A DNA stretch of 64,000 nt from Prosapia bicincta (lineage: Eukaryota > Arthropoda > Insecta > Hemiptera > Cercopidae), in the NCBI GenBank assembly GCA_036971475.1, contig JBAIZL010000008.1, positions 5,464,001 to 5,528,000 of the forward strand, read 5' to 3'. Each line of letters begins with the position of its first letter. The first letter of the stretch is position 1. Under the pieces are notes generated by a model that was given only the letters and a program-made list of their open reading frames with translations, had not been told where the DNA came from and ran no database searches. A program made the translations under genes and the position numbers. Positions 1-64,000 of the stretch are shown one piece after another.

Positions 1-420
1 TCGTACAAACAAGGTTATTGCCTCATCCAACAGACAGGATATTTCCGGCTCTGTTGATAGCTTCTTCGTACAAACAAGGTTATTGCCTGCTCTGTCTGTT
101 GCCTCATCCAACAGACAGGATATTGCCTGCTCTGTTGAATGCTTCTTCGTATAGACAAGGTTAAAACCTGCTATTTTAAGTATTTCTTCTTACTAAGGTT
201 GGTTATTGCCCGATCCGTTAAATACTTCTTCGCACAAACAAATTCAGTGCTTGGTCTCTCGAGTGCTTCTTTGTACAAACAAGGTTATTGCCTGCTCTAT
301 TGAGTGTTTGTTACTGATAATTAGATACCATAGTGATTGCACTGTATAATGGTTCTTTATAAGAACAAGGTTGTTCCTGCCCTTTTTAATGGTTTTTCAT
401 ACGGACAAATGTATAAATCG
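1..420. repeat. Degenerate tandem repeat
   Basis: A phrase containing ACAAACAAGGTTATTGCC followed by a CTGCTCTGTTGA-like segment recurs about every 40-80 bp, with decay toward the right. The array runs off the left edge of the window. No coding potential is seen. It is probably the end of a larger satellite. Confidence 0.7.
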
Positions 421-2110
421 TATCTCGCCTGTTATAGACCCTAAAAAACTTACGAAAAATAATCTTTATCTACAGCTACTTTTATTTTTAATCACTTTTT
501 CAACAATTTAAATTGGTATCATTACAAGAACGAAACTAAGATTATGTTTGTGTTCAGGTTGTAAGAATTAATGTTTAAGTCTGAAATGTAATCGGATTGT
601 CATCTACTAATTGTTACAGTTTATTATATTGAGTCCTGGTTGATGGAGGTATTTCGAAACACGTCAGCCAAGAACGTTACATAACTCTGATCTAAGTGCA
701 AATTGTTGTAGGTACGGCCTGATCTTGCACATTTTGTAAAAAAGCCGCAGGTGTAAGCATTTCCGGAAGCGCTTGGCCACTCCCTCTTCCGCTCCGGGTT
801 CAGGATTATTGTTACAAACTACTATAGATGGCAGTGGACTGCAGTGACAGTAGCGTTCAAGGTTGTTTCTCACAGTTTGACGCCCGCTTTCAAGACGTGT
901 AGAGTGTTGCGCTCACTTTCGCAAACGGCGATGACGCTCTATTGCCGGGACTACGCTGCCTACATAGGTCAACTCGCATTCCTTGACTTTCCACTTCGCG
1001 GGAGGGGGAATCCTGCACGCCCGAGGCTATGCCTCACCCCCGGTTCAAGATGGCCTAACTTATGTTCCAAAACATTTAATACTTACTTACAAATTCAAGG
1101 CAACGACATTATTATTGTGCTTTGGAATTTTACCAACCACACGCGTATGGGGAATTAAGGACATTACAGAATGAAAATATACATAAATAAACTTTTATAA
1201 AAGTACCCAACAATATTTTCTTTTTTAAATGTAATATCATGAAGCAGTTAAAACTTACCTTGAAGGTATATACAAAAATATAACTTTATTTTTTAAACGT
1301 GCTCATTTATAAACTAATTGTTTAGGAATTATTGGACTCATAAATTACTAAATACCTATATTAAAATATAGGTATAGGTCAAATTTTATAAGCTGGCATT
1401 TGACTCTTAGTTAGAAATTGTGTATTAGTCATTTATAAAACATCAGGCACTGTCGTCATCCCTCATCAGGGTCTACCCGTCCCAACCCTTAGACAATCCT
1501 ATTATCACGCTTCTGTGAACACCCTATTTTCATTTGTTGTTATTTTTACTATACATTAAAAACTATTAGTAAGTAACAAAATAACGAGTCAACCCTATGA
1601 GTCAGCGGGAGTCCAAGGGTCGATGTTTCTGACAATGACCTGCGAACACCTCCACCTTCCCCTCTTCAAGCCGGCAGCCCACAACTGGCAGCTAAAAAAA
1701 TGTTACCTATACCTATAAAGTATCCAGTTAGGATAGATTTAATTGTAATTTTATACAACACTAGCAGAGTACTCGTCCATCGTATGGGGTTGAGGAATAT
1801 TTGTAATGATTTAATTTGTGTTTGTATTTGGGTAGAAATTAATTTAATGAAATTAAATCCCAATAAATATACTAAACTGTAGTTTATAAACTTACCGATA
1901 CTGTCTTGAAAAATTAAAAGAAGTAAAAGCTTCATTTGTAAAGTATAACTAACCTTGAAGGATGAATAACAGCAAACATTTACTGTCACCTGTTTAAGAG
2001 TGTTTGAAAGTGACTTTTACATATGATTACAAACACACTTAAGTATCAGCTGATTAAGCCAAGTATATAATGGAGTATGGATAATTGAGTATTAGGAGAG
2101 TTTAAAGTCC
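421..2110. other. Non-coding stretch, no gene recognised
   Basis: Mostly AT-rich DNA with a more GC-rich patch at 760-1060. Open frames on both strands are short and show no recognisable domain. I see no RNA gene here. Confidence 0.5.
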
Positions 2111-2119
2111 AGTGCAATA

Positions 2120-2229
2120 GCGCCCTGACGGAATTTCTAAATAAAAATAGGCCTATATGTCAACCAGAGACCATAAGAATGTCCATGTAAAATTTCAGCT
2201 CAATGGTTCCAGTAGTTTTAACGTGATTG

Positions 2230-2266
<37 letters not shown>
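2120..2266 (+). mobile_element. Probable LINE (RTE-like) 3' end with (AC)n tail
   Basis: The phrase AAATTTCAGCTCAATGGTTCC followed by AGTAGTTTTAACGTGATTGAGTAAC and then about 17 AC dinucleotides resembles the 3' UTR of RTE-type LINEs, which end in a simple microsatellite. No reverse transcriptase is left. This is recognition by eye of the tail only. Confidence 0.5.
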
Positions 2267-2268
<2 letters not shown>

Positions 2269-2814
2269 ATTAGATTTGTATGTAATAGTATAAATTACCA
2301 TATACCTGTATTAAAAAATACCCATAAAGTATTCATTTAGGATAGATTTGGTAAAGGTTTATTTATGTATATTTTCACTCTGTAATGCCCTACATTTCCT
2401 ATAGATGTGTGGTCGGTATAATACCAACTGTGTTATAGGTGTGTAGTCGGTATTATTATTTCATGTTAAGACATAAAAACGGAATTTTGTCATTCACAGT
2501 GTGAGATGATGAATCACATTTAAGACTATATATAAAGGCTATAGCAGAGGGTTAAATACATCACTTAACTGAGTATCACTTACATTTCTCAGTCCACTTC
2601 GCTGATTTAAGCAGGCCTTGTTTTATTTCATACATGACACCAACATTTATTAAAGTTTGACGGTAGTGACATATCAGTGAGTTTCCCCTGTAAGGCGGCT
2701 ACTTTCATCAACAGTAGCGGTAACGTCATTGAAAATTCTTTGAACACAGAAGCTTTTTGACTTTTTTGGAATGGGAAATAAGTATGCAACCGGCACTTTC
2801 TGAAGTGAAAGGTT

Positions 2815-4130
2815 CTATAGCGACGCCTATAAAAACCTCTATAGCGACGCCTATAAAAACCTCTATAGCGACGCCTATAAAAACCTCTATAGCGACGCCT
2901 ATAAATACCTCTATAGCGACGCCTATAAAAACCTCTATAGCGACGCCTATAAAAACCTCTATAGCGACGCCTATAAAAACCTCTATAGCGGCGCCTATTG
3001 AAACCTCTATAGCGACGCCTATAAAAACCTCTATAGCGACGCCTATAAAAACCTCTATAGCGACGCCTATAAATACCTCTATAACGACGCCTATAAAACA
3101 TCTATAGCGACGCCTATAAAAACCTCTACAGCGACGCCTACAAAAACCTCTATAGCGACGCCTATAAATACCTCTATAGCGACGCCTATAAAAACCTCTA
3201 TAGCGACGCCTATAAAAACATCTATAGCGACGCCTATAAAAACCTCTATAGCGACGCCTATAAAAACCTCTATAGCGACGCCTATAAAAACCTCTATAGC
3301 GGCGCCTATTGAAACCTCTATAGCGACGCCTATAAAAACCTCTATAGCGACGCCTATAAAAACCTCTATAGCGACGCCTATAAATACCTCTATAGCGACG
3401 CCTATAAAACATCTATAGCGACGCCTATAAAAACCTCTACAGCGACGCCTATAAAAACCTCTATAGCGACGCCTATAAATACCTCTATAGCTACGCCTAT
3501 AAAAACCTCTATAGCGACGCCTATAAATACCTCTATAGCGACGCCTATAAAAACATCTATAGCGACGCCTATTAAAACCTCTATAGCGACGCCTATAAAA
3601 ACCTCTATAGCGACGCCTATAAAAACCTCTATAGCGACGCCTATAAAAACCTCTATAGCGACGCCTATAAATACCTCTATAGCGACGCCTATAAAAACCT
3701 CTATAGCGACGCCTATAAAAACCTCTATAGCGACGCCTATAAAAACCTCTATAGCGACGCCTATAAAAACCTCTATAGCGACGCCTATAAAAACTTCGAT
3801 AGCGACGCCTATAAAAACCTCTATAGCGACGCCTATAAAAACCTCTATAGCGACGCCTATAAAAACCTCTATAGCGACGCCTATAAAAACCTCTATAGCG
3901 ACGCGTATAAAAACTTCGATAGCGACGCCTATAAAAACCTCTATAGCGACGCCTATAAAAACCTCTATAGCGACGCCTATAAAAACCTCTATAGCGACGC
4001 CTATAAAAACCTCTATAGCGACGCCTATAAATACCTCTATAGCGACGCCTATAAAAACCTCTATAGCGACGCCTATAAAAACTTCGATAGCGACGCCTAT
4101 AAAAACCTCTATAGCGACGCCTATAAAAAC
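2815..4130. repeat. 24-bp satellite array (about 55 copies)
   Basis: The unit AACCTCTATAGCGACGCCTATAAA repeats head to tail with few substitutions. Its core TATAGCGACGCCTATA is an imperfect palindrome (TATAG/CTATA arms). Because 24 is a multiple of three, long open frames appear in several frames on both strands, but they only encode the repeat. Point variants (for example CGGCGCCTATTG and ACTTCGATAG) recur at intervals, so blocks of several units were copied together. Confidence 0.95.
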
Positions 4131-4694
4131 CTATTTAATGGTCATAACCATGCAGTTTCTGTCAGTATAATTTCTGTGAGGCTACGCTATGAGTCGCCTC
4201 AAAGTGAATTAAATAACATATGATTTCATGCAACAGCTGATTTTGTGTTATAAGTTATGTGGTAGAACAGCTGTTTTACTTGTAGGTTATGTTACATTAT
4301 TTATTGAATATTGTAAAAGAATAGGTTATTATTAAATAGTATTGATCAGTTGATAAATATATTAATTTATTTAAATTTCGATAAATCTCAATGCAAATAA
4401 TTCAATATAACGAACTAGATAAGTTATGTATTTTTAATCCAATCATAGACTCTTGAAATTGGTAGTCCATTACGTTCGGTGAAACTTAATTATCACTTTT
4501 AAATTAGTTTATGACTATCTGAACTTTAAAGTTGGAAATGAAAAGTTGCTAATTTTTGAAATGAAAACATTCTTAGGCGTGTCTGATAACAAATGTTTAG
4601 GTAATTTATCATTACGCAAAACTTTAATGTTTTTCTCAATTAAAGATTCTGTAGACGTGGCAATAAAATTTTCATTTCTGTCTGCACTTCAGCT
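4131..4694. other. AT-rich spacer, no gene seen
   Basis: No open frame or recognisable element. A CAGCTGTTTTACTTGTAGG-like phrase at about 4270 resembles part of the dispersed repeat described at 5300-5650. Confidence 0.4.
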
Positions 4695-5243
4695 ACTATA
4701 GTCTATCCATTTTGGGACGGCGGGTAAAAGATTAAGTCACCGCCCGAGCTCCCAACAATAGCTTGGGTCAGGCGCTCGGCGGCCGGCCGCCCGCGCTAAT
4801 GAGGCGTAAAAAGCACTCCACTCCAAAATATTATCACATAAAAGTAAGCGTATTTTTTAATTTTTTATTACAGTTTTGATGTCTACGTGTGATTTCATGA
4901 AAAACTAGTCCAAACACGACGGAGTTATGTCAATTAGTAAAATTAGTGGTTACAAAAAATTGTATTTGGCCTTATTTAACTTTTGTAACCACTAATTTTA
5001 CTAATTGACATAACTCCGTCGTGTTTGGACTAGTTTTTCATGAAATCACACGTAGACATCAAAACTGTAATAAAAAATTAAAAAATACGCTTACTTTTAT
5101 GTTATAATATTTTGGAGTAGAGTGCTTTTTACGCCTCATTAGCGCGGGCGGCCGGCCGCCGAGCGCCTGACCCAAGCTATTGTTGGGAGCTCGGGCGGTG
5201 ACTTAATCTTTTACCCGCCGTCCCAAAATGGATAGACTATAGT
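4695..5243. mobile_element. 549-bp foldback element (263-bp inverted arms)
   Basis: Two almost identical inverted arms, 4695-4957 and 4981-5243, are separated by a 23-bp loop. The ends read ACTATAGTCTATCC and its complement. Each arm carries a GC-rich block with CGGCGGCCGGCCGCC. The few mismatches include CACTCCACTCCAAAATATTATCACATA versus its partner at 5100-5125. No transposase is encoded. Foldback or MITE-type mobile DNA is the natural reading; an obvious target-site duplication is not visible. Confidence 0.85.
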
Positions 5244-5299
5244 TTTTCACTGAAAACACTAAGAACAGATATTAAGTTGTTACACTTGCCTATAGTTGC

Positions 5300-5650
5300 A
5301 TTTACTTTTTCAATTCCTTCTATTACTTCACACTCTTCTTCTTATAGGTCTATATTTCTTGTACAAATTTTCAATCTTTAATTAAATACTTTTTACTCAT
5401 CTACTCAAGTCCAAATACATTTTTTTTTAACTGGGATGACATGATCTAAAGTTTATTCAAATATTAATTCATTAATTAATTTTTTTTTAAATAATTTTAG
5501 TTCCATATGGGAGACAAACTTTTCACAAAAGGGGCAAGGTATGCAATACAGTTATTTCGACCAATTTGGCTTAAAATAAGCGATAACATACGATTTCATT
5601 ATAGCTTATGTGGTAGAACAGCTGTTCAGAAGCGCATTCATCCAAAATAG
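5300..5650 (-). repeat. Dispersed repeat family A, copy 1
   Basis: Reading as reverse complement this matches 29990-30355 and 30905-31295. Shared phrases include TTTAAGCCAAATNNGACGAAATAA, CATACCNTGCCCCTTTTGTGAAAAG and AATTAATGAATTAAT. A shorter match lies at about 13480-13610. No protein is encoded; it is probably a non-autonomous transposon. Confidence 0.7.
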
Positions 5651-6089
5651 AGTCCAAAAATAAATCCTTTACAGTAACGTTTCTGACTTTCACAATTGTA
5701 TAATTTCTTTCATGATTGTGACCGAAAGTATCTGAACGAAATGTGGCTTGGGGCTTCTTGACCAGAAACTACGCGAACCTTTCACATCGGCTAACAATGG
5801 CTCGGCGTCTGCTGATTGACCATGGAAAAAACATTACACTAGACGGCATTATAATGGAGAGCATAAATCTCTCGACCTTTAAGGAGGGAAAATGTTCATG
5901 AACGCTCTTCCCATAAACGCGCCCCAAATGGGGCTATAATTCCCGATATTTCACAAGATAGTAAGAAAAATGCTGAGTGTTGTAAACAGTTTCCTGTAGA
6001 GCACATTATGGACTTACCATTGATTGGCTTATGGTACACTGTATGACTTAATTTTTGATGTAGTTATTCTTGACTTACATTTGCTTCAT
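5651..6089. other. Spacer, no gene seen
   Basis: Mixed-composition DNA without a credible open frame or element boundary. Confidence 0.35.
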
Positions 6090-6897
6090 TTACTCTGGAC
6101 TTGCACCTCCGTGACTTATACTTCAGCCCACATTACGTAATTAACTGTTATGTGTAAGCACATCAACTTATATTTGCTTTACTTACTCTTAGCTTACACC
6201 TGCTTAACTTACTCTGGACTTACACCTCCGTGACCTAATACTTCAGCCCACATAACGTAATTAACTGTTATGTGTAAGCACATCAACTTATATTTGCTTT
6301 ACTTACTCTTAGCTTACACCTGCTTAACTTACTCTGGACTTACACCTCCGTGACCTAATACTTCAGCCCACATAACGTAATTAACTGTTATGTGTAAGCA
6401 CATCAACTTATATTTGCTTTACTTACTCTTAGCTTACACCTGCTTAACTTACTCTGGACTTACACCTCCGTGGCCTAATACTTCAGCCCACATAACGTAA
6501 TTAACTGTTATGTGTAAGCACATCAACTTATATTTGCGTTACTTACTCTTAGCTTACACCTGCTTAACTTACTCTGGACTTACACCTCCGTGGCCTAATA
6601 CTTCAGCCCACATAACGTAATTAACTGTTATGTGTAAGCACATCAACTTATATTTGCTTTACTTACTCTTAGCTTACACCTGCTTAACTTACTTTGGACT
6701 TACACCTCCGTGACCTAATACTTCAGCCCACATAACGTAATTAACTGTTATGTGTAAGCACATCAACTTATATTTGCTTTACTTACTCTTAGCTTACACC
6801 TGCTTAACTTACTTTGGACTTACACCTCCGTGACCTAATACTTCAGCCCACATAACGTAATTAACTGTTATGTGTAAGCACATCAACTTATATTTGA
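6090..6897. repeat. 120-bp tandem repeat (about 6.7 copies)
   Basis: A unit of exactly 120 bp containing CCGTGACCTAATACTTCAG and GTAATTAACTGTTATGTGTA repeats with only scattered single-base changes (GTGGCC for GTGACC, TTTGG for TCTGG). The internal block is rich in CTTAC/ACTTA phrases, and the flanks to about 7090 are a decayed continuation of them. Near-identity suggests recent expansion. Confidence 0.95.
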
Positions 6898-7886
6898 TCT
6901 ACTTACACTTCGCTTACACTTTCGTGACTACATTTTCTTGACTTACCGCATACTTTACATATTTGTTCTACTTACACTTAAATATACTCAACTTATATTC
7001 CCTTTACTAACATTTCCTTGCTTTATGCTTCACTTAAATTTGCTCTACTTTCACTTGACTAACGCTTCATTGACTTATACTTAACTTATATTTGCTGTAC
7101 TTATATTTGATTTATCTTTTCATGACAAGTACTCAATATGTTTTGCCAAATAAAGCCAGTATGATTTTGTTTCTTGATAAAAACTCGTGTTGTAATTCAT
7201 GTATCTGTCTACTTATATGTATAATCAAAATTCATTACCTATTTATTGTATATTGTTTGAAGGTGAGCTATCAGAAGATATTAAAAAGTTTGAACTTATT
7301 CTCTTTCATCTAATGCTCCGTGGTTGTCGTTGATACGCTTTCAACTATCTAGGAGGTGCCGCCACCTGGTAGATAGAGAATGACCGATGCATTTCTGCCC
7401 GTAGGCAGTGCTACACTCTGTTAGATCTTGTCTGAACTGAGTAGCAAAGTAATGATTTCGTTGGGTTTTCAAGACATTTAACAGTAATGTTTTCTTTTAG
7501 GCTGTCTACACAACGGTTTATTAAATTGCCGTTTATGTATTTTGTAATAGTGTTTTACAATATATAAACTATTTTTCGAATGTATCTATATTCATACCTT
7601 ACCGTAAAGTTTAATTTGACGTGTTATTAAAAACTCTGAAATCTATTTCTATTTTATTTCTATGTTTAAGAAAAAGTAGAGACAAATAGAATTGTACATA
7701 AGTAGATATCTTGAAAATTACGGTGTGTATAATTGTAGACTATGTGGATAGACAACATGTATTCGCTGGTTCTAAATATAAAGGATAATTAATTTCCTCC
7801 TCCCAGTTGATACACGTTGAGATGTAAAAGCAAAAGTTTTACCGGTAAACTATTCTAACACGTGATTTGTAGGTCTAATAAGCACA
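6898..7886. other. AT-rich spacer with one short hairpin
   Basis: ACTTA-rich decay of the 120-bp array continues to about 7120. At 7345-7376 there is an imperfect hairpin, CTATCTAGGAGGTG / CACCTGGTAGATAG around a CCGC loop. No gene is recognised. Confidence 0.45.
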
Positions 7887-7889
7887 TTG

Positions 7890-10440
7890 GGAAAAGGAAC
7901 CCCAACATTAAAGCCGTTCTTCAATCCGATGTGGATAGATACCCATCTATACCGAAGGGAAGGTCAGTATAGACATGATACCAACAATCCTCAAACAAAG
8001 CAGAGACATATCTCTACAAAACTACAGAAAGGAATATTATCTACTAGTCATTGCTTGCTAGCAGTAGCCCTCAAATAGCGTAGAATCATATCCCTACAGA
8101 AGGCGATGCTAGTGAAAAGACATCAGGAGATACCCACAGCTTCCGATGTTCATAGATACGCATCTCTATAGAAGCGATTGAGACCTATTAGAAATTACAT
8201 GGTACCAACAGCCCTCAAAGAGAGCAGAGACATATCTCTACAGAAAGGAATATAACCTACTAGACATTACTTGTTAGCAGCAGCCCTTAAAGAGCGTAGA
8301 GTCAAATCTCTACAGAAGGGGATGCTAGTGAAAATACATCGGGAGATACCCACAGCTTCCGATGTGATAGATACGCATCTCTATAGAAGGGATTGAGACC
8401 TATTAGACATTACATGATACCAACAGCCCTCAAAGAGAGCAGAGACATATCTCTACAGAAGGGAATATCACCTACTAGACATTACGTGTTAGTAACAGCC
8501 CTCAAAGAACGTAGAGTCAAATCTCTACAGAAGGGAATATCAACTACTACCCATTGCATGTTAGCAGCAGCCCTCAAAGAGCGTAGAGTCAAATCTCTAC
8601 AGAAGGTGATGCTAGTGAAAAGACATCAAGAGATACTCACAACTTCCGGTGTGCATAGATACGCATCTCTATAGAAGGGATTGTCACCTATTAAACATTA
8701 CATGATACCAACAGCCTTCAAAGCGAGCAGAGACACATCTCTACAGAATGGAATATTAGAGAAAAGACATCAGGAGATACCCACAGCGTCCGATATGCAT
8801 AGATATGCATCTCTATAGAAGGGATTGAGACCTATTAGACATTACATCATACCAACAGCCCTCAAAGAGAGCAGAGACATATCTCTACAGAAAGGAATAT
8901 AACCTACTAGACATTACTTGTTAGCAGCAGCCCTTAAAGAGCGTAGAGTCAAATCTCTACAGAAGGGGATGCTAGTGAAAATACATCGGGAGATACCCAC
9001 AGCTTCCGATGTGATAGATACGCATCTCTATAGAAGGGATTGAGACCTATTAGACATTACATGATACCAACGGCCCTCAAAGAGAGCAGAGACATATCTC
9101 TACAGAAAGGAATATAACCTACTAACATTACTTGTTAGCAGCAGTCCTTAAAGAGCGTAGAGTCAAATCTCTACAGAAGGGGATGCTAGTGAAAATACAT
9201 CGGGAGATACCCACAGCTTCCGATGTGATAGATACGCATCTCTATAGAAGGGATTGAGACCTATTAGACATTACATGATACCAACAGACCTCAAAGAGAG
9301 CAGAGACATATCTCTACAGAAGGGAATATCACCTACTAGACATTACGTGTTAGTAACAGCCCTCAAAGAACGTAGAGTCAAATCTCTACAGAAGGGAATA
9401 TCAACTACTACTCATTGCATGTTAGCAGCAGCTCTCAAAGAGCGTAGAGTCAAATCTCTACAGAAGGTGATGCTAGTGAAAAGACATCAAGAGATTCTCA
9501 CAACTTTCGGTGTGCATAGATACGCATCTCTATAGATGGGATTGTCACCTATTAAACATTACATGATACCAACAGCCTTCAAAGCGAGCAGAGACACATC
9601 TCTACAGAAGGGGATGCTAGTGAAAATACATCGGGAGATACCCACAGCGTCCGATGTGCATAGATACGCATCTCTATAGAAGGGATTGATACCTATTAAA
9701 CATTACATGATACCAACGGCCCTCAAAGAGAGCAGAGAGACAGCTCTACAGAAAGGAATATCGCATAATAGGCATTACGTGTTAGCAGCAGCCTCAAAGA
9801 GCGTAGAGTTATATCTCTACAGAAGGGGATGCTACTGAAAAGACATCAGGAGATACCCACAGCGTCCGATGTGCATAGATACGCATCTCTATAGAAGGGA
9901 TTGAGACATTTTAAACATTACATGATACCAGCGGCCTTCAAAGCGAGCAGAGAGACAGCTCTACAGAAAGGAATATCACATAATAGGCATTACGTGTTAG
10001 CAGCAGCCTCAAAGAGCGTAGAGTTATATCTCTACAGAAGGGGATGCTACTGAAAATGAGACATTTTAAACATTACATGATACCAGCGGCCTTCAAAGCG
10101 AGCAGAGAGACAGCTCTACAGAAAGGAATATCACATAATAGGCATTACGTGTTAGCAGCAGCCTCAAAGAGCGTAGAGTTATATCTCTACAGTAGGGGAT
10201 GCTACTGAAAAGACATTAGGAGATACCCACGTGCATAGATATGCATCTCTATAGAAGGGATTGAGACATTTTAAACATTACATGATACCAACGGCCCTCA
10301 AAGGGGGCAGAGAGACATCTCTACAGATAAGAATATCACGTAATAGACATTACTGATACCAACAGCCCTTAAAGGGAGCAGTGAGAAAACTCTACAGAAA
10401 GGAATGTCACGTATTAGATATTACGTGATATGCACCTCAG
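7890..10440. repeat. About 70-bp satellite in an 861-bp higher-order array
   Basis: Units carry AGAGCGTAGAGTCAAATCTC followed by TACAGAAGG, with the internal short palindromes GTAGAG...CTCTAC and GAGACATATCTC. Two variants alternate (CAGCCCTCAAAGAG... and GCATAGATACGCATCTCTATAGAAGGGATTGAG...). The segment at 8393-8674 recurs nearly unchanged at 9254-9535, a spacing of 861 bp, showing higher-order duplication. The short open frames in it are repeat artefacts. Confidence 0.85.
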
Positions 10441-11300
10441 TTGTAAAGTCGTATCTATATATAGAAACAGTTCTCAGCTTACGTAGCATCTATGTATGCC
10501 AGTAGCATTTAATGTGTGTATTGTCGAACCTCTACTGAAGCGATAGAGCGAATAGATGACGTAGTCATTTTATACGCTATCAATCCAGCGGTTTGTAGAG
10601 GTTGTGTTAGTTATGCATCCAACTAGAATAATGGCTTAGTATAAACAAAGCCACTTGCTGTTGCTATTAGTTCCTAAGGCTGCTTTGCCAAACATTTTCC
10701 TAGTTTAACAGTAACGACATTGATATCGGTTCACTGATACGACATCGGGACTGAACGGGTACCATCAAACGAGCCACTGTTTGGCGAACACGTCACTTAT
10801 CGCGAGTTGTAACCCGGCAGGTTCCTTCGACACAGATAAGTCTTATCCATTCGTTATCGTAAAATGCTTGATAAATGTATTTAATACAACAGAGTACAGT
10901 CAGTCGCTCTTAGTACAGTCATTCACAAAGTTTGAACGATTGCTGCTTATGGTAAAAAATTTAACTAAATTATTAAAAATCACTACTACATATCGTGACA
11001 TTGAAGAGATACCAGCCAGATTTATTTCTATACGTGTGTTAATGATGCTTTCTGTGATGGGCATGTAACCTAACACTTTTGGGGACCAGGCATTTATATA
11101 TTAAGACCTAATGCACGCTTGTTCACTTGTTAAATAGCCTTTTTCAAACTTTCAGTTTTTGTGGCGAGGTATTTTTATAAATTACTACTTTTAGTACCAC
11201 TTGGTAAAAATATCACTACTTACTGATATTGTTAGCAGATGCGCTTCGCACTAGGTCATTGCATTGTTCAATGCTATGAGTCACGGACAAAACTGTTGCT
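10441..11300. other. Spacer, no gene recognised
   Basis: A 95-codon open frame at 10781-11068 starts with a non-ATG codon and has no recognisable domain. I do not call it a gene. Confidence 0.4.
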
Positions 11301-13520
11301 TAGGTGTGTTGTATCGGTATGAGTCTGTGGTGTATTATTGTTCATAGGGTAGTTGTTAATTATGTGTTCAAATATAGTATTTGTTTGTGATTGTGTTTTG
11401 TCGTTTAGAATGTGTTTGTGGGTGGTGATGTAGTGAAGGATTTTTAGATTAGTGTGTATATTGCTGTATGTGTGTAGTGTGTTCTGTATATGTGTGGCGA
11501 AGTTTGGTTTGGGTTTTGTGTTTTTTTTAATCTTTTATGTGTTCTTTGTATCGTGTGTAAAGTTTCTCCCTGTTTGACTTATGTAAAAGTTGGGGCAGTC
11601 GTTACATGTGATCTTGTATACTCCTACCCTGTCGTGTTTGTTCTGGTTTGTTTTTGTATTGTATGAGTGTTTTTTAGTTGTGTTGGATCTCTTAACACGT
11701 TCGTTACCAAGCGGCGCATATATGCGCCGTCTGGTTTTTCACGAGGGACCGGCGGTAAGAATTCGATCTCTCCAAACAGACCACGTTAACTCGGGCCTGA
11801 CCTTCATTACAGACCAAAAGTGGAAAGTTTTTATAATAACTTATTACACTTCATACAAACCCATGATACTTCATACTTGGCGCATGTGTGTTTGTTGTAT
11901 CATTTTGTTTTTGCTGTTTTTAGTGTTTTTTAGGATGACGCATATATGAGCCGGTCGGTCTATAGCATGAAAATCTTATCAAGTTACGGGCTTCCCACGT
12001 ATGAGGCACTACAGTGTTTACCCTCAAATCCGAAACCAAAAATGATTTTGATCAAACAAATTTTTAAAAGTATGTAAATTTTAATAAATTATAAACAGTA
12101 TGTAGGCTATTCAATTTTGCTATTTACATAAAAAAGGGCTTAGATGTGAAATATATTAGAACTAACACTATATACACGTAAAAACAGAAGTGTAATACAA
12201 AGGCTTATATCAACAAGCTTCCACTAACTCGTCTTGGCTAGTCATGCTAGACAGGTTGCTTATATAGGCTACATATCTTATTGAAAAGATGCTGACATTA
12301 TAAACAATATTGTAACAGAGACAAAATATGTTTACATTTGTGTCTACAGTACAGTAGGCCAACAGAATATTTACAAACGCACTCATCACTTGTGACAGGC
12401 TTATATCCTGTGTCACATGCCATTTGGAATACATTCTTTGTGATTCTAATGGAATAGAATGCACGAAGGAATAAACAATGTGTCAGGAGTATTTTGACTC
12501 ATTGACCTTGATAACTAAGAGACCAAATGTACCACATTAACGTCAGATATGTTTATAGTCCGATACGAATATATCAAACCGTAAGAAATAAACCACTGAT
12601 TTGTCAGAAGAATAAAAGTAACAATGTTGCAAATATGAGCCGTCGGTCCATTTCATCTACCAAGAGCGGCGCATATGTGAGGCGTCGGTCCAGGACGAGA
12701 CACCGTATGGCGCATATGTGAGCCGGTTGGTCGCTAGCAATGTACGGTCAATGAACGGGTTAAATTCTACTTCGTATTCAAGTTTGAGGAATGAGAAAGC
12801 TGTTTCTTGTGATGTTTTGTCGATATGTTTATGTTATGTATTTTTTGGGTTTGTATGTTGTGGTTTTTTGTTGTGTTATGTGTGTGTTGTTTTTGCGCAT
12901 ATCAAGGTGTGCTTGTATCCGTTTTTATAGGTTGTATGTTCTATTATGTTGAGTTCGTTTCTTTTTGTCTTCCTTGTGCCATGGGTACGTTGATTAGTCT
13001 GAGTATCATGGAGTGGATGCAGCATGTTTGTGTTGTAAACAGCATGATTGGAAGCATTGTGTATAACTGTCAGTGGTGACGGGCTTTCTGTATATTTTTA
13101 ATGTGTTGTGGTTAAGTTTTGTTATCGTGAGATGTAGGAAGTTGATTTAGTTCTGTTTGAATTTTATATTATTGTTGAATTTGTTTATGTATTTGTGTAA
13201 GGTGTTGCCTTTGTATGGGATTAAGATCTAATCTACGCATCTGCACCAGTATGTTATTTTATGGGCTTATTTGTTTTTCTTAGTAATATATTATTGTTCG
13301 AAGTTGTGTGAATATTTCTAACAATATGCTTGAAATGGGGGATCCCATGGGCAGGCCTTTGTTTTGGGTGTAGTATTAGTTGTTGTATGAGAAGTAGTTT
13401 TGGGATGAGATTGTTTCTGTTTGGAACAACATCTTTAATTATAGTACTTATCTTTAATAAATGCTTTAGTACATTGAAGTACATTATCTTTAATAAAACA
13501 CTTGTTACTCATCCAACTTC
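11300..13520 (-). mobile_element. Decayed Penelope-like retroelement (minus strand), interrupted
   Basis: On the minus strand, 13300-13450 encodes the reverse transcriptase phrase GLPMGSPISSILAEIF typical of Penelope-like elements, preceded by QNYFSYNN. The strand then continues to a GIY-YIG-type endonuclease scrap at about 11540-11640 (GVYKITCNDCPNFY, with ISQTGRNF following). Stops and frameshifts throughout mean it is dead. A TTAA-flanked MITE sits between these parts. The RT/GIY-YIG pairing is diagnostic of Penelope-like elements. Confidence 0.75.
11692..12763. mobile_element. piggyBac-like MITE with TTAA target duplication
   Basis: The element is bounded by TTAA at 11692-11695 and 12760-12763. 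Its ends are inverted relatives: CACGTTCGTTACCAAGCGGC on the left against CCCGTTCATTGACCG read inward from the right. Both subterminal regions carry several GGCGCATATNTGAGCCG or GCGCCG motifs. TTAA duplication with C[A/C]CGTTCNTTNACC ends fits the piggyBac superfamily. No transposase is present. It lies inside the Penelope-like remnant. Confidence 0.75.
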
Positions 13521-13610
13521 AAATACATTTTTTTAAACTCGTAGTGGATGACTCTTGATGTTAATACAGTATTTTTCCAATATTAATTCATTAATTAAAT
13601 TTAGTTAATT
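13480..13610 (-). repeat. Partial copy of dispersed repeat family A
   Basis: The reverse complement resembles the central part of the copies at about 30200 and 31130 (TAATTAATGAATTAATATT and a CATCCACTACNAGTTTAAAAAA-like phrase). Confidence 0.45.
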
Positions 13611-13709
13611 ATTTATAATGATTTCGCTTTCTGTTTTACAACTTAGTATTGTGATTCTGTTATATGTACATATATTTTTATATTAATTGTAATTTTTGAA
13701 TAAAAAGTA

Positions 13710-14000
13710 TCGAAAATGATCTTTTTTTTGTTGATCAAAGTAGGATTGACTTAAAAATGATTTTTTTTTTTTGACCAAAGTAGGATTGACTTAAAAATGA
13801 TTTTTTTTGTTGACCAAAGTAGGATTGACTTAAAAATGATTTTTTTTGACCAAAGTAGGATTAACTTGAAAATGATTTTTTTTGTTGACCAAAGTAGGAT
13901 TAACTTTAAAATTATTTTTTTTTGACCAAAGTAGGATTGACTTGAAAATGATTTTTTTTTGTTGACCAAAGTAGGATTGACTTGAAAATGATTTTTTTAT
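13710..14000. repeat. About 40-bp tandem repeat
   Basis: GACCAAAGTAGGATTGACTT followed by AAAAATGA and a T-run of variable length (about 7-10) recurs about seven times. T-run length differences account for the variation in unit size. The minus-strand open frame across it is a repeat artefact. Confidence 0.9.
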
Positions 14001-15068
14001 TACTTATTTTCCAAAATTGCCTGCTCGGTCATGTCCTAGTCACTTATAAATTACAATGATTTATAATTTTAAATTATAAAACCATTAATACGAATCGATT
14101 ACCTTATTATTAATTGTTGGTGTTAATGGTCCATCTCCGTTTATATAAGCTTGACTAGATATAAAGGCTACGTATTTAAACCCCAGGCTTTAGTGATAGA
14201 ATTCTAAGATAGTTTATTGGTTTAGCTACCAATTGGACAGTTCCTGCAGACCGTTATCATCTGACTGAAATTAAATGCCTGATTTCCGACCTCTCGGACC
14301 CTTCCTAATTAGCTTTCTGGAACTCTGACTTCTGAACTTAAGGAATGGTCATTAACGGGAGGCAAATTTATGTAGACCATTATCAATATACTTTCAAATT
14401 AGATGATTATATATCGTGTAAATTCTTTTCCTCTCCGTGTGTGTACTTAGTGGAAATTCTGGTATTAAATTAATATAATTCGGTTAGCTGTATAAATTTA
14501 AATGCTTAAGCGCGTTTGCTTTGATGGTTACCTAATTTCCTCGCGTAATTTAATGAGAAACATTTACGTTAATTTTACTGTTATGTTTAAGTTGTGTTTG
14601 TTTTGTAATTTTTTTATTTACATTTTATTTTATTATTTTGTTTTATCTAATATATTGCGGTTTTGTTTTAGTTGTTGATTGGCGATGATAACCACAATTG
14701 GTTTTTCGCCAGGAAAAGGAATTACGTTATTCAATTAATATTATAACTGATAAATTCTAAATCGACGTTATAATCACAATAGGCCTATATCTTGTGCTAC
14801 AGTAAGACCGAATGTGCAATAAAGTAAACACTGCGTTGTAGCTGAAACTGTTTCAATCTGTGCAGCTTTAACCTTTCCTAGCGATAGTGCACAACCATTA
14901 CATTGATTTCATATTCCTTGTGCCCAAAGCTTATCACATATTTATCGTTTATTGCAGTATTTATTCGATGGTTGAATTACCTAAAGGAAAACTGATATTT
15001 GTTAATATAGCTTTAATGTAGCGGCGAGATGAATATTTAGCTAATTACTATCGATTGTCCTGTTACAG
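14001..15068. other. AT-rich spacer, possible intron
   Basis: No open frame of note. A GAATGTGCAATAAAGTAAACA phrase at about 14810-14860 resembles the end of the transposon at 15466 and may be a decayed end of that family. If the exon at 15069 is real, this is intron or upstream DNA. Confidence 0.35.
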
Positions 15069-15230
15069 ATGGCGGTATCCTGGTGTCTCAGCAGCAAGCC
15101 TTCCTTTTCCTGGAGACGATCCTGGAAGAGACTTCAGACGACCTTAGGTCGGAGTCGGACTACTCAGGTCCTGCTGGGTGGCCGGACAGTGATTCTGACA
15201 CCACTAGTGTCATCCATGTTGGACATTTAG
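15069..15230 (+). CDS. Possible short host exon, phase 1 at both ends
   Basis: A CTGTTACAG acceptor ends at 15068, and the following 162 bp are more GC-rich than their surroundings. They encode an acidic, serine-rich peptide (LETILEETSDDLRSESDY, then PDSDSDTTS). At 15231 an AG|GCAAGT fits the rare GC-AG donor consensus exactly. The exon starts and ends in phase 1, and the large exon at 26532 also starts in phase 1 with a similar Ser/Asp-rich composition, so the two could be joined. That joining is inference. No domain is recognised. The alternative is a chance open frame. Confidence 0.4.
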   Translation: MAVSWCLSSKPSFSWRRSWKRLQTTLGRSRTTQVLLGGRTVILTPLVSSMLDI

Positions 15231-16109
15231 GCAAGTCAATAAGCAGACAAAACACTGATACAATTCGTCACAAAATCGCTGTCGGATGGCGTGTACCTAA
15301 CCTTGTCCGTGATATCACAGAACGTGACTAATATTAGAGCTTACATACTCTTAGACTTAAATGTTATCAGGACTTAACTTAGTCTTTGAATAGAATGCTA
15401 TTAAAACTTACAGATAAATTAATATCATTACATTACACATAGTCGATTGCTTTAGTAATACTGAATGTGCCAAAATAAACAGTACTGAAACAGTTGTAAG
15501 ATTTTATTTTATTTACATAGTTTTACAAACACGTATAAATATAAAGAAGCTAAATCGGTTAGACTCTGATATAAACATGTTTTTACAAGACTTCTGTATA
15601 ATTTGAGCCAACACTCTGTCACTCGTAAGATGTCGCTCGGTAGATCGATAAAAAACCTGTACTAGGCCTATTAAAAACATTTGTTTTTGTGGTGCGCGTT
15701 GCATCAAAGGCCACCACTAAGGAATTTCAGGCGGTCGATTAGATGATATAGGTTAATTTTTTCAAATCTTTTTGTAATTGATCGGGTTAATATGACAAAT
15801 CAATTAAAACAATATTTATAGCGGTCTTTCGGCCTTGTAAAATCTACATTATTATAATACAAATACTATACTTCATGTTATAATGTCTGTGAAACGGTCT
15901 TTTGCTTCCTCTATCCTTCCCTCCGCCTATCCTCGGTCTTCAAGGTCACTCATCAGCTTACGTGTAACCAGCTATAGTCTACCTTTCTTGAAGGTTTTGC
16001 GTCATTTTTATGAAGATTGGTTATTTCATGCTCGTTATACACGTGGTTATTTTCCCTGTAGTTGGGCGATGGTGGTTGGTGGGTCGTCACGGAAAATCTT
16101 CCCCTTCGT

Positions 16110-16260
16110 CATTCCTCAGACGTAGGCGTCAGGTGTTGAAGATCGAGGGGGTGGGTTGGGTAAAAGAAGTTTCTTCTAAGCGAGATGAAGCGGTTGCCAA
16201 AAGTTTCTTGAAGGAAAGCAATATTGTCTAATTCAGTGTGGCTGGTTGCGCCATCTTGCT
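16110..16260 (-). pseudogene. Transposase C-terminal fragment
   Basis: The minus strand reads FQQDGATSHTELDNIAFLQ and then ETFGNRFISLRRNFFYP followed by PLDLQHL. This is the part after the second catalytic Asp of a mariner-type DDE transposase. It runs into stops beyond about 16109. It is directly fused upstream to the 41-bp satellite that repeats its own first codons. Confidence 0.7.
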
Positions 16261-16830
16261 GGAACCATCGTGAACGAAAAGGCTGGTAGCGCCATCTTGC
16301 TGGAACCATCGTGAACGAAATGGCTGGTTGCGCCATCTTGCTGGAGCCATCGTGAACGAAAAGGCAGGTTGCGCTATCTTGCTGGAACCATCGTGAACGA
16401 AATGGCTGGTTGCGCCATCTTGCTGTAACCATCGTGAACGAAATGGCTGGTTGCGCCATCTTGCTGGAACCATCGTGAACGAAAAGGCTGGTTGCGCCAT
16501 CTTGCTGGAACCATCGTGAACGAAATGGCTGATTGCGCTATCTTGCTGGAACCATCGTGAACGAAATGGCTGGTTGCGCTATCTTGCTGGAGCCATCGTG
16601 AACGAAATGGCTGGTTGCGCCATCTTGCTGTAACCATCGTGAACGAAATGGCTGGTTGCGCCATCTTGCTGGAACCATCGTGAACGAAAAGGCTGGTTGC
16701 GCCATCTTGCTGGAACCATCGTGAACGAAATGGCTGATTGCGCTATCTTGCTGGAACCATCGTGAACGAAAAGGCAGGTTGCGCTATCTTGCTTTAACAA
16801 TCGTGAACGAAAAGGCAGGTTTCGGGCAAA
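16230..16830. repeat. 41-bp satellite derived from transposase coding sequence (about 14 copies)
   Basis: The unit GGCTGGTTGCGCCATCTTGC then TGGAACCATCGTGAACGAAAT repeats with small changes. On the minus strand each unit contains codons for FQQDGATSH, the motif around the second catalytic Asp of the transposase that surrounds the array. Because 41 is not a multiple of three, the phrase cycles through all frames and produces three overlapping open frames that are not genes. Confidence 0.9.
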
Positions 16831-17185
16831 ACAAAACCTCCTCATATCTCCTATATCGGTTTCGATTTACAGCAAGAGCATTTTCATTATTGTCTTCAAC
16901 GTAGTATGAACCAATTTATGTCTCTTCCTGGCACAGCGCACCTAATTGTAAATGGCCTACTTTGCTGTGGCCTCTGTACAACGTCTGTAAGGACATTCAA
17001 TCCCAAGAAAACGCATGTCTACTTGTTTATCAAACCACTAAGGTGCACATGACATTCATCCGAAAACCATAAATCACTCAGAAACTCAGGTTTTCCACAG
17101 GAGATTGCTAACATCGAAGCGCAGTACTCTAGCGGTTTTGTTTATACCTTTCAAAGGTTGCACCGTTTGTATTTTAAAGGGAAAA

Positions 17186-17599
17186 TCACCAATGTTTTTG
17201 AACACTCTTCTCACCGACGTATTGCTTGGATTCAGTTACAAAGATGTTCGGTTTAGGGTTCTTTTCGATGACAGTAACACTTGCTGCAACACTTTTCCGT
17301 GGTTTTATTTGTACAGTAGTCGGACGACCTGAAAAGCCTTTCTGCTGTGTCAAAACACTACCTGATCTTTGAAATTTTTCAACAACACTAATAATCACAG
17401 TGTTATTAGCGGGTTTTTTTTTGTGAAATTGTTCCTGAAAAAGTAATGCCGTGTGTGACAAACTTGGCCCACCCGCACGTCCAATTCCAAATGAGCAAAA
17501 ATAATGTTCTACGATAAAGGTTTTATCTGAAGTAGTTAGCACCATGTCAGTTAAAACTAACCTCAAATGAAACACGTCATCATAAATACGCGGCAACAA
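17186..17599 (-). pseudogene. Transposase N-terminal HTH fragment
   Basis: The peptide contains DKTFIVEHYFCSFGIGRAGG, then LLFQEQFHKKKPANNTVI and VVEKFQRSGSVLTQQKG followed by SGRPTTV. This layout matches the helix-turn-helix leader seen on many insect mariner-type transposases (the family I know as DUF4817). It is the 5' part of the transposon at 15466-17668. No intact downstream catalytic domain remains in frame. Confidence 0.75.
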
Positions 17600-17914
17600 T
17601 CAAAAGTCGGCACAGCTGATCGAGAAGGCAAATACAGCTGATTCAGTTTCAGTACTGTTTATTTTGGCGCATAAGGTAATAAAAACTTACAATTTTAGGT
17701 TTGAATATTATTAGAAACCTATTTAAACCTAGACATGAATGTTATTAGATCATACAACAGCATACTTATAGTGTAACCATATAACCGTAGCCATTAATTG
17801 TAGTGTTGTATGTTTGTGAAAATGCCGAATATTGATCTCTCACGGTTCAGGTATCTAAAACACTATATTTAATTTATCGTCAGGAGTTTTTGCAGATCCA
17901 TAGGACCACCAATA

Positions 17915-18110
17915 TAGTCTGAATATAATCACAGATGGGTCGAAACTGGAGAATGGGATAGGATTTGCATTTTTGTCAGGTCGCACCTACTCCTACGGAT
18001 TGCCCTCAGCCTGTAGGGCTTTACTGTAGAACTTCATGCCATTTCCCAAACTTTAAGATCTATTCCATCTGCGGCATCCCATTGTCTTATGTGTTCCGAT
18101 TCCGTGAACT
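17915..18110 (+). pseudogene. LINE RNase H fragment
   Basis: The plus strand reads IITDGSKLENGIGFAFLSGR then TYSYGLPSACRALL before a stop. TDGS at the start, followed by G-I-G-F-A, is the first catalytic Asp region of the RNase H domain of R1/I/Jockey-type LINEs. Further stops follow. No reverse transcriptase is nearby, so this is an isolated scrap. Confidence 0.65.
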
Positions 18111-19198
18111 GTACTCTAAGAACCATACAGTTGGAGATATTTTACGTCCAATAAACAGGCTTTAATATCGGGGTATTGTATTGCTGAGTGCCGGTCACTG
18201 CAGAATAATTGGAAACACAAAAGTAAATCAAGGGGGGGAAATTACCTACAGATATGGGTGTACAGTACACTGTGCTCGCCCAGTACAAGTGGCAAATGCG
18301 CCTCAAACCAATTAATTTTGGCAGAAAAATATTAACCCATAAAAAAACAAATTCATTTTACGCCATCAATACTAGGAAGCAAAACTAATATTGTCTGTTA
18401 TTTTTTTTGAAACGACGCCAGGAACCACGGCTCTGCGCCCGGCCTGAGAGTAAAGCTAGCGTCCGAGTGTGAATACATTGTATACATAGATACCCATTTA
18501 TAGTGCTTCTACCTGCCACATGAAAACAGCTTCCCGACGATCCAACAATTGTTTAATTTCAAGTGCCAAAAATATGATTTCTAGACGTAAAAATATTCAA
18601 ATTTCTCCAGGGAGAGTCCCTCCCGGGTCATGTTATCTCCCAAATACATCGTCCTGGCAACAGGTATTGTACCAAAGTAATGTATGCACTTGCGTGGAAT
18701 GAATAATGGCATACTTTAAATGGAAACCAATTGAGGGAAATCAAGAATACCGACCGACCATGGAGGTCGTCAGGCTGTTGGAATCTTAGATAGAAAGTGG
18801 AGGTTACTCGTCTTCGCATCGGCCACTCTTTGTTAACGCATGGATGGTTGGTGCGACACGAGGATCCACCACTATGTAGGTTTGTGGAGGTACCATCGCA
18901 GGCAAGCTTGTTTTACTTGAATGTGATGAGTTGATCGGTGTTTATAAACGTCACGATCTTCGAGGGGGTTTAAAGGTGGTGCTAGGGGACGATGTCTCGG
19001 CTATTGACTGTCTCGTTGCTTTCTTACGACGCCTTAATTTATTTAATGGGATATAATTTTGTTAGGCTAATTTAGAATTAATTTAATTTTAATAATTTTA
19101 CGTTAGGCTTATAGGTTAAACTAGGACAAGTGTTTAGGTTACAGTAGTAGAATATTTAGCTTGCTTGATGTAATCATCTTGAATTCACTGATTAAACT
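18111..19198. other. Spacer, no gene recognised
   Basis: Short open frames only (for example around 18520-18820), none with a recognisable domain. Confidence 0.4.
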
Positions 19199-21172
19199 AT
19201 AATTAAAAGATACTTAATTAGGTGGATACGTAATGGCTTACTTGTTGACGCGTTTCGAAACAATCGTTCCTTTTACGAAGCAAAACCGCTACTGGCGGCA
19301 TCGCGTTAGGTACTAAGGTTGTCAGGATGGATTTATGACTGTGGAAGGGGTGGGTTATTTTGGTTTTGTGCTATTTAATGGAAAAGGGTGTTGGCTTCAA
19401 ATGTGTGTGGTCATATAATATGTTTTCTTTATCTGTTGCATAGTGTTTGTATATCTCATAATTTTCTAAAGTTGTTAGTTTGTTTACTTTGTTTTAATCT
19501 GTGGCGAATGTTTAAATTAGTATGTATGTCCGTGTGTGTGTGTGTTGTGGGTTTTTAGGTGTGTTGTATAGCTGGATTTTGGGTTTGTATGGTTTCTTTG
19601 GGCAATGTGTTCTTCGAAACGTGTATAGAATGACCTACCGGTTTGGCCGATATAATAGCTGGGACAATCATTACATGTTAATTTGTAAATACCGGATAGT
19701 TTGTATTTGTCTGTTTGTTTTTGAAAAGGTTATATGTGCTGTCTTAAAGTGTTTGTTGTTTTGTAAGATATTTGGTAGTGAAGGTTTTTGAATGTGGAAG
19801 CTATTTTGCGTGTGTTTTTGTTGTAGTAGGTGAGGGATATGTATTTGAGGTTTTATGTGGTTTGTCTGCGTGGCCGTTTGATGTTGTTTATGTTTAATTT
19901 TCCTGAGTATGTTGTCTATGAGTGTGTGTTGGTAGTCGTTTTGTTGAGCGATGTTTTTTATTGTATTGAGTTGTTCGTCGTAGTCTTTCTGTAGCATAGG
20001 TAAATTGATTTGGCGTTGTAATATATGATTAAATGCATCGTGTTTATGTTGTGTGGGTTGATTAGATGTATTACGTATGACATTATCTGTAGTTGTTGGT
20101 TTTCTGTATATTTTGAAATTGTGTTTGGTGGTGTTAAGGTCTAGGAAGTATATTTTATTGTTTTCCTCTAATTCGAGGGTAAGTGTGAGGTTTTGGTGTA
20201 TGGTATTAATGTAATTGTGTAGTTGTTTGATTTGCCTTTTGTTGCCGTTGTATAATATTAAAATTTCGTCTACATATCTATGGTAATAAATTATTTTATG
20301 TGAATGATTATTGTTCTGTAGAATGTATTGTTGTTCAATATGATGTAGGAATATTTCTGCTAGGATGCCTGAGATGGGGTAACGCATAGGGAGGCCGTCT
20401 TTCTGTGTGTAGAATTTGTGTTGGTATGTGAAGTAGTTTTGTGATGTGATGAGTTTGGTGAGTGTTATGATTTCGTGAGTGAGTTTATGTGGAGTTTCTG
20501 TTTGCTGTGAGCATATTTTGTAGTATGTTCAGTGTTTGTTCTATTGGCACATTAGTGTAAAGGTTTTTTTATGTCGAATGAGGCAATGGTGGAGTTGTGA
20601 GGTATGTGGATATCTTTGATTTTGTGAATGAGGTCTATGTGATTGTGTATGGATGTGTGATTGTGAAAGTTTATGTTGTCTCTGATAAGTTTGTCTATGT
20701 ATTTGGCTAATTTATGTGATGGTGCATGTGTGTGATTGATTAGTGGACGGATGGGTGTGTTTTCTTTGTGGATTTTAGGTAAAGCGTTTAATGGGGAAGC
20801 TTGGGGTTTTATTTGTTTGTAATATTTCTTTTGTTTGTTTTCATGATTTCGATGCTTTTATTTAGAAGGTTTTTAATTTGAGTTTGAAATTTTGGTGTAG
20901 GGTCTGGTCGAAGTTCGGTTATTTTGTCTTCTGTTATGAAGTTGTTTACTTTCTTGTCAATGTCTTGTTGGTGCATTATTACAATGGAATTGCCTTTGTT
21001 TGCTTTTAAGAGCAGACACCCCTTCTACAGTCATAAATCCATCTCGACAACTTTTGTACCTAACGCGATGCCGCCAGTAGAGGATTTGATTCGTAAAAGG
21101 AAGAATTGTTTCGAAACGCGTCAGTAAGTAAGCCCATTACGTATTCACTTAGTTTAGTATCTTTTAATCATA
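19199..21172 (-). mobile_element. Penelope-like retroelement with inverted ends
   Basis: Inverted terminal sequences of about 150 bp lie at 19199-19345 and 21022-21172. They share TTAAAAGATACT, GCGTTTCGAAACAAT and GGCGGCATCGCGTTAGGTAC. Between them the minus strand carries a reverse transcriptase followed by a GIY-YIG endonuclease, the arrangement of Penelope-like elements. Inverted terminal repeats are known for this class. A CGAAACGCGTC phrase near each end resembles the 3' part of a hammerhead ribozyme core, but a clean CTGATGA partner is not seen. Confidence 0.85.
19600..20975 (-). pseudogene. Penelope-like RT + GIY-YIG polyprotein, frameshifted
   Basis: Minus-strand order from 20975: KANKGNSIVIM (RT N-terminal region), FDIK near 20560 (motif A region, followed by a frameshift), DGLPMRYPISGILAEIF (about 20340-20390), YHRYVDEILILYNG (catalytic YVD box), FLDLNTTK and IYRKPTTTDNVI (PLE-specific), then at 19600-19680 GIYKLTCNDCPSYYIGQTGR of the GIY-YIG nuclease. 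The stretch 19671-20387 is one open frame; the upstream RT part needs at least one frameshift, so the copy is inactive but young. Reverse transcription with GIY-YIG-mediated insertion is known for the family. Confidence 0.85.
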
Positions 21173-21348
21173 GAATATTTAGTTTGTATCAATTTGTGAA
21201 GTGTCGATGATAACCATTTTGGTGATTCGCCTACCCCCCCTTGTCACTACTACCTTTAGCTGCGTATACAGTAGCCGCAACCGCCAATATAATTAATTAA
21301 ACGTGGTTAGTGTATAGCAAGCATAATCATAGCTTGGAATATAACGTA

Positions 21349-21552
21349 TGCGCCAAAATAAACAATACTGGAACTGAATCATCTGTAGTTGCCTTCTCGA
21401 TCAGCTGTGCTGACTTTTTATTGTTGCCGAGTAATCGTGTTTCATTTGTGGTTAGTTTTTGCTGACCTGGTGCTAACTACTGCAGAGAAAAATATGTAAA
21501 TAAAATAAAATCTGACAATTGTTTCAGTATTGTTTATTTTTGAGCATTCGGT
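21349..21552. mobile_element. MITE derived from the 15466-17668 transposon
   Basis: Its left part (GCGCCAAAATAAACAATACTG, then CCTTCTCGATCAGCTGTGCT) matches the reverse complement of 17500-17668. Its right part (ATGTAAATAAAATAAAATCTGACAATTGTTTCAGTATTG) matches the reverse complement of 15468-15520. The intervening coding region is missing. It is therefore an internal-deletion derivative of the same mariner-type family. Confidence 0.75.
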
Positions 21553-21838
21553 ATTTGTACTGTAGTAAATGTAGGTATATAATAAATTTACTCATGGATA
21601 TAATTGTAGCGTATTTAATATATTATATCCTTGAATATAATTGTAGTTTTTCAACGTACAGTACAAAAGCGAGCAAATCAAAATATAATACATTTTCCAA
21701 ATATGTAGCGCGCACTTGTGCTTACGCGAAACAATAAACATAAAACCTTGTGTAAAGAAATAAGTGATACATGTGTAGTTTAAAGTTTAAAAAAATACGT
21801 ACGCGGACTGGGTATATAGAAAAGAATGTATGAAAACA

Positions 21839-22508
21839 GCGACCAGTAAAATAAGCGACCATCACGGAATGTGCCAAATAAGCGGCCAAACTACCCCTAC
21901 CGCCGCCGAGGTCATTCAACCACGGGCCGTATCCGAAATAAGCGACTAAGCTACACTTCCACTTCCCATTACAATTAAACTTGGAAGGGAAACGAAGAAA
22001 GCTGAAGTATAAGAAAGTGGATACAGGTATTGAAAAACAATGAAGAAATATGAAGAAAATGGAGACATAAAGGCTTGTCTCTACTCTCTCGTACCTTCAA
22101 AACCTGGATTTAGTTGACGATCATAAAAAAGAGAAACAACAAAACTATAGAAACAAATATATACTATTGTAAATATTAAAAAAAAAATACTATAAAATGT
22201 TAGACAAAATTATAAAACAGGTATAAAAAAATAATTGTCGAAGCTTTCTTAAGGCTGATTTTAAACACGCCCAAATAATTGATTTATTATTATTTAGCCA
22301 GTCCAAAACCTGGTGGAAGTGTGATGGAAATCAGAAAACAATACGAAAAGACCTAACAGTTCAAAATCTCCTACGAAAAGTGTGGAATACCCAGAGCAGT
22401 TATAATTCTGTGATGCTCGCTCATTTCACTGAAGATTAAGACTCTAGGAGCTGGTAGAAACTCCGTAATTTTGGCTTATTTCGCTAACCGCTTATTTCAC
22501 TGGTCGCT
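21839..22508. mobile_element. Non-autonomous inverted-repeat element, about 670 bp
   Basis: Inverted ends AGCGACCAGTAAAATAAGCG (21839-21858) and CGCTTATTTCACTGGTCGCT (22489-22508) agree at all but one base. Further related AATAAGCGNC phrases lie just inside each end. No transposase is encoded. The superfamily is not determined. Confidence 0.6.
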
Positions 22509-22534
22509 TTTTTCACGACCCATAAAAAAGGGCG

Positions 22535-22800
22535 GTACCGAACTGGTCAGATGGCTAAAATATTCCAGTGATATTTTTCTTACTTAAGAAAGGGTCATGA
22601 TCGAAGTGGTTCGATGGTTAGTAAGCAGATAGGGACAGGGAATCCCGAAAGAGTTACTGAAGTACCCCTCAGCACCCCACCCTTACTCCCACTGCCACAA
22701 GGGAGTTCTCATCTTGATAGTCACTGTATGCGTTACTAGTGAGTAGAACTGACCCTTACGCGAACCATAGGACCAGTTTGAATAAGGTCCCTCACTTATT
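22535..22800 (+). repeat. Duplicated segment B, uninterrupted copy
   Basis: It shares with 23465-23660 the phrases TGCCACAAGGGAGTTCTC, TAGTCACTGTA, GTTACTAGTGAGTAGAA and GTAAGCAG/TTAAGCAG. It continues into ACGCGAACCATAGGACCAGTT, which in the second copy is found only beyond the CCTAA-like array (about 24570). Confidence 0.7.
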
Positions 22801-22925
22801 CCCCACTTAAAAATACCCATTAATAATAAGTTATGTTTTGAAGTCCAGGAGTGTGAGTAACGTTTAAGGGACGGGGCGAAAGCTGAAATAACAAGAAGTG
22901 GTGGAACACACACATTCATTCTTTT

Positions 22926-23460
22926 AGCTTTATAAATGCAGGCTACATTATTCCAAGTTCATAATCGGTGCCTTGACACGGTTCCTGTGAGTGTGAGTGG
23001 ATATTTGTTAGGGGTGATTAAGTAGTAATTGACTTAAGTTTTTTTGTGGCTATTTAGGGGGGGGGCAGTTGATATCATGCAGCAGCCAGCCAGACTGGGG
23101 ACAGGATGTCTCAATCAGGCCCCCTCCAGTCGGCGTCCCTCAGTCAATTATAGGCTGCAGTGATACTGGTCACTCCCCAACAACAGAAGTCGTCAAGCCG
23201 CAAAACCACCCAGCCTTAACAAATATACCAGACTTCGTCATTGCTAGCCTGGGTTTACATTACCGATTGGGCTAATCGAGCTAGGAAGTTCCGTACCATA
23301 TGAACCGGAAACGGTTAGAATAGTCTGACCTAGGTAAACAGATCTCTGCGAAGCTTCTTGGACTTTCCACCTTACGAACAGGCTTTTATCAAATAGTGTA
23401 GTTGCTCTGTTTGCTTAGGAACTCTAATTGCGGCTTCCTAGAGCATATTTCGGTCGGGTG
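22926..23460. other. Spacer between the two B copies
   Basis: Mixed-composition DNA including a G-run at 23059-23067. No gene or RNA was recognised; the short open frame at 23069-23275 has no domain. Confidence 0.35.
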
Positions 23461-23464
23461 GCAC

Positions 23465-24600
23465 CGAACCGATCCAATGGTCAAAATATTACAATGATAT
23501 TTTTTTGCTTAAGAAAGTGGTCCGACGGTTATTAAGCAGGTAGAGGCAGGAAATCCTGGAAGGGTTACCTAGGTTATCCTGAGTACCCCTACCCCCTACA
23601 CTCCTGCCACAAGGGAGTTCTCGTCTTGTTAGTCACTGTAGGAGTTACTAGTGAGTAGAAAAAGAGAACGATGTTTCTATGGTGAGTGAGTAATACCATA
23701 ACCTAACCTAGCCTTATCTAACCCAACCTAACCTAACATAATCTAACCTAACCCAACCCAACCTAATCTAACTTAACCTAATCTAAACTAATCTAACCTA
23801 ACCTAATTTTACCCAACCCTACCCAGCCTAATCTAACCCAACCCAACCTAACCTAACCTAATCTAATCTAACCCAACCCAACCCAACCTAAACTAACCTA
23901 ATCTAGCCCAACCTAACCTAACCCAATCTACTCTTACTATCATAACCTTATCTAATCTAACCCAACCTAACCTAACCAAATGTAATCAAACCCAACCCAA
24001 CCTAACCTAACTTAATCTAATCTAACCCAACCCAACCTAGCCTAACCTAATCTAATCTAACCCAACTCAACCTAGCCTAACCTAATGTAATCTAACCCAA
24101 CCCAACCTAACCTAACCTAATCTAATCTAACCCAACCCAACCTAACCTAACCCAATCTACTCTTACTATCATAACCTTATCTAATCTAACCCAACCTAAC
24201 CTAACCTAATCTAATCAAACCCAACCCAACCTAACCTAACTTAATCTAATCTAACCCAACCCAACCTAGCCTAACCTAATCTAATCTAACCCACCCAACC
24301 TAGCCTAACCTAATCTAATCTAATCTAACCCAACCCAAACTAACCTAACCTAATCTAATCTAACCCAACCTAATCTAACCCAACCCAACCCAACCTAGCC
24401 TAACCTGATCTAATCTAACCAACCCATCCTAACCTAACCTAATATAAGCTAACCCAACCCAACCTAAACTAACCAAATCTAGCCCAACCTAACCTCACCC
24501 AATCTACTCTTACCTATCATAACCTTATATAATCTAACAATTGTTTCTATTTCGAGCCGACCCCTACACGAACCATAGGACCAGTTCGACCTCCTTACTT
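23465..24600 (+). repeat. Duplicated segment B, copy split by pentamer array
   Basis: The left half (23465-23660) matches 22535-22750. The right half (ACACGAACCATAGGACCAGTTCGACC, 24573 onward) matches 22757 onward. Nearly 900 bp of CCTAA-type repeat separates them. Confidence 0.7.
23691..24540. repeat. Degenerate CCTAA-type (telomere-like) pentamer array
   Basis: About 850 bp made of CCTAA, CCCAA and TCTAA pentamers, the complement of TTAGG and variants. (TTAGG)n is the ancestral arthropod telomere repeat. Here it is interstitial and degenerate. Longer sub-blocks recur (for example CCAATCTACTCTTACTATCATAACCTTATC at about 23925, 24151 and 24498), so the array also grew by segmental duplication. 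Confidence 0.85.
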
Positions 24601-25440
24601 GGGGGATTAGCACAGATCAGACGAATTCGATTACACCCATTTCGGTCAGCGAAATGGTACATCGTGTTGCTACTCCCGGGACCTAGTTAATGTGTAGAGA
24701 CAGGTATAGCAATGCAAATAGCCGCCTGACACGAACACGGGACTCCTTCGAGTAGTGCTTGGGATGTTTATACTACAAAGTTAGATCTTAGAAGTGCATT
24801 TCAGAGACTAAGAAACCAAATTGGTTTTGATATAGTTAATATGTTGTATGACTAATTTACTCTGTAGTCTGTAACCCTAGGATAGACCAAATTTCAAGCA
24901 CAGAACTATGAGTTAGGATGTAGTTATGGTGAGTTTTCGCCAATGGTATATTACAAGCGTTTTCTGGGTATTCATTTTCCGCTCCTACATAATCGCTCTT
25001 GGCAAAAAAAAATTATACCTGGTGATGGAGATTCATCAAAAATTTTTAAAAATTACAAAATGTTCGCCTCACACTCCAAAAATTAAAAATTGTGGAAAAT
25101 AGCAATCCCCCTCCACGGCACACTTAAAACTTTACTAATTCAACATATTAGCTTTATATTTTTGACGTAGTAGCTCGCAAAATGTTACGAAATATATTTA
25201 AACTTGCTTTTGACTCCCACAAAATTACAAATTTTGAAAAACACTATTAGCACCATGTTTCGTTTGGCTGTCACACTGCTTTGCGCCGTAAGTTTTATCG
25301 TTTTTAGGTCAAAGTTAGAAATAAAAGGTGTGTAAGTGTTCAATGTTTGAGCGTGGAATTGTGTATATATGTAGTTGTATCGTCCTTTTGAGTAATTATG
25401 TGATTTACTGTCGCAAAAAAAATAAGGTGAGTGTGTGCGA
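24601..25440. other. AT-rich spacer, no gene seen
   Basis: No credible open frame or element. It could be intron of the host gene if the exon at 15069 is joined to that at 26532. Confidence 0.35.
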
Positions 25441-25449
25441 GTTTTATAA

Positions 25450-25770
25450 TTCTATAAAGTTTGTGTGCCGGGTGAAACGTGGTGCTCTAGTGCTTCGTTA
25501 AAGTTGCCACTTGACAGCAAGTTTGTGTGCCGGGGAAACGTGGTGCACTAGTGCTTCGTTAAAGTTGGCACTTGACAGCAAGTTTGTGTGCCGGGTGAAA
25601 CGTGGTGCTCTAGTGCTTCGTTAAAGTTGCCACTTGACAGCAAGTTTGTGTGCCGGGGAAACGTGGTGCACTAGTGCTTCGTTAAAGTTGGCACTTGACA
25701 GCAAGTTTGTGTGCCGGGGAAACGTGGTGCACTAGTGCTTCGTTAAAGTTGCCACTTGACAGCAAGTTTA
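25450..25770. repeat. 61/62-bp tandem repeat (5 copies)
   Basis: The unit AGTTTGTGTGCCGGGTGAAA then CGTGGTGCTCTAGTGCTTCG then TTAAAGTTGCCACTTGACAGCA repeats five times. Two versions alternate (GGGTGAAACGTGGTGCTC and GGGGAAACGTGGTGCAC), showing growth as a dimer. Confidence 0.9.
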
Positions 25771-25924
25771 GTTATATTTCCAGGCATTTTAATTCGTCAA
25801 TAAAGCCTAGACGTTTAATTAGTAAGGTTTTAGGTCTGTCGTGGAGAGGATTGCTATTTTCCAAAATTTTTAACTTTTAGGGCGTGAGCAGAAAATGTAA
25901 TTTTTTTCGTATTCCTGATTGCTC

Positions 25925-26175
25925 TACCTCGTGTTTTAATCCCTCGCCTAGCTACGTTTCTTTAGAAGTCGGTCCCGTGTTTTAATCCGTTGCGTAGCTA
26001 CGTTTCTTGACGATGCCGTCCCGTGTTTTAATCCCTCGCCTAGCTACGTTTCATGAGGAGGCTGTCTCGTGTTTTGATCCCTTGCCTAGCTGCGAATCTT
26101 GAGGAGGATGTCCCGTGTTTTAATCCCTTACCTAGCTAAGTTTCTTAATGAGGCTGTCCCGTGTTTTAATCACAC
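25925..26175. repeat. 46-bp tandem repeat (about 6 copies)
   Basis: CGTGTTTTAATCCCTCGCCT then AGCTACGTTTCTTGAGGAGG recurs at 25930, 25976, 26022, 26068, 26114 and 26160, exactly 46 bp apart, with moderate divergence. The open frame at 26099-26341 is a by-product. Confidence 0.9.
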
Positions 26176-26252
26176 ACTAGAACTATCTATGAGATACTGT
26201 AATTTTTTAAAATCTATCCACTTTAAGAAATTATACTTTTGTTGTGAAAAAC

Positions 26253-26454
26253 ATAAACAAATAAATAGCTGCACACGAACTCAAAAACAATTACTTTATT
26301 ATCATACGCGTTTTAATAATTTATGTAATCATCATCAGTGACACTACTACAAATTTACAATTACAAGTGATGATGATGGTATAAGTCATTGAAACGCGTA
26401 TTATATTAGAGTATATTGTTTTGTGAGTTCGTGTGCGGTTATTTATTTGTTTAT
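26253..26454. mobile_element. Inverted-repeat hairpin with hammerhead-like cores
   Basis: Outer arms (AACAAATAAATAGCTGCACACGAACTC and its complement GAGTTCGTGTGCGGTTATTTATTTGTT) enclose inner inverted phrases. The minus strand at 26303-26340 reads CACTGATGATGA...AAAACGCG and the plus strand at 26367-26398 reads GTGATGATGATGG...TTGAAACGCG. CTGATGA followed by GAAACGCG is the conserved core arrangement of minimal hammerhead ribozymes found in Penelope-like terminal repeats. Each arm keeps only half of an ideal core. It is probably a remnant terminal repeat pair. It lies about 80 bp before the large host exon. Confidence 0.5.
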
Positions 26455-26531
26455 AACTTCAACTCAGAAACCACCTCAATTATTTTTCATTAGTTGTGAA
26501 AGGTATGATATAGGAGAAATGCTTGTTACAG

Positions 26532-28660
26532 GATCGTCTCGGAGTGACTCGGAGAGAGACCTGGCCGTGCCGAAGAAGCGTCGTCGACGGACCCTCAACA
26601 CCGACCCGGGCGTTCATGACGATGAAGACGACGACGACTGCGCTATCTGTTCGTCAAGGTCCAGCAGCTTGCTCCAGTTTGAGACTCTGGAGCGACATTG
26701 CGAGAGTGTATTCAGAAGCAGCGCCTCCTCCGAGCCCTTCTTGCATTCCCCGTCAATAGCTTCGTCCAATTTCAGTTTCGATTCTTTGGACACTACAAAG
26801 TGGGCATACCATGGCTCGCAGGACAGCCTGGAAGACGATGCCTCCAGCGACGTCAGTAGTTCGGACGACGATACGTTCAGCCGTTCGTTCACTTCGCCCA
26901 GTTATCGTTCTTCTTCGGGACTCAGGACATTCAGAAGTTTTGACAGTTTAAATCTGTATCAACATTCGGACAAGTGCGAAGGTAGTTTTCTGAGCGGCGA
27001 GTTTTCGCAGAGTTTAAACAACAATTGCGTGCCTTTAGAAGATCCTGCGGAGCCTGTGCCTACCCCCAGGGGGATTTACAAGACGGTAGAGTGTCTGTCG
27101 GCGGTCACGCCTCACGTCGGTTGCGGTAAAGTAGAGAAAGAGACAACACCCCCGACCAGCTGTGAGACGAAAGGTTCGCAACGGTCGAGTGAAAATCTAA
27201 GCGAAGACAGTGGTTTCGGGGAGCACATATCCCGCGGTTCTGGAGTGTCGTCCACGTCGTCGTCGTCCTACTACTCGGACTCGACGCAAGTCAGAGAAAA
27301 AGTTCCCAATTTAGAATCAGATATCGAAAGGGACGAGAAGAGAGGGTGGGACGAGTCGCGCGCCGAGAAAGTTATATTTAACCAGACTTGGCAAAGCGCC
27401 CCCGATCTGCTTAGACCCATCATACAGTCTCAACAGAGAGTTTGGGCCGGTCGGTCTAGTGCGCCGAATCTATCTACTTTCAATAACTTAATCACAAAAC
27501 AATCGATTATTATTAATTATATCGACAAAGACGATGAAGATATAGTGGTCATTCCGGAAACGAAATCCTTTGTAGAAGACGGTGTAAAAATGGCTGCTCG
27601 GTGTTCTGTTGTTAGCACGCCAAACTTATACGCGGCGACTCGGGAGTTTCTTGCGAACGAGAGGGACTGTTGTTCGGGATCGACTGTGTCGTTGGCGAGA
27701 GCGTTGTCTTTGAAGAAAAAATGTGAAAGCGAAGGTAAACTGAGCACGACCTCGTCGAAGGGGAGTAACATAATGATTACTACGAGCTTCGTGAACCTGT
27801 CAAACAGCGGAAGTGCCAAGTGCGTCCAGTTCTGTCCCATAGTGTCCGAAGTCAGCTGGCAGGACAGTTCCAGCACGGGCACGACGGACAGGAGCGAAAG
27901 CGTCACCGGAAGCGAGTCGTCGACACCTCCGATCGACACTCTGGTGGAGATTTTACGCGGAAACACGGAGCCGGCACGAAACGATATGATTCAACGTAGG
28001 CGAGTTGTAGAAGAGTTACACAAGTGGAAGCGTGTGCAGGAGGAGGAGAAGGCCACGCCCCGAGGTCACGTGGTACAACAGCATCTGACAGCTGAGCGTT
28101 CAGTACAGACACAGACGCCGGCAGCGATGGAAGAGGCTAGCGCAAAGCCGAAGAAACACGGCATCGGAGGATTTTTCTCGCGGTTTTCTTTCAGACGTTT
28201 TAGTGGTCGGGATAAAAAGAAGGACAAAAAGGAGAAGAAAAAAGAAGTGAATTCCAACAGTAACTTAGTGCCGTCGAGTAAAGCGGGCAAAGCGCCCTTG
28301 GACGTGGAAGACGTGCAGATCATCCCTCTTCATCCCCCGACGGACGATGTGGATTTATCAGCGCTGGTTTCGAAGCCGCCGTTGCCCCCGCGCACCCCCC
28401 AGCGCATGCCCGATGCGCCCCGGAACCTCCCTGCCGACAGTTCCGCCATGGCTGTCGTCACGGCGAGAGGTTTGCTGGAGACAGACATAGATTCCGACAT
28501 TCCATCACCGAATAAAAAAACCAGAAGTTTACTCAATTTGGACGATGGACGTGCGATGTTGAAACCGTCTCCAGTGCCGAGAGATGATAGTAACGGGTGT
28601 GATTCCAGAGCCAAATCGATGGAGTTCCTGTTGGATAAGGAGAATCAGGCAGCAATCAAG
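26532..28660 (+). CDS. Large internal exon of an unrecognised host gene
   Basis: An open frame of about 710 codons with coding-like, locally GC-rich composition. A TTGTTACAG acceptor ends at 26531 and a consensus AAG|GTAGGA donor follows 28660, so the extra codons at either side of the open frame are probably intron. An ATG at 26519 would be the alternative start. The product is hydrophilic and probably disordered. It has a basic cluster PKKRRRRT near the start, an acidic run DDEDDDDC, many Ser-rich tracts, a short conserved-looking block GIGGFFSRFSFRRFSGRD followed by a Lys-rich stretch (about 28160-28240), a proline-rich KPPLPPRTPQRMP (SH3-ligand type) and the C-terminal AKSMEFLLDKENQAAIK. 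The exon starts in phase 1 and ends in phase 0. It looks like a signalling or cytoskeletal scaffold, but I do not recognise the family. Confidence 0.8.
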
Positions 28661-29989
28661 GTAGGACAGTGTTTTTGTACTTACAGATATATAAAGTAAC
28701 GAAATATTTAGAGTGTTTTATCGAAGTGATAACCTCTTACAGGTTTATCTTTCTTAGACTGTAAAATTATCAAAATACTGCCAATAAGCATTAGCTGTAA
28801 TACTAAACTAACGCTGTAAAATAATAGTAAATAAAACTGAGAAAACACTTAGGAAAATATCTATGTTTTACAAATATATTTAAAAAATACAGTATTTAAA
28901 AACATTCTAACTAAAAAAACTATATTTAAATTCATTTTATATTTAAAACTTGGAGTTTTTGTGTTGTACATCTTGAGGTTTTAATAGAAATTACTATTTT
29001 ATCATTACTATCATTTTATATTTGTAACTATTAGGGTATATTTTGATTGAATACAGGATAGAGTTTTGCAAAACTGGTTGCTGCTAACCATTGTTAACTT
29101 TTTTTAAAACACTTAAAGATTTAATTGCATACAAAAACTACAAGCGCTAAAGGTTTACAAAAAACATTTATAATGAGAATCCAGAGTAATAAAATTTTCT
29201 TTTCAAGTTTACTAAGTTATTATATAGTATCGATTTATTAAGAGGTTCTTTATATAATAATGTAAGAGGTCCATTAAATAATTAATGAATATTAATCATA
29301 TAAAAGTAAATGGTAACTGAAATGCAGGTCGTTTACAAATAAGTCATTCTAATGAATCGATAACAAAGACTGCATTCATAAGACATCTACAGAAAAACAA
29401 GATTTAGAATCATTAGGTTATTCACTCTTACGGACTTGAACAGCTGATTTTCCGTATCAGCTGACATTTTTAATTTGAGGTTATGTTTTTTCTTTTGATT
29501 TAAAACAGATGTAAATTATTTTTATGTTTGTGTTGTGTGTGTGTGTGTGCGCGCGCATGCGAGTGTGTGCGCGCGTGTTTATGTTTCTATATATATTGTA
29601 TGTTTTGAATAATAATTTACCTGAAGATGGTTTAGATAAGTGACGAAAGTGTTGTAGTTACCTTGAATCTTTAATGTGGTTAGATGGATACATGTATGTA
29701 TATAATTGTTGATTAGGGTGTAATGAAAATTATGTAGGTCTTATACTATTATCGTATATATTATAATCTGCTGACATCATTTAAAGAAACGTGGAACATA
29801 AAGTAATCAGAAGGGTAATTTTTAGGTTAAAGATATTTGCCACTCATTCATGAGAAATTGTTATGAAGTGTCAGGTTAAAAACCAATTATATAAATAAAA
29901 CATTTTTAAAAGTCAATCACTGCTGCGTCAACAAATAAAATAAATTATTTTTGTTACTTTTTACTAAATAATTACAATAAATATAAATA

Positions 29990-30355
29990 AAACAACCTTT
30001 CGTTAAAACGGCTCTTCTACCGCATAACCCATAACATACGGTCAGTTGTTTTTTATGAAATCACATGTTATCACTTATTTTAAGCCAAATGTGACGAAAT
30101 AACTATATTGCATACCCTGCCCCTTTGTGAAAAGTTTTTACTTAATGAAAGTAAATTTCTCATTAAATTTAATTAATGAATTAATATTTGAAACCACTGT
30201 AATAACATCACGTTTCAACCACTACAAGTTTAAAAAAGTGTATTTGAACTTAAATGGGTGAATAAAAAGTATTTTGTTAACAATTGAAAATTTGTACAGG
30301 GTATATGTAAGGAGAGTGTGAGCTAATAGAAGGAATTGAATGATATTAACAGTTA
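29990..30355 (+). repeat. Dispersed repeat family A, copy 2
   Basis: Shares GTTAAAACGGCTCTTCTACC, TTTTAAGCCAAATGTGACGA, GAGAGTGTGAGCTAATAGAA and GGAATTGAA with 30905-31295 and, inverted, with 5300-5650. Copies 2 and 3 lie in direct orientation about 915 bp apart. Confidence 0.75.
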
Positions 30356-30904
30356 AAAAAAAAATTATTGAAATAGTTTTAGAAACTTGTAAACTTATTA
30401 GATTTTTAAAAATAATTAGATCCTACTTGGTAAAAAACGCCAATATAGGCCAGTGCCAGGGAGGTTGTACATCCTGACATGATCACATGAACAGCTGATA
30501 TTTTTAATTTTGTGACAAATAAAGTAGAACCGAATGGAGATCCCCCTAAGCAAATAGAACGTTAAATATTTTTTACAAAGAGCAATAATTAATGTGTTAA
30601 AACTGTTTTTTTTCTCAAGAATATAGTTACTTTTGTGTTTTGCAGTGTTAGTTTTTATGTGTTCATTTTCAGCACAGTTTCCGATTTTAGGTTTATTAAT
30701 TTTAGATTATTCATTGACCAGATCACACGTACATTATACTGAAAATATACAAACAGGTGTATAACAGAAACTTTGTTTATGACACATTTTAATGGTAACG
30801 TTTTTAGGAAACAAGTAATATAAACAACAATTTTCTAAAGTAATTTCCTACTTAAGTTAACAAGAATAATTTTATTTTAGTTACGTTTTATTAATTTAAA
30901 TATA

Positions 30905-31295
30905 GCAACATAACCTACACGTTAAAACAGCTGTTCTACCATATTACCAGTAACATAAAATCAGCTGTTTTATGAAATCATATGTTATCACTTAGTTTAA
31001 GCCAAATGGGACGAAATAATTATATTACATACCTTGCCCCTTTTGTGAAAAGTGTTTCTCTCATCTAAAACTAAAATTAATTAATGAAATTTAATTAATT
31101 AATTAATATTAAAAAATAAAAACTATATAAACCTAAAGTGTCATCCGCTACAAGTTTAAAAATTATGTTTGAACTTGAGTGGATGAATAAAAAAGTATTT
31201 TATTAACCATTAAAAATTTCAACAAGATATACCTACATAGGGAGAGTGTGAACAAATAGAAGGAATTGAAAAAATTAGCAGGAATTTTTACATAA
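30905..31295 (+). repeat. Dispersed repeat family A, copy 3
   Basis: Same order of shared phrases as copy 2, including CAGCTGTTCTACCATATTAC and ATACCTTGCCCCTTTTGTGA. No coding potential. Confidence 0.75.
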
Positions 31296-31739
31296 GAGGG
31301 ATACAGACGTATTTAGGACATTACAAAATGTAACATTTTAAATATTGCCGGGTTCACATTTTTAAAGAACGTATCTCTTCTCGGCCACAAGAAACCTAAC
31401 GAAGGGCGGTACAAGGTTTTGTAACAAAGGACTCTTCAGTTAACTTTATCCGTGCTTTAAAATTAACACCTAAAGCATTACAACTACCGATATTGCTATC
31501 TATCTCATTAACAATACAGCTGATTTCGTAAATTTGAGGTTAGGTTTCGTAAGTGTTTCAAATATTCAGAGATAAAATGTTCGTACGTTTAAACAAAATT
31601 TGAGTTGGTCGAAGAAACTGACTGAAAAACGGAGAGTTTTAATTGTTACTTTGTTGGCTAAACGTTAGATCTTTAGTTAGGTGTAACCGGATTTTTAATT
31701 TTTTGAAAGGAGATGTCGAGATTAATCTTTAAATAAAAA

Positions 31740-31894
<155 letters not shown>

Positions 31895-32155
31895 ATGAAA
31901 CATTGTAATAAAATAATAAAAATAATATGTTTTAACCTACGTTATGTGTTTTATAATTCCTCAAGATATGTACGGCAAGGCCCAAATCAAGTATAACACT
32001 GTATGATTGCAGCACTATCAGTTGTAGGGACTTTCATTTTATATTATATTTATTATTTGTATTATTAGTTAAAAGAGACAAATATCGTCGTTTGGGACTG
32101 AGTAAACTCAAGACTATTCATTAGTATCGTCTTTACGTCAATGTATCGTCTAGAC

Positions 32156-32637
32156 CAGGGGCTCCCAAACTGGGGGGGGGGGGGGCGTGACCAGTTGGAA
32201 AATAATAAGATAAATTCTCAGTTACTACACGTTTAATAAAATTTAAATTTAAATTTACACCTCAGATTTTTTACATTGATAATTTTTTGACCGATGTTTT
32301 TAGAAAATTCAAATGAAATTCACCCGTTTATAACAGAAATATAAGTTCTTCTCAAATATATAATACGACCTGAAATAGGAATGCTAGTAAAGAAATGCAA
32401 GCTCATCTATCTCACCAACAGATTTTTCTCAGTCAAAATTTACCTTGAGAATTAAAACTTAAATGTTATATCACGATTCTTGTGAAATTATGTGTAAAGA
32501 AATTGTTTTCTATATTTATAATATTTGTTTCTTTTTCGTATGCCTATACTATTTATTTATAGTGTGAAGTGCAGGAGCGTGTGAGGTTTTCATTTCAAGA
32601 GGAGGGGGCGTGGTACCAAAAGGTTTAAGAATCCCTG
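32156..32637. mobile_element. hAT-like non-autonomous element, 482 bp
   Basis: The ends CAGGGGCTCCCAAAC and its inverted partner GTTTAAGAATCCCTG match the usual hAT end pattern. Flanking 8-mers GTCTAGAC (32148-32155) and GTCTACAG (32638-32645) share GTCTA and fit an 8-bp target duplication with drift and a central TA. A G-run lies just inside the left end (about 32174-32187). A truncated copy of the same family is at 43817-43943. Confidence 0.7.
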
Positions 32638-32645
32638 GTCTACAG

Positions 32646-34320
32646 CATCTCAATAAGGTTCAATATAGACGAAAACTAACCTTCTTGCTAAACCATCTTT
32701 TGGGTGCCCAGATATAATGCAATATTTGCGATATTTCACATCTGTCTGTAAAACTGGGAATACGTGACACTTGGAGAAGAGGTCTAACTTCAAGTAAGCA
32801 TAGATAAAGGCGGTCCTGCGTTCTACTAGGTTGGAATCCAGTTGCTCGTAAAGTGGGTCTGTTATGCAAGTTCCCAGAATAGCCAGTCGTTAGTGCGCCC
32901 GAAATAACCGCCTTTCCACGTTTCTCCCTCGCTACACACAAATCTAGAGATTTTTGTAAAATCTGTCAACGTTTTTTGAAATGTCTTTACACCGCCAAAT
33001 TTCTAGATAATATTCGTCACACAAAACTATTAACAATGATTAGTATTTAAACTCAATTACATTTACACACACACACACACACACACAAAGTAATGTATGC
33101 ATGAACATAACATATGGAGCTAAAAAATAGAAAAGGTACTGTATTTGAATGAGGGGGGGAGGGTGAGGTGACGTCATGGCCAGCTGACTGTATACAGTAT
33201 GCAGGTAAATGTCGATAGTTTTACACTCGATTATTGTTTTCCAATTCGTCCAACATAAGGCATCAGCTGATTGCACCTTGCTGTCGGAGCTGTAACGGTG
33301 TCAGGTAACGAACCTTATCTCTCCCAGATAAGAAGCAAAGATAACAGCCGCTTGTCTTCGCTTTACTGTAAATGTTACATTTTATCTCCTTCTTATTGTA
33401 ACTCTAATTAATATAACGTTTACAGTACCAGACACTTGTTTATATTTCACCCCTTTCTCACTTAGCGGAAGAGGACGGAGAGCTTGCATCGACAGAACAG
33501 GTCCGCCCACTTCCGGTAACGTTTCATACAAAGTTGTCGCCAAGAAATAGGCGAATGTTACCTCAGTCTACCCGCGCAACTCTTTTATTACAGTATTTCT
33601 TTGGTGTTTTCCAAATAGAAACTCTTATTTTTCCAAGTGTTTACATTTCTCTGATGATCTAATTTTGTAGGCATATTTTCTTGCTGAAAGTTAGGCTATA
33701 GTCTAATGGCTTTAGATCTTCAGTGTCAGATGGAAACAGTTTCCATCGAATTCTCATTCTCACAGCCTTAATCAGTCATAAATTGTTAACTGTCTGTGCG
33801 CTTTTGTACAGATACCGAGTCAGTTTATAGCTATAAGTATAGTGGGTCCCATGCTTATTGGTTGCGCGAGCTTTACGTCTATTGAACTTTCTTCGTCACT
33901 GTGCAAACAAAGTTACAAAATGTTTACTCTAATGGTAAACGATATTAAAGTGTTTATAAATGCTAGAAATTGGAATTTTAGATTATTCAAATAAAGGGAT
34001 GAATTAAATAACTATAAAAAACTAAAATGCGACAGTGCCAATTTAGGTTAACGTTTCTTACTTGGGTTAATTCGTTTATTCATAAAATGACTTTGGCAAT
34101 AGATATCGCTCTTGTTGCGTGTTGGGAATGAAAGTGAAGTGAAAGCAGAAAGGGACAGCCTGCATTGCGCTGCGATCGATACTTCCGCTCCGCGTCGAGA
34201 TGCTGCAGCGGCCGATAAATAGCCCGGCTCGATATACTGCATGTACTGTACATCGAAAATATGCACTGAATATATTTGTAAATTAAAGGTTTGTGTTTTA
34301 CTGAAGACGCATCGGGTCAA
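32646..34320. other. Spacer, no gene recognised
   Basis: Contains an (AC)n microsatellite at about 33063-33087 and a more GC-rich patch at 34110-34230. Open frames are short and domain-free. Confidence 0.4.
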
Positions 34321-34329
34321 CTAGACTCC

Positions 34330-37300
34330 GACACTCACTGTAACATTGTCTGCACAATCCGGCGTTCCACTTAGATCCGACCCTCACTCTCACGTAGCCT
34401 ACACTGTACGTCAGTCCACTTACATACGACCCGCACTGTCACGTAGCCTACACTGTACGTCAGTCCACTTACATACGACCCGCACTGTCACGTAGCCTAC
34501 ACTGTACGTCAGTCCACTTAGATCCGACCCGCACTGTCACGTAGCCTACACTGTACGTCAGTCCACTTACATACGACCCGCACTGTCACGTAGCCTACAC
34601 TGTACGTCAGTCCACTTACATACGACCCGCACTGTCACGTAGCCTACACTGTACGTCAGTCCACTTACATACGACCCGCACTGTCACGTAGCCTACACTG
34701 TACGTCAGTCCACTTAGATCCGACCCGCACTGTCACGTAGCCTACACTGTACGTCAGTCCACTTACATACGACCCGCACTGTCACGTAGCCTACACTGTA
34801 CGTCAGTCCACTTAGATCCGACCCGCACTGTCACGTAGCCTACACTGTACGTCAGTCCACTTACATACGACCCGCACTGTCACGTAGCCTACACTGTACG
34901 TCAGTCCACTTACATACGACCCGCACTGTCACGTAGCCTACACTGTACCTCAGTCCACTTACATACGACCCGCACTGTCACGTAGCCTACACTGTACGTC
35001 AGTCCACTTACATACGACCCGCACTGTCACGTAGCCTACACTGTACCTCAGTCCACTTACATACGACCCGCACTGTCACGTAGCCTACACTGTACCTCAG
35101 TCCACTTACATACGACCCGCACTGTCACGTAGCCTACACTGTACCTCAGTCCACTTACATACGACCCTAACTGTCACGTAGCCTACACTGTACCTCAGTC
35201 CACTTACATACGACCCGCACTGTCACGTAGCCTACACTGTACCTCAGTCCACTTACATACGACCCGCACTGTCACGTAGCCTACACTGTACCTCAGTCCA
35301 CTTACATACGACCCTAACTGTCACGTAGCCTACACTGTACCTCAGTCCACTTACATACGACCCGCACTGTCACGTAGCCTACACTGTACCTCAGTCCACT
35401 TACATACGACCCGCACTGTCACGTAGCCTACACTGTACGTCAATCCACTTACATACGACCCGCACTGTCACGTAGCCTACACTGTACGTCAGTCCACTTA
35501 CATACGACCCGCACTGTCACGTAGCCTACACTGTACGTCAGTCCACTTACATACGACCCGCACTGTCACGTAGCCTACACTGTACGTCAGTCCACTTACA
35601 TACGACCCGCACTGTCACGTAGCCTACACTGTACCTCAGTCCACTTACATACGACCCGCACTGTCACGTAGCCTACACTGTACGTCAGTCCACTCACATA
35701 CGACCCGCACTGTCACGTAGCCTACACTGTACGTCAGTGCACTTACATACGACACGCACTGTCACGTAGCCTACACTGTACCTCAGTCCACTTACGTACG
35801 ACCCGCACTGTCACGTAGCCTACACTGTACCTCAGTCCACTTACATACGAACCGCACTGTCACGTAGCCTACACTGTACGTCAGTCCACTTACATACGAC
35901 CCGTACTGTCACGTATCCTACACTGTACCTCAGTCCACTTACATACGACCCGCACTGTCACGTAGCCTACACTGTACGTCAGTCCACTTACATACGACCC
36001 GCACTGTCACGTAGCCTACACTGTACGTCAGTCTATTTACATACGACCCGCACTGTCACGTAGCCTACACTGTACCTCAGTCCACTTACATACGACCCGC
36101 ACTGTCACGTAGCCTACACTGTACGTCAGTCCACTTACATACGACCCGCACTGTCACGTAGCCTACACTGTACGTCAGTGCACTTACATACGACACGCAC
36201 TGTCACGTAGCCTACACTGTACCTCAGTCCACTTACATACGACCTGCACTGTCACGTAGCCTACACTGTACGTCAGTCCACTTACATACGACCCGCACTG
36301 TCACGTAGCCTACACTGTACGTCAGTCCACTTACATACGACCCGCACTGTCACGTAGCCTACACTGTACGTCAGTCCACTTACATACGACCCGCACTGTC
36401 ACGTAGCCTACACTGTACCTCAGCCCACTTACATACGACCCGCACTGTCGCGTAGCCTACACTGTACCTCAGTCCACTTACATACGACCCGCACTGTCAC
36501 GTAGCCTACAATGATCGGCGTTCCACTTAGATCCGACCCTCACTGTCACATTGTCTGCACAATCCGGCGTTCCACTTACATACGACCCGCACTGTCACGT
36601 AGCCTACACTGCACCTCAGTCCACTTACATACGACCCGCACTGTCACGTAGCCTACACTGTACCTCAGTCCACTTACATACGACCCGCACTGTCACGTAG
36701 CCTACACTGTACGTCAGTCCACTTACATACGACCCGCACTGTCACGTAGCCTACACTGTACCTCAGTCCACTTACATACGACCCGCACTGTCACGTAGCC
36801 TACACTGTACGTCAGTCCACTTACATACGACCCGCACTGTCACGTAGCCTACACTGTACGTCAGTCCACTTACATACGACCCGCACTGTCACGTAGCCTA
36901 CACTGTACCTCAGTCCACTTACATACGACCCGCACTGTCACGTAGCCTACACTGTACGTCAGTCCACTTACATACGACGCGCACTGTCACGTAGCCTACA
37001 CTGTACGTCAGTCCACTTACATACGACCCGCACTGTCACGTAGCCTACACTGTACCTCAGTCCACTTACATACGACCCGCACTGTCACGTAGCCTACACT
37101 GTACCTCAGTCCACTTACATACGACCCGCACTGTCACGTAGCCTACACTGTACCTCATTCCACTTACATACGACCCGCACTGTCACGTAGCCTACACTGT
37201 ACGTCAGTCCACTTACATACGACCCGCACTGTCACGTAGCCTACACTGTACCTCAGTCCACTTACATACGACCCGCACTGTCACGTAGCCTACACTGTAC

Positions 37301-37800
37301 GTCAGTCCACTTACATACGACCCGCACTGTCACGTAGCCTACACTGTACCTCAGTCCACTTACATACGACCCGCACTGTCACGTAGCCTACACTGTACGT
37401 CAGTCCACTTACATACGACCCTAACTGTCACGTAGCCTACACTGTACCTCAGTCCACTTACATACGACTCGCACTGTCACGTAGCCTACACTGTACCTCA
37501 GTCCACTTACATACCACCCGCACTGTCACGTAGCCTACACTGTACGTCAGTCCACTTACATACGACCCGCACTGTCGCGTAGCCTACACTGTACCTCAGT
37601 CCACTTACATACGACCCGCACTGTCGCGTAGCCTACACTGTACCTCAGTCCACTTACATACGACCCGCACTGTCACGTAGCCTACAATGATCGGCGTTCC
37701 ACTTAGATCCGACCCTCACTGTCACATTGTCTGCACAATCCGGCGTTCCACTTAGATCCGACCCTCACTCTCACGTAGCCTACACTGTACGTCAATCCAC
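34330..37800. repeat. 49-bp satellite, homogeneous block (about 70 copies)
   Basis: The unit CACTGTCACGTAGCCTACAC then TGTACGTCAGTCCACTTACA then TACGACCCG is 49 bp and repeats with few variants (TACGTCAG/TACCTCAG, CATACG/GATCCG). A distinctive block, ATGATCGGCGTTCCACTTAG...CACATTGTCTGCACAATCCGG, occurs near 36510 and again near 37687, with a related version at the left edge near 34345. Whole multi-kilobase segments were therefore duplicated along with it. Confidence 0.95.
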
Positions 37801-39035
37801 TAACATACGACCTGCACTGTCACGTAGCCTGCAGTGAACGGCGTTCCACTTAGACTCTACCCTCACTTTCACGTTGCCTGCAATGTCCTGCGTTCCAATT
37901 AGATCCGACCCTCACTCTCACGTTGCCTGGACAGTCAGGATTTCCACTTAAATTTAATCCTTCGCTGTCACGTTGCTTACACTATCCGGTTTTCCACTTA
38001 GAGCCGAACTTCTCTGCCACGTTGCCTGCACTGTCCGGCGTTCCACTTGGATCCTAGCCTCACTGTAACGTAGCCTGAACAATCAGGACTTCCACTTGAA
38101 TTCGATCCTTCGCTGTCACGTTGCCTACACTATCCGACGTTCCACTTAGAGCCGAACCTATCTGTCACGTTGCCTGGACAGTCAGGCGTTCCACTTAAAT
38201 TTGATTCTCACTGTTACGTTGGCTGCACTGTCCGGCGTTTCACTTAGATTCTACCCTCGCTGTCACGTTGCCTCCACTGTATGGCGTTCCACTTAGATCC
38301 GACCCTTACTGACACGTTGCGTGCAGTGTCTGGCATTCCACTTAGACCCGACCCTAGCCTTTTTGTTGCCTGCTCTGCCCGGCTTTCCATTTGGATTCGA
38401 CCCTCACTGGATTATCCCTGCACTGTCCAGCGTTCCACTTACACCCGACCCTCACTGTTACATTGGCTGCACTGGTCAGCTTTCCACTTAGATTCGACCC
38501 TCACTGTCATTTTCTCTGCAGTGTCCAGCGTTCCACTTACACCCGACCCTCAGTGTCACGTTGCCTGCACTGACCGGCTTTCCACTTAGATTCGACCCTC
38601 ACTGTCATTTTCTCTGCACTGTCCAGCGTTCCACTTACACCCGACCCTCACTGTCACGTTGCCTGCACTCACCGGCTTTCCACTTACACCCGACCCTCAC
38701 TGTCACGTTGCCTGCACTTTCCAGCGTTCCACTTACACCCGACCCTCATTGTCACGTTGCATGCACTGACCGGATTTTCACTTAGATACGATCCTCGTTT
38801 TTATTTTGCCTGCACTGTCCGGCTTTCCATTTTGATCCGACCCTCACTGTCACGTTGCCGGCGTGTCTCTTTAATCCGAACCTCACTGTCACGTTGCCTA
38901 CGCTATCCGGCGATCTTCATAGATCCGACCCTCAATGTCACGTTGTCTACAATGCTCGATGTTATACCTAGATTTGATCCTCAATGTCACGTTGCCTGGA
39001 CTCTCCGGCATTCCACTTAGAACCGGCTTCCCCTG
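37801..39035. repeat. 49-bp satellite, diverged border
   Basis: Units of about 47-50 bp of the form CTCACTGTCACGTTGCCTGCACTGTCCGGCGTTCCACTTAG continue the array with many substitutions and small indels, increasingly decayed to the right. The open frames at 38281-39020 are produced by the repeat. Confidence 0.9.
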
Positions 39036-39837
39036 TGTTCAAGTATAGGCCAACTGTGCATGAACTGCCTCTGGCAATTGTTTAGGAAGATTGTTGCTCG
39101 CAACATAATCCCCTGAAATAGCCCGGGTCTGTTGTATGGTTCGAGGCGTATATCAAACTATAAGGCTCTTGTATATTGTTGGGGTTTGATGGTTGTGTTA
39201 GCAAGTGCTTCAGATTGTAAATCACATACCCCATAAATACGTTTCATTTCTGTGTAGAGTCATCAGAATTATGAGTCTACACCTATAGGATGGCAACGAC
39301 CATAGGAACAGCTACAGGAAGGTATTGACCCCGAAAGTCCATCTGGTTAGTCCTAGTGTAGCTAGACATTGGATCTCGTGTTAGTGATGGTTGTACGGTT
39401 AAACGCTAGTATACGGGTTTTAGTACCGGAATAATAATGTAATATATAAGTGAAACAAGGAAAGTATTTGTACTATTGAGACACGGTCTGAGGTATAAGA
39501 AGTGAGTTTCCTAAGCCAGCAGATATTTGGTTGAATATAACTGCGCAAGCGGTCTGAAGGTCGCTTGATCACCTCATTGTCTGTCGCTATGTTCAAGGCA
39601 ACTGATAACTCATATCGACCTCATTACATTTTATGAGCGGGATAAACATTCCTAACTCTATGTGCTTATAAATAATCTAAAAATAGGCAATGTTACAAGT
39701 TTCTTAGAGTAGGAATTGTCAACCCGTTTTCTATAGGCCTATCGGAATCACTAACCAACTAATAAACGTTTGTGTGGGTTCGTACAAGTCAGCATTAACC
39801 AAAATAACAAGGTAGTAGTAGCATTTTACTAGCAACC
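39036..39837. other. Single-copy spacer, no gene seen
   Basis: No repeat structure and no credible open frame. Confidence 0.4.
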
Positions 39838-41690
39838 TATATCTGTTACTACCAACATGTATCTGTTACTAGCAAACATGTATCTGTTACTACCAACATG
39901 TATCTGTAGCTACCAACATGTATCTGTTAATAGCAACACGTATCTGTTACTAGCAACATATATCTTTTACAAGCAACATGTATCTGTTACTACCAACATG
40001 TATCTGTTACTAGCAACATATATCTTTTACAAGCAACATGTATCTGTTACTACCAACATGTATCTGTTACTAGCAAACATGTATCTGTTGCTACCAACAT
40101 GTATCTGTAGCTACCAACATGTATCTGTTAATAACAACACCTATCTGTTACTAGCAACATATATCTTTTACAAGCAACATGGATCTTATACTACTAACAT
40201 GTATCTGTTACTAGCACCATGAATCGGCTACTACCAACATGTATCTGTTACTACCAACATGTATCTGTTACTAGCAAACATGTATCTGTTGCTACCAACA
40301 TGTATCTGTAGCTACCAACATGTAGCTGTTAATAGCAACACCTATCTGTTACTAGCAACATATATCTTTTACAAGCAACATGGATCTTATACTACTAACA
40401 TGTATCTGTTACTAGCACCATGAATCGGCTACTACCAACATGTATCTGTTACTAGCAGCATGCATGTGTTACTAGCAACCATGTATCTGTAGCTACCAAC
40501 ATGTATCAATAGTAACACGTATCTGTTACTAGCAACATATATCTTTTACAAGCAACATGTATCTGTTACTAACAACATGTATCTGTTACTAGCAAACATG
40601 TATCTGTTACTACCAACATGTATCTGTTGCTACCAACATGTATCTGTTAATATCAACACGTATCTGTTACTAGCAACATGGATCTGATACTACTAACTTG
40701 TATCTATTACTAGCACCATGAATCGGCTACTACCAACATGTATCTGTTACTAGCAGCATGCATCTGTTACTAGCAACTTGCATCTGTAACTAGCAACAAA
40801 CAACTGTTACTAACAACATGCATCTGTAACTAGCAACATGTATCTATTACTAGCAACATGCATCTGTTACTAGCAACCTGCATCTGTTTGCTAGCAGCAT
40901 GTATCTATTACTAGACGCCTGCATCTGTTACTAGCAACGTGTATTTTTTACAAGCAACATGCATCTGCTACTACCAACATGTATCTGTTACTACCAACAT
41001 GTATCTGTTACTAGTAACTTGCATCTGTTACTAACAACATGCATCTGTTACTACCAACATACACCTGTTACTAGCAGCATGTATCTATTACTAGCAACAT
41101 AGATCTGTTACTACCAACATGTGTTTGTTACTACCAACCTGCATCTGTTACTAGCAGCATGTATCTATTACTAGACACTTGCATCTGTTACTAGCAGCAT
41201 GTATCTATTACTAGACACTTGCATCTGTTACTAGCAGCATGTATCTATTACAGGACACTTGCATCTGTTACTACCGACATGCACCTGTTACTAGCAACAT
41301 GCATCTGGTACTAGCAACATATATATAAAACTAGCGATATGCATCTGTTACTAGCAACTTGCATCTGTTACTAGCAACATGTATATGAAACTAGCGACAT
41401 GCGTCTGTTACTAGCAACATCGATCTGTTACTACCAACCTGCATCTGTTACTTAGCAACATGCATCTTTTACTACCAACATGCATCTGTTACTATCAACA
41501 TGTATCTTTTACTAGCAGCATGCATCTGTTACTAGCAACATGTACATGAAACTAGCGATATGCGTCTGTTACTAGCAACATGCATCTGTTACTACTAACA
41601 TGTATCTGTTATTAGCAACATGCATCTGATACTAGCAAAATGTATCCTTTACAAGCAACCTGCATCTGTCATTAGCACTATGTATCAAGT
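39838..41690. repeat. 20-bp satellite (about 90 copies)
   Basis: The unit AACATGTATCTGTTACTAGC repeats with common variants (TACCAACATG, CATGCATCTG, AGCAGCATG). Blocks of ten or more units are duplicated (39900-40220 versus about 40240-40470). The frame 39857-40222 is a repeat artefact. Confidence 0.95.
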
Positions 41691-43816
41691 TGCTCAAAGT
41701 TTCAATAGCATCAAACGAAATGGTGTCACTGATCTAGTACTACTTTTGTCTGCGGGTAGGAAGTATTCATTTATACTGGCCTTCAATGAGCTGAGGCGAT
41801 GTTCAGTTTGAGGTCGGCAAAAGTAGATATGCTTTTTTCGTTTTCTTTCAAAAATGAGTTTAATATTTCAAAAGTATTACAGTTGTTTTTTATTCATTTT
41901 CCCACAGTGTTATTTTACGTTTGTTTTGTTTACTTATTCCAGATGTTCAGTTTTCCAAATATTTAACTCATATAAGCTTATTTTAAAAGCCAATCAAACT
42001 TCATTATTAAATTATAACTTTACGTAACAGAAAGAATTAGAAATGGTTTTATTTTTCATTAACCTGTCCCGAGTACCCCCAAGGGGTACGCTTATTACAG
42101 TTTGAGAACCTCTGGTTTAGACGATGTGGCGTTGTGTGACAATGTGTGTTGGCAATGGTGACTAATATTATAAATATAATTATTTAGATTCTACACGTAT
42201 TCGATTCCGGCAGAAACATTATACCTGACTATCCAAAAAGACTTCGAAATCACGGAGAAAACTAATAAAACCTCTAGGAGGTGCAGTCAAAACCAACTTG
42301 ACAATGCGCAAAAAACATTTAAAAATCACTGAGTTTCTTATAAAACAGAGGGAGTGTCAACAATAACCAGAGTACTGTTCATAAAATACGAGGCGAACAG
42401 AGTTAAAAGTTAAACACGTCCTCCTTGTTTCGTGCGGCGATACAAAAACCTATACCTCTTCACTTGTACACGTTGACCTGTTGGCAGATTTAATTTTCAT
42501 ATTTTTTGTAACAAAATTTATCGTAACTGGATACTAGTGGGTATATTCTAATGTAAGATAACATAGTGCTCTGTTAAAACAAACGTGATTTTTTTCAAAA
42601 TTATTAATTTTTGGGGTGTTACCACCACGTTTTTTTATTTTTTTCCTTGTTTCTTAAGGATTTTTACGTCGTGATGTTTATTTTTGTTGGCAGTATCGAT
42701 CGTAGGATGTAAATAATTCCTTAATACTAGATAGCAGTATATTAAACATCACCGCCAAAACTAGTATTTTATGCATTCCTTCTACATTTAATTCGATGTA
42801 ACATTTGACATTTAGGTTAGGTTAGTTTAAGTTATCATACTTTTTGAATGACAAAAATGTTTATTAAATAATATTCACATTAATTCGAACTTCAATTATA
42901 ATTAATCCAAAGACTTAAACAAAATTTATTTTCAGTATATCTTTTGGTCACTAGGAAAGTTACACCATATTACGGTTATTGTTGTGTAATGGGTAGAAAT
43001 ATATTCTAACAAAATACAAATCTTCAAGATAAATAATATTTTACGTTCTACAAATTATATTGAATCAAACCAATACTGTTTAGGAACGGAATTTTTAAGA
43101 ATAATATTCAAATTTATAATAAAAACTTCTGTACTTCTAACATATGCGTCCGGTTGATTACATATAGTGTAAGTATTTCCGGGGATGGGGTTAACATTTG
43201 AAAAACTCTGTTAATGGCCGGTTTTCTGATTTAACTGCTAATTGTGATTTCATAAACAACATCAAAGTTCATATACCGTGTAAATGTTTTTCGAACTGTC
43301 TGTACTTAATGCTCGATAGCCGTGAACTGTAAACTAAGGTCTTATTAATTATATTATTACATTACTAGCTATCTTTCTGATTGGCAAGTTGCAATTCCTT
43401 TCTGTTTTTACGTTTATGATAATAATTAAATGTTAAAAACATCTTGTTTTTGCAACACAGTTTTGCCCCATCAAATTTTTTTCAAAAATAATTATCCATT
43501 GTAAAAGTTTTTATAGTAATTTTATGCTTTTACAAAAAAATTCTGTTACAAATGCACAAAAAATTGCAGATTTGGCTTCAGGCGTTGATAAAATGCGTTT
43601 AATTTAGTTGGGCCACAAAAAGGTTGTTACTATTTGAAAATTTATTTTGTCTTTGTATTTAATTACTGTATAGAACTGTGGCCGAGGTAGAGGCAGAGGT
43701 ATATCAAGTCTGGGAAGGAACGACGAAAGGGAGAGAGACAGAAATTAAAGTAAATGTAGTTTGGTTAGGAAACGGATGACGGCTGCGTGTTTTGCGCAAG
43801 AAAATATCATTTACAC
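41691..43816. other. AT-rich spacer with hAT scrap
   Basis: At 42060-42120 the minus strand reads CCAGAGGTTCTCAAACTGTA, a typical hAT-type end, without a visible partner. Otherwise no gene is recognised. Confidence 0.4.
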
Positions 43817-43943
43817 CACGGGTACCCAAACGTTTTGGTACAACGCCCTCTCTTCTTGAAATGAAAGCGTTCACTTTACACTATAAACAAATGGTATGGG
43901 CATATGTAAAAGAAACAAATATTAATATATAATATATATTAAT
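43817..43943 (-). mobile_element. Truncated copy of the hAT-like element at 32156
   Basis: CACGGGTACCCAAACGTTTT followed by GGTACAACGCCCTCTCTTCTTGAAATGAAA matches the reverse complement of the right half of the 32156-32637 element, including the later AAAAGAAACAAATATTA. It stops where the Penelope-like element begins at 43946. Confidence 0.65.
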
Positions 43944-44015
43944 CCCTTAAACAATAGCTTATGACTATCCGAACTTTGAATTTAGTAAATTTGTTAAAAC
44001 TTACTGAGACAGAAC

Positions 44016-44052
44016 GTTTTCGATCGCTATGTGCCGATCTTCATCAGTGTCT
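44016..44052 (-). ncRNA. Hammerhead ribozyme core motif
   Basis: The minus strand reads CTGATGA, then AGATCG-GCACATAG-CGATC (stem II with loop), then GAAAACG. These are the invariant CUGAUGA and GAAA boxes with a good stem II between them. Stems I and III and the cleavage site could not be assigned confidently by eye, so activity is uncertain. Confidence 0.5.
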
Positions 44053-44069
44053 TCTCCTTGGAGATGTTG

Positions 44070-44430
44070 GGTTAAGCGGTGACGGTTTCAAAGGTAGGTT
44101 TTCGATAGTATCGAAGAGTATACTATGAGTGATTTGTATTGTGTTTGTTCGTTTAATATGTTTGTACTTTGTGTTTTTGTAAATTTCATATTGTTCTAGT
44201 GTGTTTAGATGTGGTCCTTTTTTGTTGATGTGTAGGATTTCTAGGTTATGGTAAATGTCTGTGTATTTGTGTCCTGTATCTTTTATGTGGTTGTAAAATG
44301 TTGAGTTGGTGTTCTGTTTGTGTTCCTCGATTCTTTGTTTAAAGCTCCTACTTGTTTGTCCAATGTAGAATTTGTTACATTCGTCGCAGTTCAGTTTGTA
44401 TAGGCCTGGCGCTTGTAGTTTATTATCCTT
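44070..44430 (-). pseudogene. Penelope-like GIY-YIG endonuclease domain
   Basis: On the minus strand from about 44425: GLYKLNCDECNKFYIGQTSR then SFKQRIEEHKQNT and HIKDTGHKY. The GLY...YIG pair, the CxxC between them and the following Arg/Glu are the expected features of PLE endonucleases. The domain appears uninterrupted here, but there is no upstream reverse transcriptase and no start. Confidence 0.75.
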
Positions 44431-44673
44431 GTTGTTGGTGTTGTGTTGTATTTTGTATTCTAACTTGTTATTAGTTTTGTATGCTATTTTGTATCCTAAA
44501 TAATTTTTTGAAATTTGCGGGCTATTTTGTTTGTTGTTTTGTTTATGAATGGTGATGTGTTAAACAAATGGTAATGTGTTAAACAAATGGTAATGTGTAA
44601 AACGTTCTGTCTCAGTAAGTTTTAACAAATTTACTAAATTTAAAGTTCGGATAGTCATAAACTATTGTTTAAG

Positions 44674-44731
<58 letters not shown>
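44674..44731. repeat. (TA)n microsatellite
   Basis: About 25 TA dinucleotides between the Penelope-like element and the SINE body; possibly the SINE's 3' tail. Confidence 0.9.
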
Positions 44732-44732
<1 letters not shown>

Positions 44733-44734
44733 TA

Positions 44735-45006
44735 GAGATGGCTGCCGTATAGATCAGGAAAAACCCATTCTCCAGGCGGTTCTGGAGCGAGGTCATGTAT
44801 CCCACAGGAACAGGGGGGTTTGATGCCAAGGGAACGACGGGAGTGGACGGGTTTGATCTATACGGATGCCAAGGGAACGACGGGAGTGGACGTTTTAATT
44901 TATTTTATTCTGAAAAATCTTTGTATCTGTGTCGTATTCGAAACCCGAATGTCAGTGTTCAAGGCACCGACGCCGCTATCCTCTCGGCCACCACGGTCGA
45001 TTGAGA
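44735..45006 (-). mobile_element. tRNA-derived SINE (minus strand)
   Basis: On the minus strand the head reads GACCGTGGTGGCCGAGAGGA then TAGCGGCG, an A-box-like TGGCCGAGNGG (44973-44991). GGGTTTCGAATACGAC follows as a B-box-like motif (44931-44946). The order and spacing are those of a Leu/Ser-type tRNA with degenerate promoter boxes. A non-tRNA body with a duplicated GTCCACTCCCGTCGTTCCC segment follows, and the element ends against a (TA)n tract. Confidence 0.65.
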
Positions 45007-45523
45007 AAGTAGCTTCTGTTGCATCTATATAATAATAGGCCCGAAGTTGTTTCGTTTTGAATAAGTGTAGAATGTCTATAACAGTGCGCAGCAATATTTA
45101 CTTGTTAACAAAAAAAATAAAGAATTCGTTGCATCTAAGTCCTGAAATTTCCTTCGATCAAAACGTAAATATTAGAACATTTCGCACTTTATTTACTTGT
45201 TAAAAAATATGAATGGTTAGTTTTTATTTTTCTGCTGGATATTTATAAGTATAATGATTGAACTCTATAAACAGAATATTAGAAGAGTCTATAATTTACA
45301 ATCAACGTAATAGTGAACTTTCGCAGAATTAAGATTTGTATAAATCAGCTTCTTTACAATTTAAGATATTATAACAAATAAATATATGTTTAGTGGTAGG
45401 AGTACAAGAATCAATACTTCTTTAATTTTAATTTTCTTTATTTTTCCAAACACATAATACAGAATGTTCAATTTAGTAAATCAGTTTATTAATCTTTTGA
45501 ATTTCTCTGTTATTGAAACAAAA

Positions 45524-45817
45524 TTAAATACATACATTATTCAACCCAAAATTATCATTTCCTTCTAAACACATGTACACTTTTCGGATTAGATTTTTAA
45601 AAATAACACAAACACACGTATCTGGTACATCGCAAGATGTGTAAACTGACCATGGACAAGCCGTGTAATGCTGTCTTGTTGTATCGTACTCTGCCAAACC
45701 ATGCCTCTCCATTAAAGACGTTGCTTCCATGATGTAATAATGAGCCAAGGTTTTCCCACACGTACATAGCTTAGGGTTAGCTAAAAGTATTTCGATGTCT
45801 TCGTGAGCTGCCAACAT
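45524..45817 (-). CDS. Small ORF of unknown function, 97 residues
   Basis: Starts at the ATG at 45815-45817; the open frame extends slightly upstream only through a GTG. The product has a CTCGK pair and a later CDVPDTCVC cluster and might bind metal, but no family is recognised. It lies in the repeat-rich left arm of the Polinton-type element, in the same direction as the dUTPase. It could be an accessory gene or a chance frame. Confidence 0.35.
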   Translation of the reverse strand: MLAAHEDIEILLANPKLCTCGKTLAHYYIMEATSLMERHGLAEYDTTRQHYTACPWSVYTSCDVPDTCVCVIFKNLIRKVYMCLEGNDNFGLNNVCI

Positions 45818-46604
45818 AGTGATACGGTTATAAATCTTCACGAGTATTTATACATCTCTAGGATTACTTTCTCTTAGGCTTTAGGTCTATCAAACTTATT
45901 TATACATCTATAGCATTACTTTCTCTTTGGCTTTAGGACTATCAAACTCTGTAAAAAAATATTTCTTCTTCTATTACAATGTACAGGTATAATGATTGAA
46001 CTTTTATAAATAGAATATTAGAAGAGTATATTATTTACAAGAATTATTATTATTTGTGTATAAAGCTTTTTTTTTAAAATTTAGATGTTATAACAAATAA
46101 ATATAACAAACTTGAAGACATTGTTTCTATAGCTTTAGTAGAATTATTGGAACAGTATAATGATTGAAAATTATAAATAGAATATTAGAAGAGTCTATTA
46201 TTTACAAGAATTATTATTTGTGTATAAAGCTTCTTTTTACAAATTTAGATGTTATAACAAATAAATATAATAAACTTGCAGCTTTAACCTTAAGACATTA
46301 TCTCCAAAGTTTTAGTAATTCAATTATATTATGTATTATTATATATTTATTTTTAATTAAAGAAATCAAACTTTATAAATAGAATATTAGAAAATTCCGT
46401 TATTTACAAAGTATGTGATTCTCAACATTCACCAAATAACTCACGCATTATGTGAATCAAAGTCATGAAAACACCTTTAAATTGTTCTTAGTTTCAATGT
46501 TGTTAATTCAAACAATAGATAGGAGTATAAGGAAAATGAATAATATTTAATTTTAATTTTATTTATTTATCTAAACACATAATGGAGTATGTTGCTATAA
46601 TAAT

Positions 46605-47051
46605 TCAATTAATTCCACTTGATCCAAAACCTTTTGAATTTCTCTCTGTCACATCTACACATTTCATTTCATAAAGTTCAGGATAGTAGGCTTTCTCACA
46701 TATCAATTGTGCAATTCTGTCTCCCCTATTTACAATAAAATCTGTATTAGAATGATTAAACAACAACACGCACACATTTCCCGTATAATCTTTATCTATT
46801 ACTCCACCCCCTACAGTTATAAAATTATTTACAGCTAATCCTGATCTAGGTGCTATTCTTCCGTAACATTTATCAGGTAGTTTAATACTAATGTCAGTTT
46901 TTATTAATTGTTTTCCATTTTGTGGAACAACACTTGAATATGCACTTCTTAAATCATATCCTACTGATAGAGGTGAACATCTTTGTGGAGCAAATCCATA
47001 CTCTGATAACATAAAGTATCCTAACTTGACATTTGAAGAACATTCCTCCAT
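46605..47051 (-). CDS. dut: dUTPase
   Basis: A 148-residue trimeric-type dUTP pyrophosphatase, which converts dUTP to dUMP and pyrophosphate and so limits uracil entry into viral DNA. All five family motifs are present in order: VGYDLRSA (about 31), GRIAPRSGLA (about 65), GGGVIDKDYTGNV (about 81), RGDRIAQLI (about 110) and the Gly-rich C-terminal RNSKGFGSSG (about 136), whose Phe/Gly arm closes over the active site. Length is normal for the family and the frame is intact. The ATG at 47049-47051 directly follows a TTTTTTTACAG stretch on the coding strand, so an upstream leader exon is possible. It sits alone on the leftward arm between direct repeats. Confidence 0.95.
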   Translation of the reverse strand: MEECSSNVKLGYFMLSEYGFAPQRCSPLSVGYDLRSAYSSVVPQNGKQLIKTDISIKLPDKCYGRIAPRSGLAVNNFITVGGGVIDKDYTGNVCVLLFNHSNTDFIVNRGDRIAQLICEKAYYPELYEMKCVDVTERNSKGFGSSGIN

Positions 47052-47600
47052 TTCTGTAAAAAAAATAAGAATATTTCTTCTATTACAAAGTTTAATGATT
47101 GAACTTTATAAATAGAATATTAGAAGAGTCTATTAGTTACTAGAATTATTATTTGTGTATAAAGCTTTTTTTTACAAATTTAGATGTTATAACAAATAAA
47201 TATAATAAACTTTAAGACATTGTTTCTATAGCTTTAGTAATTGAATTATATTTATGTATTATTGGAGAAGTATAATGATTGAACTTTATAAATAGAATAT
47301 TAGAAGAGTCTATTAGTTACTAGAATTATTATTTGTGTATACAGCTTTTTTCTTACAAATTTAGATGTTATAACAAATAAATATAATAAACTTTAAGACA
47401 TTGTTTCTATAGCTTTAGTAATTGAATTATATTTATGTATTATTGGAGAAGTATAATGATTGAAAATTATAAACAGAATATTAGAAGAGTCTATTATGTA
47501 CAAGAATTATTATTTGTGTATAAAGCTTTTTTACAAATTTAGATGTTATAACAAATAAATATAATAAATTAATTAAATAAATCAAACTTTATAAATAAAA

Positions 47601-48401
47601 TATTAGAAAGACTCATTATTTACATTTGAACATTCATTAAATAGCTCACGCATTATGTGAATCAAATTCACAATATTTAGTTTATGTTTTTTACATTTTA
47701 AAATGAATGAACAAATAACAATTTAAGATAATAAAAACAAATAAATATAATAAACTTCAGTTTACACTTTAAGGCATTACCTCCAAAGTTTTAGTAATTC
47801 AATCAGAATATTATTTATTTTTAATTAAAGAAATTGAACTTTAAAAATTAAAATATCAGAATAGTCTTATTATTCACAAACTACGTAATTCTGAACTTTC
47901 ACAGAATTATTATTTGTAGGAGAACAACTTATTCAAGATAATATGACAATTAAATTTTTAAACTTCAGTTTTTAGGTTTAAGACATTGTTACTATAGCTC
48001 TAGTAATTCAATTATACTTGTGTATTATTGCAACACATATTATTTGTTTTCAATTAAAGATATTAACCCAAACAATTCTACTACACACTACGTGAAACTA
48101 ATTCGAAACAATATTATTTTTAATTTTAAATACAATACATAGAAAAGAAGTCAGACAGAAAATACAATTGTATTCAATTAAATAAATTTATACAGTAAAT
48201 ACTATTGTTTGAAATTATAAAAAACTTTCTTTCAAAAACTATGCAAATCATTTCATTTATACAAATTTTCATGTTGAAATAGTAAAGTGTTTTTACATTA
48301 CATATTTTGTATAGATAATATCAAAATACTATATTTGTAAGTAATAAAAAATACTCACTGTATTAGTGTTTAGATAAAGCTCCCAATCCAGTCATTTCTC
48401 T
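47601..48401. other. AT-rich spacer in left arm
   Basis: More decayed pieces of the left-arm repeats (TTATAACAAATAAATATAA and similar). No gene is recognised. Confidence 0.45.
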
Positions 48402-48695
48402 TCACTCTTTAATTTCCAAATCAACTGTTCGTTCTTGTTTAGATTTAACAAAAAGCTTCTTTCCTATAATAGCTTCTAAATCTTGATCATTTGAAAATAA
48501 ATTATTATAACGTTTTGGTAGAAAGGCATGAACAGTTTCTCCCTTATTGATAAATTTTACTAATATTGCACGACCGTATTTCGCTTCTACTATTCTTGCT
48601 TCTTTAATCACGTATGGTTCCCCTAACGTAAATGATTGAATAGACACTGTGTCTACACTTGTTGACAAATTGAATTTTTCAATAAGATTTGACAT
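48402..48695 (-). CDS. Small OB-fold-like protein (possible ssDNA-binding)
   Basis: A 97-residue protein with the central phrase YGRAILVKFINKGETVHAFL then PKRYNNLFS, and a C-terminal LFVKSKQERTVDLEI strand. The pattern of a charged loop between two beta strands followed by LPKRY is one I recall from small proteins next to PolB in arthropod Polinton/adintovirus-like elements, and it suggests an OB-fold that binds single-stranded DNA. That function is inferred. It is transcribed leftward, divergent from PolB across about 415 bp. On the coding strand an AATCAGTTTG (an arthropod TCAGT-type initiator) lies about 35 bp before the ATG. Confidence 0.55.
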   Translation of the reverse strand: MSNLIEKFNLSTSVDTVSIQSFTLGEPYVIKEARIVEAKYGRAILVKFINKGETVHAFLPKRYNNLFSNDQDLEAIIGKKLFVKSKQERTVDLEIKE

Positions 48696-49111
48696 GCTTA
48701 TGCTCTCTTCTACAGTTTACGATACAAACTGATTAAATATTTCTCTGTTTGTTAAATTTAAACCTTCTAGATGTAATTAATTTGTTTTGATCATTTCAAA
48801 TTTTCCAAGAATACAAATTTATTTTTCTCTTTCAAACTTCCCTAATGTGTTTTTAATTGTAATATTAACTGCTTCTTAAAATTCCCTAATTATTATTTTA
48901 ATTGACTTGTTTATTAACAATCTCTCAAAATTTCCAAAGTTGTTTTTCAAATGTAACATTAGCGACTTGTTTTCAATATTCTAATTTGTACAAAACATTA
49001 ACGACTTGTTTACAATATTCTAATCTGAAAAAAGTTATAAAAGGTAGTGAAACCAAAAACACAGTTTTAATTTCTTCTTTGCTGTATTTTGGTGAGTACT
49101 ATTTTATTGAA
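48696..49111. promoter_or_regulatory. Divergent promoter region between the OB-like gene and PolB
   Basis: A TATAAAAG box at 49036-49043 precedes the PolB ATG at 49112 by about 70 bp. On the other strand the TCAGT initiator near 48730 serves the leftward gene. Between them ACTTGTTT repeats (CGACTTGTTTTCAATATTC and CGACTTGTTTACAATATTC) are spaced about 46 bp apart and could be regulatory. Confidence 0.55.
49036..49043 (+). promoter_or_regulatory. TATA box of polB
   Basis: TATAAAAG about 70 bp before the proposed ATG at 49112. It supports that start over the earlier open codons of the same frame. Confidence 0.6.
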
Positions 49112-52100
49112 ATGGCTGTATATCTTGTTTCGAATACGGAAAAGTATATTAAAAAGTATCGTATTAATGGAACTAGGTTTCTTTTTAAATTCAATTTACC
49201 ACCAACTAATGTAAATGAAATTGACTGGATTAGACAAGGACTTAATGATATAATTGATTCAATGAAAAGTAATACGACTGATCAAGATCAACTCGGTTTC
49301 ACCTTGTCAAGTTTGAATTTTAAAAACCGAGAACCGGGGTATGTTTCATTTCGTCCGGCTTCTCAAGTTAATTCTGATATGTTATTTCAGATTTTTGGAG
49401 GCATTATTCAATCTAATTCACCTGGTTTTAGTTCAACCGATACTTTCGAGATTGCCTGTACTAGAGTAAGGGTTCCACGCGGACGAGGGCACATAAGACC
49501 AGGATTTTTTAACAATTTCGACGAGGAATGTCATACGAGAAGGGGAATCGTGGTTATAAAAAATTCCGATTCTCTTTGTTTGCCATGTTCAATTGTAGTT
49601 GCAAAAGCAAATGTTGATAAAGATATCGAATATCCAGCAATAAGACTAAACCGTCGAAACAGACAAACTATAAAAGCACAGCAGTTAATGACTGACGCTA
49701 AAGTACAGATATCAGACACAGGTGCAGGAATAAAAGAGTTACAACAATTTCAAAACTTTCTCAGTGAATATAAAATTACAGTATATGAGTACGGAAACAA
49801 GGGACGTAATATTTTTTTCGAAGGAGAAAATGAAGGTAAAAAAATTAATTTGATACTGTATAAGGGTCATTTTAATGTTATTACAAGTTTAACTAGTGCA
49901 TTTGCTTGTAATTACTATTGTGAATCATGTCACACTCCTTTTGACCACCGTACGAAACATAGATGTTCGGTTACATGTTACTTGTGTAAACGATCTCCAC
50001 CATGCACTTTGAAAGACAATGGTATACAATGTAATGAATGTAATAGAAAATTTAAAAACAGAGATTGTTTTAAATATCATCTCAATGATATCTGTAATGC
50101 TTTAAAAAAATGTCAGTCATGTGATAAAATGATATTTCTGTCTGCACGCTCTTCACCTCATGTGTGTGGCGAGATATATTGCAAAACTTGCAAGTCGTAT
50201 ATGTCTTCATCGCATTTTTGTTACATGAAAATTGATATTCGTAGACCTTTAAATAAAAATTTTCTGTTTATATTTTTTGACTTGGAAACCAGACAAGACG
50301 AACCTCTCGATAATTCTACAAACGTTCATCGAACCACTTTGTGTGTTTCTCAACAATATTGTTATCAGTGTATAGGCAACAATTCTTGTAGTGTTTGTCG
50401 TACAAATGTGTTTAGAAACGACCCAATTGATGAATTTATGTCTTATGTAATGAATGTGAGAAAGAGTTACAAGAAAGTAACAGTTATTGCACATAATGGA
50501 CAGGGTTTCGATTTTCAGTTTATATTGAAGTATGTATTGGAAAAGACTCAATTTATGCCCACTTTGATTACACGTGGTACAAAAATCATTCTGATGGAAA
50601 TAGATAACACAAAGTTTATAGATTCTTTAAACTACATGCCTATGGCTCTATCGAAACTACCAAAGTCTTTCGGACTGTCGTCCGAAAAGAAAAAAGGATA
50701 TTTTCCTCATCTATTTAATACGTTAGCAAATCAATCGTACATAGGTCCGATTCCTCCTATCGAATTATACTGTCCTGATTCTATGATAGATAAAAAGAGT
50801 TACGAATCGTTTGTAAGATGGCATGATGAACAGGTTAGAAATGATTATTTGTTTGACTTTCAAAAAGAAATTTTCGAATACTGTTATTCAGATGTTGACA
50901 TATTAGCTCAGGCATGCATAAAGTTTAGATCGATATTCTTGAGTCTATGTAACGTCGATCCTTTTTTGGAGGCTGTAACTATAGCCAGTGCTTGTAACCT
51001 TGCTTTCAGACGTAAATATTTAAGACCAAATACCATTGGTATTCTACCGAAAAGGGGATATAGGCTTTCAAACAGACATTCTAAAATAGCCTTACAATGG
51101 CTAACGTGGGTGGAAGATCAGAGAGGAATCCATATCGAACACGCTGGTCGAGGATGCGAACGTAAGATAGAAGGATTTATGATAGACGGATATTTTGAAG
51201 GAGAAATATTTGAGTTTCACGGATGTTACTGGCACGGATGTTCCAAGTGCTTCTCTAATGGACGCAACGAACCGCTAGAAGAAGATCCGTCCGATACACT
51301 TAACAACCGATTAGAGAGGACAAATGTAAAAAGAACTAAACTCTTACGTCATCATAGGCTAGTGGAAATGTGGGAATGCGACTTTCTAAGAATGAAGACA
51401 GAAAATTCATCAATGTCATACTTAGATACACATCCTGTTCTTAATATGATACCTCTTAATCCACGTGATGCCTTTTACGGTGGTCGAACGGGTAACACGA
51501 AATCATATTACGCATGTAAGGTTGGAGAGACAATACAGTATATTGACATATGTTCACTCTATCCCTGGGTATGCAAGTACGGAAAGTTTCCCATTGGTCA
51601 TCCTTCAATTCACGTAGGCGACAGAGAGTGCAGACAACGAGGAATGGACACTGAAGGACTTTTAAAGTGCAAAATCCTTCCGCCCTGTGATCTTTATCAT
51701 CCTGTGCTTCCGATAAAACTACACGACAAACTGATGTTTGTTCTCTGTAGAACATGCGCTCAGACATTATCAGAAGACTGTGAACATACTGCCGAAGAAC
51801 GAGTGTTGGTAGGAACTTGGACAATGGATGAAATAAGGAAAGCAATTGAAAAAGGCTATACCATCATAGAAATGTACGAAATGTGGGAGTACGAGATAGC
51901 CAGTTTCGAGAAAGGTAACGGCCTCTTTGTCGAATATATCAATCAGTTCCTGAAAATAAAACAGGAAGCTTCAGGATATCCTGACTGGTGCATCAGCGAA
52001 GAGGAGAGGAAAAAATACGTAGACGATTATTTCGAACACGAAAACATTAGACTGGATTCAATTGAAAAGAATGAAGGACTCAGATCCCTGGCAAAGCTTA

Positions 52101-52828
52101 TGTTGAACTCATTTTGGGGAAAATTCGGACAGAGGGAAAATCAAACAAAAACCGCGATTGTTCGTCAACCCTCGGAACTGTTTAAAATGTTGACATCGCC
52201 TTCGATACAAGTAAACACCATACAAGAGATCAACGAAGACGTGATATTAGTGAACTGGGAGTTTGTCGAAAACGAATGTGACGTAGTGTCTAGCGCTAAT
52301 GTAGTAATTGCCGCTTATACTACTGCCCAGGCTAGACTTAAACTGTACGAATATCTAGATAAATTAGGAAGACAGGTTTTGTATTACGACACGGACAGTG
52401 TGATATATTACCATAGACCAGGAATGCACATGGTAGACACAGGAGACTACTTAGGACAGATGACAAACGAACTTTCGGCTTACGGTCAAGGATCTTACAT
52501 TACAGAGTTTGTATCAGGAGGCCCCAAAACGTACGGTTACAGAGTGTTAGCGACTTCTACAAACTCGATAGAGACTGTCTGTAAAGTGAAAGGATTGACT
52601 CTGAACCTTTGCACAATTGGTTTGGTAAATTTTGCTTCGATCAAAAAAATGATAATATCCAAAGATGATTTCTTGGAAGTGCCCGCTTCTCGTATCCGCA
52701 GAACGAAAGATCGTGAAGTGATTACTGTTAAGGAATCCAAAAATTTTAAAATTACCGGTTTTAAGAGAAAAAGCGAAGGTAAATATGATTCTTTTCCTTA
52801 TGGTTATATTAAAAAAAAACACGATTAA
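49112..52828 (+). CDS. polB: Protein-primed-type family B DNA polymerase
   Basis: About 1238 residues from the ATG at 49112, chosen because a TATA box lies between it and the more upstream open codons. This is the replicase, with 3'-5' exonuclease and polymerase. Visible elements: a Cys/His-rich zinc-binding region (about residues 264-371, several CxxC pairs), Exo I FFDLETR (Asp about 390), Exo II AHNGQGFDFQF (about 460), Exo III YSDVDI (about 591), GCYWHGCSKC (about 710, typical of viral/organellar PolB), motif A DICSLYP (Asp 812), motif B KLMLNSFWGKFG (Lys 995) and motif C YDTDS (Asp 1093). Length and motif order fit Polinton/adintovirus PolB. The frame is uninterrupted. An AATAAA lies at 52832. 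Confidence 0.95.
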   Translation: MAVYLVSNTEKYIKKYRINGTRFLFKFNLPPTNVNEIDWIRQGLNDIIDSMKSNTTDQDQLGFTLSSLNFKNREPGYVSFRPASQVNSDMLFQIFGGIIQSNSPGFSSTDTFEIACTRVRVPRGRGHIRPGFFNNFDEECHTRRGIVVIKNSDSLCLPCSIVVAKANVDKDIEYPAIRLNRRNRQTIKAQQLMTDAKVQISDTGAGIKELQQFQNFLSEYKITVYEYGNKGRNIFFEGENEGKKINLILYKGHFNVITSLTSAFACNYYCESCHTPFDHRTKHRCSVTCYLCKRSPPCTLKDNGIQCNECNRKFKNRDCFKYHLNDICNALKKCQSCDKMIFLSARSSPHVCGEIYCKTCKSYMSSSHFCYMKIDIRRPLNKNFLFIFFDLETRQDEPLDNSTNVHRTTLCVSQQYCYQCIGNNSCSVCRTNVFRNDPIDEFMSYVMNVRKSYKKVTVIAHNGQGFDFQFILKYVLEKTQFMPTLITRGTKIILMEIDNTKFIDSLNYMPMALSKLPKSFGLSSEKKKGYFPHLFNTLANQSYIGPIPPIELYCPDSMIDKKSYESFVRWHDEQVRNDYLFDFQKEIFEYCYSDVDILAQACIKFRSIFLSLCNVDPFLEAVTIASACNLAFRRKYLRPNTIGILPKRGYRLSNRHSKIALQWLTWVEDQRGIHIEHAGRGCERKIEGFMIDGYFEGEIFEFHGCYWHGCSKCFSNGRNEPLEEDPSDTLNNRLERTNVKRTKLLRHHRLVEMWECDFLRMKTENSSMSYLDTHPVLNMIPLNPRDAFYGGRTGNTKSYYACKVGETIQYIDICSLYPWVCKYGKFPIGHPSIHVGDRECRQRGMDTEGLLKCKILPPCDLYHPVLPIKLHDKLMFVLCRTCAQTLSEDCEHTAEERVLVGTWTMDEIRKAIEKGYTIIEMYEMWEYEIASFEKGNGLFVEYINQFLKIKQEASGYPDWCISEEERKKYVDDYFEHENIRLDSIEKNEGLRSLAKLMLNSFWGKFGQRENQTKTAIVRQPSELFKMLTSPSIQVNTIQEINEDVILVNWEFVENECDVVSSANVVIAAYTTAQARLKLYEYLDKLGRQVLYYDTDSVIYYHRPGMHMVDTGDYLGQMTNELSAYGQGSYITEFVSGGPKTYGYRVLATSTNSIETVCKVKGLTLNLCTIGLVNFASIKKMIISKDDFLEVPASRIRRTKDREVITVKESKNFKITGFKRKSEGKYDSFPYGYIKKKHD

Positions 52829-52831
52829 CAG

Positions 52832-52837
52832 AATAAA
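52832..52837 (+). terminator. Poly(A) signal after polB
   Basis: AATAAA starting 4 bp beyond the polB stop codon. Confidence 0.6.
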
Positions 52838-53181
52838 ATCAATTTATAGTTTAATCAAACTGACATTATATAAAATTGGAACCAATGATAAAATAAATTA
52901 CAATCAGAATAACATCACATTAATTTTTAATAAAGGAACATGTAAACATAGCAAAATAAAACAAAAAATTGTTGTTGTTTACATAAACTTTACAAATATG
53001 AGTTATAAATGTAAAGATAGCAACAACAAAAAATATAATTAAAATTCTTATATCATTTTAAAAATACTGTTGTTTACAAAAATCTACAAATCTGGTTTGT
53101 ATGCCTATAGGGGAGTCCGCCAGATAAAATAATGGACAACGCATCAAAGGTTATACCTCTTGGGTGATGTGGAAATTAACC
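52838..53181. other. Spacer between polB and integrase
   Basis: AT-rich. An open frame overlapping the polB end (52785-53042) is low-complexity Asn/Ile/Lys sequence and is not called. A TATATAAG box at 53182 marks the integrase promoter. Confidence 0.5.
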
Positions 53182-53189
53182 TATATAAG
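53182..53189 (+). promoter_or_regulatory. TATA box of integrase
   Basis: TATATAAG about 35 bp before the ATG at 53223. It argues for that ATG and against the upstream non-ATG part of the open frame. Confidence 0.6.
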
Positions 53190-53222
53190 TTTGTATTTTT
53201 TAAAATCAATCACATTTCTAAA

Positions 53223-54137
53223 ATGGATCTGAGATATGCTATTGCAAATGAATTACATAAACCGGCTAGAAGACATTTCAAAACTAGACGTGTAACCTTG
53301 AAAGGCATTCACGATTTATATCAGGCAGACTTGGTAGAGATGATTCCTTATGCTAAACGAAACAGAGGATACAAATACTTACTCACTATGATTAATTGTC
53401 TTACAAAATTTGCGTTTGCGCTTCCTTTAAAATCGAAAACAGGTGTCGAAGTGGCTTCTGCTCTAGATAGTGTTTTGAAAAATCATCCAATGAATTATTT
53501 TCAAACAGACCAAGGTAAAGAATGGTTCAACGTTCATGTTCGAAATTTAATGAAAAAATACAAAATTAATCACTATACTACTTATTCAGATAAAAAAGCT
53601 TCCATAGTTGAAAGATTTAATCGTACGTTGAAAAGTAAAATGTGGAAAGAGTTTACTGCTAGGGGATCGTATGTATGGATAGATATACTGAATAGTTTAG
53701 TAAAATCGTACAATACATCAGTTCATAGAACCATAGGAATGAAACCGATTAGTGTAAGGAAAAAACATGAAACGAATTTATTAAAAAAAATATCTGTTAA
53801 TGTTACGAAACTATTACCCAAATTTAAAGTAGATGATAAAGTAAGAATCTCCAAGTACAAAACAATCTTTGCGAGAGGATATTATCCGAGTTGGTCGAAC
53901 GAAGTATTTTCTGTTTTTGCTGTAAAACCTACAATACCTGTAACGTATGTGTTACAAGATTCTAGAGGTAATATTTTGAAAGGAGGTTTCTATACCGAAG
54001 AAATCAGTAAAGCGAAAATGGGTGATGTTTTTCTTATCGATAAAGTGTTAAAGAGAAAAGGTAATAAAGTTTATGTCAAATGGACAGGTTTTGATAAAAC
54101 ACACAACAGTTGGATCGATAAGAAACAACTTATTTAG
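53223..54137 (+). CDS. int: Retrovirus-like integrase with chromodomain
   Basis: 304 residues. It catalyses strand transfer of the linear element into host DNA. The RNase H-fold catalytic triad is visible: QADLVEM (Asp 36), FQTDQGKEW (Asp 96) and SIVERFNR (Glu 130), with 33 residues between the last two. A Polinton-typical W-rich region follows (YVWIDILNSLVKSYN, then HRTIGMKP). The C-terminus is a chromodomain (VLKRKGNKVYVKWTGFDKTH then SWIDK), which in related elements tethers integration to modified histones. No N-terminal HHCC zinc finger is seen from this start; the upstream codons lack an ATG. The frame is intact. Confidence 0.95.
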   Translation: MDLRYAIANELHKPARRHFKTRRVTLKGIHDLYQADLVEMIPYAKRNRGYKYLLTMINCLTKFAFALPLKSKTGVEVASALDSVLKNHPMNYFQTDQGKEWFNVHVRNLMKKYKINHYTTYSDKKASIVERFNRTLKSKMWKEFTARGSYVWIDILNSLVKSYNTSVHRTIGMKPISVRKKHETNLLKKISVNVTKLLPKFKVDDKVRISKYKTIFARGYYPSWSNEVFSVFAVKPTIPVTYVLQDSRGNILKGGFYTEEISKAKMGDVFLIDKVLKRKGNKVYVKWTGFDKTHNSWIDKKQLI

Positions 54138-54183
54138 TATAAATTATAGAAACAAATACTGATATCATTAGTGTTACATCACA

Positions 54184-54879
54184 ATGCGTACAGAAAAGGC
54201 CCTACAATCTTTTACAATGTCAAATTTTGATAAATATGTAGAGTGTACAAAAACAAAATGCGTCAGACATAGTACACTTTTACCAAATACTATTCGATGT
54301 ATTATTTGTGGACCTTCTAATTGCGGAAAAACAAATGTAGTATTCAATTTATTGTTTGAACCCAATGGGTTGAAGTTTGCTAATGTGTATGTGTTTTCAA
54401 AATCATTACATCAGTCAAAGTATAAACTTTTAGAAAAGGTTTTCTCAGATTCTGAAATCGGCTACTTTTCATACTCAGACAACCAAAGTGTACTTGAACC
54501 CAATGACGTAAGACAAAATTCCGTAGTAATATTCGATGATGTTGCTTGTGAGAAACAAGACAATATTAGAAAATATTTTTCAATGGGCCGTCACAATAAT
54601 GTCGATACTTTCTATTTAGGTCAATCGTACAGTCAAATTCCAAAACAATTGATTCGTGATAATACGAACTTTTTAGTTATATTTAAACAAGACGACCTCA
54701 ATATAAAACATATTTATAATAACCACGTGACTCCTGACATTAAAATATCTGTTTTTAAAGACATCTGTGCTGAGGCATGGAAAAATATTTACGGATTTGT
54801 TGTAATAGATAAAGACAGTGAAAAAGATCAAGGTCGTTACAGAATCGGATTCGATTGTTTTGTAAAAGATTTATTTTAA
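54184..54879 (+). CDS. FtsK/HerA-type DNA packaging ATPase
   Basis: 231 residues. The motor that pumps the genome into the capsid in Polinton-like and other double-jelly-roll viruses. Walker A is CGPSNCGKT (43-50), Walker B is VVIFDD (114-119), and the downstream GQSYSQIPKQLIRDNTN is the sensor/arginine region characteristic of the A32-like clade. The ATG at 54184 follows a TATAAAT at 54138. A second ATG at 54217 is a possible start. It lies directly after the integrase and 32 bp before the next ATG, in the same direction. Confidence 0.9.
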   Translation: MRTEKALQSFTMSNFDKYVECTKTKCVRHSTLLPNTIRCIICGPSNCGKTNVVFNLLFEPNGLKFANVYVFSKSLHQSKYKLLEKVFSDSEIGYFSYSDNQSVLEPNDVRQNSVVIFDDVACEKQDNIRKYFSMGRHNNVDTFYLGQSYSQIPKQLIRDNTNFLVIFKQDDLNIKHIYNNHVTPDIKISVFKDICAEAWKNIYGFVVIDKDSEKDQGRYRIGFDCFVKDLF

Positions 54880-54911
54880 ATGTATTCACTTGTTCACTAT
54901 CAGTTTACAAC

Positions 54912-55766
54912 ATGACGCCCGACGAAGAACAAGTTATCCTTGAGATATCTAGATTGAAAGAGGCTATAAAAAGAAAATACCGTGAAATGAGATTCGGTGA
55001 TGTGGAAAGGGAACGAGTAATGACTAAAAAATACAGTCCCCTTATTAGGGAAATTTCGAAATTACGGAAAGATAAACCTGAGAATGAAGAAATAAAACTT
55101 GAGCCAATTACATCACACTCTACGCCTCTAAAAGAATCATCTAGTGTAAAAGAGTTAATGACTACTCCTAAAGGACAAGAAGAATACAAAGAGACTTTAA
55201 ATACAACCTTTTCTAATCAACTCACACTTTTGTACATGACAAAAATGATTAACGACTCCGATCTGATAGATAATGTATATGGACCGAGAATAGAAGGTAA
55301 TGTTCTTATGGTCGGAGATAAAGAGATTCAGTTTGGCGAAGATGGTGACATTATTATAGCAGGAGAAAATTACAACGGTACCGAAGGACTTTATGAATTA
55401 TTGTTTATGCGTATACCAAGAAAAATATATACGGACGAAGATGTAGAAGCCTATAGAAAAATTTGTAAAAAAACTCATGCTCATAAAGTGAATTACAGTT
55501 TTAGAAATATTATAAATCGAGATTTTAGAAACGATAAATACAAAAATATTATTCAGCATCTGTTTCCCCCGAAAAGGATTGGTAAAGGATACGCTTATTG
55601 GGATAATCCTAACGAATTATGCGATAGGCTGAGACTTTTACTGTCTTCTTACGAAGCTGGTCATACAGGTCATAGAAACGAAATAGCGTCTGTTATAGAA
55701 GAGCTGAGGGAAGCGGGGATTATAAAAGGATGGGGTAATAAGAAAATTAGAACACTAATAAAATGA
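54912..55766 (+). CDS. Conserved Polinton-type protein of unknown function
   Basis: 284 residues from the first ATG (54912); the open frame extends upstream only with non-ATG codons overlapping the ATPase end. N-terminal half is charged and helical (EISRLKEAIKRKYREM, then EISKLRKDK; probable coiled coil). The C-terminal block YWDNPNELCDRLRLLLSSYE then RNEIASVIEELREAGII is a phrase I recall from many uncharacterised arthropod Maverick-linked proteins (possibly the family called DUF8207). A minor virion or assembly role is inferred from its place between ATPase and fibre-like genes. TATCAGTTTA just upstream is a TCAGT-type initiator. Its stop overlaps the next start (ATGA). Confidence 0.75.
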   Translation: MTPDEEQVILEISRLKEAIKRKYREMRFGDVERERVMTKKYSPLIREISKLRKDKPENEEIKLEPITSHSTPLKESSSVKELMTTPKGQEEYKETLNTTFSNQLTLLYMTKMINDSDLIDNVYGPRIEGNVLMVGDKEIQFGEDGDIIIAGENYNGTEGLYELLFMRIPRKIYTDEDVEAYRKICKKTHAHKVNYSFRNIINRDFRNDKYKNIIQHLFPPKRIGKGYAYWDNPNELCDRLRLLLSSYEAGHTGHRNEIASVIEELREAGIIKGWGNKKIRTLIK

Positions 55767-56647
55767 GCGTCGATAAGTTTGGACGTTATTCTAAACCTAA
55801 AGTCGGAGACCCTGTTTCTGAAAATGACATTGTTAATATGCGAACGCTTAAACGGGATTGTTTGACATTCGATAGTTCGAAGAACAAATACTACGCTAAT
55901 GAACTTCCCTTAGGCGGTCTAGGTGAACCTAAAGATATGAACGATGCAGTAACTAAAAAATATATCGAATCTTTTGTTCCCAAAAGTTGTTTAACTTTCA
56001 ATACCGATAAGAATTCATATTTTGCCAATGGTGTTTTGTTGGGTGGATTGGGTGAGCCTAATATCAGAGATGATGCAGTGACCAAAGGTTATCTCGAAAA
56101 AACGTGTTTAACTTTCGATAATGTAAAGAACAAATACTATACTAACGGTTTTGCTATAGGAGGTTTAGGCAAACCTACTGGTCGAAACGATGCTGTGTCT
56201 AAAAAATACCTCGAATCATTTATTCCGAAAGCTTGTTTGATATTCAATGACGAAAAGAATCAATACTATGCTAATGGTATTCAATTGGGTGGATTGGGGG
56301 AACCTATAAATACTGACGATGCGGTAACGAAGGGATATCTGGAAAAGTTAATTCCAGTTAAAATCGAAAATACGTTTTTCTTTGCTAATCATCGTTTGCG
56401 CGATATAGATGCTCCAGAATTTCAGGGAGACGCAGTTAACTTAAAATACTTGGTAGATAATGCTCTTCTTATAACTGGAAAAGAATATGACGGACGATTT
56501 AAACGTATAAGTCACGTGGGATCTGGTAAAGAACCAAATGACGTAGTAGTTTTTTCACAGTTAGCTACCTTGTACAATGATATTCAAATTCGAATTAACT
56601 CTGAAATAGCGATGTTGAGAGAAGAAATTAAAAAAATAATAAATTAA
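55763..56647 (+). CDS. Repetitive fibre-like protein
   Basis: 294 residues built from about seven degenerate repeats. The clear ones read GGLGEPxxxxDAVTKxYxE at about 51, 94, 133 and 176 (spacing 43, 39, 43). Weaker units lie at about 12 (KVGDPVSENDIV), 211 (RLRDIDAPEFQGDAVNLKYL) and 248 (RISHVGSGKEPNDVVVFSQL). Each full unit also has a CLTFDxxKNxYYANG strand. The C-terminus (YNDIQIRINSEIAMLREEIK) looks like a coiled coil. GxP...DAVTKxYV-type repeats are common in trimeric phage tail and capsid fibres, so a host-contact fibre is a reasonable inference. It overlaps the preceding gene by ATGA, suggesting coupled expression. Confidence 0.65.
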   Translation: MSVDKFGRYSKPKVGDPVSENDIVNMRTLKRDCLTFDSSKNKYYANELPLGGLGEPKDMNDAVTKKYIESFVPKSCLTFNTDKNSYFANGVLLGGLGEPNIRDDAVTKGYLEKTCLTFDNVKNKYYTNGFAIGGLGKPTGRNDAVSKKYLESFIPKACLIFNDEKNQYYANGIQLGGLGEPINTDDAVTKGYLEKLIPVKIENTFFFANHRLRDIDAPEFQGDAVNLKYLVDNALLITGKEYDGRFKRISHVGSGKEPNDVVVFSQLATLYNDIQIRINSEIAMLREEIKKIIN

Positions 56648-56678
56648 TTTAAATTATAAAATTAGCTTAGAAAAAAAG

Positions 56679-56687
56679 TATTAAAAG
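56679..56687 (+). promoter_or_regulatory. TATA-like box before PLA2 gene
   Basis: TATTAAAAG about 33 bp upstream of the ATG at 56720. Confidence 0.4.
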
Positions 56688-56719
56688 CATACACTTATAC
56701 GTTTCTGATTAGTAATAAA

Positions 56720-57241
56720 ATGGCATTCAAATGGAAAACTAATGTCAGTCGTAAACGAAAGGTTGTAGGAGGCGGATTGATTTCAAGTGTTTTGAACAAA
56801 GCAATAGATCTATTACCAATCGAATTACATTTACCCACTTATAATTACTGCGGTCCAGGAACAAAATTAAGTAAACGTTTAGCACGTGGAGATAAAGGTA
56901 TAAATGCACTAGATGAAGCCTGCCGTGAACACGATATTACCTATAATAGATTTACCGATTCTCAAAATCGTCGTGAAGCCGACGAAGTTCTAGCGGAAAA
57001 GGCTTGGAAAAGAGTTAAATCCAGTGACGCATCTCTTGGCGAGCGTGCAGCGGCCCTAGCTGTTTCGTCAGCAATGAAAGCGAAATCAAAGTTGGGTGGG
57101 GGTAAAAGACGTAGACGTCGTCGAAACCGTCGTACTCCTCATGACTTAAAACAGCTAGTAAAAAAACTTAAGGGTAAAGGATTATACCTTAAACCATATA
57201 AGGGTCGTGGAGGAAAAAAACAAAAAAAAAAAAATAATTGA
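56720..57241 (+). CDS. Phospholipase A2-domain protein
   Basis: 173 residues with a virion-type (parvovirus VP1-like) PLA2 fold: calcium loop YNYCGPGTKL (41-50) and catalytic helix LDEACREHDITY with His71-Asp72. In densoviruses and related agents such domains breach endosomal membranes during entry. The C-terminal third is very basic (GGGKRRRRRRNRRTP and a Lys-rich end), suggesting DNA or capsid binding. Both ends are intact in this frame, but the stop lies just beyond a run of 13 A, and the protease frame (+1) is already open across this gene's end. See the protease entry and the findings. Confidence 0.85.
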   Translation: MAFKWKTNVSRKRKVVGGGLISSVLNKAIDLLPIELHLPTYNYCGPGTKLSKRLARGDKGINALDEACREHDITYNRFTDSQNRREADEVLAEKAWKRVKSSDASLGERAAALAVSSAMKAKSKLGGGKRRRRRRNRRTPHDLKQLVKKLKGKGLYLKPYKGRGGKKQKKKNN

Positions 57242-57596
57242 ATCGATTCCTATCAGACCATTGACAAATATTGAATTAAAAAGATATGCAAAAGTACTAA
57301 ACATACCTTGGTTCAGAGGAGTTTATATGAGAGATACTCTGCCAATACGTGCATTGAAAAATGAATCGGGCATTGTAAATTTAGACAGTGTTATTGGAAT
57401 TGGCACTCATTGGGTTTGTTACAAAAAAAATGGTAAATCAGTAGAGTACTTTGATAGTTTCGGAAATTTGAGACCACCCCTTGAACTAGCAAAATATTTC
57501 GGTAGGAATGCTAATGTACACTATAATTACAAGAGATATCAGAAAAACAATTCAGTCATTTGTGGACATTTGTGTCTAAAGTTTCTGACGTCATGA
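57162..57596 (+). CDS. Adenain-type cysteine protease, no clear start codon
   Basis: Matures virion proteins in Polinton-like and adenoviral systems. Catalytic residues are visible as THW (His), YFDSFG (Asp) and the NSVICGHLC box (nucleophile Cys in CG), with the usual leading PIRPLTNIELKRYAKVL and FRGVYMRDTLP region. The open frame starts after a stop at 57159 and has only a GTG (57207) until the ATG at 57327. That ATG would remove the conserved leading region. It is in the +1 frame relative to the PLA2 gene, whose end it overlaps across A13 (57222-57234). Slippage, a non-ATG start, splicing or a one-base assembly error are the options. Its stop overlaps the penton start (ATGA). Confidence 0.85.
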   Translation, partial: KNLRVKDYTLNHIRVVEEKNKKKKIIESIPIRPLTNIELKRYAKVLNIPWFRGVYMRDTLPIRALKNESGIVNLDSVIGIGTHWVCYKKNGKSVEYFDSFGNLRPPLELAKYFGRNANVHYNYKRYQKNNSVICGHLCLKFLTS

Positions 57597-58276
57597 GTAT
57601 AGTTTTATCTGGAAATACATCCGTTTTATCTAATGACTTTTTTCCTCCGTATGATGTTTCTACTGGACAATGGGAGATAGGATTCATAGACTTAGCTTCC
57701 TACAACTCGATTCCAAATATCGTAGATGGTATAAATAACGTTTTTCATTACGGAAAGGATAAATACATCACATTGCCAACGGGATCATACGAAATTGAAG
57801 ATATAGAGAGGTACATATTAATGAATTTGGATCCGAGTATTTTCTTTTCGCTACGTCCAAACAATAACACTTTGAAAGCTGAAATAAAATGTTCCGAAGA
57901 AATACATTTCGATAAAAAACATTCTATAGGTAAACTGTTAGGATTCTCTGGTTCTCATTTAGTATCAAATAAAAAACATGTTTCAGACAAACCTGTTGAC
58001 ATCATTAAGGTGAATGTGATTCGTGTTGAGTGCAATATTGTAACTGGATCGTTTATAAATGGTGTCGAATGTCATATTCTACACGAGTTTTTTCCTCAGG
58101 TTCCTCCTGGTTACAAGATCGTGGAACATCCTCCAAATGTAATATATTTACCTGTCAACGTAAAAATAATTCATAACATTACTGTTAGTCTAAAAGATCA
58201 AAACGGAGATATAATAGATTTTCGTGGTGAAACTATATCAGTTAGATTACATTTACGAAATGGGACTAGTATTTAA
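57593..58276 (+). CDS. Penton (minor capsid) protein
   Basis: 227 residues from the ATG at 57593, which overlaps the protease stop; the longer open frame begins with a TTG. The sequence pattern (WEIGFIDLASYNSIPNI, PTGSYEIEDIERYI, LRPNNNTLKAEIK, KVNVIRVECNI, HEFFPQVPPGYKIVEHP, FRGETISVRLHLR) is that of the single-jelly-roll penton of Polintons/adintoviruses, which occupies the capsid fivefold vertices. It is complete. It overlaps the following 47-codon gene by 17 bp and precedes the MCP gene, the usual order in such elements. Confidence 0.85.
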   Translation: MSIVLSGNTSVLSNDFFPPYDVSTGQWEIGFIDLASYNSIPNIVDGINNVFHYGKDKYITLPTGSYEIEDIERYILMNLDPSIFFSLRPNNNTLKAEIKCSEEIHFDKKHSIGKLLGFSGSHLVSNKKHVSDKPVDIIKVNVIRVECNIVTGSFINGVECHILHEFFPQVPPGYKIVEHPPNVIYLPVNVKIIHNITVSLKDQNGDIIDFRGETISVRLHLRNGTSI

Positions 58277-58403
58277 AAAGAGTAAAAAAACAAAAAACAT
58301 CAGTCTACCAAGATCCTTACCAGGATTAACATTAAAAAACGTCAAATTTCTTAGATCTTTAGGTTTTAAAATCGTAAAGAATGGAAGAACTTTTGGGAAT
58401 TGA
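58260..58403 (+). CDS. Small basic protein between penton and MCP (47 residues)
   Basis: ATG at 58260 to TGA ending at 58403, overlapping the end of penton and the first 23 bp of MCP. The product is rich in Lys/Arg with the phrases FKKSKKTKNISLPRSLPGLT and KFLRSLGFKIV. Complete tiling of the penton-MCP gap and the strong basic character argue that it is real. A comparable tiny basic ORF sits beside the hexon gene in some adenovirus-like genomes, where basic peptides condense DNA; a core/DNA-condensing role here is inference only. Confidence 0.6.
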   Translation: MGLVFKKSKKTKNISLPRSLPGLTLKNVKFLRSLGFKIVKNGRTFGN

Positions 58404-59571
58404 CAGCAGTGTCGAATACGACAATACTCTATACAGTATGGAGTATCATACTCATAAACCGTATTCTTCATCAACTTATAATAATAACGATGAGATTCGT
58501 ATACCGATTCATCAACAAGATGTCATTACCGTACCTTTCGAAAGTTTATTACACATAAAGGGCACTGTCAGTGGCAAAAAAGCTAACGGAGAAGAAACTG
58601 AAGTATGTTTAGTAAACAATGCCGCAGCATTTTTTTTCGATGACATTCGTTATGAGATTAATGGTAACGAATTGGACCGTACAAGAAATGTAGGAATCAC
58701 TAGTACCATTAAAAGTATGCTTTCGATTCGTGAACTGGAGAAAAATAAACTGATAAATGCAGGATGGATCGGAGTGGGTAATACAAAAGTAACAAAAGAG
58801 TTTACCATGTCGATTCCTTTAAAAATGTTAATGGGTTTTTTTGAGGATTACAGAAGGGTTGTAGTGGGAGCAAAATACGAACTTGTTTTGTTGCGCTCGT
58901 CATCTGATTTAAACGCAGTTTACAGTGACAATGCAGATTTCGTTGATTTAAAAATAACCAGCATAGCATGGAGAGTTCCACACGTCATCTTGGCTGATCC
59001 AATCCGATTGAAAATTCTGAAAATGATTGAACGCGATGCTCCTATTCATATAGCAATGAGAAAATGGGAATTGATAGAATATCCTTCTGTTCCTAGAACA
59101 AACCGTATATCTTGGACAGTGAAGACAGCCTCCCAAATGGAAAAACCCAGATATGTGATTTTTGCTTTGCAAACAAATCGAAAAAATCAGATAAAAAAGA
59201 ACGCCTCTGAATTTGACGATTGTAAAGTTACAAACGTTAAATTGTATCTCAATTCACAGTATTTTCCATACGATAACATTCATGGGGATATTTCTGTTAT
59301 TTATGATATGTACACTAGTTTTCAAAAATCCTATTACTTTCGTGAATCGTCTCCTTGTTTAGATTTAGATACTTTTATGAATAAAGCTAACTTTTTTGTA
59401 ATTGACTGTTCAAAACAAAACGATTCTGTGAAAACGGGTCCTGTGGACGTAAGATTAGAAATAGAAGCATCTCAAAATATTCCTGAAAATACTTCAGCCT
59501 ATTGTCTAATACTCCATGATTCGCATATTGTTTATACGTTACTCACAGGCTCAGTGAAAAAGATTATGTAA
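58381..59571 (+). CDS. Major capsid protein, double jelly-roll
   Basis: 396 residues, the hexon-type trimer-forming protein of Polinton/adintovirus capsids. Recognisable parts are the N-terminal region SVEYDNTLYSMEYHTHKPYS, the first-barrel phrase FFFDDIRYEINGNELDRTRN followed by GITSTIKSM, the linker AWRVPHVILADP...WELIEYPSVPRTN, and in the second barrel VKTASQMEKPRYVIFALQT, NVKLYLNSQYFPYDN and FFVIDCSKQNDSVKTG. The assignment rests on overall pattern and gene order (just after penton), not on a catalytic motif. The frame is complete, with no stops. Confidence 0.85.
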   Translation: MEELLGIDSSVEYDNTLYSMEYHTHKPYSSSTYNNNDEIRIPIHQQDVITVPFESLLHIKGTVSGKKANGEETEVCLVNNAAAFFFDDIRYEINGNELDRTRNVGITSTIKSMLSIRELEKNKLINAGWIGVGNTKVTKEFTMSIPLKMLMGFFEDYRRVVVGAKYELVLLRSSSDLNAVYSDNADFVDLKITSIAWRVPHVILADPIRLKILKMIERDAPIHIAMRKWELIEYPSVPRTNRISWTVKTASQMEKPRYVIFALQTNRKNQIKKNASEFDDCKVTNVKLYLNSQYFPYDNIHGDISVIYDMYTSFQKSYYFRESSPCLDLDTFMNKANFFVIDCSKQNDSVKTGPVDVRLEIEASQNIPENTSAYCLILHDSHIVYTLLTGSVKKIM

Positions 59572-59574
59572 AAA

Positions 59575-59835
59575 CAAAATCATTAAACAATTGTTTAGAA
59601 ACATATAACGGAATGTTCAAACAAGTTTTGAAAGAGTAAGTAATACAAAAATCATTAAGTGAATGTTTGGGGAAACATATATAGACGTGTCTCAACATGT
59701 CTCGGTAAATTACGTAATAAAAATAATCATTAGGTGATTGTTTATGAAACATATATAAAGACATGTTCCAACAAGTCTCGGTAGATTACGTAATAAAAAA
59801 TCAATAAGTGAATGTTTGTATGCTAAGATGTCATT
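59575..59835. repeat. About 65-bp direct repeats after MCP, with TATA motifs
   Basis: Four decayed copies of AATCATTAAGTGAATGTTTG then GNAACATATATA...GACATGTNCCAACAAGTCTCGGTANATTACGTAATAAA. The third copy holds TATATAAAG (59752-59760) about 85 bp before the ATG at 59843, so the array probably includes the promoter of the next gene. Confidence 0.7.
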
Positions 59836-59842
59836 TTGAGTT

Positions 59843-60388
59843 ATGGAATCTATGGATGTGGATCGAACATCTTGTTCAGCTTTGCCTGACTTTCCTTTAG
59901 GAATTTTCCTAAAGTCAATAAATTTTTTAAATGCTGAATGTACAAAGTTTGTTGCTACAGGACTTTTTAAACACAAAGATTATGCTCTTGGTGTGCTTAT
60001 ACAAACGAATAAGAAAAAACATATTTTTTTGTCTTATATGGAATTTAACGAATTTCTGACTAAAATTCCTCAAGTAGTAGTAGATGGAAATCAACGTAAG
60101 TTTTCAATGATGAAAGGTAACATTACGCTAAAAAAATGTTTTGGAAAACATTATATCAGTTTGTATGACGGTCATAATACTGCTACTCTCAATATCAACG
60201 AATGGACTTTACTCATAAATACTATTCCTTTGATAACACGAAGAATCATGGAACTATTTTATAATGAACCTGAACTAATATCTTACATCATTGACTGTAT
60301 GAACACAGATGAATTAATATCAAGTACTCTTCCTGAAGCTGATAAATTGTACGAAGAAGTAGCACTGTTTAAAAAATATGTAAGTTAA
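59843..60388 (+). CDS. Unknown Polinton-linked protein, 181 residues
   Basis: An intact ORF after MCP. No family is recognised. The sequence is of mixed alpha/beta type, with DFPLGIFLKSINFLNAECTK near the start, a basic central segment (QRKFSMMKGNITLKKCFGKHY) and an acidic C-terminus (STLPEADKLYEEVALF). No signal peptide or membrane segment is evident. Its last 48 bp and about 100 bp of 3' flank are duplicated about 206 bp downstream. An AATAAA at 60394 follows its stop. It is probably an accessory gene, possibly expressed from the TATA repeats in front. Confidence 0.6.
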   Translation: MESMDVDRTSCSALPDFPLGIFLKSINFLNAECTKFVATGLFKHKDYALGVLIQTNKKKHIFLSYMEFNEFLTKIPQVVVDGNQRKFSMMKGNITLKKCFGKHYISLYDGHNTATLNINEWTLLINTIPLITRRIMELFYNEPELISYIIDCMNTDELISSTLPEADKLYEEVALFKKYVS

Positions 60389-60393
60389 AAAAC

Positions 60394-60399
60394 AATAAA
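60394..60399 (+). terminator. Poly(A) signal
   Basis: AATAAA a few bases after the stop of the 181-residue ORF; duplicated at about 60600. Confidence 0.5.
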
Positions 60400-60546
60400 T
60401 TATTTTACAAACTTTCTATCGAAGCTTCTTTTATTTTTCTTACAAGTCTTGTTCTATTTTAAAAATAATATAAAATATTAATAAATAAATAAATAGTAAA
60501 TATAATAATAAATCAGTTAATATAATAATTTAACAAAAATTATATT

Positions 60547-60703
60547 GATAAATTGTACGAAGAAGTAGCACTGTTTAAAAAATATGTAAGTTAAAAAACA
60601 ATAAATTATTTTACAAACTTTCTATCGAAGTTTCTTTTATTTTTCTTACAAGTCTTGTTCTATTTTAAAAATAATATAAAATATTAATAAATATATGTTT
60701 ATA
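60547..60703 (+). pseudogene. Duplicated 3' tail of the 181-residue ORF
   Basis: Repeats 60341-60497 almost exactly (GATAAATTGTACGAAGAAGT onward), including the last codons, stop and poly(A) signal, at a spacing of 206 bp. There is no start. It may provide a second poly(A) signal but no protein. Confidence 0.85.
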
Positions 60704-60835
60704 ATAAATAGTAATTATAATAACAAAAATTATATTTAAGAATAAAAACACATAAAAGATTACAATTTTTGATAAAGGTATCTTTAACATTGAATATTGT
60801 ATTGAGAGGCTGTTTCTGACATGAATGTATCTCTT

Positions 60836-62390
60836 ATAAACATTTAAAGTTTAAGAGTGTCTATTTGAAAAGTGATATTGACAATCTAGTTTTGAATGTC
60901 ACTGGCATGAAGGAAACTTTTGTAAACATTCAAAATTTTAAAGTTTTAGTGTTAATGTAAAAACAGTTTTGAATGTCACTGGCACGGATGAAACTCTTGT
61001 AAACATTCAAAACTTTTAAAGATTCTGTGTTATTGTAAAAATAATTTTAAATATCACTAACACAAAGGACGCTCTTGTAAACGTTCAAAGTATTGAGATA
61101 AATAATTTTATTAAATAGAAAAATATTTAGTGAATAAGAAACCTTCAAAAATTGTATTGTTTAAAATAACTTTTGTCTGTAAATATTCAAAGCATTGAAT
61201 AAAATCTTTGTAAAATTACTTTAAATTCTTAAAATAAATTTGTTAATTTTGAAAAATTAAAAATACAAATCTTTGAAGAGTGTGTAACTTCAATATAAAA
61301 AATAATTATTATTTTTAATATAAAACACAAAATATCTGAAGGATAGTGTTACCTTTAGAATAAATAACCTAAAAAATTACTTTGAAATATGGTAAATTTC
61401 ATAAAATAACTAAAAAATTAATAAGAAATAAAAATTTAAAAAAAAAAAAAAACAAGACTTGTAATGTGGGCAATGCCAGTTCCAACCCTGGAAAAACACA
61501 GAGGAAAAGTCTTTGTAAATGAGATAAAATATTATTATGTCATTTATTTGTAGTACTTCAATATGGTAGGAACTTTTTTTTAAAAAAAAACAAGACTTGT
61601 AATGTGGGCAAAATAAACATTTAAAGTTTAAGAGTGTCTATTTGAAAAGTGATATTGACAATCTAGTTTTGAATGTCACTGGCATGAAGGAAACTTTTGT
61701 AAACATTCAAAATTTTAAAGTTTTAGTGTTAATGTAAAAACAGTTTTGAATGTCACTGGCACGGATGAAACTCTTGTAAACATTCAAAACTTTTAAAGAT
61801 TCTGTGTTATTGTAAAAATAATTTTAAATATCACTAACACAAAGGACGCTCTTGTAAACGTTCAAAGTATTGAGATAAATAATTTTATTAAATAGAAAAA
61901 TATTTAGTGAATAAGAAACCTTCAAAAATTGTATTGTTTAAAATAACTTTTGTCTGTAAATATTCAAAGCATTGAATAAAATCTTTGTAAAATTACTTTA
62001 AATTCTTAAAATAAATTTGTTAATTTTGAAAAATTAAAAATACAAATCTTTGAAGAGTGTGTAACTTCAATATAAAAAAATAATAATTATTTTTAATATA
62101 AAACACAAAATATCTGAAGGATAGTGTTACCTTTAGAATAAATAACCTAAAAAATTACTTTGAAATATGGTAAATTTCATAAAATAACTAAAAAATTAAT
62201 AAGAAATAAAAATTAAAAAAAAAATAAAACAAGACTTGTAATGTGGGCAATGCCAGTTCCAACCCTGGAAAAACACAGAGGAAAAGTCTTTGTAAATGAG
62301 ATAAAATATTATTATGTCATTTATTTGTAGTACTTCAATATGGTAGGAACTTTTTTTTAAAAAAAAACAAGACTTGTAATGTGGGCAATG
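60836..62390. repeat. 777-bp tandem duplication upstream of the IAP gene
   Basis: 60836-61612 is repeated at 61613-62389 with very few differences (for example one extra A near 62080). The junctions lie in the phrase CAAGACTTGTAATGTGGGCA, which also occurs several times inside, so unequal exchange between short repeats is likely. Both units contain TTTTGAATGTCACTGGCANG and CATTCAAAA sub-repeats. No gene is present within. Confidence 0.85.
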
Positions 62391-62500
62391 CCAGTTCCAA
62401 CCCTGGAAAAACACAGAGGAAAAGTCTTTATAAATAAGAGATAAAATATTATTATGTCATTTACTTGTAGTACTTCAATATGGTAGGAACATTTTTTTGG
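61455..62500 (+). repeat. Three copies of the IAP 5' flank and first codons
   Basis: CAAGACTTGTAATGTGGGCA...GTAGTACTTCAATATGGTAGGAAC occurs starting at about 61453, 62230 and 62371. Only the third continues into the open frame at 62480. In the first two, ATGGTAGGAACTTTTTTTT runs into an A-run after about five codons. Confidence 0.8.
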
Positions 62501-62968
62501 ACAGATTCTCTTTCTATTGAAAAAACTGTTTTTAATGCTTATTCACTATACAATGAGCGGTTAAAGACCTATACCACATGGGAGGGAATATCTAACGAAA
62601 ATATAAATCCTATACGTTTGAGTGAAGCTGGGTTTTTTTATACTGGAAAAGACGATAAAACCATATGTTTTGTATGTGCTGGTGGACTTAAAGAATGGTC
62701 ACATAACGATGATCCAATTAAAGAGCACGTTTTGCATTTTAGTTCATGTAAATATGCAACAGCTGTGTTGAATGCAATTAAAACCAAACCAATAGAAGAG
62801 AAAGAAGAAGATCCATTTTTATGCAAGATATGTTGTACGAATGAAATGGAAATCGCTAGTTTACCTTGCGGACATATATTTTCGTGTACTGAGTGTTCAT
62901 TGGAATTACAAGATTGTAGTGTGTGTAGAAAACGAATCTTAAGTAGTATTAGAATTTATATTTCTTGA
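62480..62968 (+). CDS. iap: BIR-RING inhibitor-of-apoptosis protein
   Basis: 162 residues with one BIR and a C-terminal RING. The BIR runs from RLKTYTTW through SEAGFFYTGKDDKTICFVCA to the zinc ligands CFVC, HVLHF and SSCKYA. The RING begins CKICCTNEMEIASLPCGH and ends CSVCRKRI, a C3HC4 pattern. Such proteins bind caspases or their antagonists and act as E3 ubiquitin ligases; baculovirus IAPs are the best known viral case. The product is shorter than host IAPs, which usually have two or three BIRs. It is complete, has its own ATG, and is followed by AATAAA at 62980. Capture from an insect host or virus is likely. Confidence 0.92.
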   Translation: MVGTFFWTDSLSIEKTVFNAYSLYNERLKTYTTWEGISNENINPIRLSEAGFFYTGKDDKTICFVCAGGLKEWSHNDDPIKEHVLHFSSCKYATAVLNAIKTKPIEEKEEDPFLCKICCTNEMEIASLPCGHIFSCTECSLELQDCSVCRKRILSSIRIYIS

Positions 62969-62979
62969 TGTATGTGTTC

Positions 62980-62985
62980 AATAAA
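62980..62985 (+). terminator. Poly(A) signal after IAP
   Basis: AATAAA 11 bp beyond the IAP stop. Confidence 0.7.
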
Positions 62986-63166
62986 GCTATTCTGACAAGC
63001 AATCTCTATTTTTATTTATATTCTACTAAATGTATTGTGTAAAGCAATTAATATTGACCAATATATAGTTTAATAATATTATTTAAAAAAGATATTGACT
63101 TATAAATCATTTAGGTTTTTTTTTAAATAATAATTTTAGTATTTGTTTTTAGGTGTAGAACGCAGC

Positions 63167-63620
63167 ATGAAAGCAGTGATTGAATTTCAAGCGTTTTACG
63201 ACAAACATAATAATTATATTCCCAAAGAATTTGCTATCTTTAAGATCTGTTACAATCTTCAAGTCCCCGTACAAATTTAATCAGCATAAACAAACCACAT
63301 ATTGGTTATAGAACCATTACCATTCTATTGACTGGAACGAGGGAGAGATACCTTATGACGAAAATACTATTAGAGACCTGTTGAAGCCATTTTCTATTAT
63401 ATACAGCAAAGAATCAGAAAAAAAGTCAAGTTTCTAAAAAAAGTTTCATACTAATGTACGTGATATGCCATGTACAACTGTTTCCAATAAAACCTATAAA
63501 TCAATAGAATGTGTTTTGCCTCAGCATAATTTAGGAAAATATAAGTGTGCATTAAACATTGCAAAATTCAATTATGATTTATATATAAAATTTTATTTAA
63601 TTTCTTATTGTTTTCTTTAA
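63167..63620 (+). pseudogene. Broken copy of an uncharacterised insect element protein
   Basis: Pieces in different frames, with stops between, read as one protein in order: FQAFYDKHNNYIPKEFAIF, then SIDWNEGEIPY with the following DLLKPFSIIY, then TNVRDMPCTT and YKCALNIAKF. The pattern (F-x-x-x-N-N-x-(Y/F)-I-x-K-E-x-A, H-x-I-x-W-x-x-G-x-I-P-Y, N-V-x-D-M-P-C) is one I recall from recurrent uncharacterised proteins of insect mobile elements and viruses. Function is unknown to me; a nuclease fold is only a guess. At least two frameshifts and internal stops make it non-functional. Confidence 0.55.
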
Positions 63621-63781
63621 AATTTTTTTGTGTTTATAATTTATATCTAAAATAAACTTTACTTACCTTTTCAATATTGCGGCACAAATATGAAAGTATT
63701 TCCTTAGTTTTCTTTGTCGTAAATAGCAACTGACTATCTGAAAACATACATTCTATAAAGCAAGCCAATTCCTTTCTCGAT
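63621..63781. other. AT-rich spacer
   Basis: No gene seen. It leads into the 79-bp repeats. Confidence 0.4.
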
Positions 63782-64000
63782 GATGCAGAAATTTTTAACA
63801 ATCAGATCTGAAGCATACTGTATTATATGTTAAAAACGAAGAAAAAATTTAACTATACAAGATGCAGAAATTTTTAACAATCAGATCTGAAGCATACTGT
63901 ATTATATGTTAAAAACGAAGAAAAAATTTAACTATACAAGATGCAGAAATTTTTAACAATCAGATCTGAAGCATACTGTATTATATGTTAAAAACGAAGA
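63782..64000. repeat. 79-bp tandem repeat at right edge
   Basis: GATGCAGAAATTTTTAACAA then TCAGATCTGAAGCATACTGT recurs at 63782, 63861 and 63940, exactly 79 bp apart and essentially identical, and continues past the window. It contains the palindrome TCAGATCTGA. It could be a subterminal repeat of the Polinton-type element or a host satellite. Confidence 0.9.

What the first reader, a model, noticed from the sequence alone, without database searches (positions are those of the whole stretch)
45020..63640. Gene-complete Polinton/adintovirus-type element with intact core genes
PolB, integrase, ATPase, protease, penton and MCP are all uninterrupted in an otherwise decayed repeat landscape. Added cargo is dUTPase, PLA2, IAP, a fibre-like protein and an OB-like protein. 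Intactness suggests a recent insertion, an active element, or a virus able to leave the genome. This combination on one element is the best candidate for a new system in this window.
Basis: partly seen in the sequence, partly recalled or inferred. Interest (0 to 1): 0.9.

Follow-up and report, generated by a model that had tools for sequence, protein, structure and literature searches.

The report
Young virus-like Polinton in insect genome
A 23-kb virus-like DNA element of the Polinton (adintovirus) kind sits freshly inserted in an insect-like genome beside dozens of close copies, many of them a shortened form that has lost the polymerase gene but kept the capsid gene; the element is of a known kind, but its recent spread and its capsid genes under selection make it a good place to ask whether animal Polintons live as viruses.

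Summary
Observation mostly right, boundaries wrong, kind known. The element is 44731-67403 in window coordinates (22,673 bp; the right 3.4 kb lie outside the window). It has 657-bp terminal inverted repeats without mismatch, 5'-AG ends and a TATATA target duplication. PolB, integrase, A32/FtsK ATPase and double-jelly-roll MCP are open and identified by profile or fold; the N-terminal part of PolB has an OTU fold. Protease and penton frames are open but have no family match, and the protease has no ATG before its conserved core. One accessory gene is a pseudogene in the window and in 6 of 6 other family A copies tested. New here: the genome has at least 67 places with an MCP of this family. Ten, the window's among them, have PolB and MCP both open. 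Forty places share one 3.1-kb PolB deletion; beside them lie 37 MCP copies, 32 open and full length. The deleted form outnumbers the PolB-complete rows found (13) and needs polymerase in trans (inference). Between the two subfamilies MCP and penton show 32 synonymous against 9 non-synonymous differences, so capsid genes were under recent purifying selection. Verdict: new member of a known kind, young, probably still mobile.

The parts
44731..45387 (+). left terminal inverted repeat (657 bp, 5'-AGTAGAG...), identical to the right one at 66747-67403, which lies outside the window (L010)
44725..44730 (.). 6-bp target duplication TATATA (inside a TA run; second copy directly right of 67403)
45524..45841 (-). 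open frame of 105 aa, function unknown
   Evidence: no match
46605..47051 (-). dUTPase (PF00692, E 2.1e-42)
47088..47568 (.). 181-bp tandem array, 2.7 copies
48402..48695 (-). 97-aa small protein ('OB-like' untested); 32% identical counterpart in family B
49112..52828 (+). PolB (PF03175, E 1.4e-47; frame open from 48902); OTU fold in residues 131-265 of the ATG form
53223..54137 (+). integrase: rve core (E 2.2e-9) and C-terminal chromodomain-like part (below Pfam cut-off); frame open from 53160
54184..54879 (+). A32/FtsK-type packaging ATPase (PF04665, E 1.6e-7)
54855..55766 (+). 303-aa frame of unknown function, 59% identical in family B
55763..56647 (+). fibre-like protein with repeats resembling phage tail-fibre shafts
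   Evidence: PHROG tail fibre E 1.9e-6; family B counterpart YadA_stalk 1e-13
56720..57241 (+). phospholipase A2 of the parvovirus type (PF08398, E 1.4e-14) with basic tail; ends at an A-rich run of variable length
57207..57596 (+). adenain-like protease by position and recalled His/Asp/Cys motifs; no ATG before the conserved core
57593..58276 (+). penton-like minor capsid protein by position only (frame open from 57560)
58381..59571 (+). double-jelly-roll major capsid protein (PF21738, E 2.5e-109)
59843..60388 (+). 181-aa protein of unknown function, 62% identical in family B
62480..62968 (+). inhibitor of apoptosis (BIR E 2.8e-20, RING E 9.5e-11)
63168..63590 (+). pseudogene of an accessory gene that is open in one family B copy; interrupted in the window and in 6 of 6 other family A right arms tested
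63782..64000 (.). 79-bp tandem array, cut by the window end (number of units differs between copies)

Best explanation
The stretch 44731-67403 is a recently inserted Polinton/adintovirus-type element with its core frames open. Likely cycle: integrase joins linear DNA to a 6-bp staggered cut (shown by footprint: TIR plus 6-bp duplications; enzyme action inferred); PolB copies the linear form by protein priming from the TIR ends (inferred from family); MCP, penton, protease and ATPase build and fill a capsid (inferred; MCP and penton shown to be under recent purifying selection); PLA2 would help membrane escape and IAP would delay cell death (inferred from family knowledge). The genome also holds a burst of a PolB-deleted form that keeps the MCP and must have been copied with PolB from other elements (deletion and spread shown, helper inferred).
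Confidence: 0.9

Rival explanations
1. A plain self-synthesizing transposon: spread is intragenomic only, capsid genes are carried along without being used.
For: Copies at many sites in one genome; a polymerase-deleted form also spreads, which shows copying where both forms are present; no particle evidence.
Against: Capsid genes differ between subfamilies almost only at synonymous sites and stay 72-74% identical to family B (MCP, penton) where synonymous sites are near or at saturation.
Confidence: 0.25
2. An endogenous virus whose source is still an exogenous virus of the host: the copies are repeated germline entries of one or a few circulating strains.
For: Near-identity of copies, TIR identity, selection on capsid genes.
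Against: A PolB-deleted form with one shared junction at 40 places and a shared pseudogene fit copying from within the same pool; no matching free-virus contig was found in IMG/VR with the MCP peptides, a weak test.
Confidence: 0.35
3. The many PolB-deleted copies are segmental duplications, not insertions.
For: They share one junction; one site has two junctions 2.1 kb apart (C79:4699085 and 4701196).
Against: Flanking pieces of the eight 98%-group copies fetched (7 carry the junction) are unrelated to one another apart from one 105-bp and one 275-bp stretch, and the copies lie on many contigs.
Confidence: 0.05
4. Assembly or contamination artefact (a virus contig joined to host sequence).
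For: None found.
Against: Both junctions lie inside a 66-Mb contig and other copies have their own 6-bp duplications.
Confidence: 0.02

Closest known systems
Adintoviruses (proposed Adintoviridae; alpha/beta), as defined in PMC11071296 (passages read)
   Same: PolB with N-terminal OTU-like domain, MCP (hexon), rve integrase with chromodomain-like tail; [quoted passage not shown]
   Different: Alpha or beta class was not settled here; no free genome known; 22.7 kb is longer than the 13.3-14.6 kb Drosophila-associated contigs of PMC8363768 (passages)
Mavericks of vertebrates, PMC8097293 (passages read)
   Same: TIRs, 6-bp target duplications, core genes under purifying selection, mix of intact and defective copies
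   Different: There most copies (96%) are defective and the maximum is 38 intact per genome; here the family is young and a single PolB-deleted form is the most numerous young form seen
Unnamed proteins of hoppers (Macrosteles, Homalodisca, Lycorma) and beetles (Diabrotica, Photinus, Pyrocoelia, Exocentrus)
   Same: MCP 52-62% identical (hoppers); first 480 residues of PolB 53-63% (Macrosteles, some over short stretches) and 37-44% (beetles)
   Different: No annotation of a whole element was available to compare
Virophages and polinton-like viruses of protists
   Different: Sequence identity about 10%

Membership tests
Polinton/Maverick (adintovirus) | Viral/organellar-type protein-primed PolB | tested here: met
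   PF03175 E 1.4e-47; priming itself not tested
Polinton/Maverick (adintovirus) | OTU-like domain in the N-terminal part of PolB | tested here: met
Polinton/Maverick (adintovirus) | rve integrase | tested here: met
   PF00665 37.9 bits, cut-off 32.6
Polinton/Maverick (adintovirus) | C-terminal chromodomain on the integrase | tested here: inconclusive
   PF00385 E 2.1e-4, 21.6 bits under the cut-off 25.1, at the expected place; also under the cut-off in family B
Polinton/Maverick (adintovirus) | Double-jelly-roll MCP | tested here: met
   PF21738 E 2.5e-109; fold
Polinton/Maverick (adintovirus) | FtsK/A32 packaging ATPase | tested here: met
   PF04665 E 1.6e-7, 31.5 bits, cut-off 22.8
Polinton/Maverick (adintovirus) | Adenain-type protease | tested here: inconclusive
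   No family match; motifs recalled only
Polinton/Maverick (adintovirus) | Penton (single jelly roll) | tested here: inconclusive
   No family match; not folded
Polinton/Maverick (adintovirus) | Long TIRs with 5'-AG ends (5'-AG recalled) | tested here: met
   657 bp, 0 mismatches
Polinton/Maverick (adintovirus) | 6-bp target site duplication | tested here: met
   12 of the 15 copies with a TIR match, of 27 examined
Adintovirus class alpha or beta | Clade of PolB and hexon with the named reference genomes | not tested
   I had no reference sequences to compare; PMC8502044 is not held
Adintoviridae as virus | Virions | not testable with these tools
   No reads or particles available
Non-autonomous (helper-dependent) element, for the A2 copies | Lacks its replication gene yet multiplied at unrelated sites | tested here: met
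   40 places with the PolB-deletion junction; flanks of 7 such copies unrelated apart from short stretches; TIR/TSD of this form not examined

The most novel reading that the evidence does not exclude
The animal Polinton has its own satellite: a PolB-deleted lineage that keeps and needs capsid genes, multiplies only when a complete element supplies polymerase (and perhaps integrase), and is passed on through capsids built from its own genes, much as satellite viruses or defective interfering genomes use a helper. Its recent burst (36 copies with almost identical MCP, 32 of them beside the deletion junction) outnumbers the PolB-complete rows found.
Probability: 0.25. Interest if true: 0.75.

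Novelty: new member of a known kind. Interest (0 to 1): 0.5.

Why it matters
Whether animal Polintons still make particles is open (PMC8097293, abstract and passages). This genome has copies with PolB and MCP open, a very recent burst and capsid genes that changed almost only silently between two young subfamilies, so the question can be tested by looking for particles, excised DNA and transcripts in one insect. The polymerase-deleted, capsid-keeping form helps to separate the two explanations: a transposon has no use for capsids, a virus does.

Tried and rejected
Phage records with MCP and with the fibre protein: no match. IMG/VR scan with MCP peptides: 11 pattern matches, none confirmed. PDB by sequence with MCP: none. 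Rfam and tRNA: nothing. NCBIfam: none of 7 proteins matched. BFVD fold search with MCP listed NCLDV, adomavirus, virophage, one MELD-virus and one 'Adintovirus sp.' row among its 50 rows, at 7-15% identity, so it did not settle the class.

Head-to-head MCP pair at C313:36337361/36345473: suspected palindromic replication product; the stretch read (L074; 12,000 bases asked, 10,000 given) shows one copy broken near the MCP start, 2.6 kb of other sequence and a second copy, so a rearranged pair.

First count misled me: 97 of 105 scored MCP rows are open and full length or nearly so, which looked like about 100 complete elements; PolB rows and the deletion junction then showed that 37 of 67 family A MCP rows lie beside the PolB deletion and 12 beside a full-length PolB. 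For 18 of 67 neither was found in the scored rows; a frameshifted PolB would fall below the scored limit, so these are undecided. The pairing goes by nearness (12 kb; strand not demanded for the junction).

Selection: MCP and penton only, one window copy against three A2 copies that are nearly alike, so in effect one comparison; the 181-aa gene was gapped and not counted (one of three A2 copies, L075, has stops in it when read along the alignment). The A1-A2 distance includes time before the deletion, so it does not show selection inside the deleted form. 25/246 against 9/942 is for L075 and L076; L077 gave 25/247 and 10/941; penton is 8/146 in L075 and 7/146 in the other two. Divergence between A1 and A2 is uneven (84-90% around PolB, 97.6% from 53760 to 57065), which suggests recombination.

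Literature: 9 searches. No paper on a capsid-keeping, PolB-deleted Polinton was seen in the listings (titles and abstract starts only); this is no proof of absence. Passages were read in PMC11071296, PMC8363768, PMC11071308, PMC8097293, PMC12910113; PMC4028283 was searched for five terms without a hit.
Full report
Boundaries. The window is G000:C350:5464001-5528000 of a 2.2-Gb assembly. Comparing end pieces of seven family A copies, the window's included, places the left end at 44731 and the right end at window coordinate 67403, 3.4 kb outside the window. The two ends are inverted repeats of 657 bp without a mismatch. The flanking duplication is TATATA within a TA run. In 27 family A copies whose expected ends were fetched, 15 had a TIR match; 12 of the 15 have a 6-bp duplication (5 found by script, 7 read by me from the printed ends), one matches in 5 of 6 bases, one has an 89-bp duplication, and one is unresolved. 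TIR identity in the other copies lies between 98.4 and 100%, except 92.5% in L033/L034 (48 gap positions) and 87.3% over 330 bp in the unresolved L049/L050. The other 12 showed no TIR at the expected place: 7 are PolB-deleted and shorter, 5 are unexplained.

Copies. MCP against the own genome gave 105 scored rows of 1,551 candidates: 67 rows of family A (91-100% identity; 63 full length, 59 of them open) and 38 of family B (72%; residues 1-395 of 396, 38 of 38 open) (my sorting of its table, family A typed again). PolB gave 13 full-length A-type rows (11 open), three broken or partial ones and 20 rows of another family at 82-84% (36 scored of 1,999 candidates). Ten copies, the window's included, have PolB and MCP both open; other genes were not counted across copies.

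The deleted subfamily. One copy of the 97-98% group (L078) joins window 49776 to 52868, losing most of PolB; its integrase is also interrupted by an insert ending in poly-A. Seven further copies of that group show the same junction. A 601-base query over the junction has 40 full-length matches at 93-100% identity (310 candidates, 40 scored). Of these, 38 lie near a scored MCP row, which makes 37 MCP copies: 32 open and full length, 2 with stops, 3 partial. MCP DNA of this group is almost uniform: 36 of 40 scored rows score between 2119 and 2143 bits, the self-match being 2143, about five differences at most by my estimate; 32 of these 36 lie beside the junction. Flanks of eight copies of the 98% group (seven with the junction) are unrelated to one another apart from one 105-bp and one 275-bp stretch. 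So a form without its polymerase was copied to dozens of places. It needs PolB from elsewhere; which element gives it is not known. Its TIRs and target duplications were not read, and its other capsid genes were read in three copies only (penton open in 3 of 3).

Selection. Window against three copies of the deleted subfamily: penton 7-8 synonymous and 0 non-synonymous differences; MCP 25 and 9-10; for penton and MCP together (L076) Fisher p 3.7e-15. In effect this is one comparison of two lineages. Among L001-L008 (L001 is the window's own copy) differences are few (99.7-100% in MCP) and one of eight pentons has a stop, as expected for young copies. Families A and B keep 59-75% protein identity in nine of the twelve genes compared (fibre 41%, IAP 50%, the 97-aa protein 32%), with synonymous sites near or at saturation (PolB of B only in part). 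Vertebrate Mavericks were read in the same way by others (PMC8097293, passages). This supports use of the capsid genes in the recent past; it does not show particles.

Kin and host. Of the 120 MCP relatives listed (of 1,742), five bear species names, all hoppers (Homalodisca 2, Macrosteles 2, Lycorma 1); of 59 PolB relatives, 13 are Macrosteles and 4 are beetles. Families A and B are sisters in the MCP tree (SH-aLRT 99, quick search). A (TAACC)n array in the window is the arthropod telomere repeat (recalled). The host is therefore probably a hopper-like hemipteran; this is inference.

Cargo changes. Family B has an IAP and a RING protein; no dUTPase-like frame is among those listed for the left arm read, of which 1.6 kb were not fetched. 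One of three B copies (L070) carries an extra matrixin-type metalloprotease (Peptidase_M10 E 3.2e-33) between fibre and PLA2, in two overlapping frames. How common it is could not be counted, as the search did not complete.

Verdict. The finding is a real, young Polinton/adintovirus-type element of a known kind with its core frames open. The interest lies in its recent burst and in the capsid-keeping, PolB-deleted form.

Noticed in passing
L078 (C79:4231000-4236900) and 40 places in G000: PolB-deleted, capsid-keeping subfamily with one shared junction; the most numerous young form seen.
   Followed up: partly
L070:1001-2378: Extra matrixin/hemopexin-like metalloprotease cargo in one of three family B copies, split over two frames.
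   Followed up: partly
L013/L014 (C79:27548927 copy): 89-bp perfect direct duplication at the ends instead of 6 bp.
   Followed up: no
window 57200-57240 and L001, L003-L007: A-rich run between PLA2 and protease differs in length between copies; the protease has no ATG of its own in the window. Slippage or a fused product is possible, or assembly noise.
   Followed up: partly
G000, 20 places (e.g. C340:55696407): A further family with PolB at 82-84% identity, 1,407-aa open frame in 18 of 20; its capsid genes were not seen.
   Followed up: no
L072:4977-5999 and L069:3-188: Family B has an additional open frame between ATPase and the 303-aa homologue, no Pfam match; it looked like a glycosyltransferase to me (recalled, untested).
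   Followed up: no
L018, L019/L020: Copies whose TIRs have a different outer part but still end in AGTAGAGA (L019/L020); a TIR variant.
   Followed up: no
window 60860-62400: Large direct duplication (about 780 bp) and repeats between the 181-aa gene and the IAP gene.
   Followed up: no
window 23699-24525: 827-bp (TAACC)n array, arthropod telomere repeat (recalled) inside a contig.
   Followed up: no
window 34366-38772, 39826-41686, 2814-4132, 8022-10430: Large satellite-like tandem arrays (49-, 20-, 24- and 72/215-bp units).
   Followed up: no
window 19671-20528 and 44044-44559: Fragments that look like Penelope-like retroelements (recalled motifs, no search).
   Followed up: no
window 26393-28699: Open frame of 768 aa, probably a host gene exon; no NCBIfam match.
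   Followed up: no
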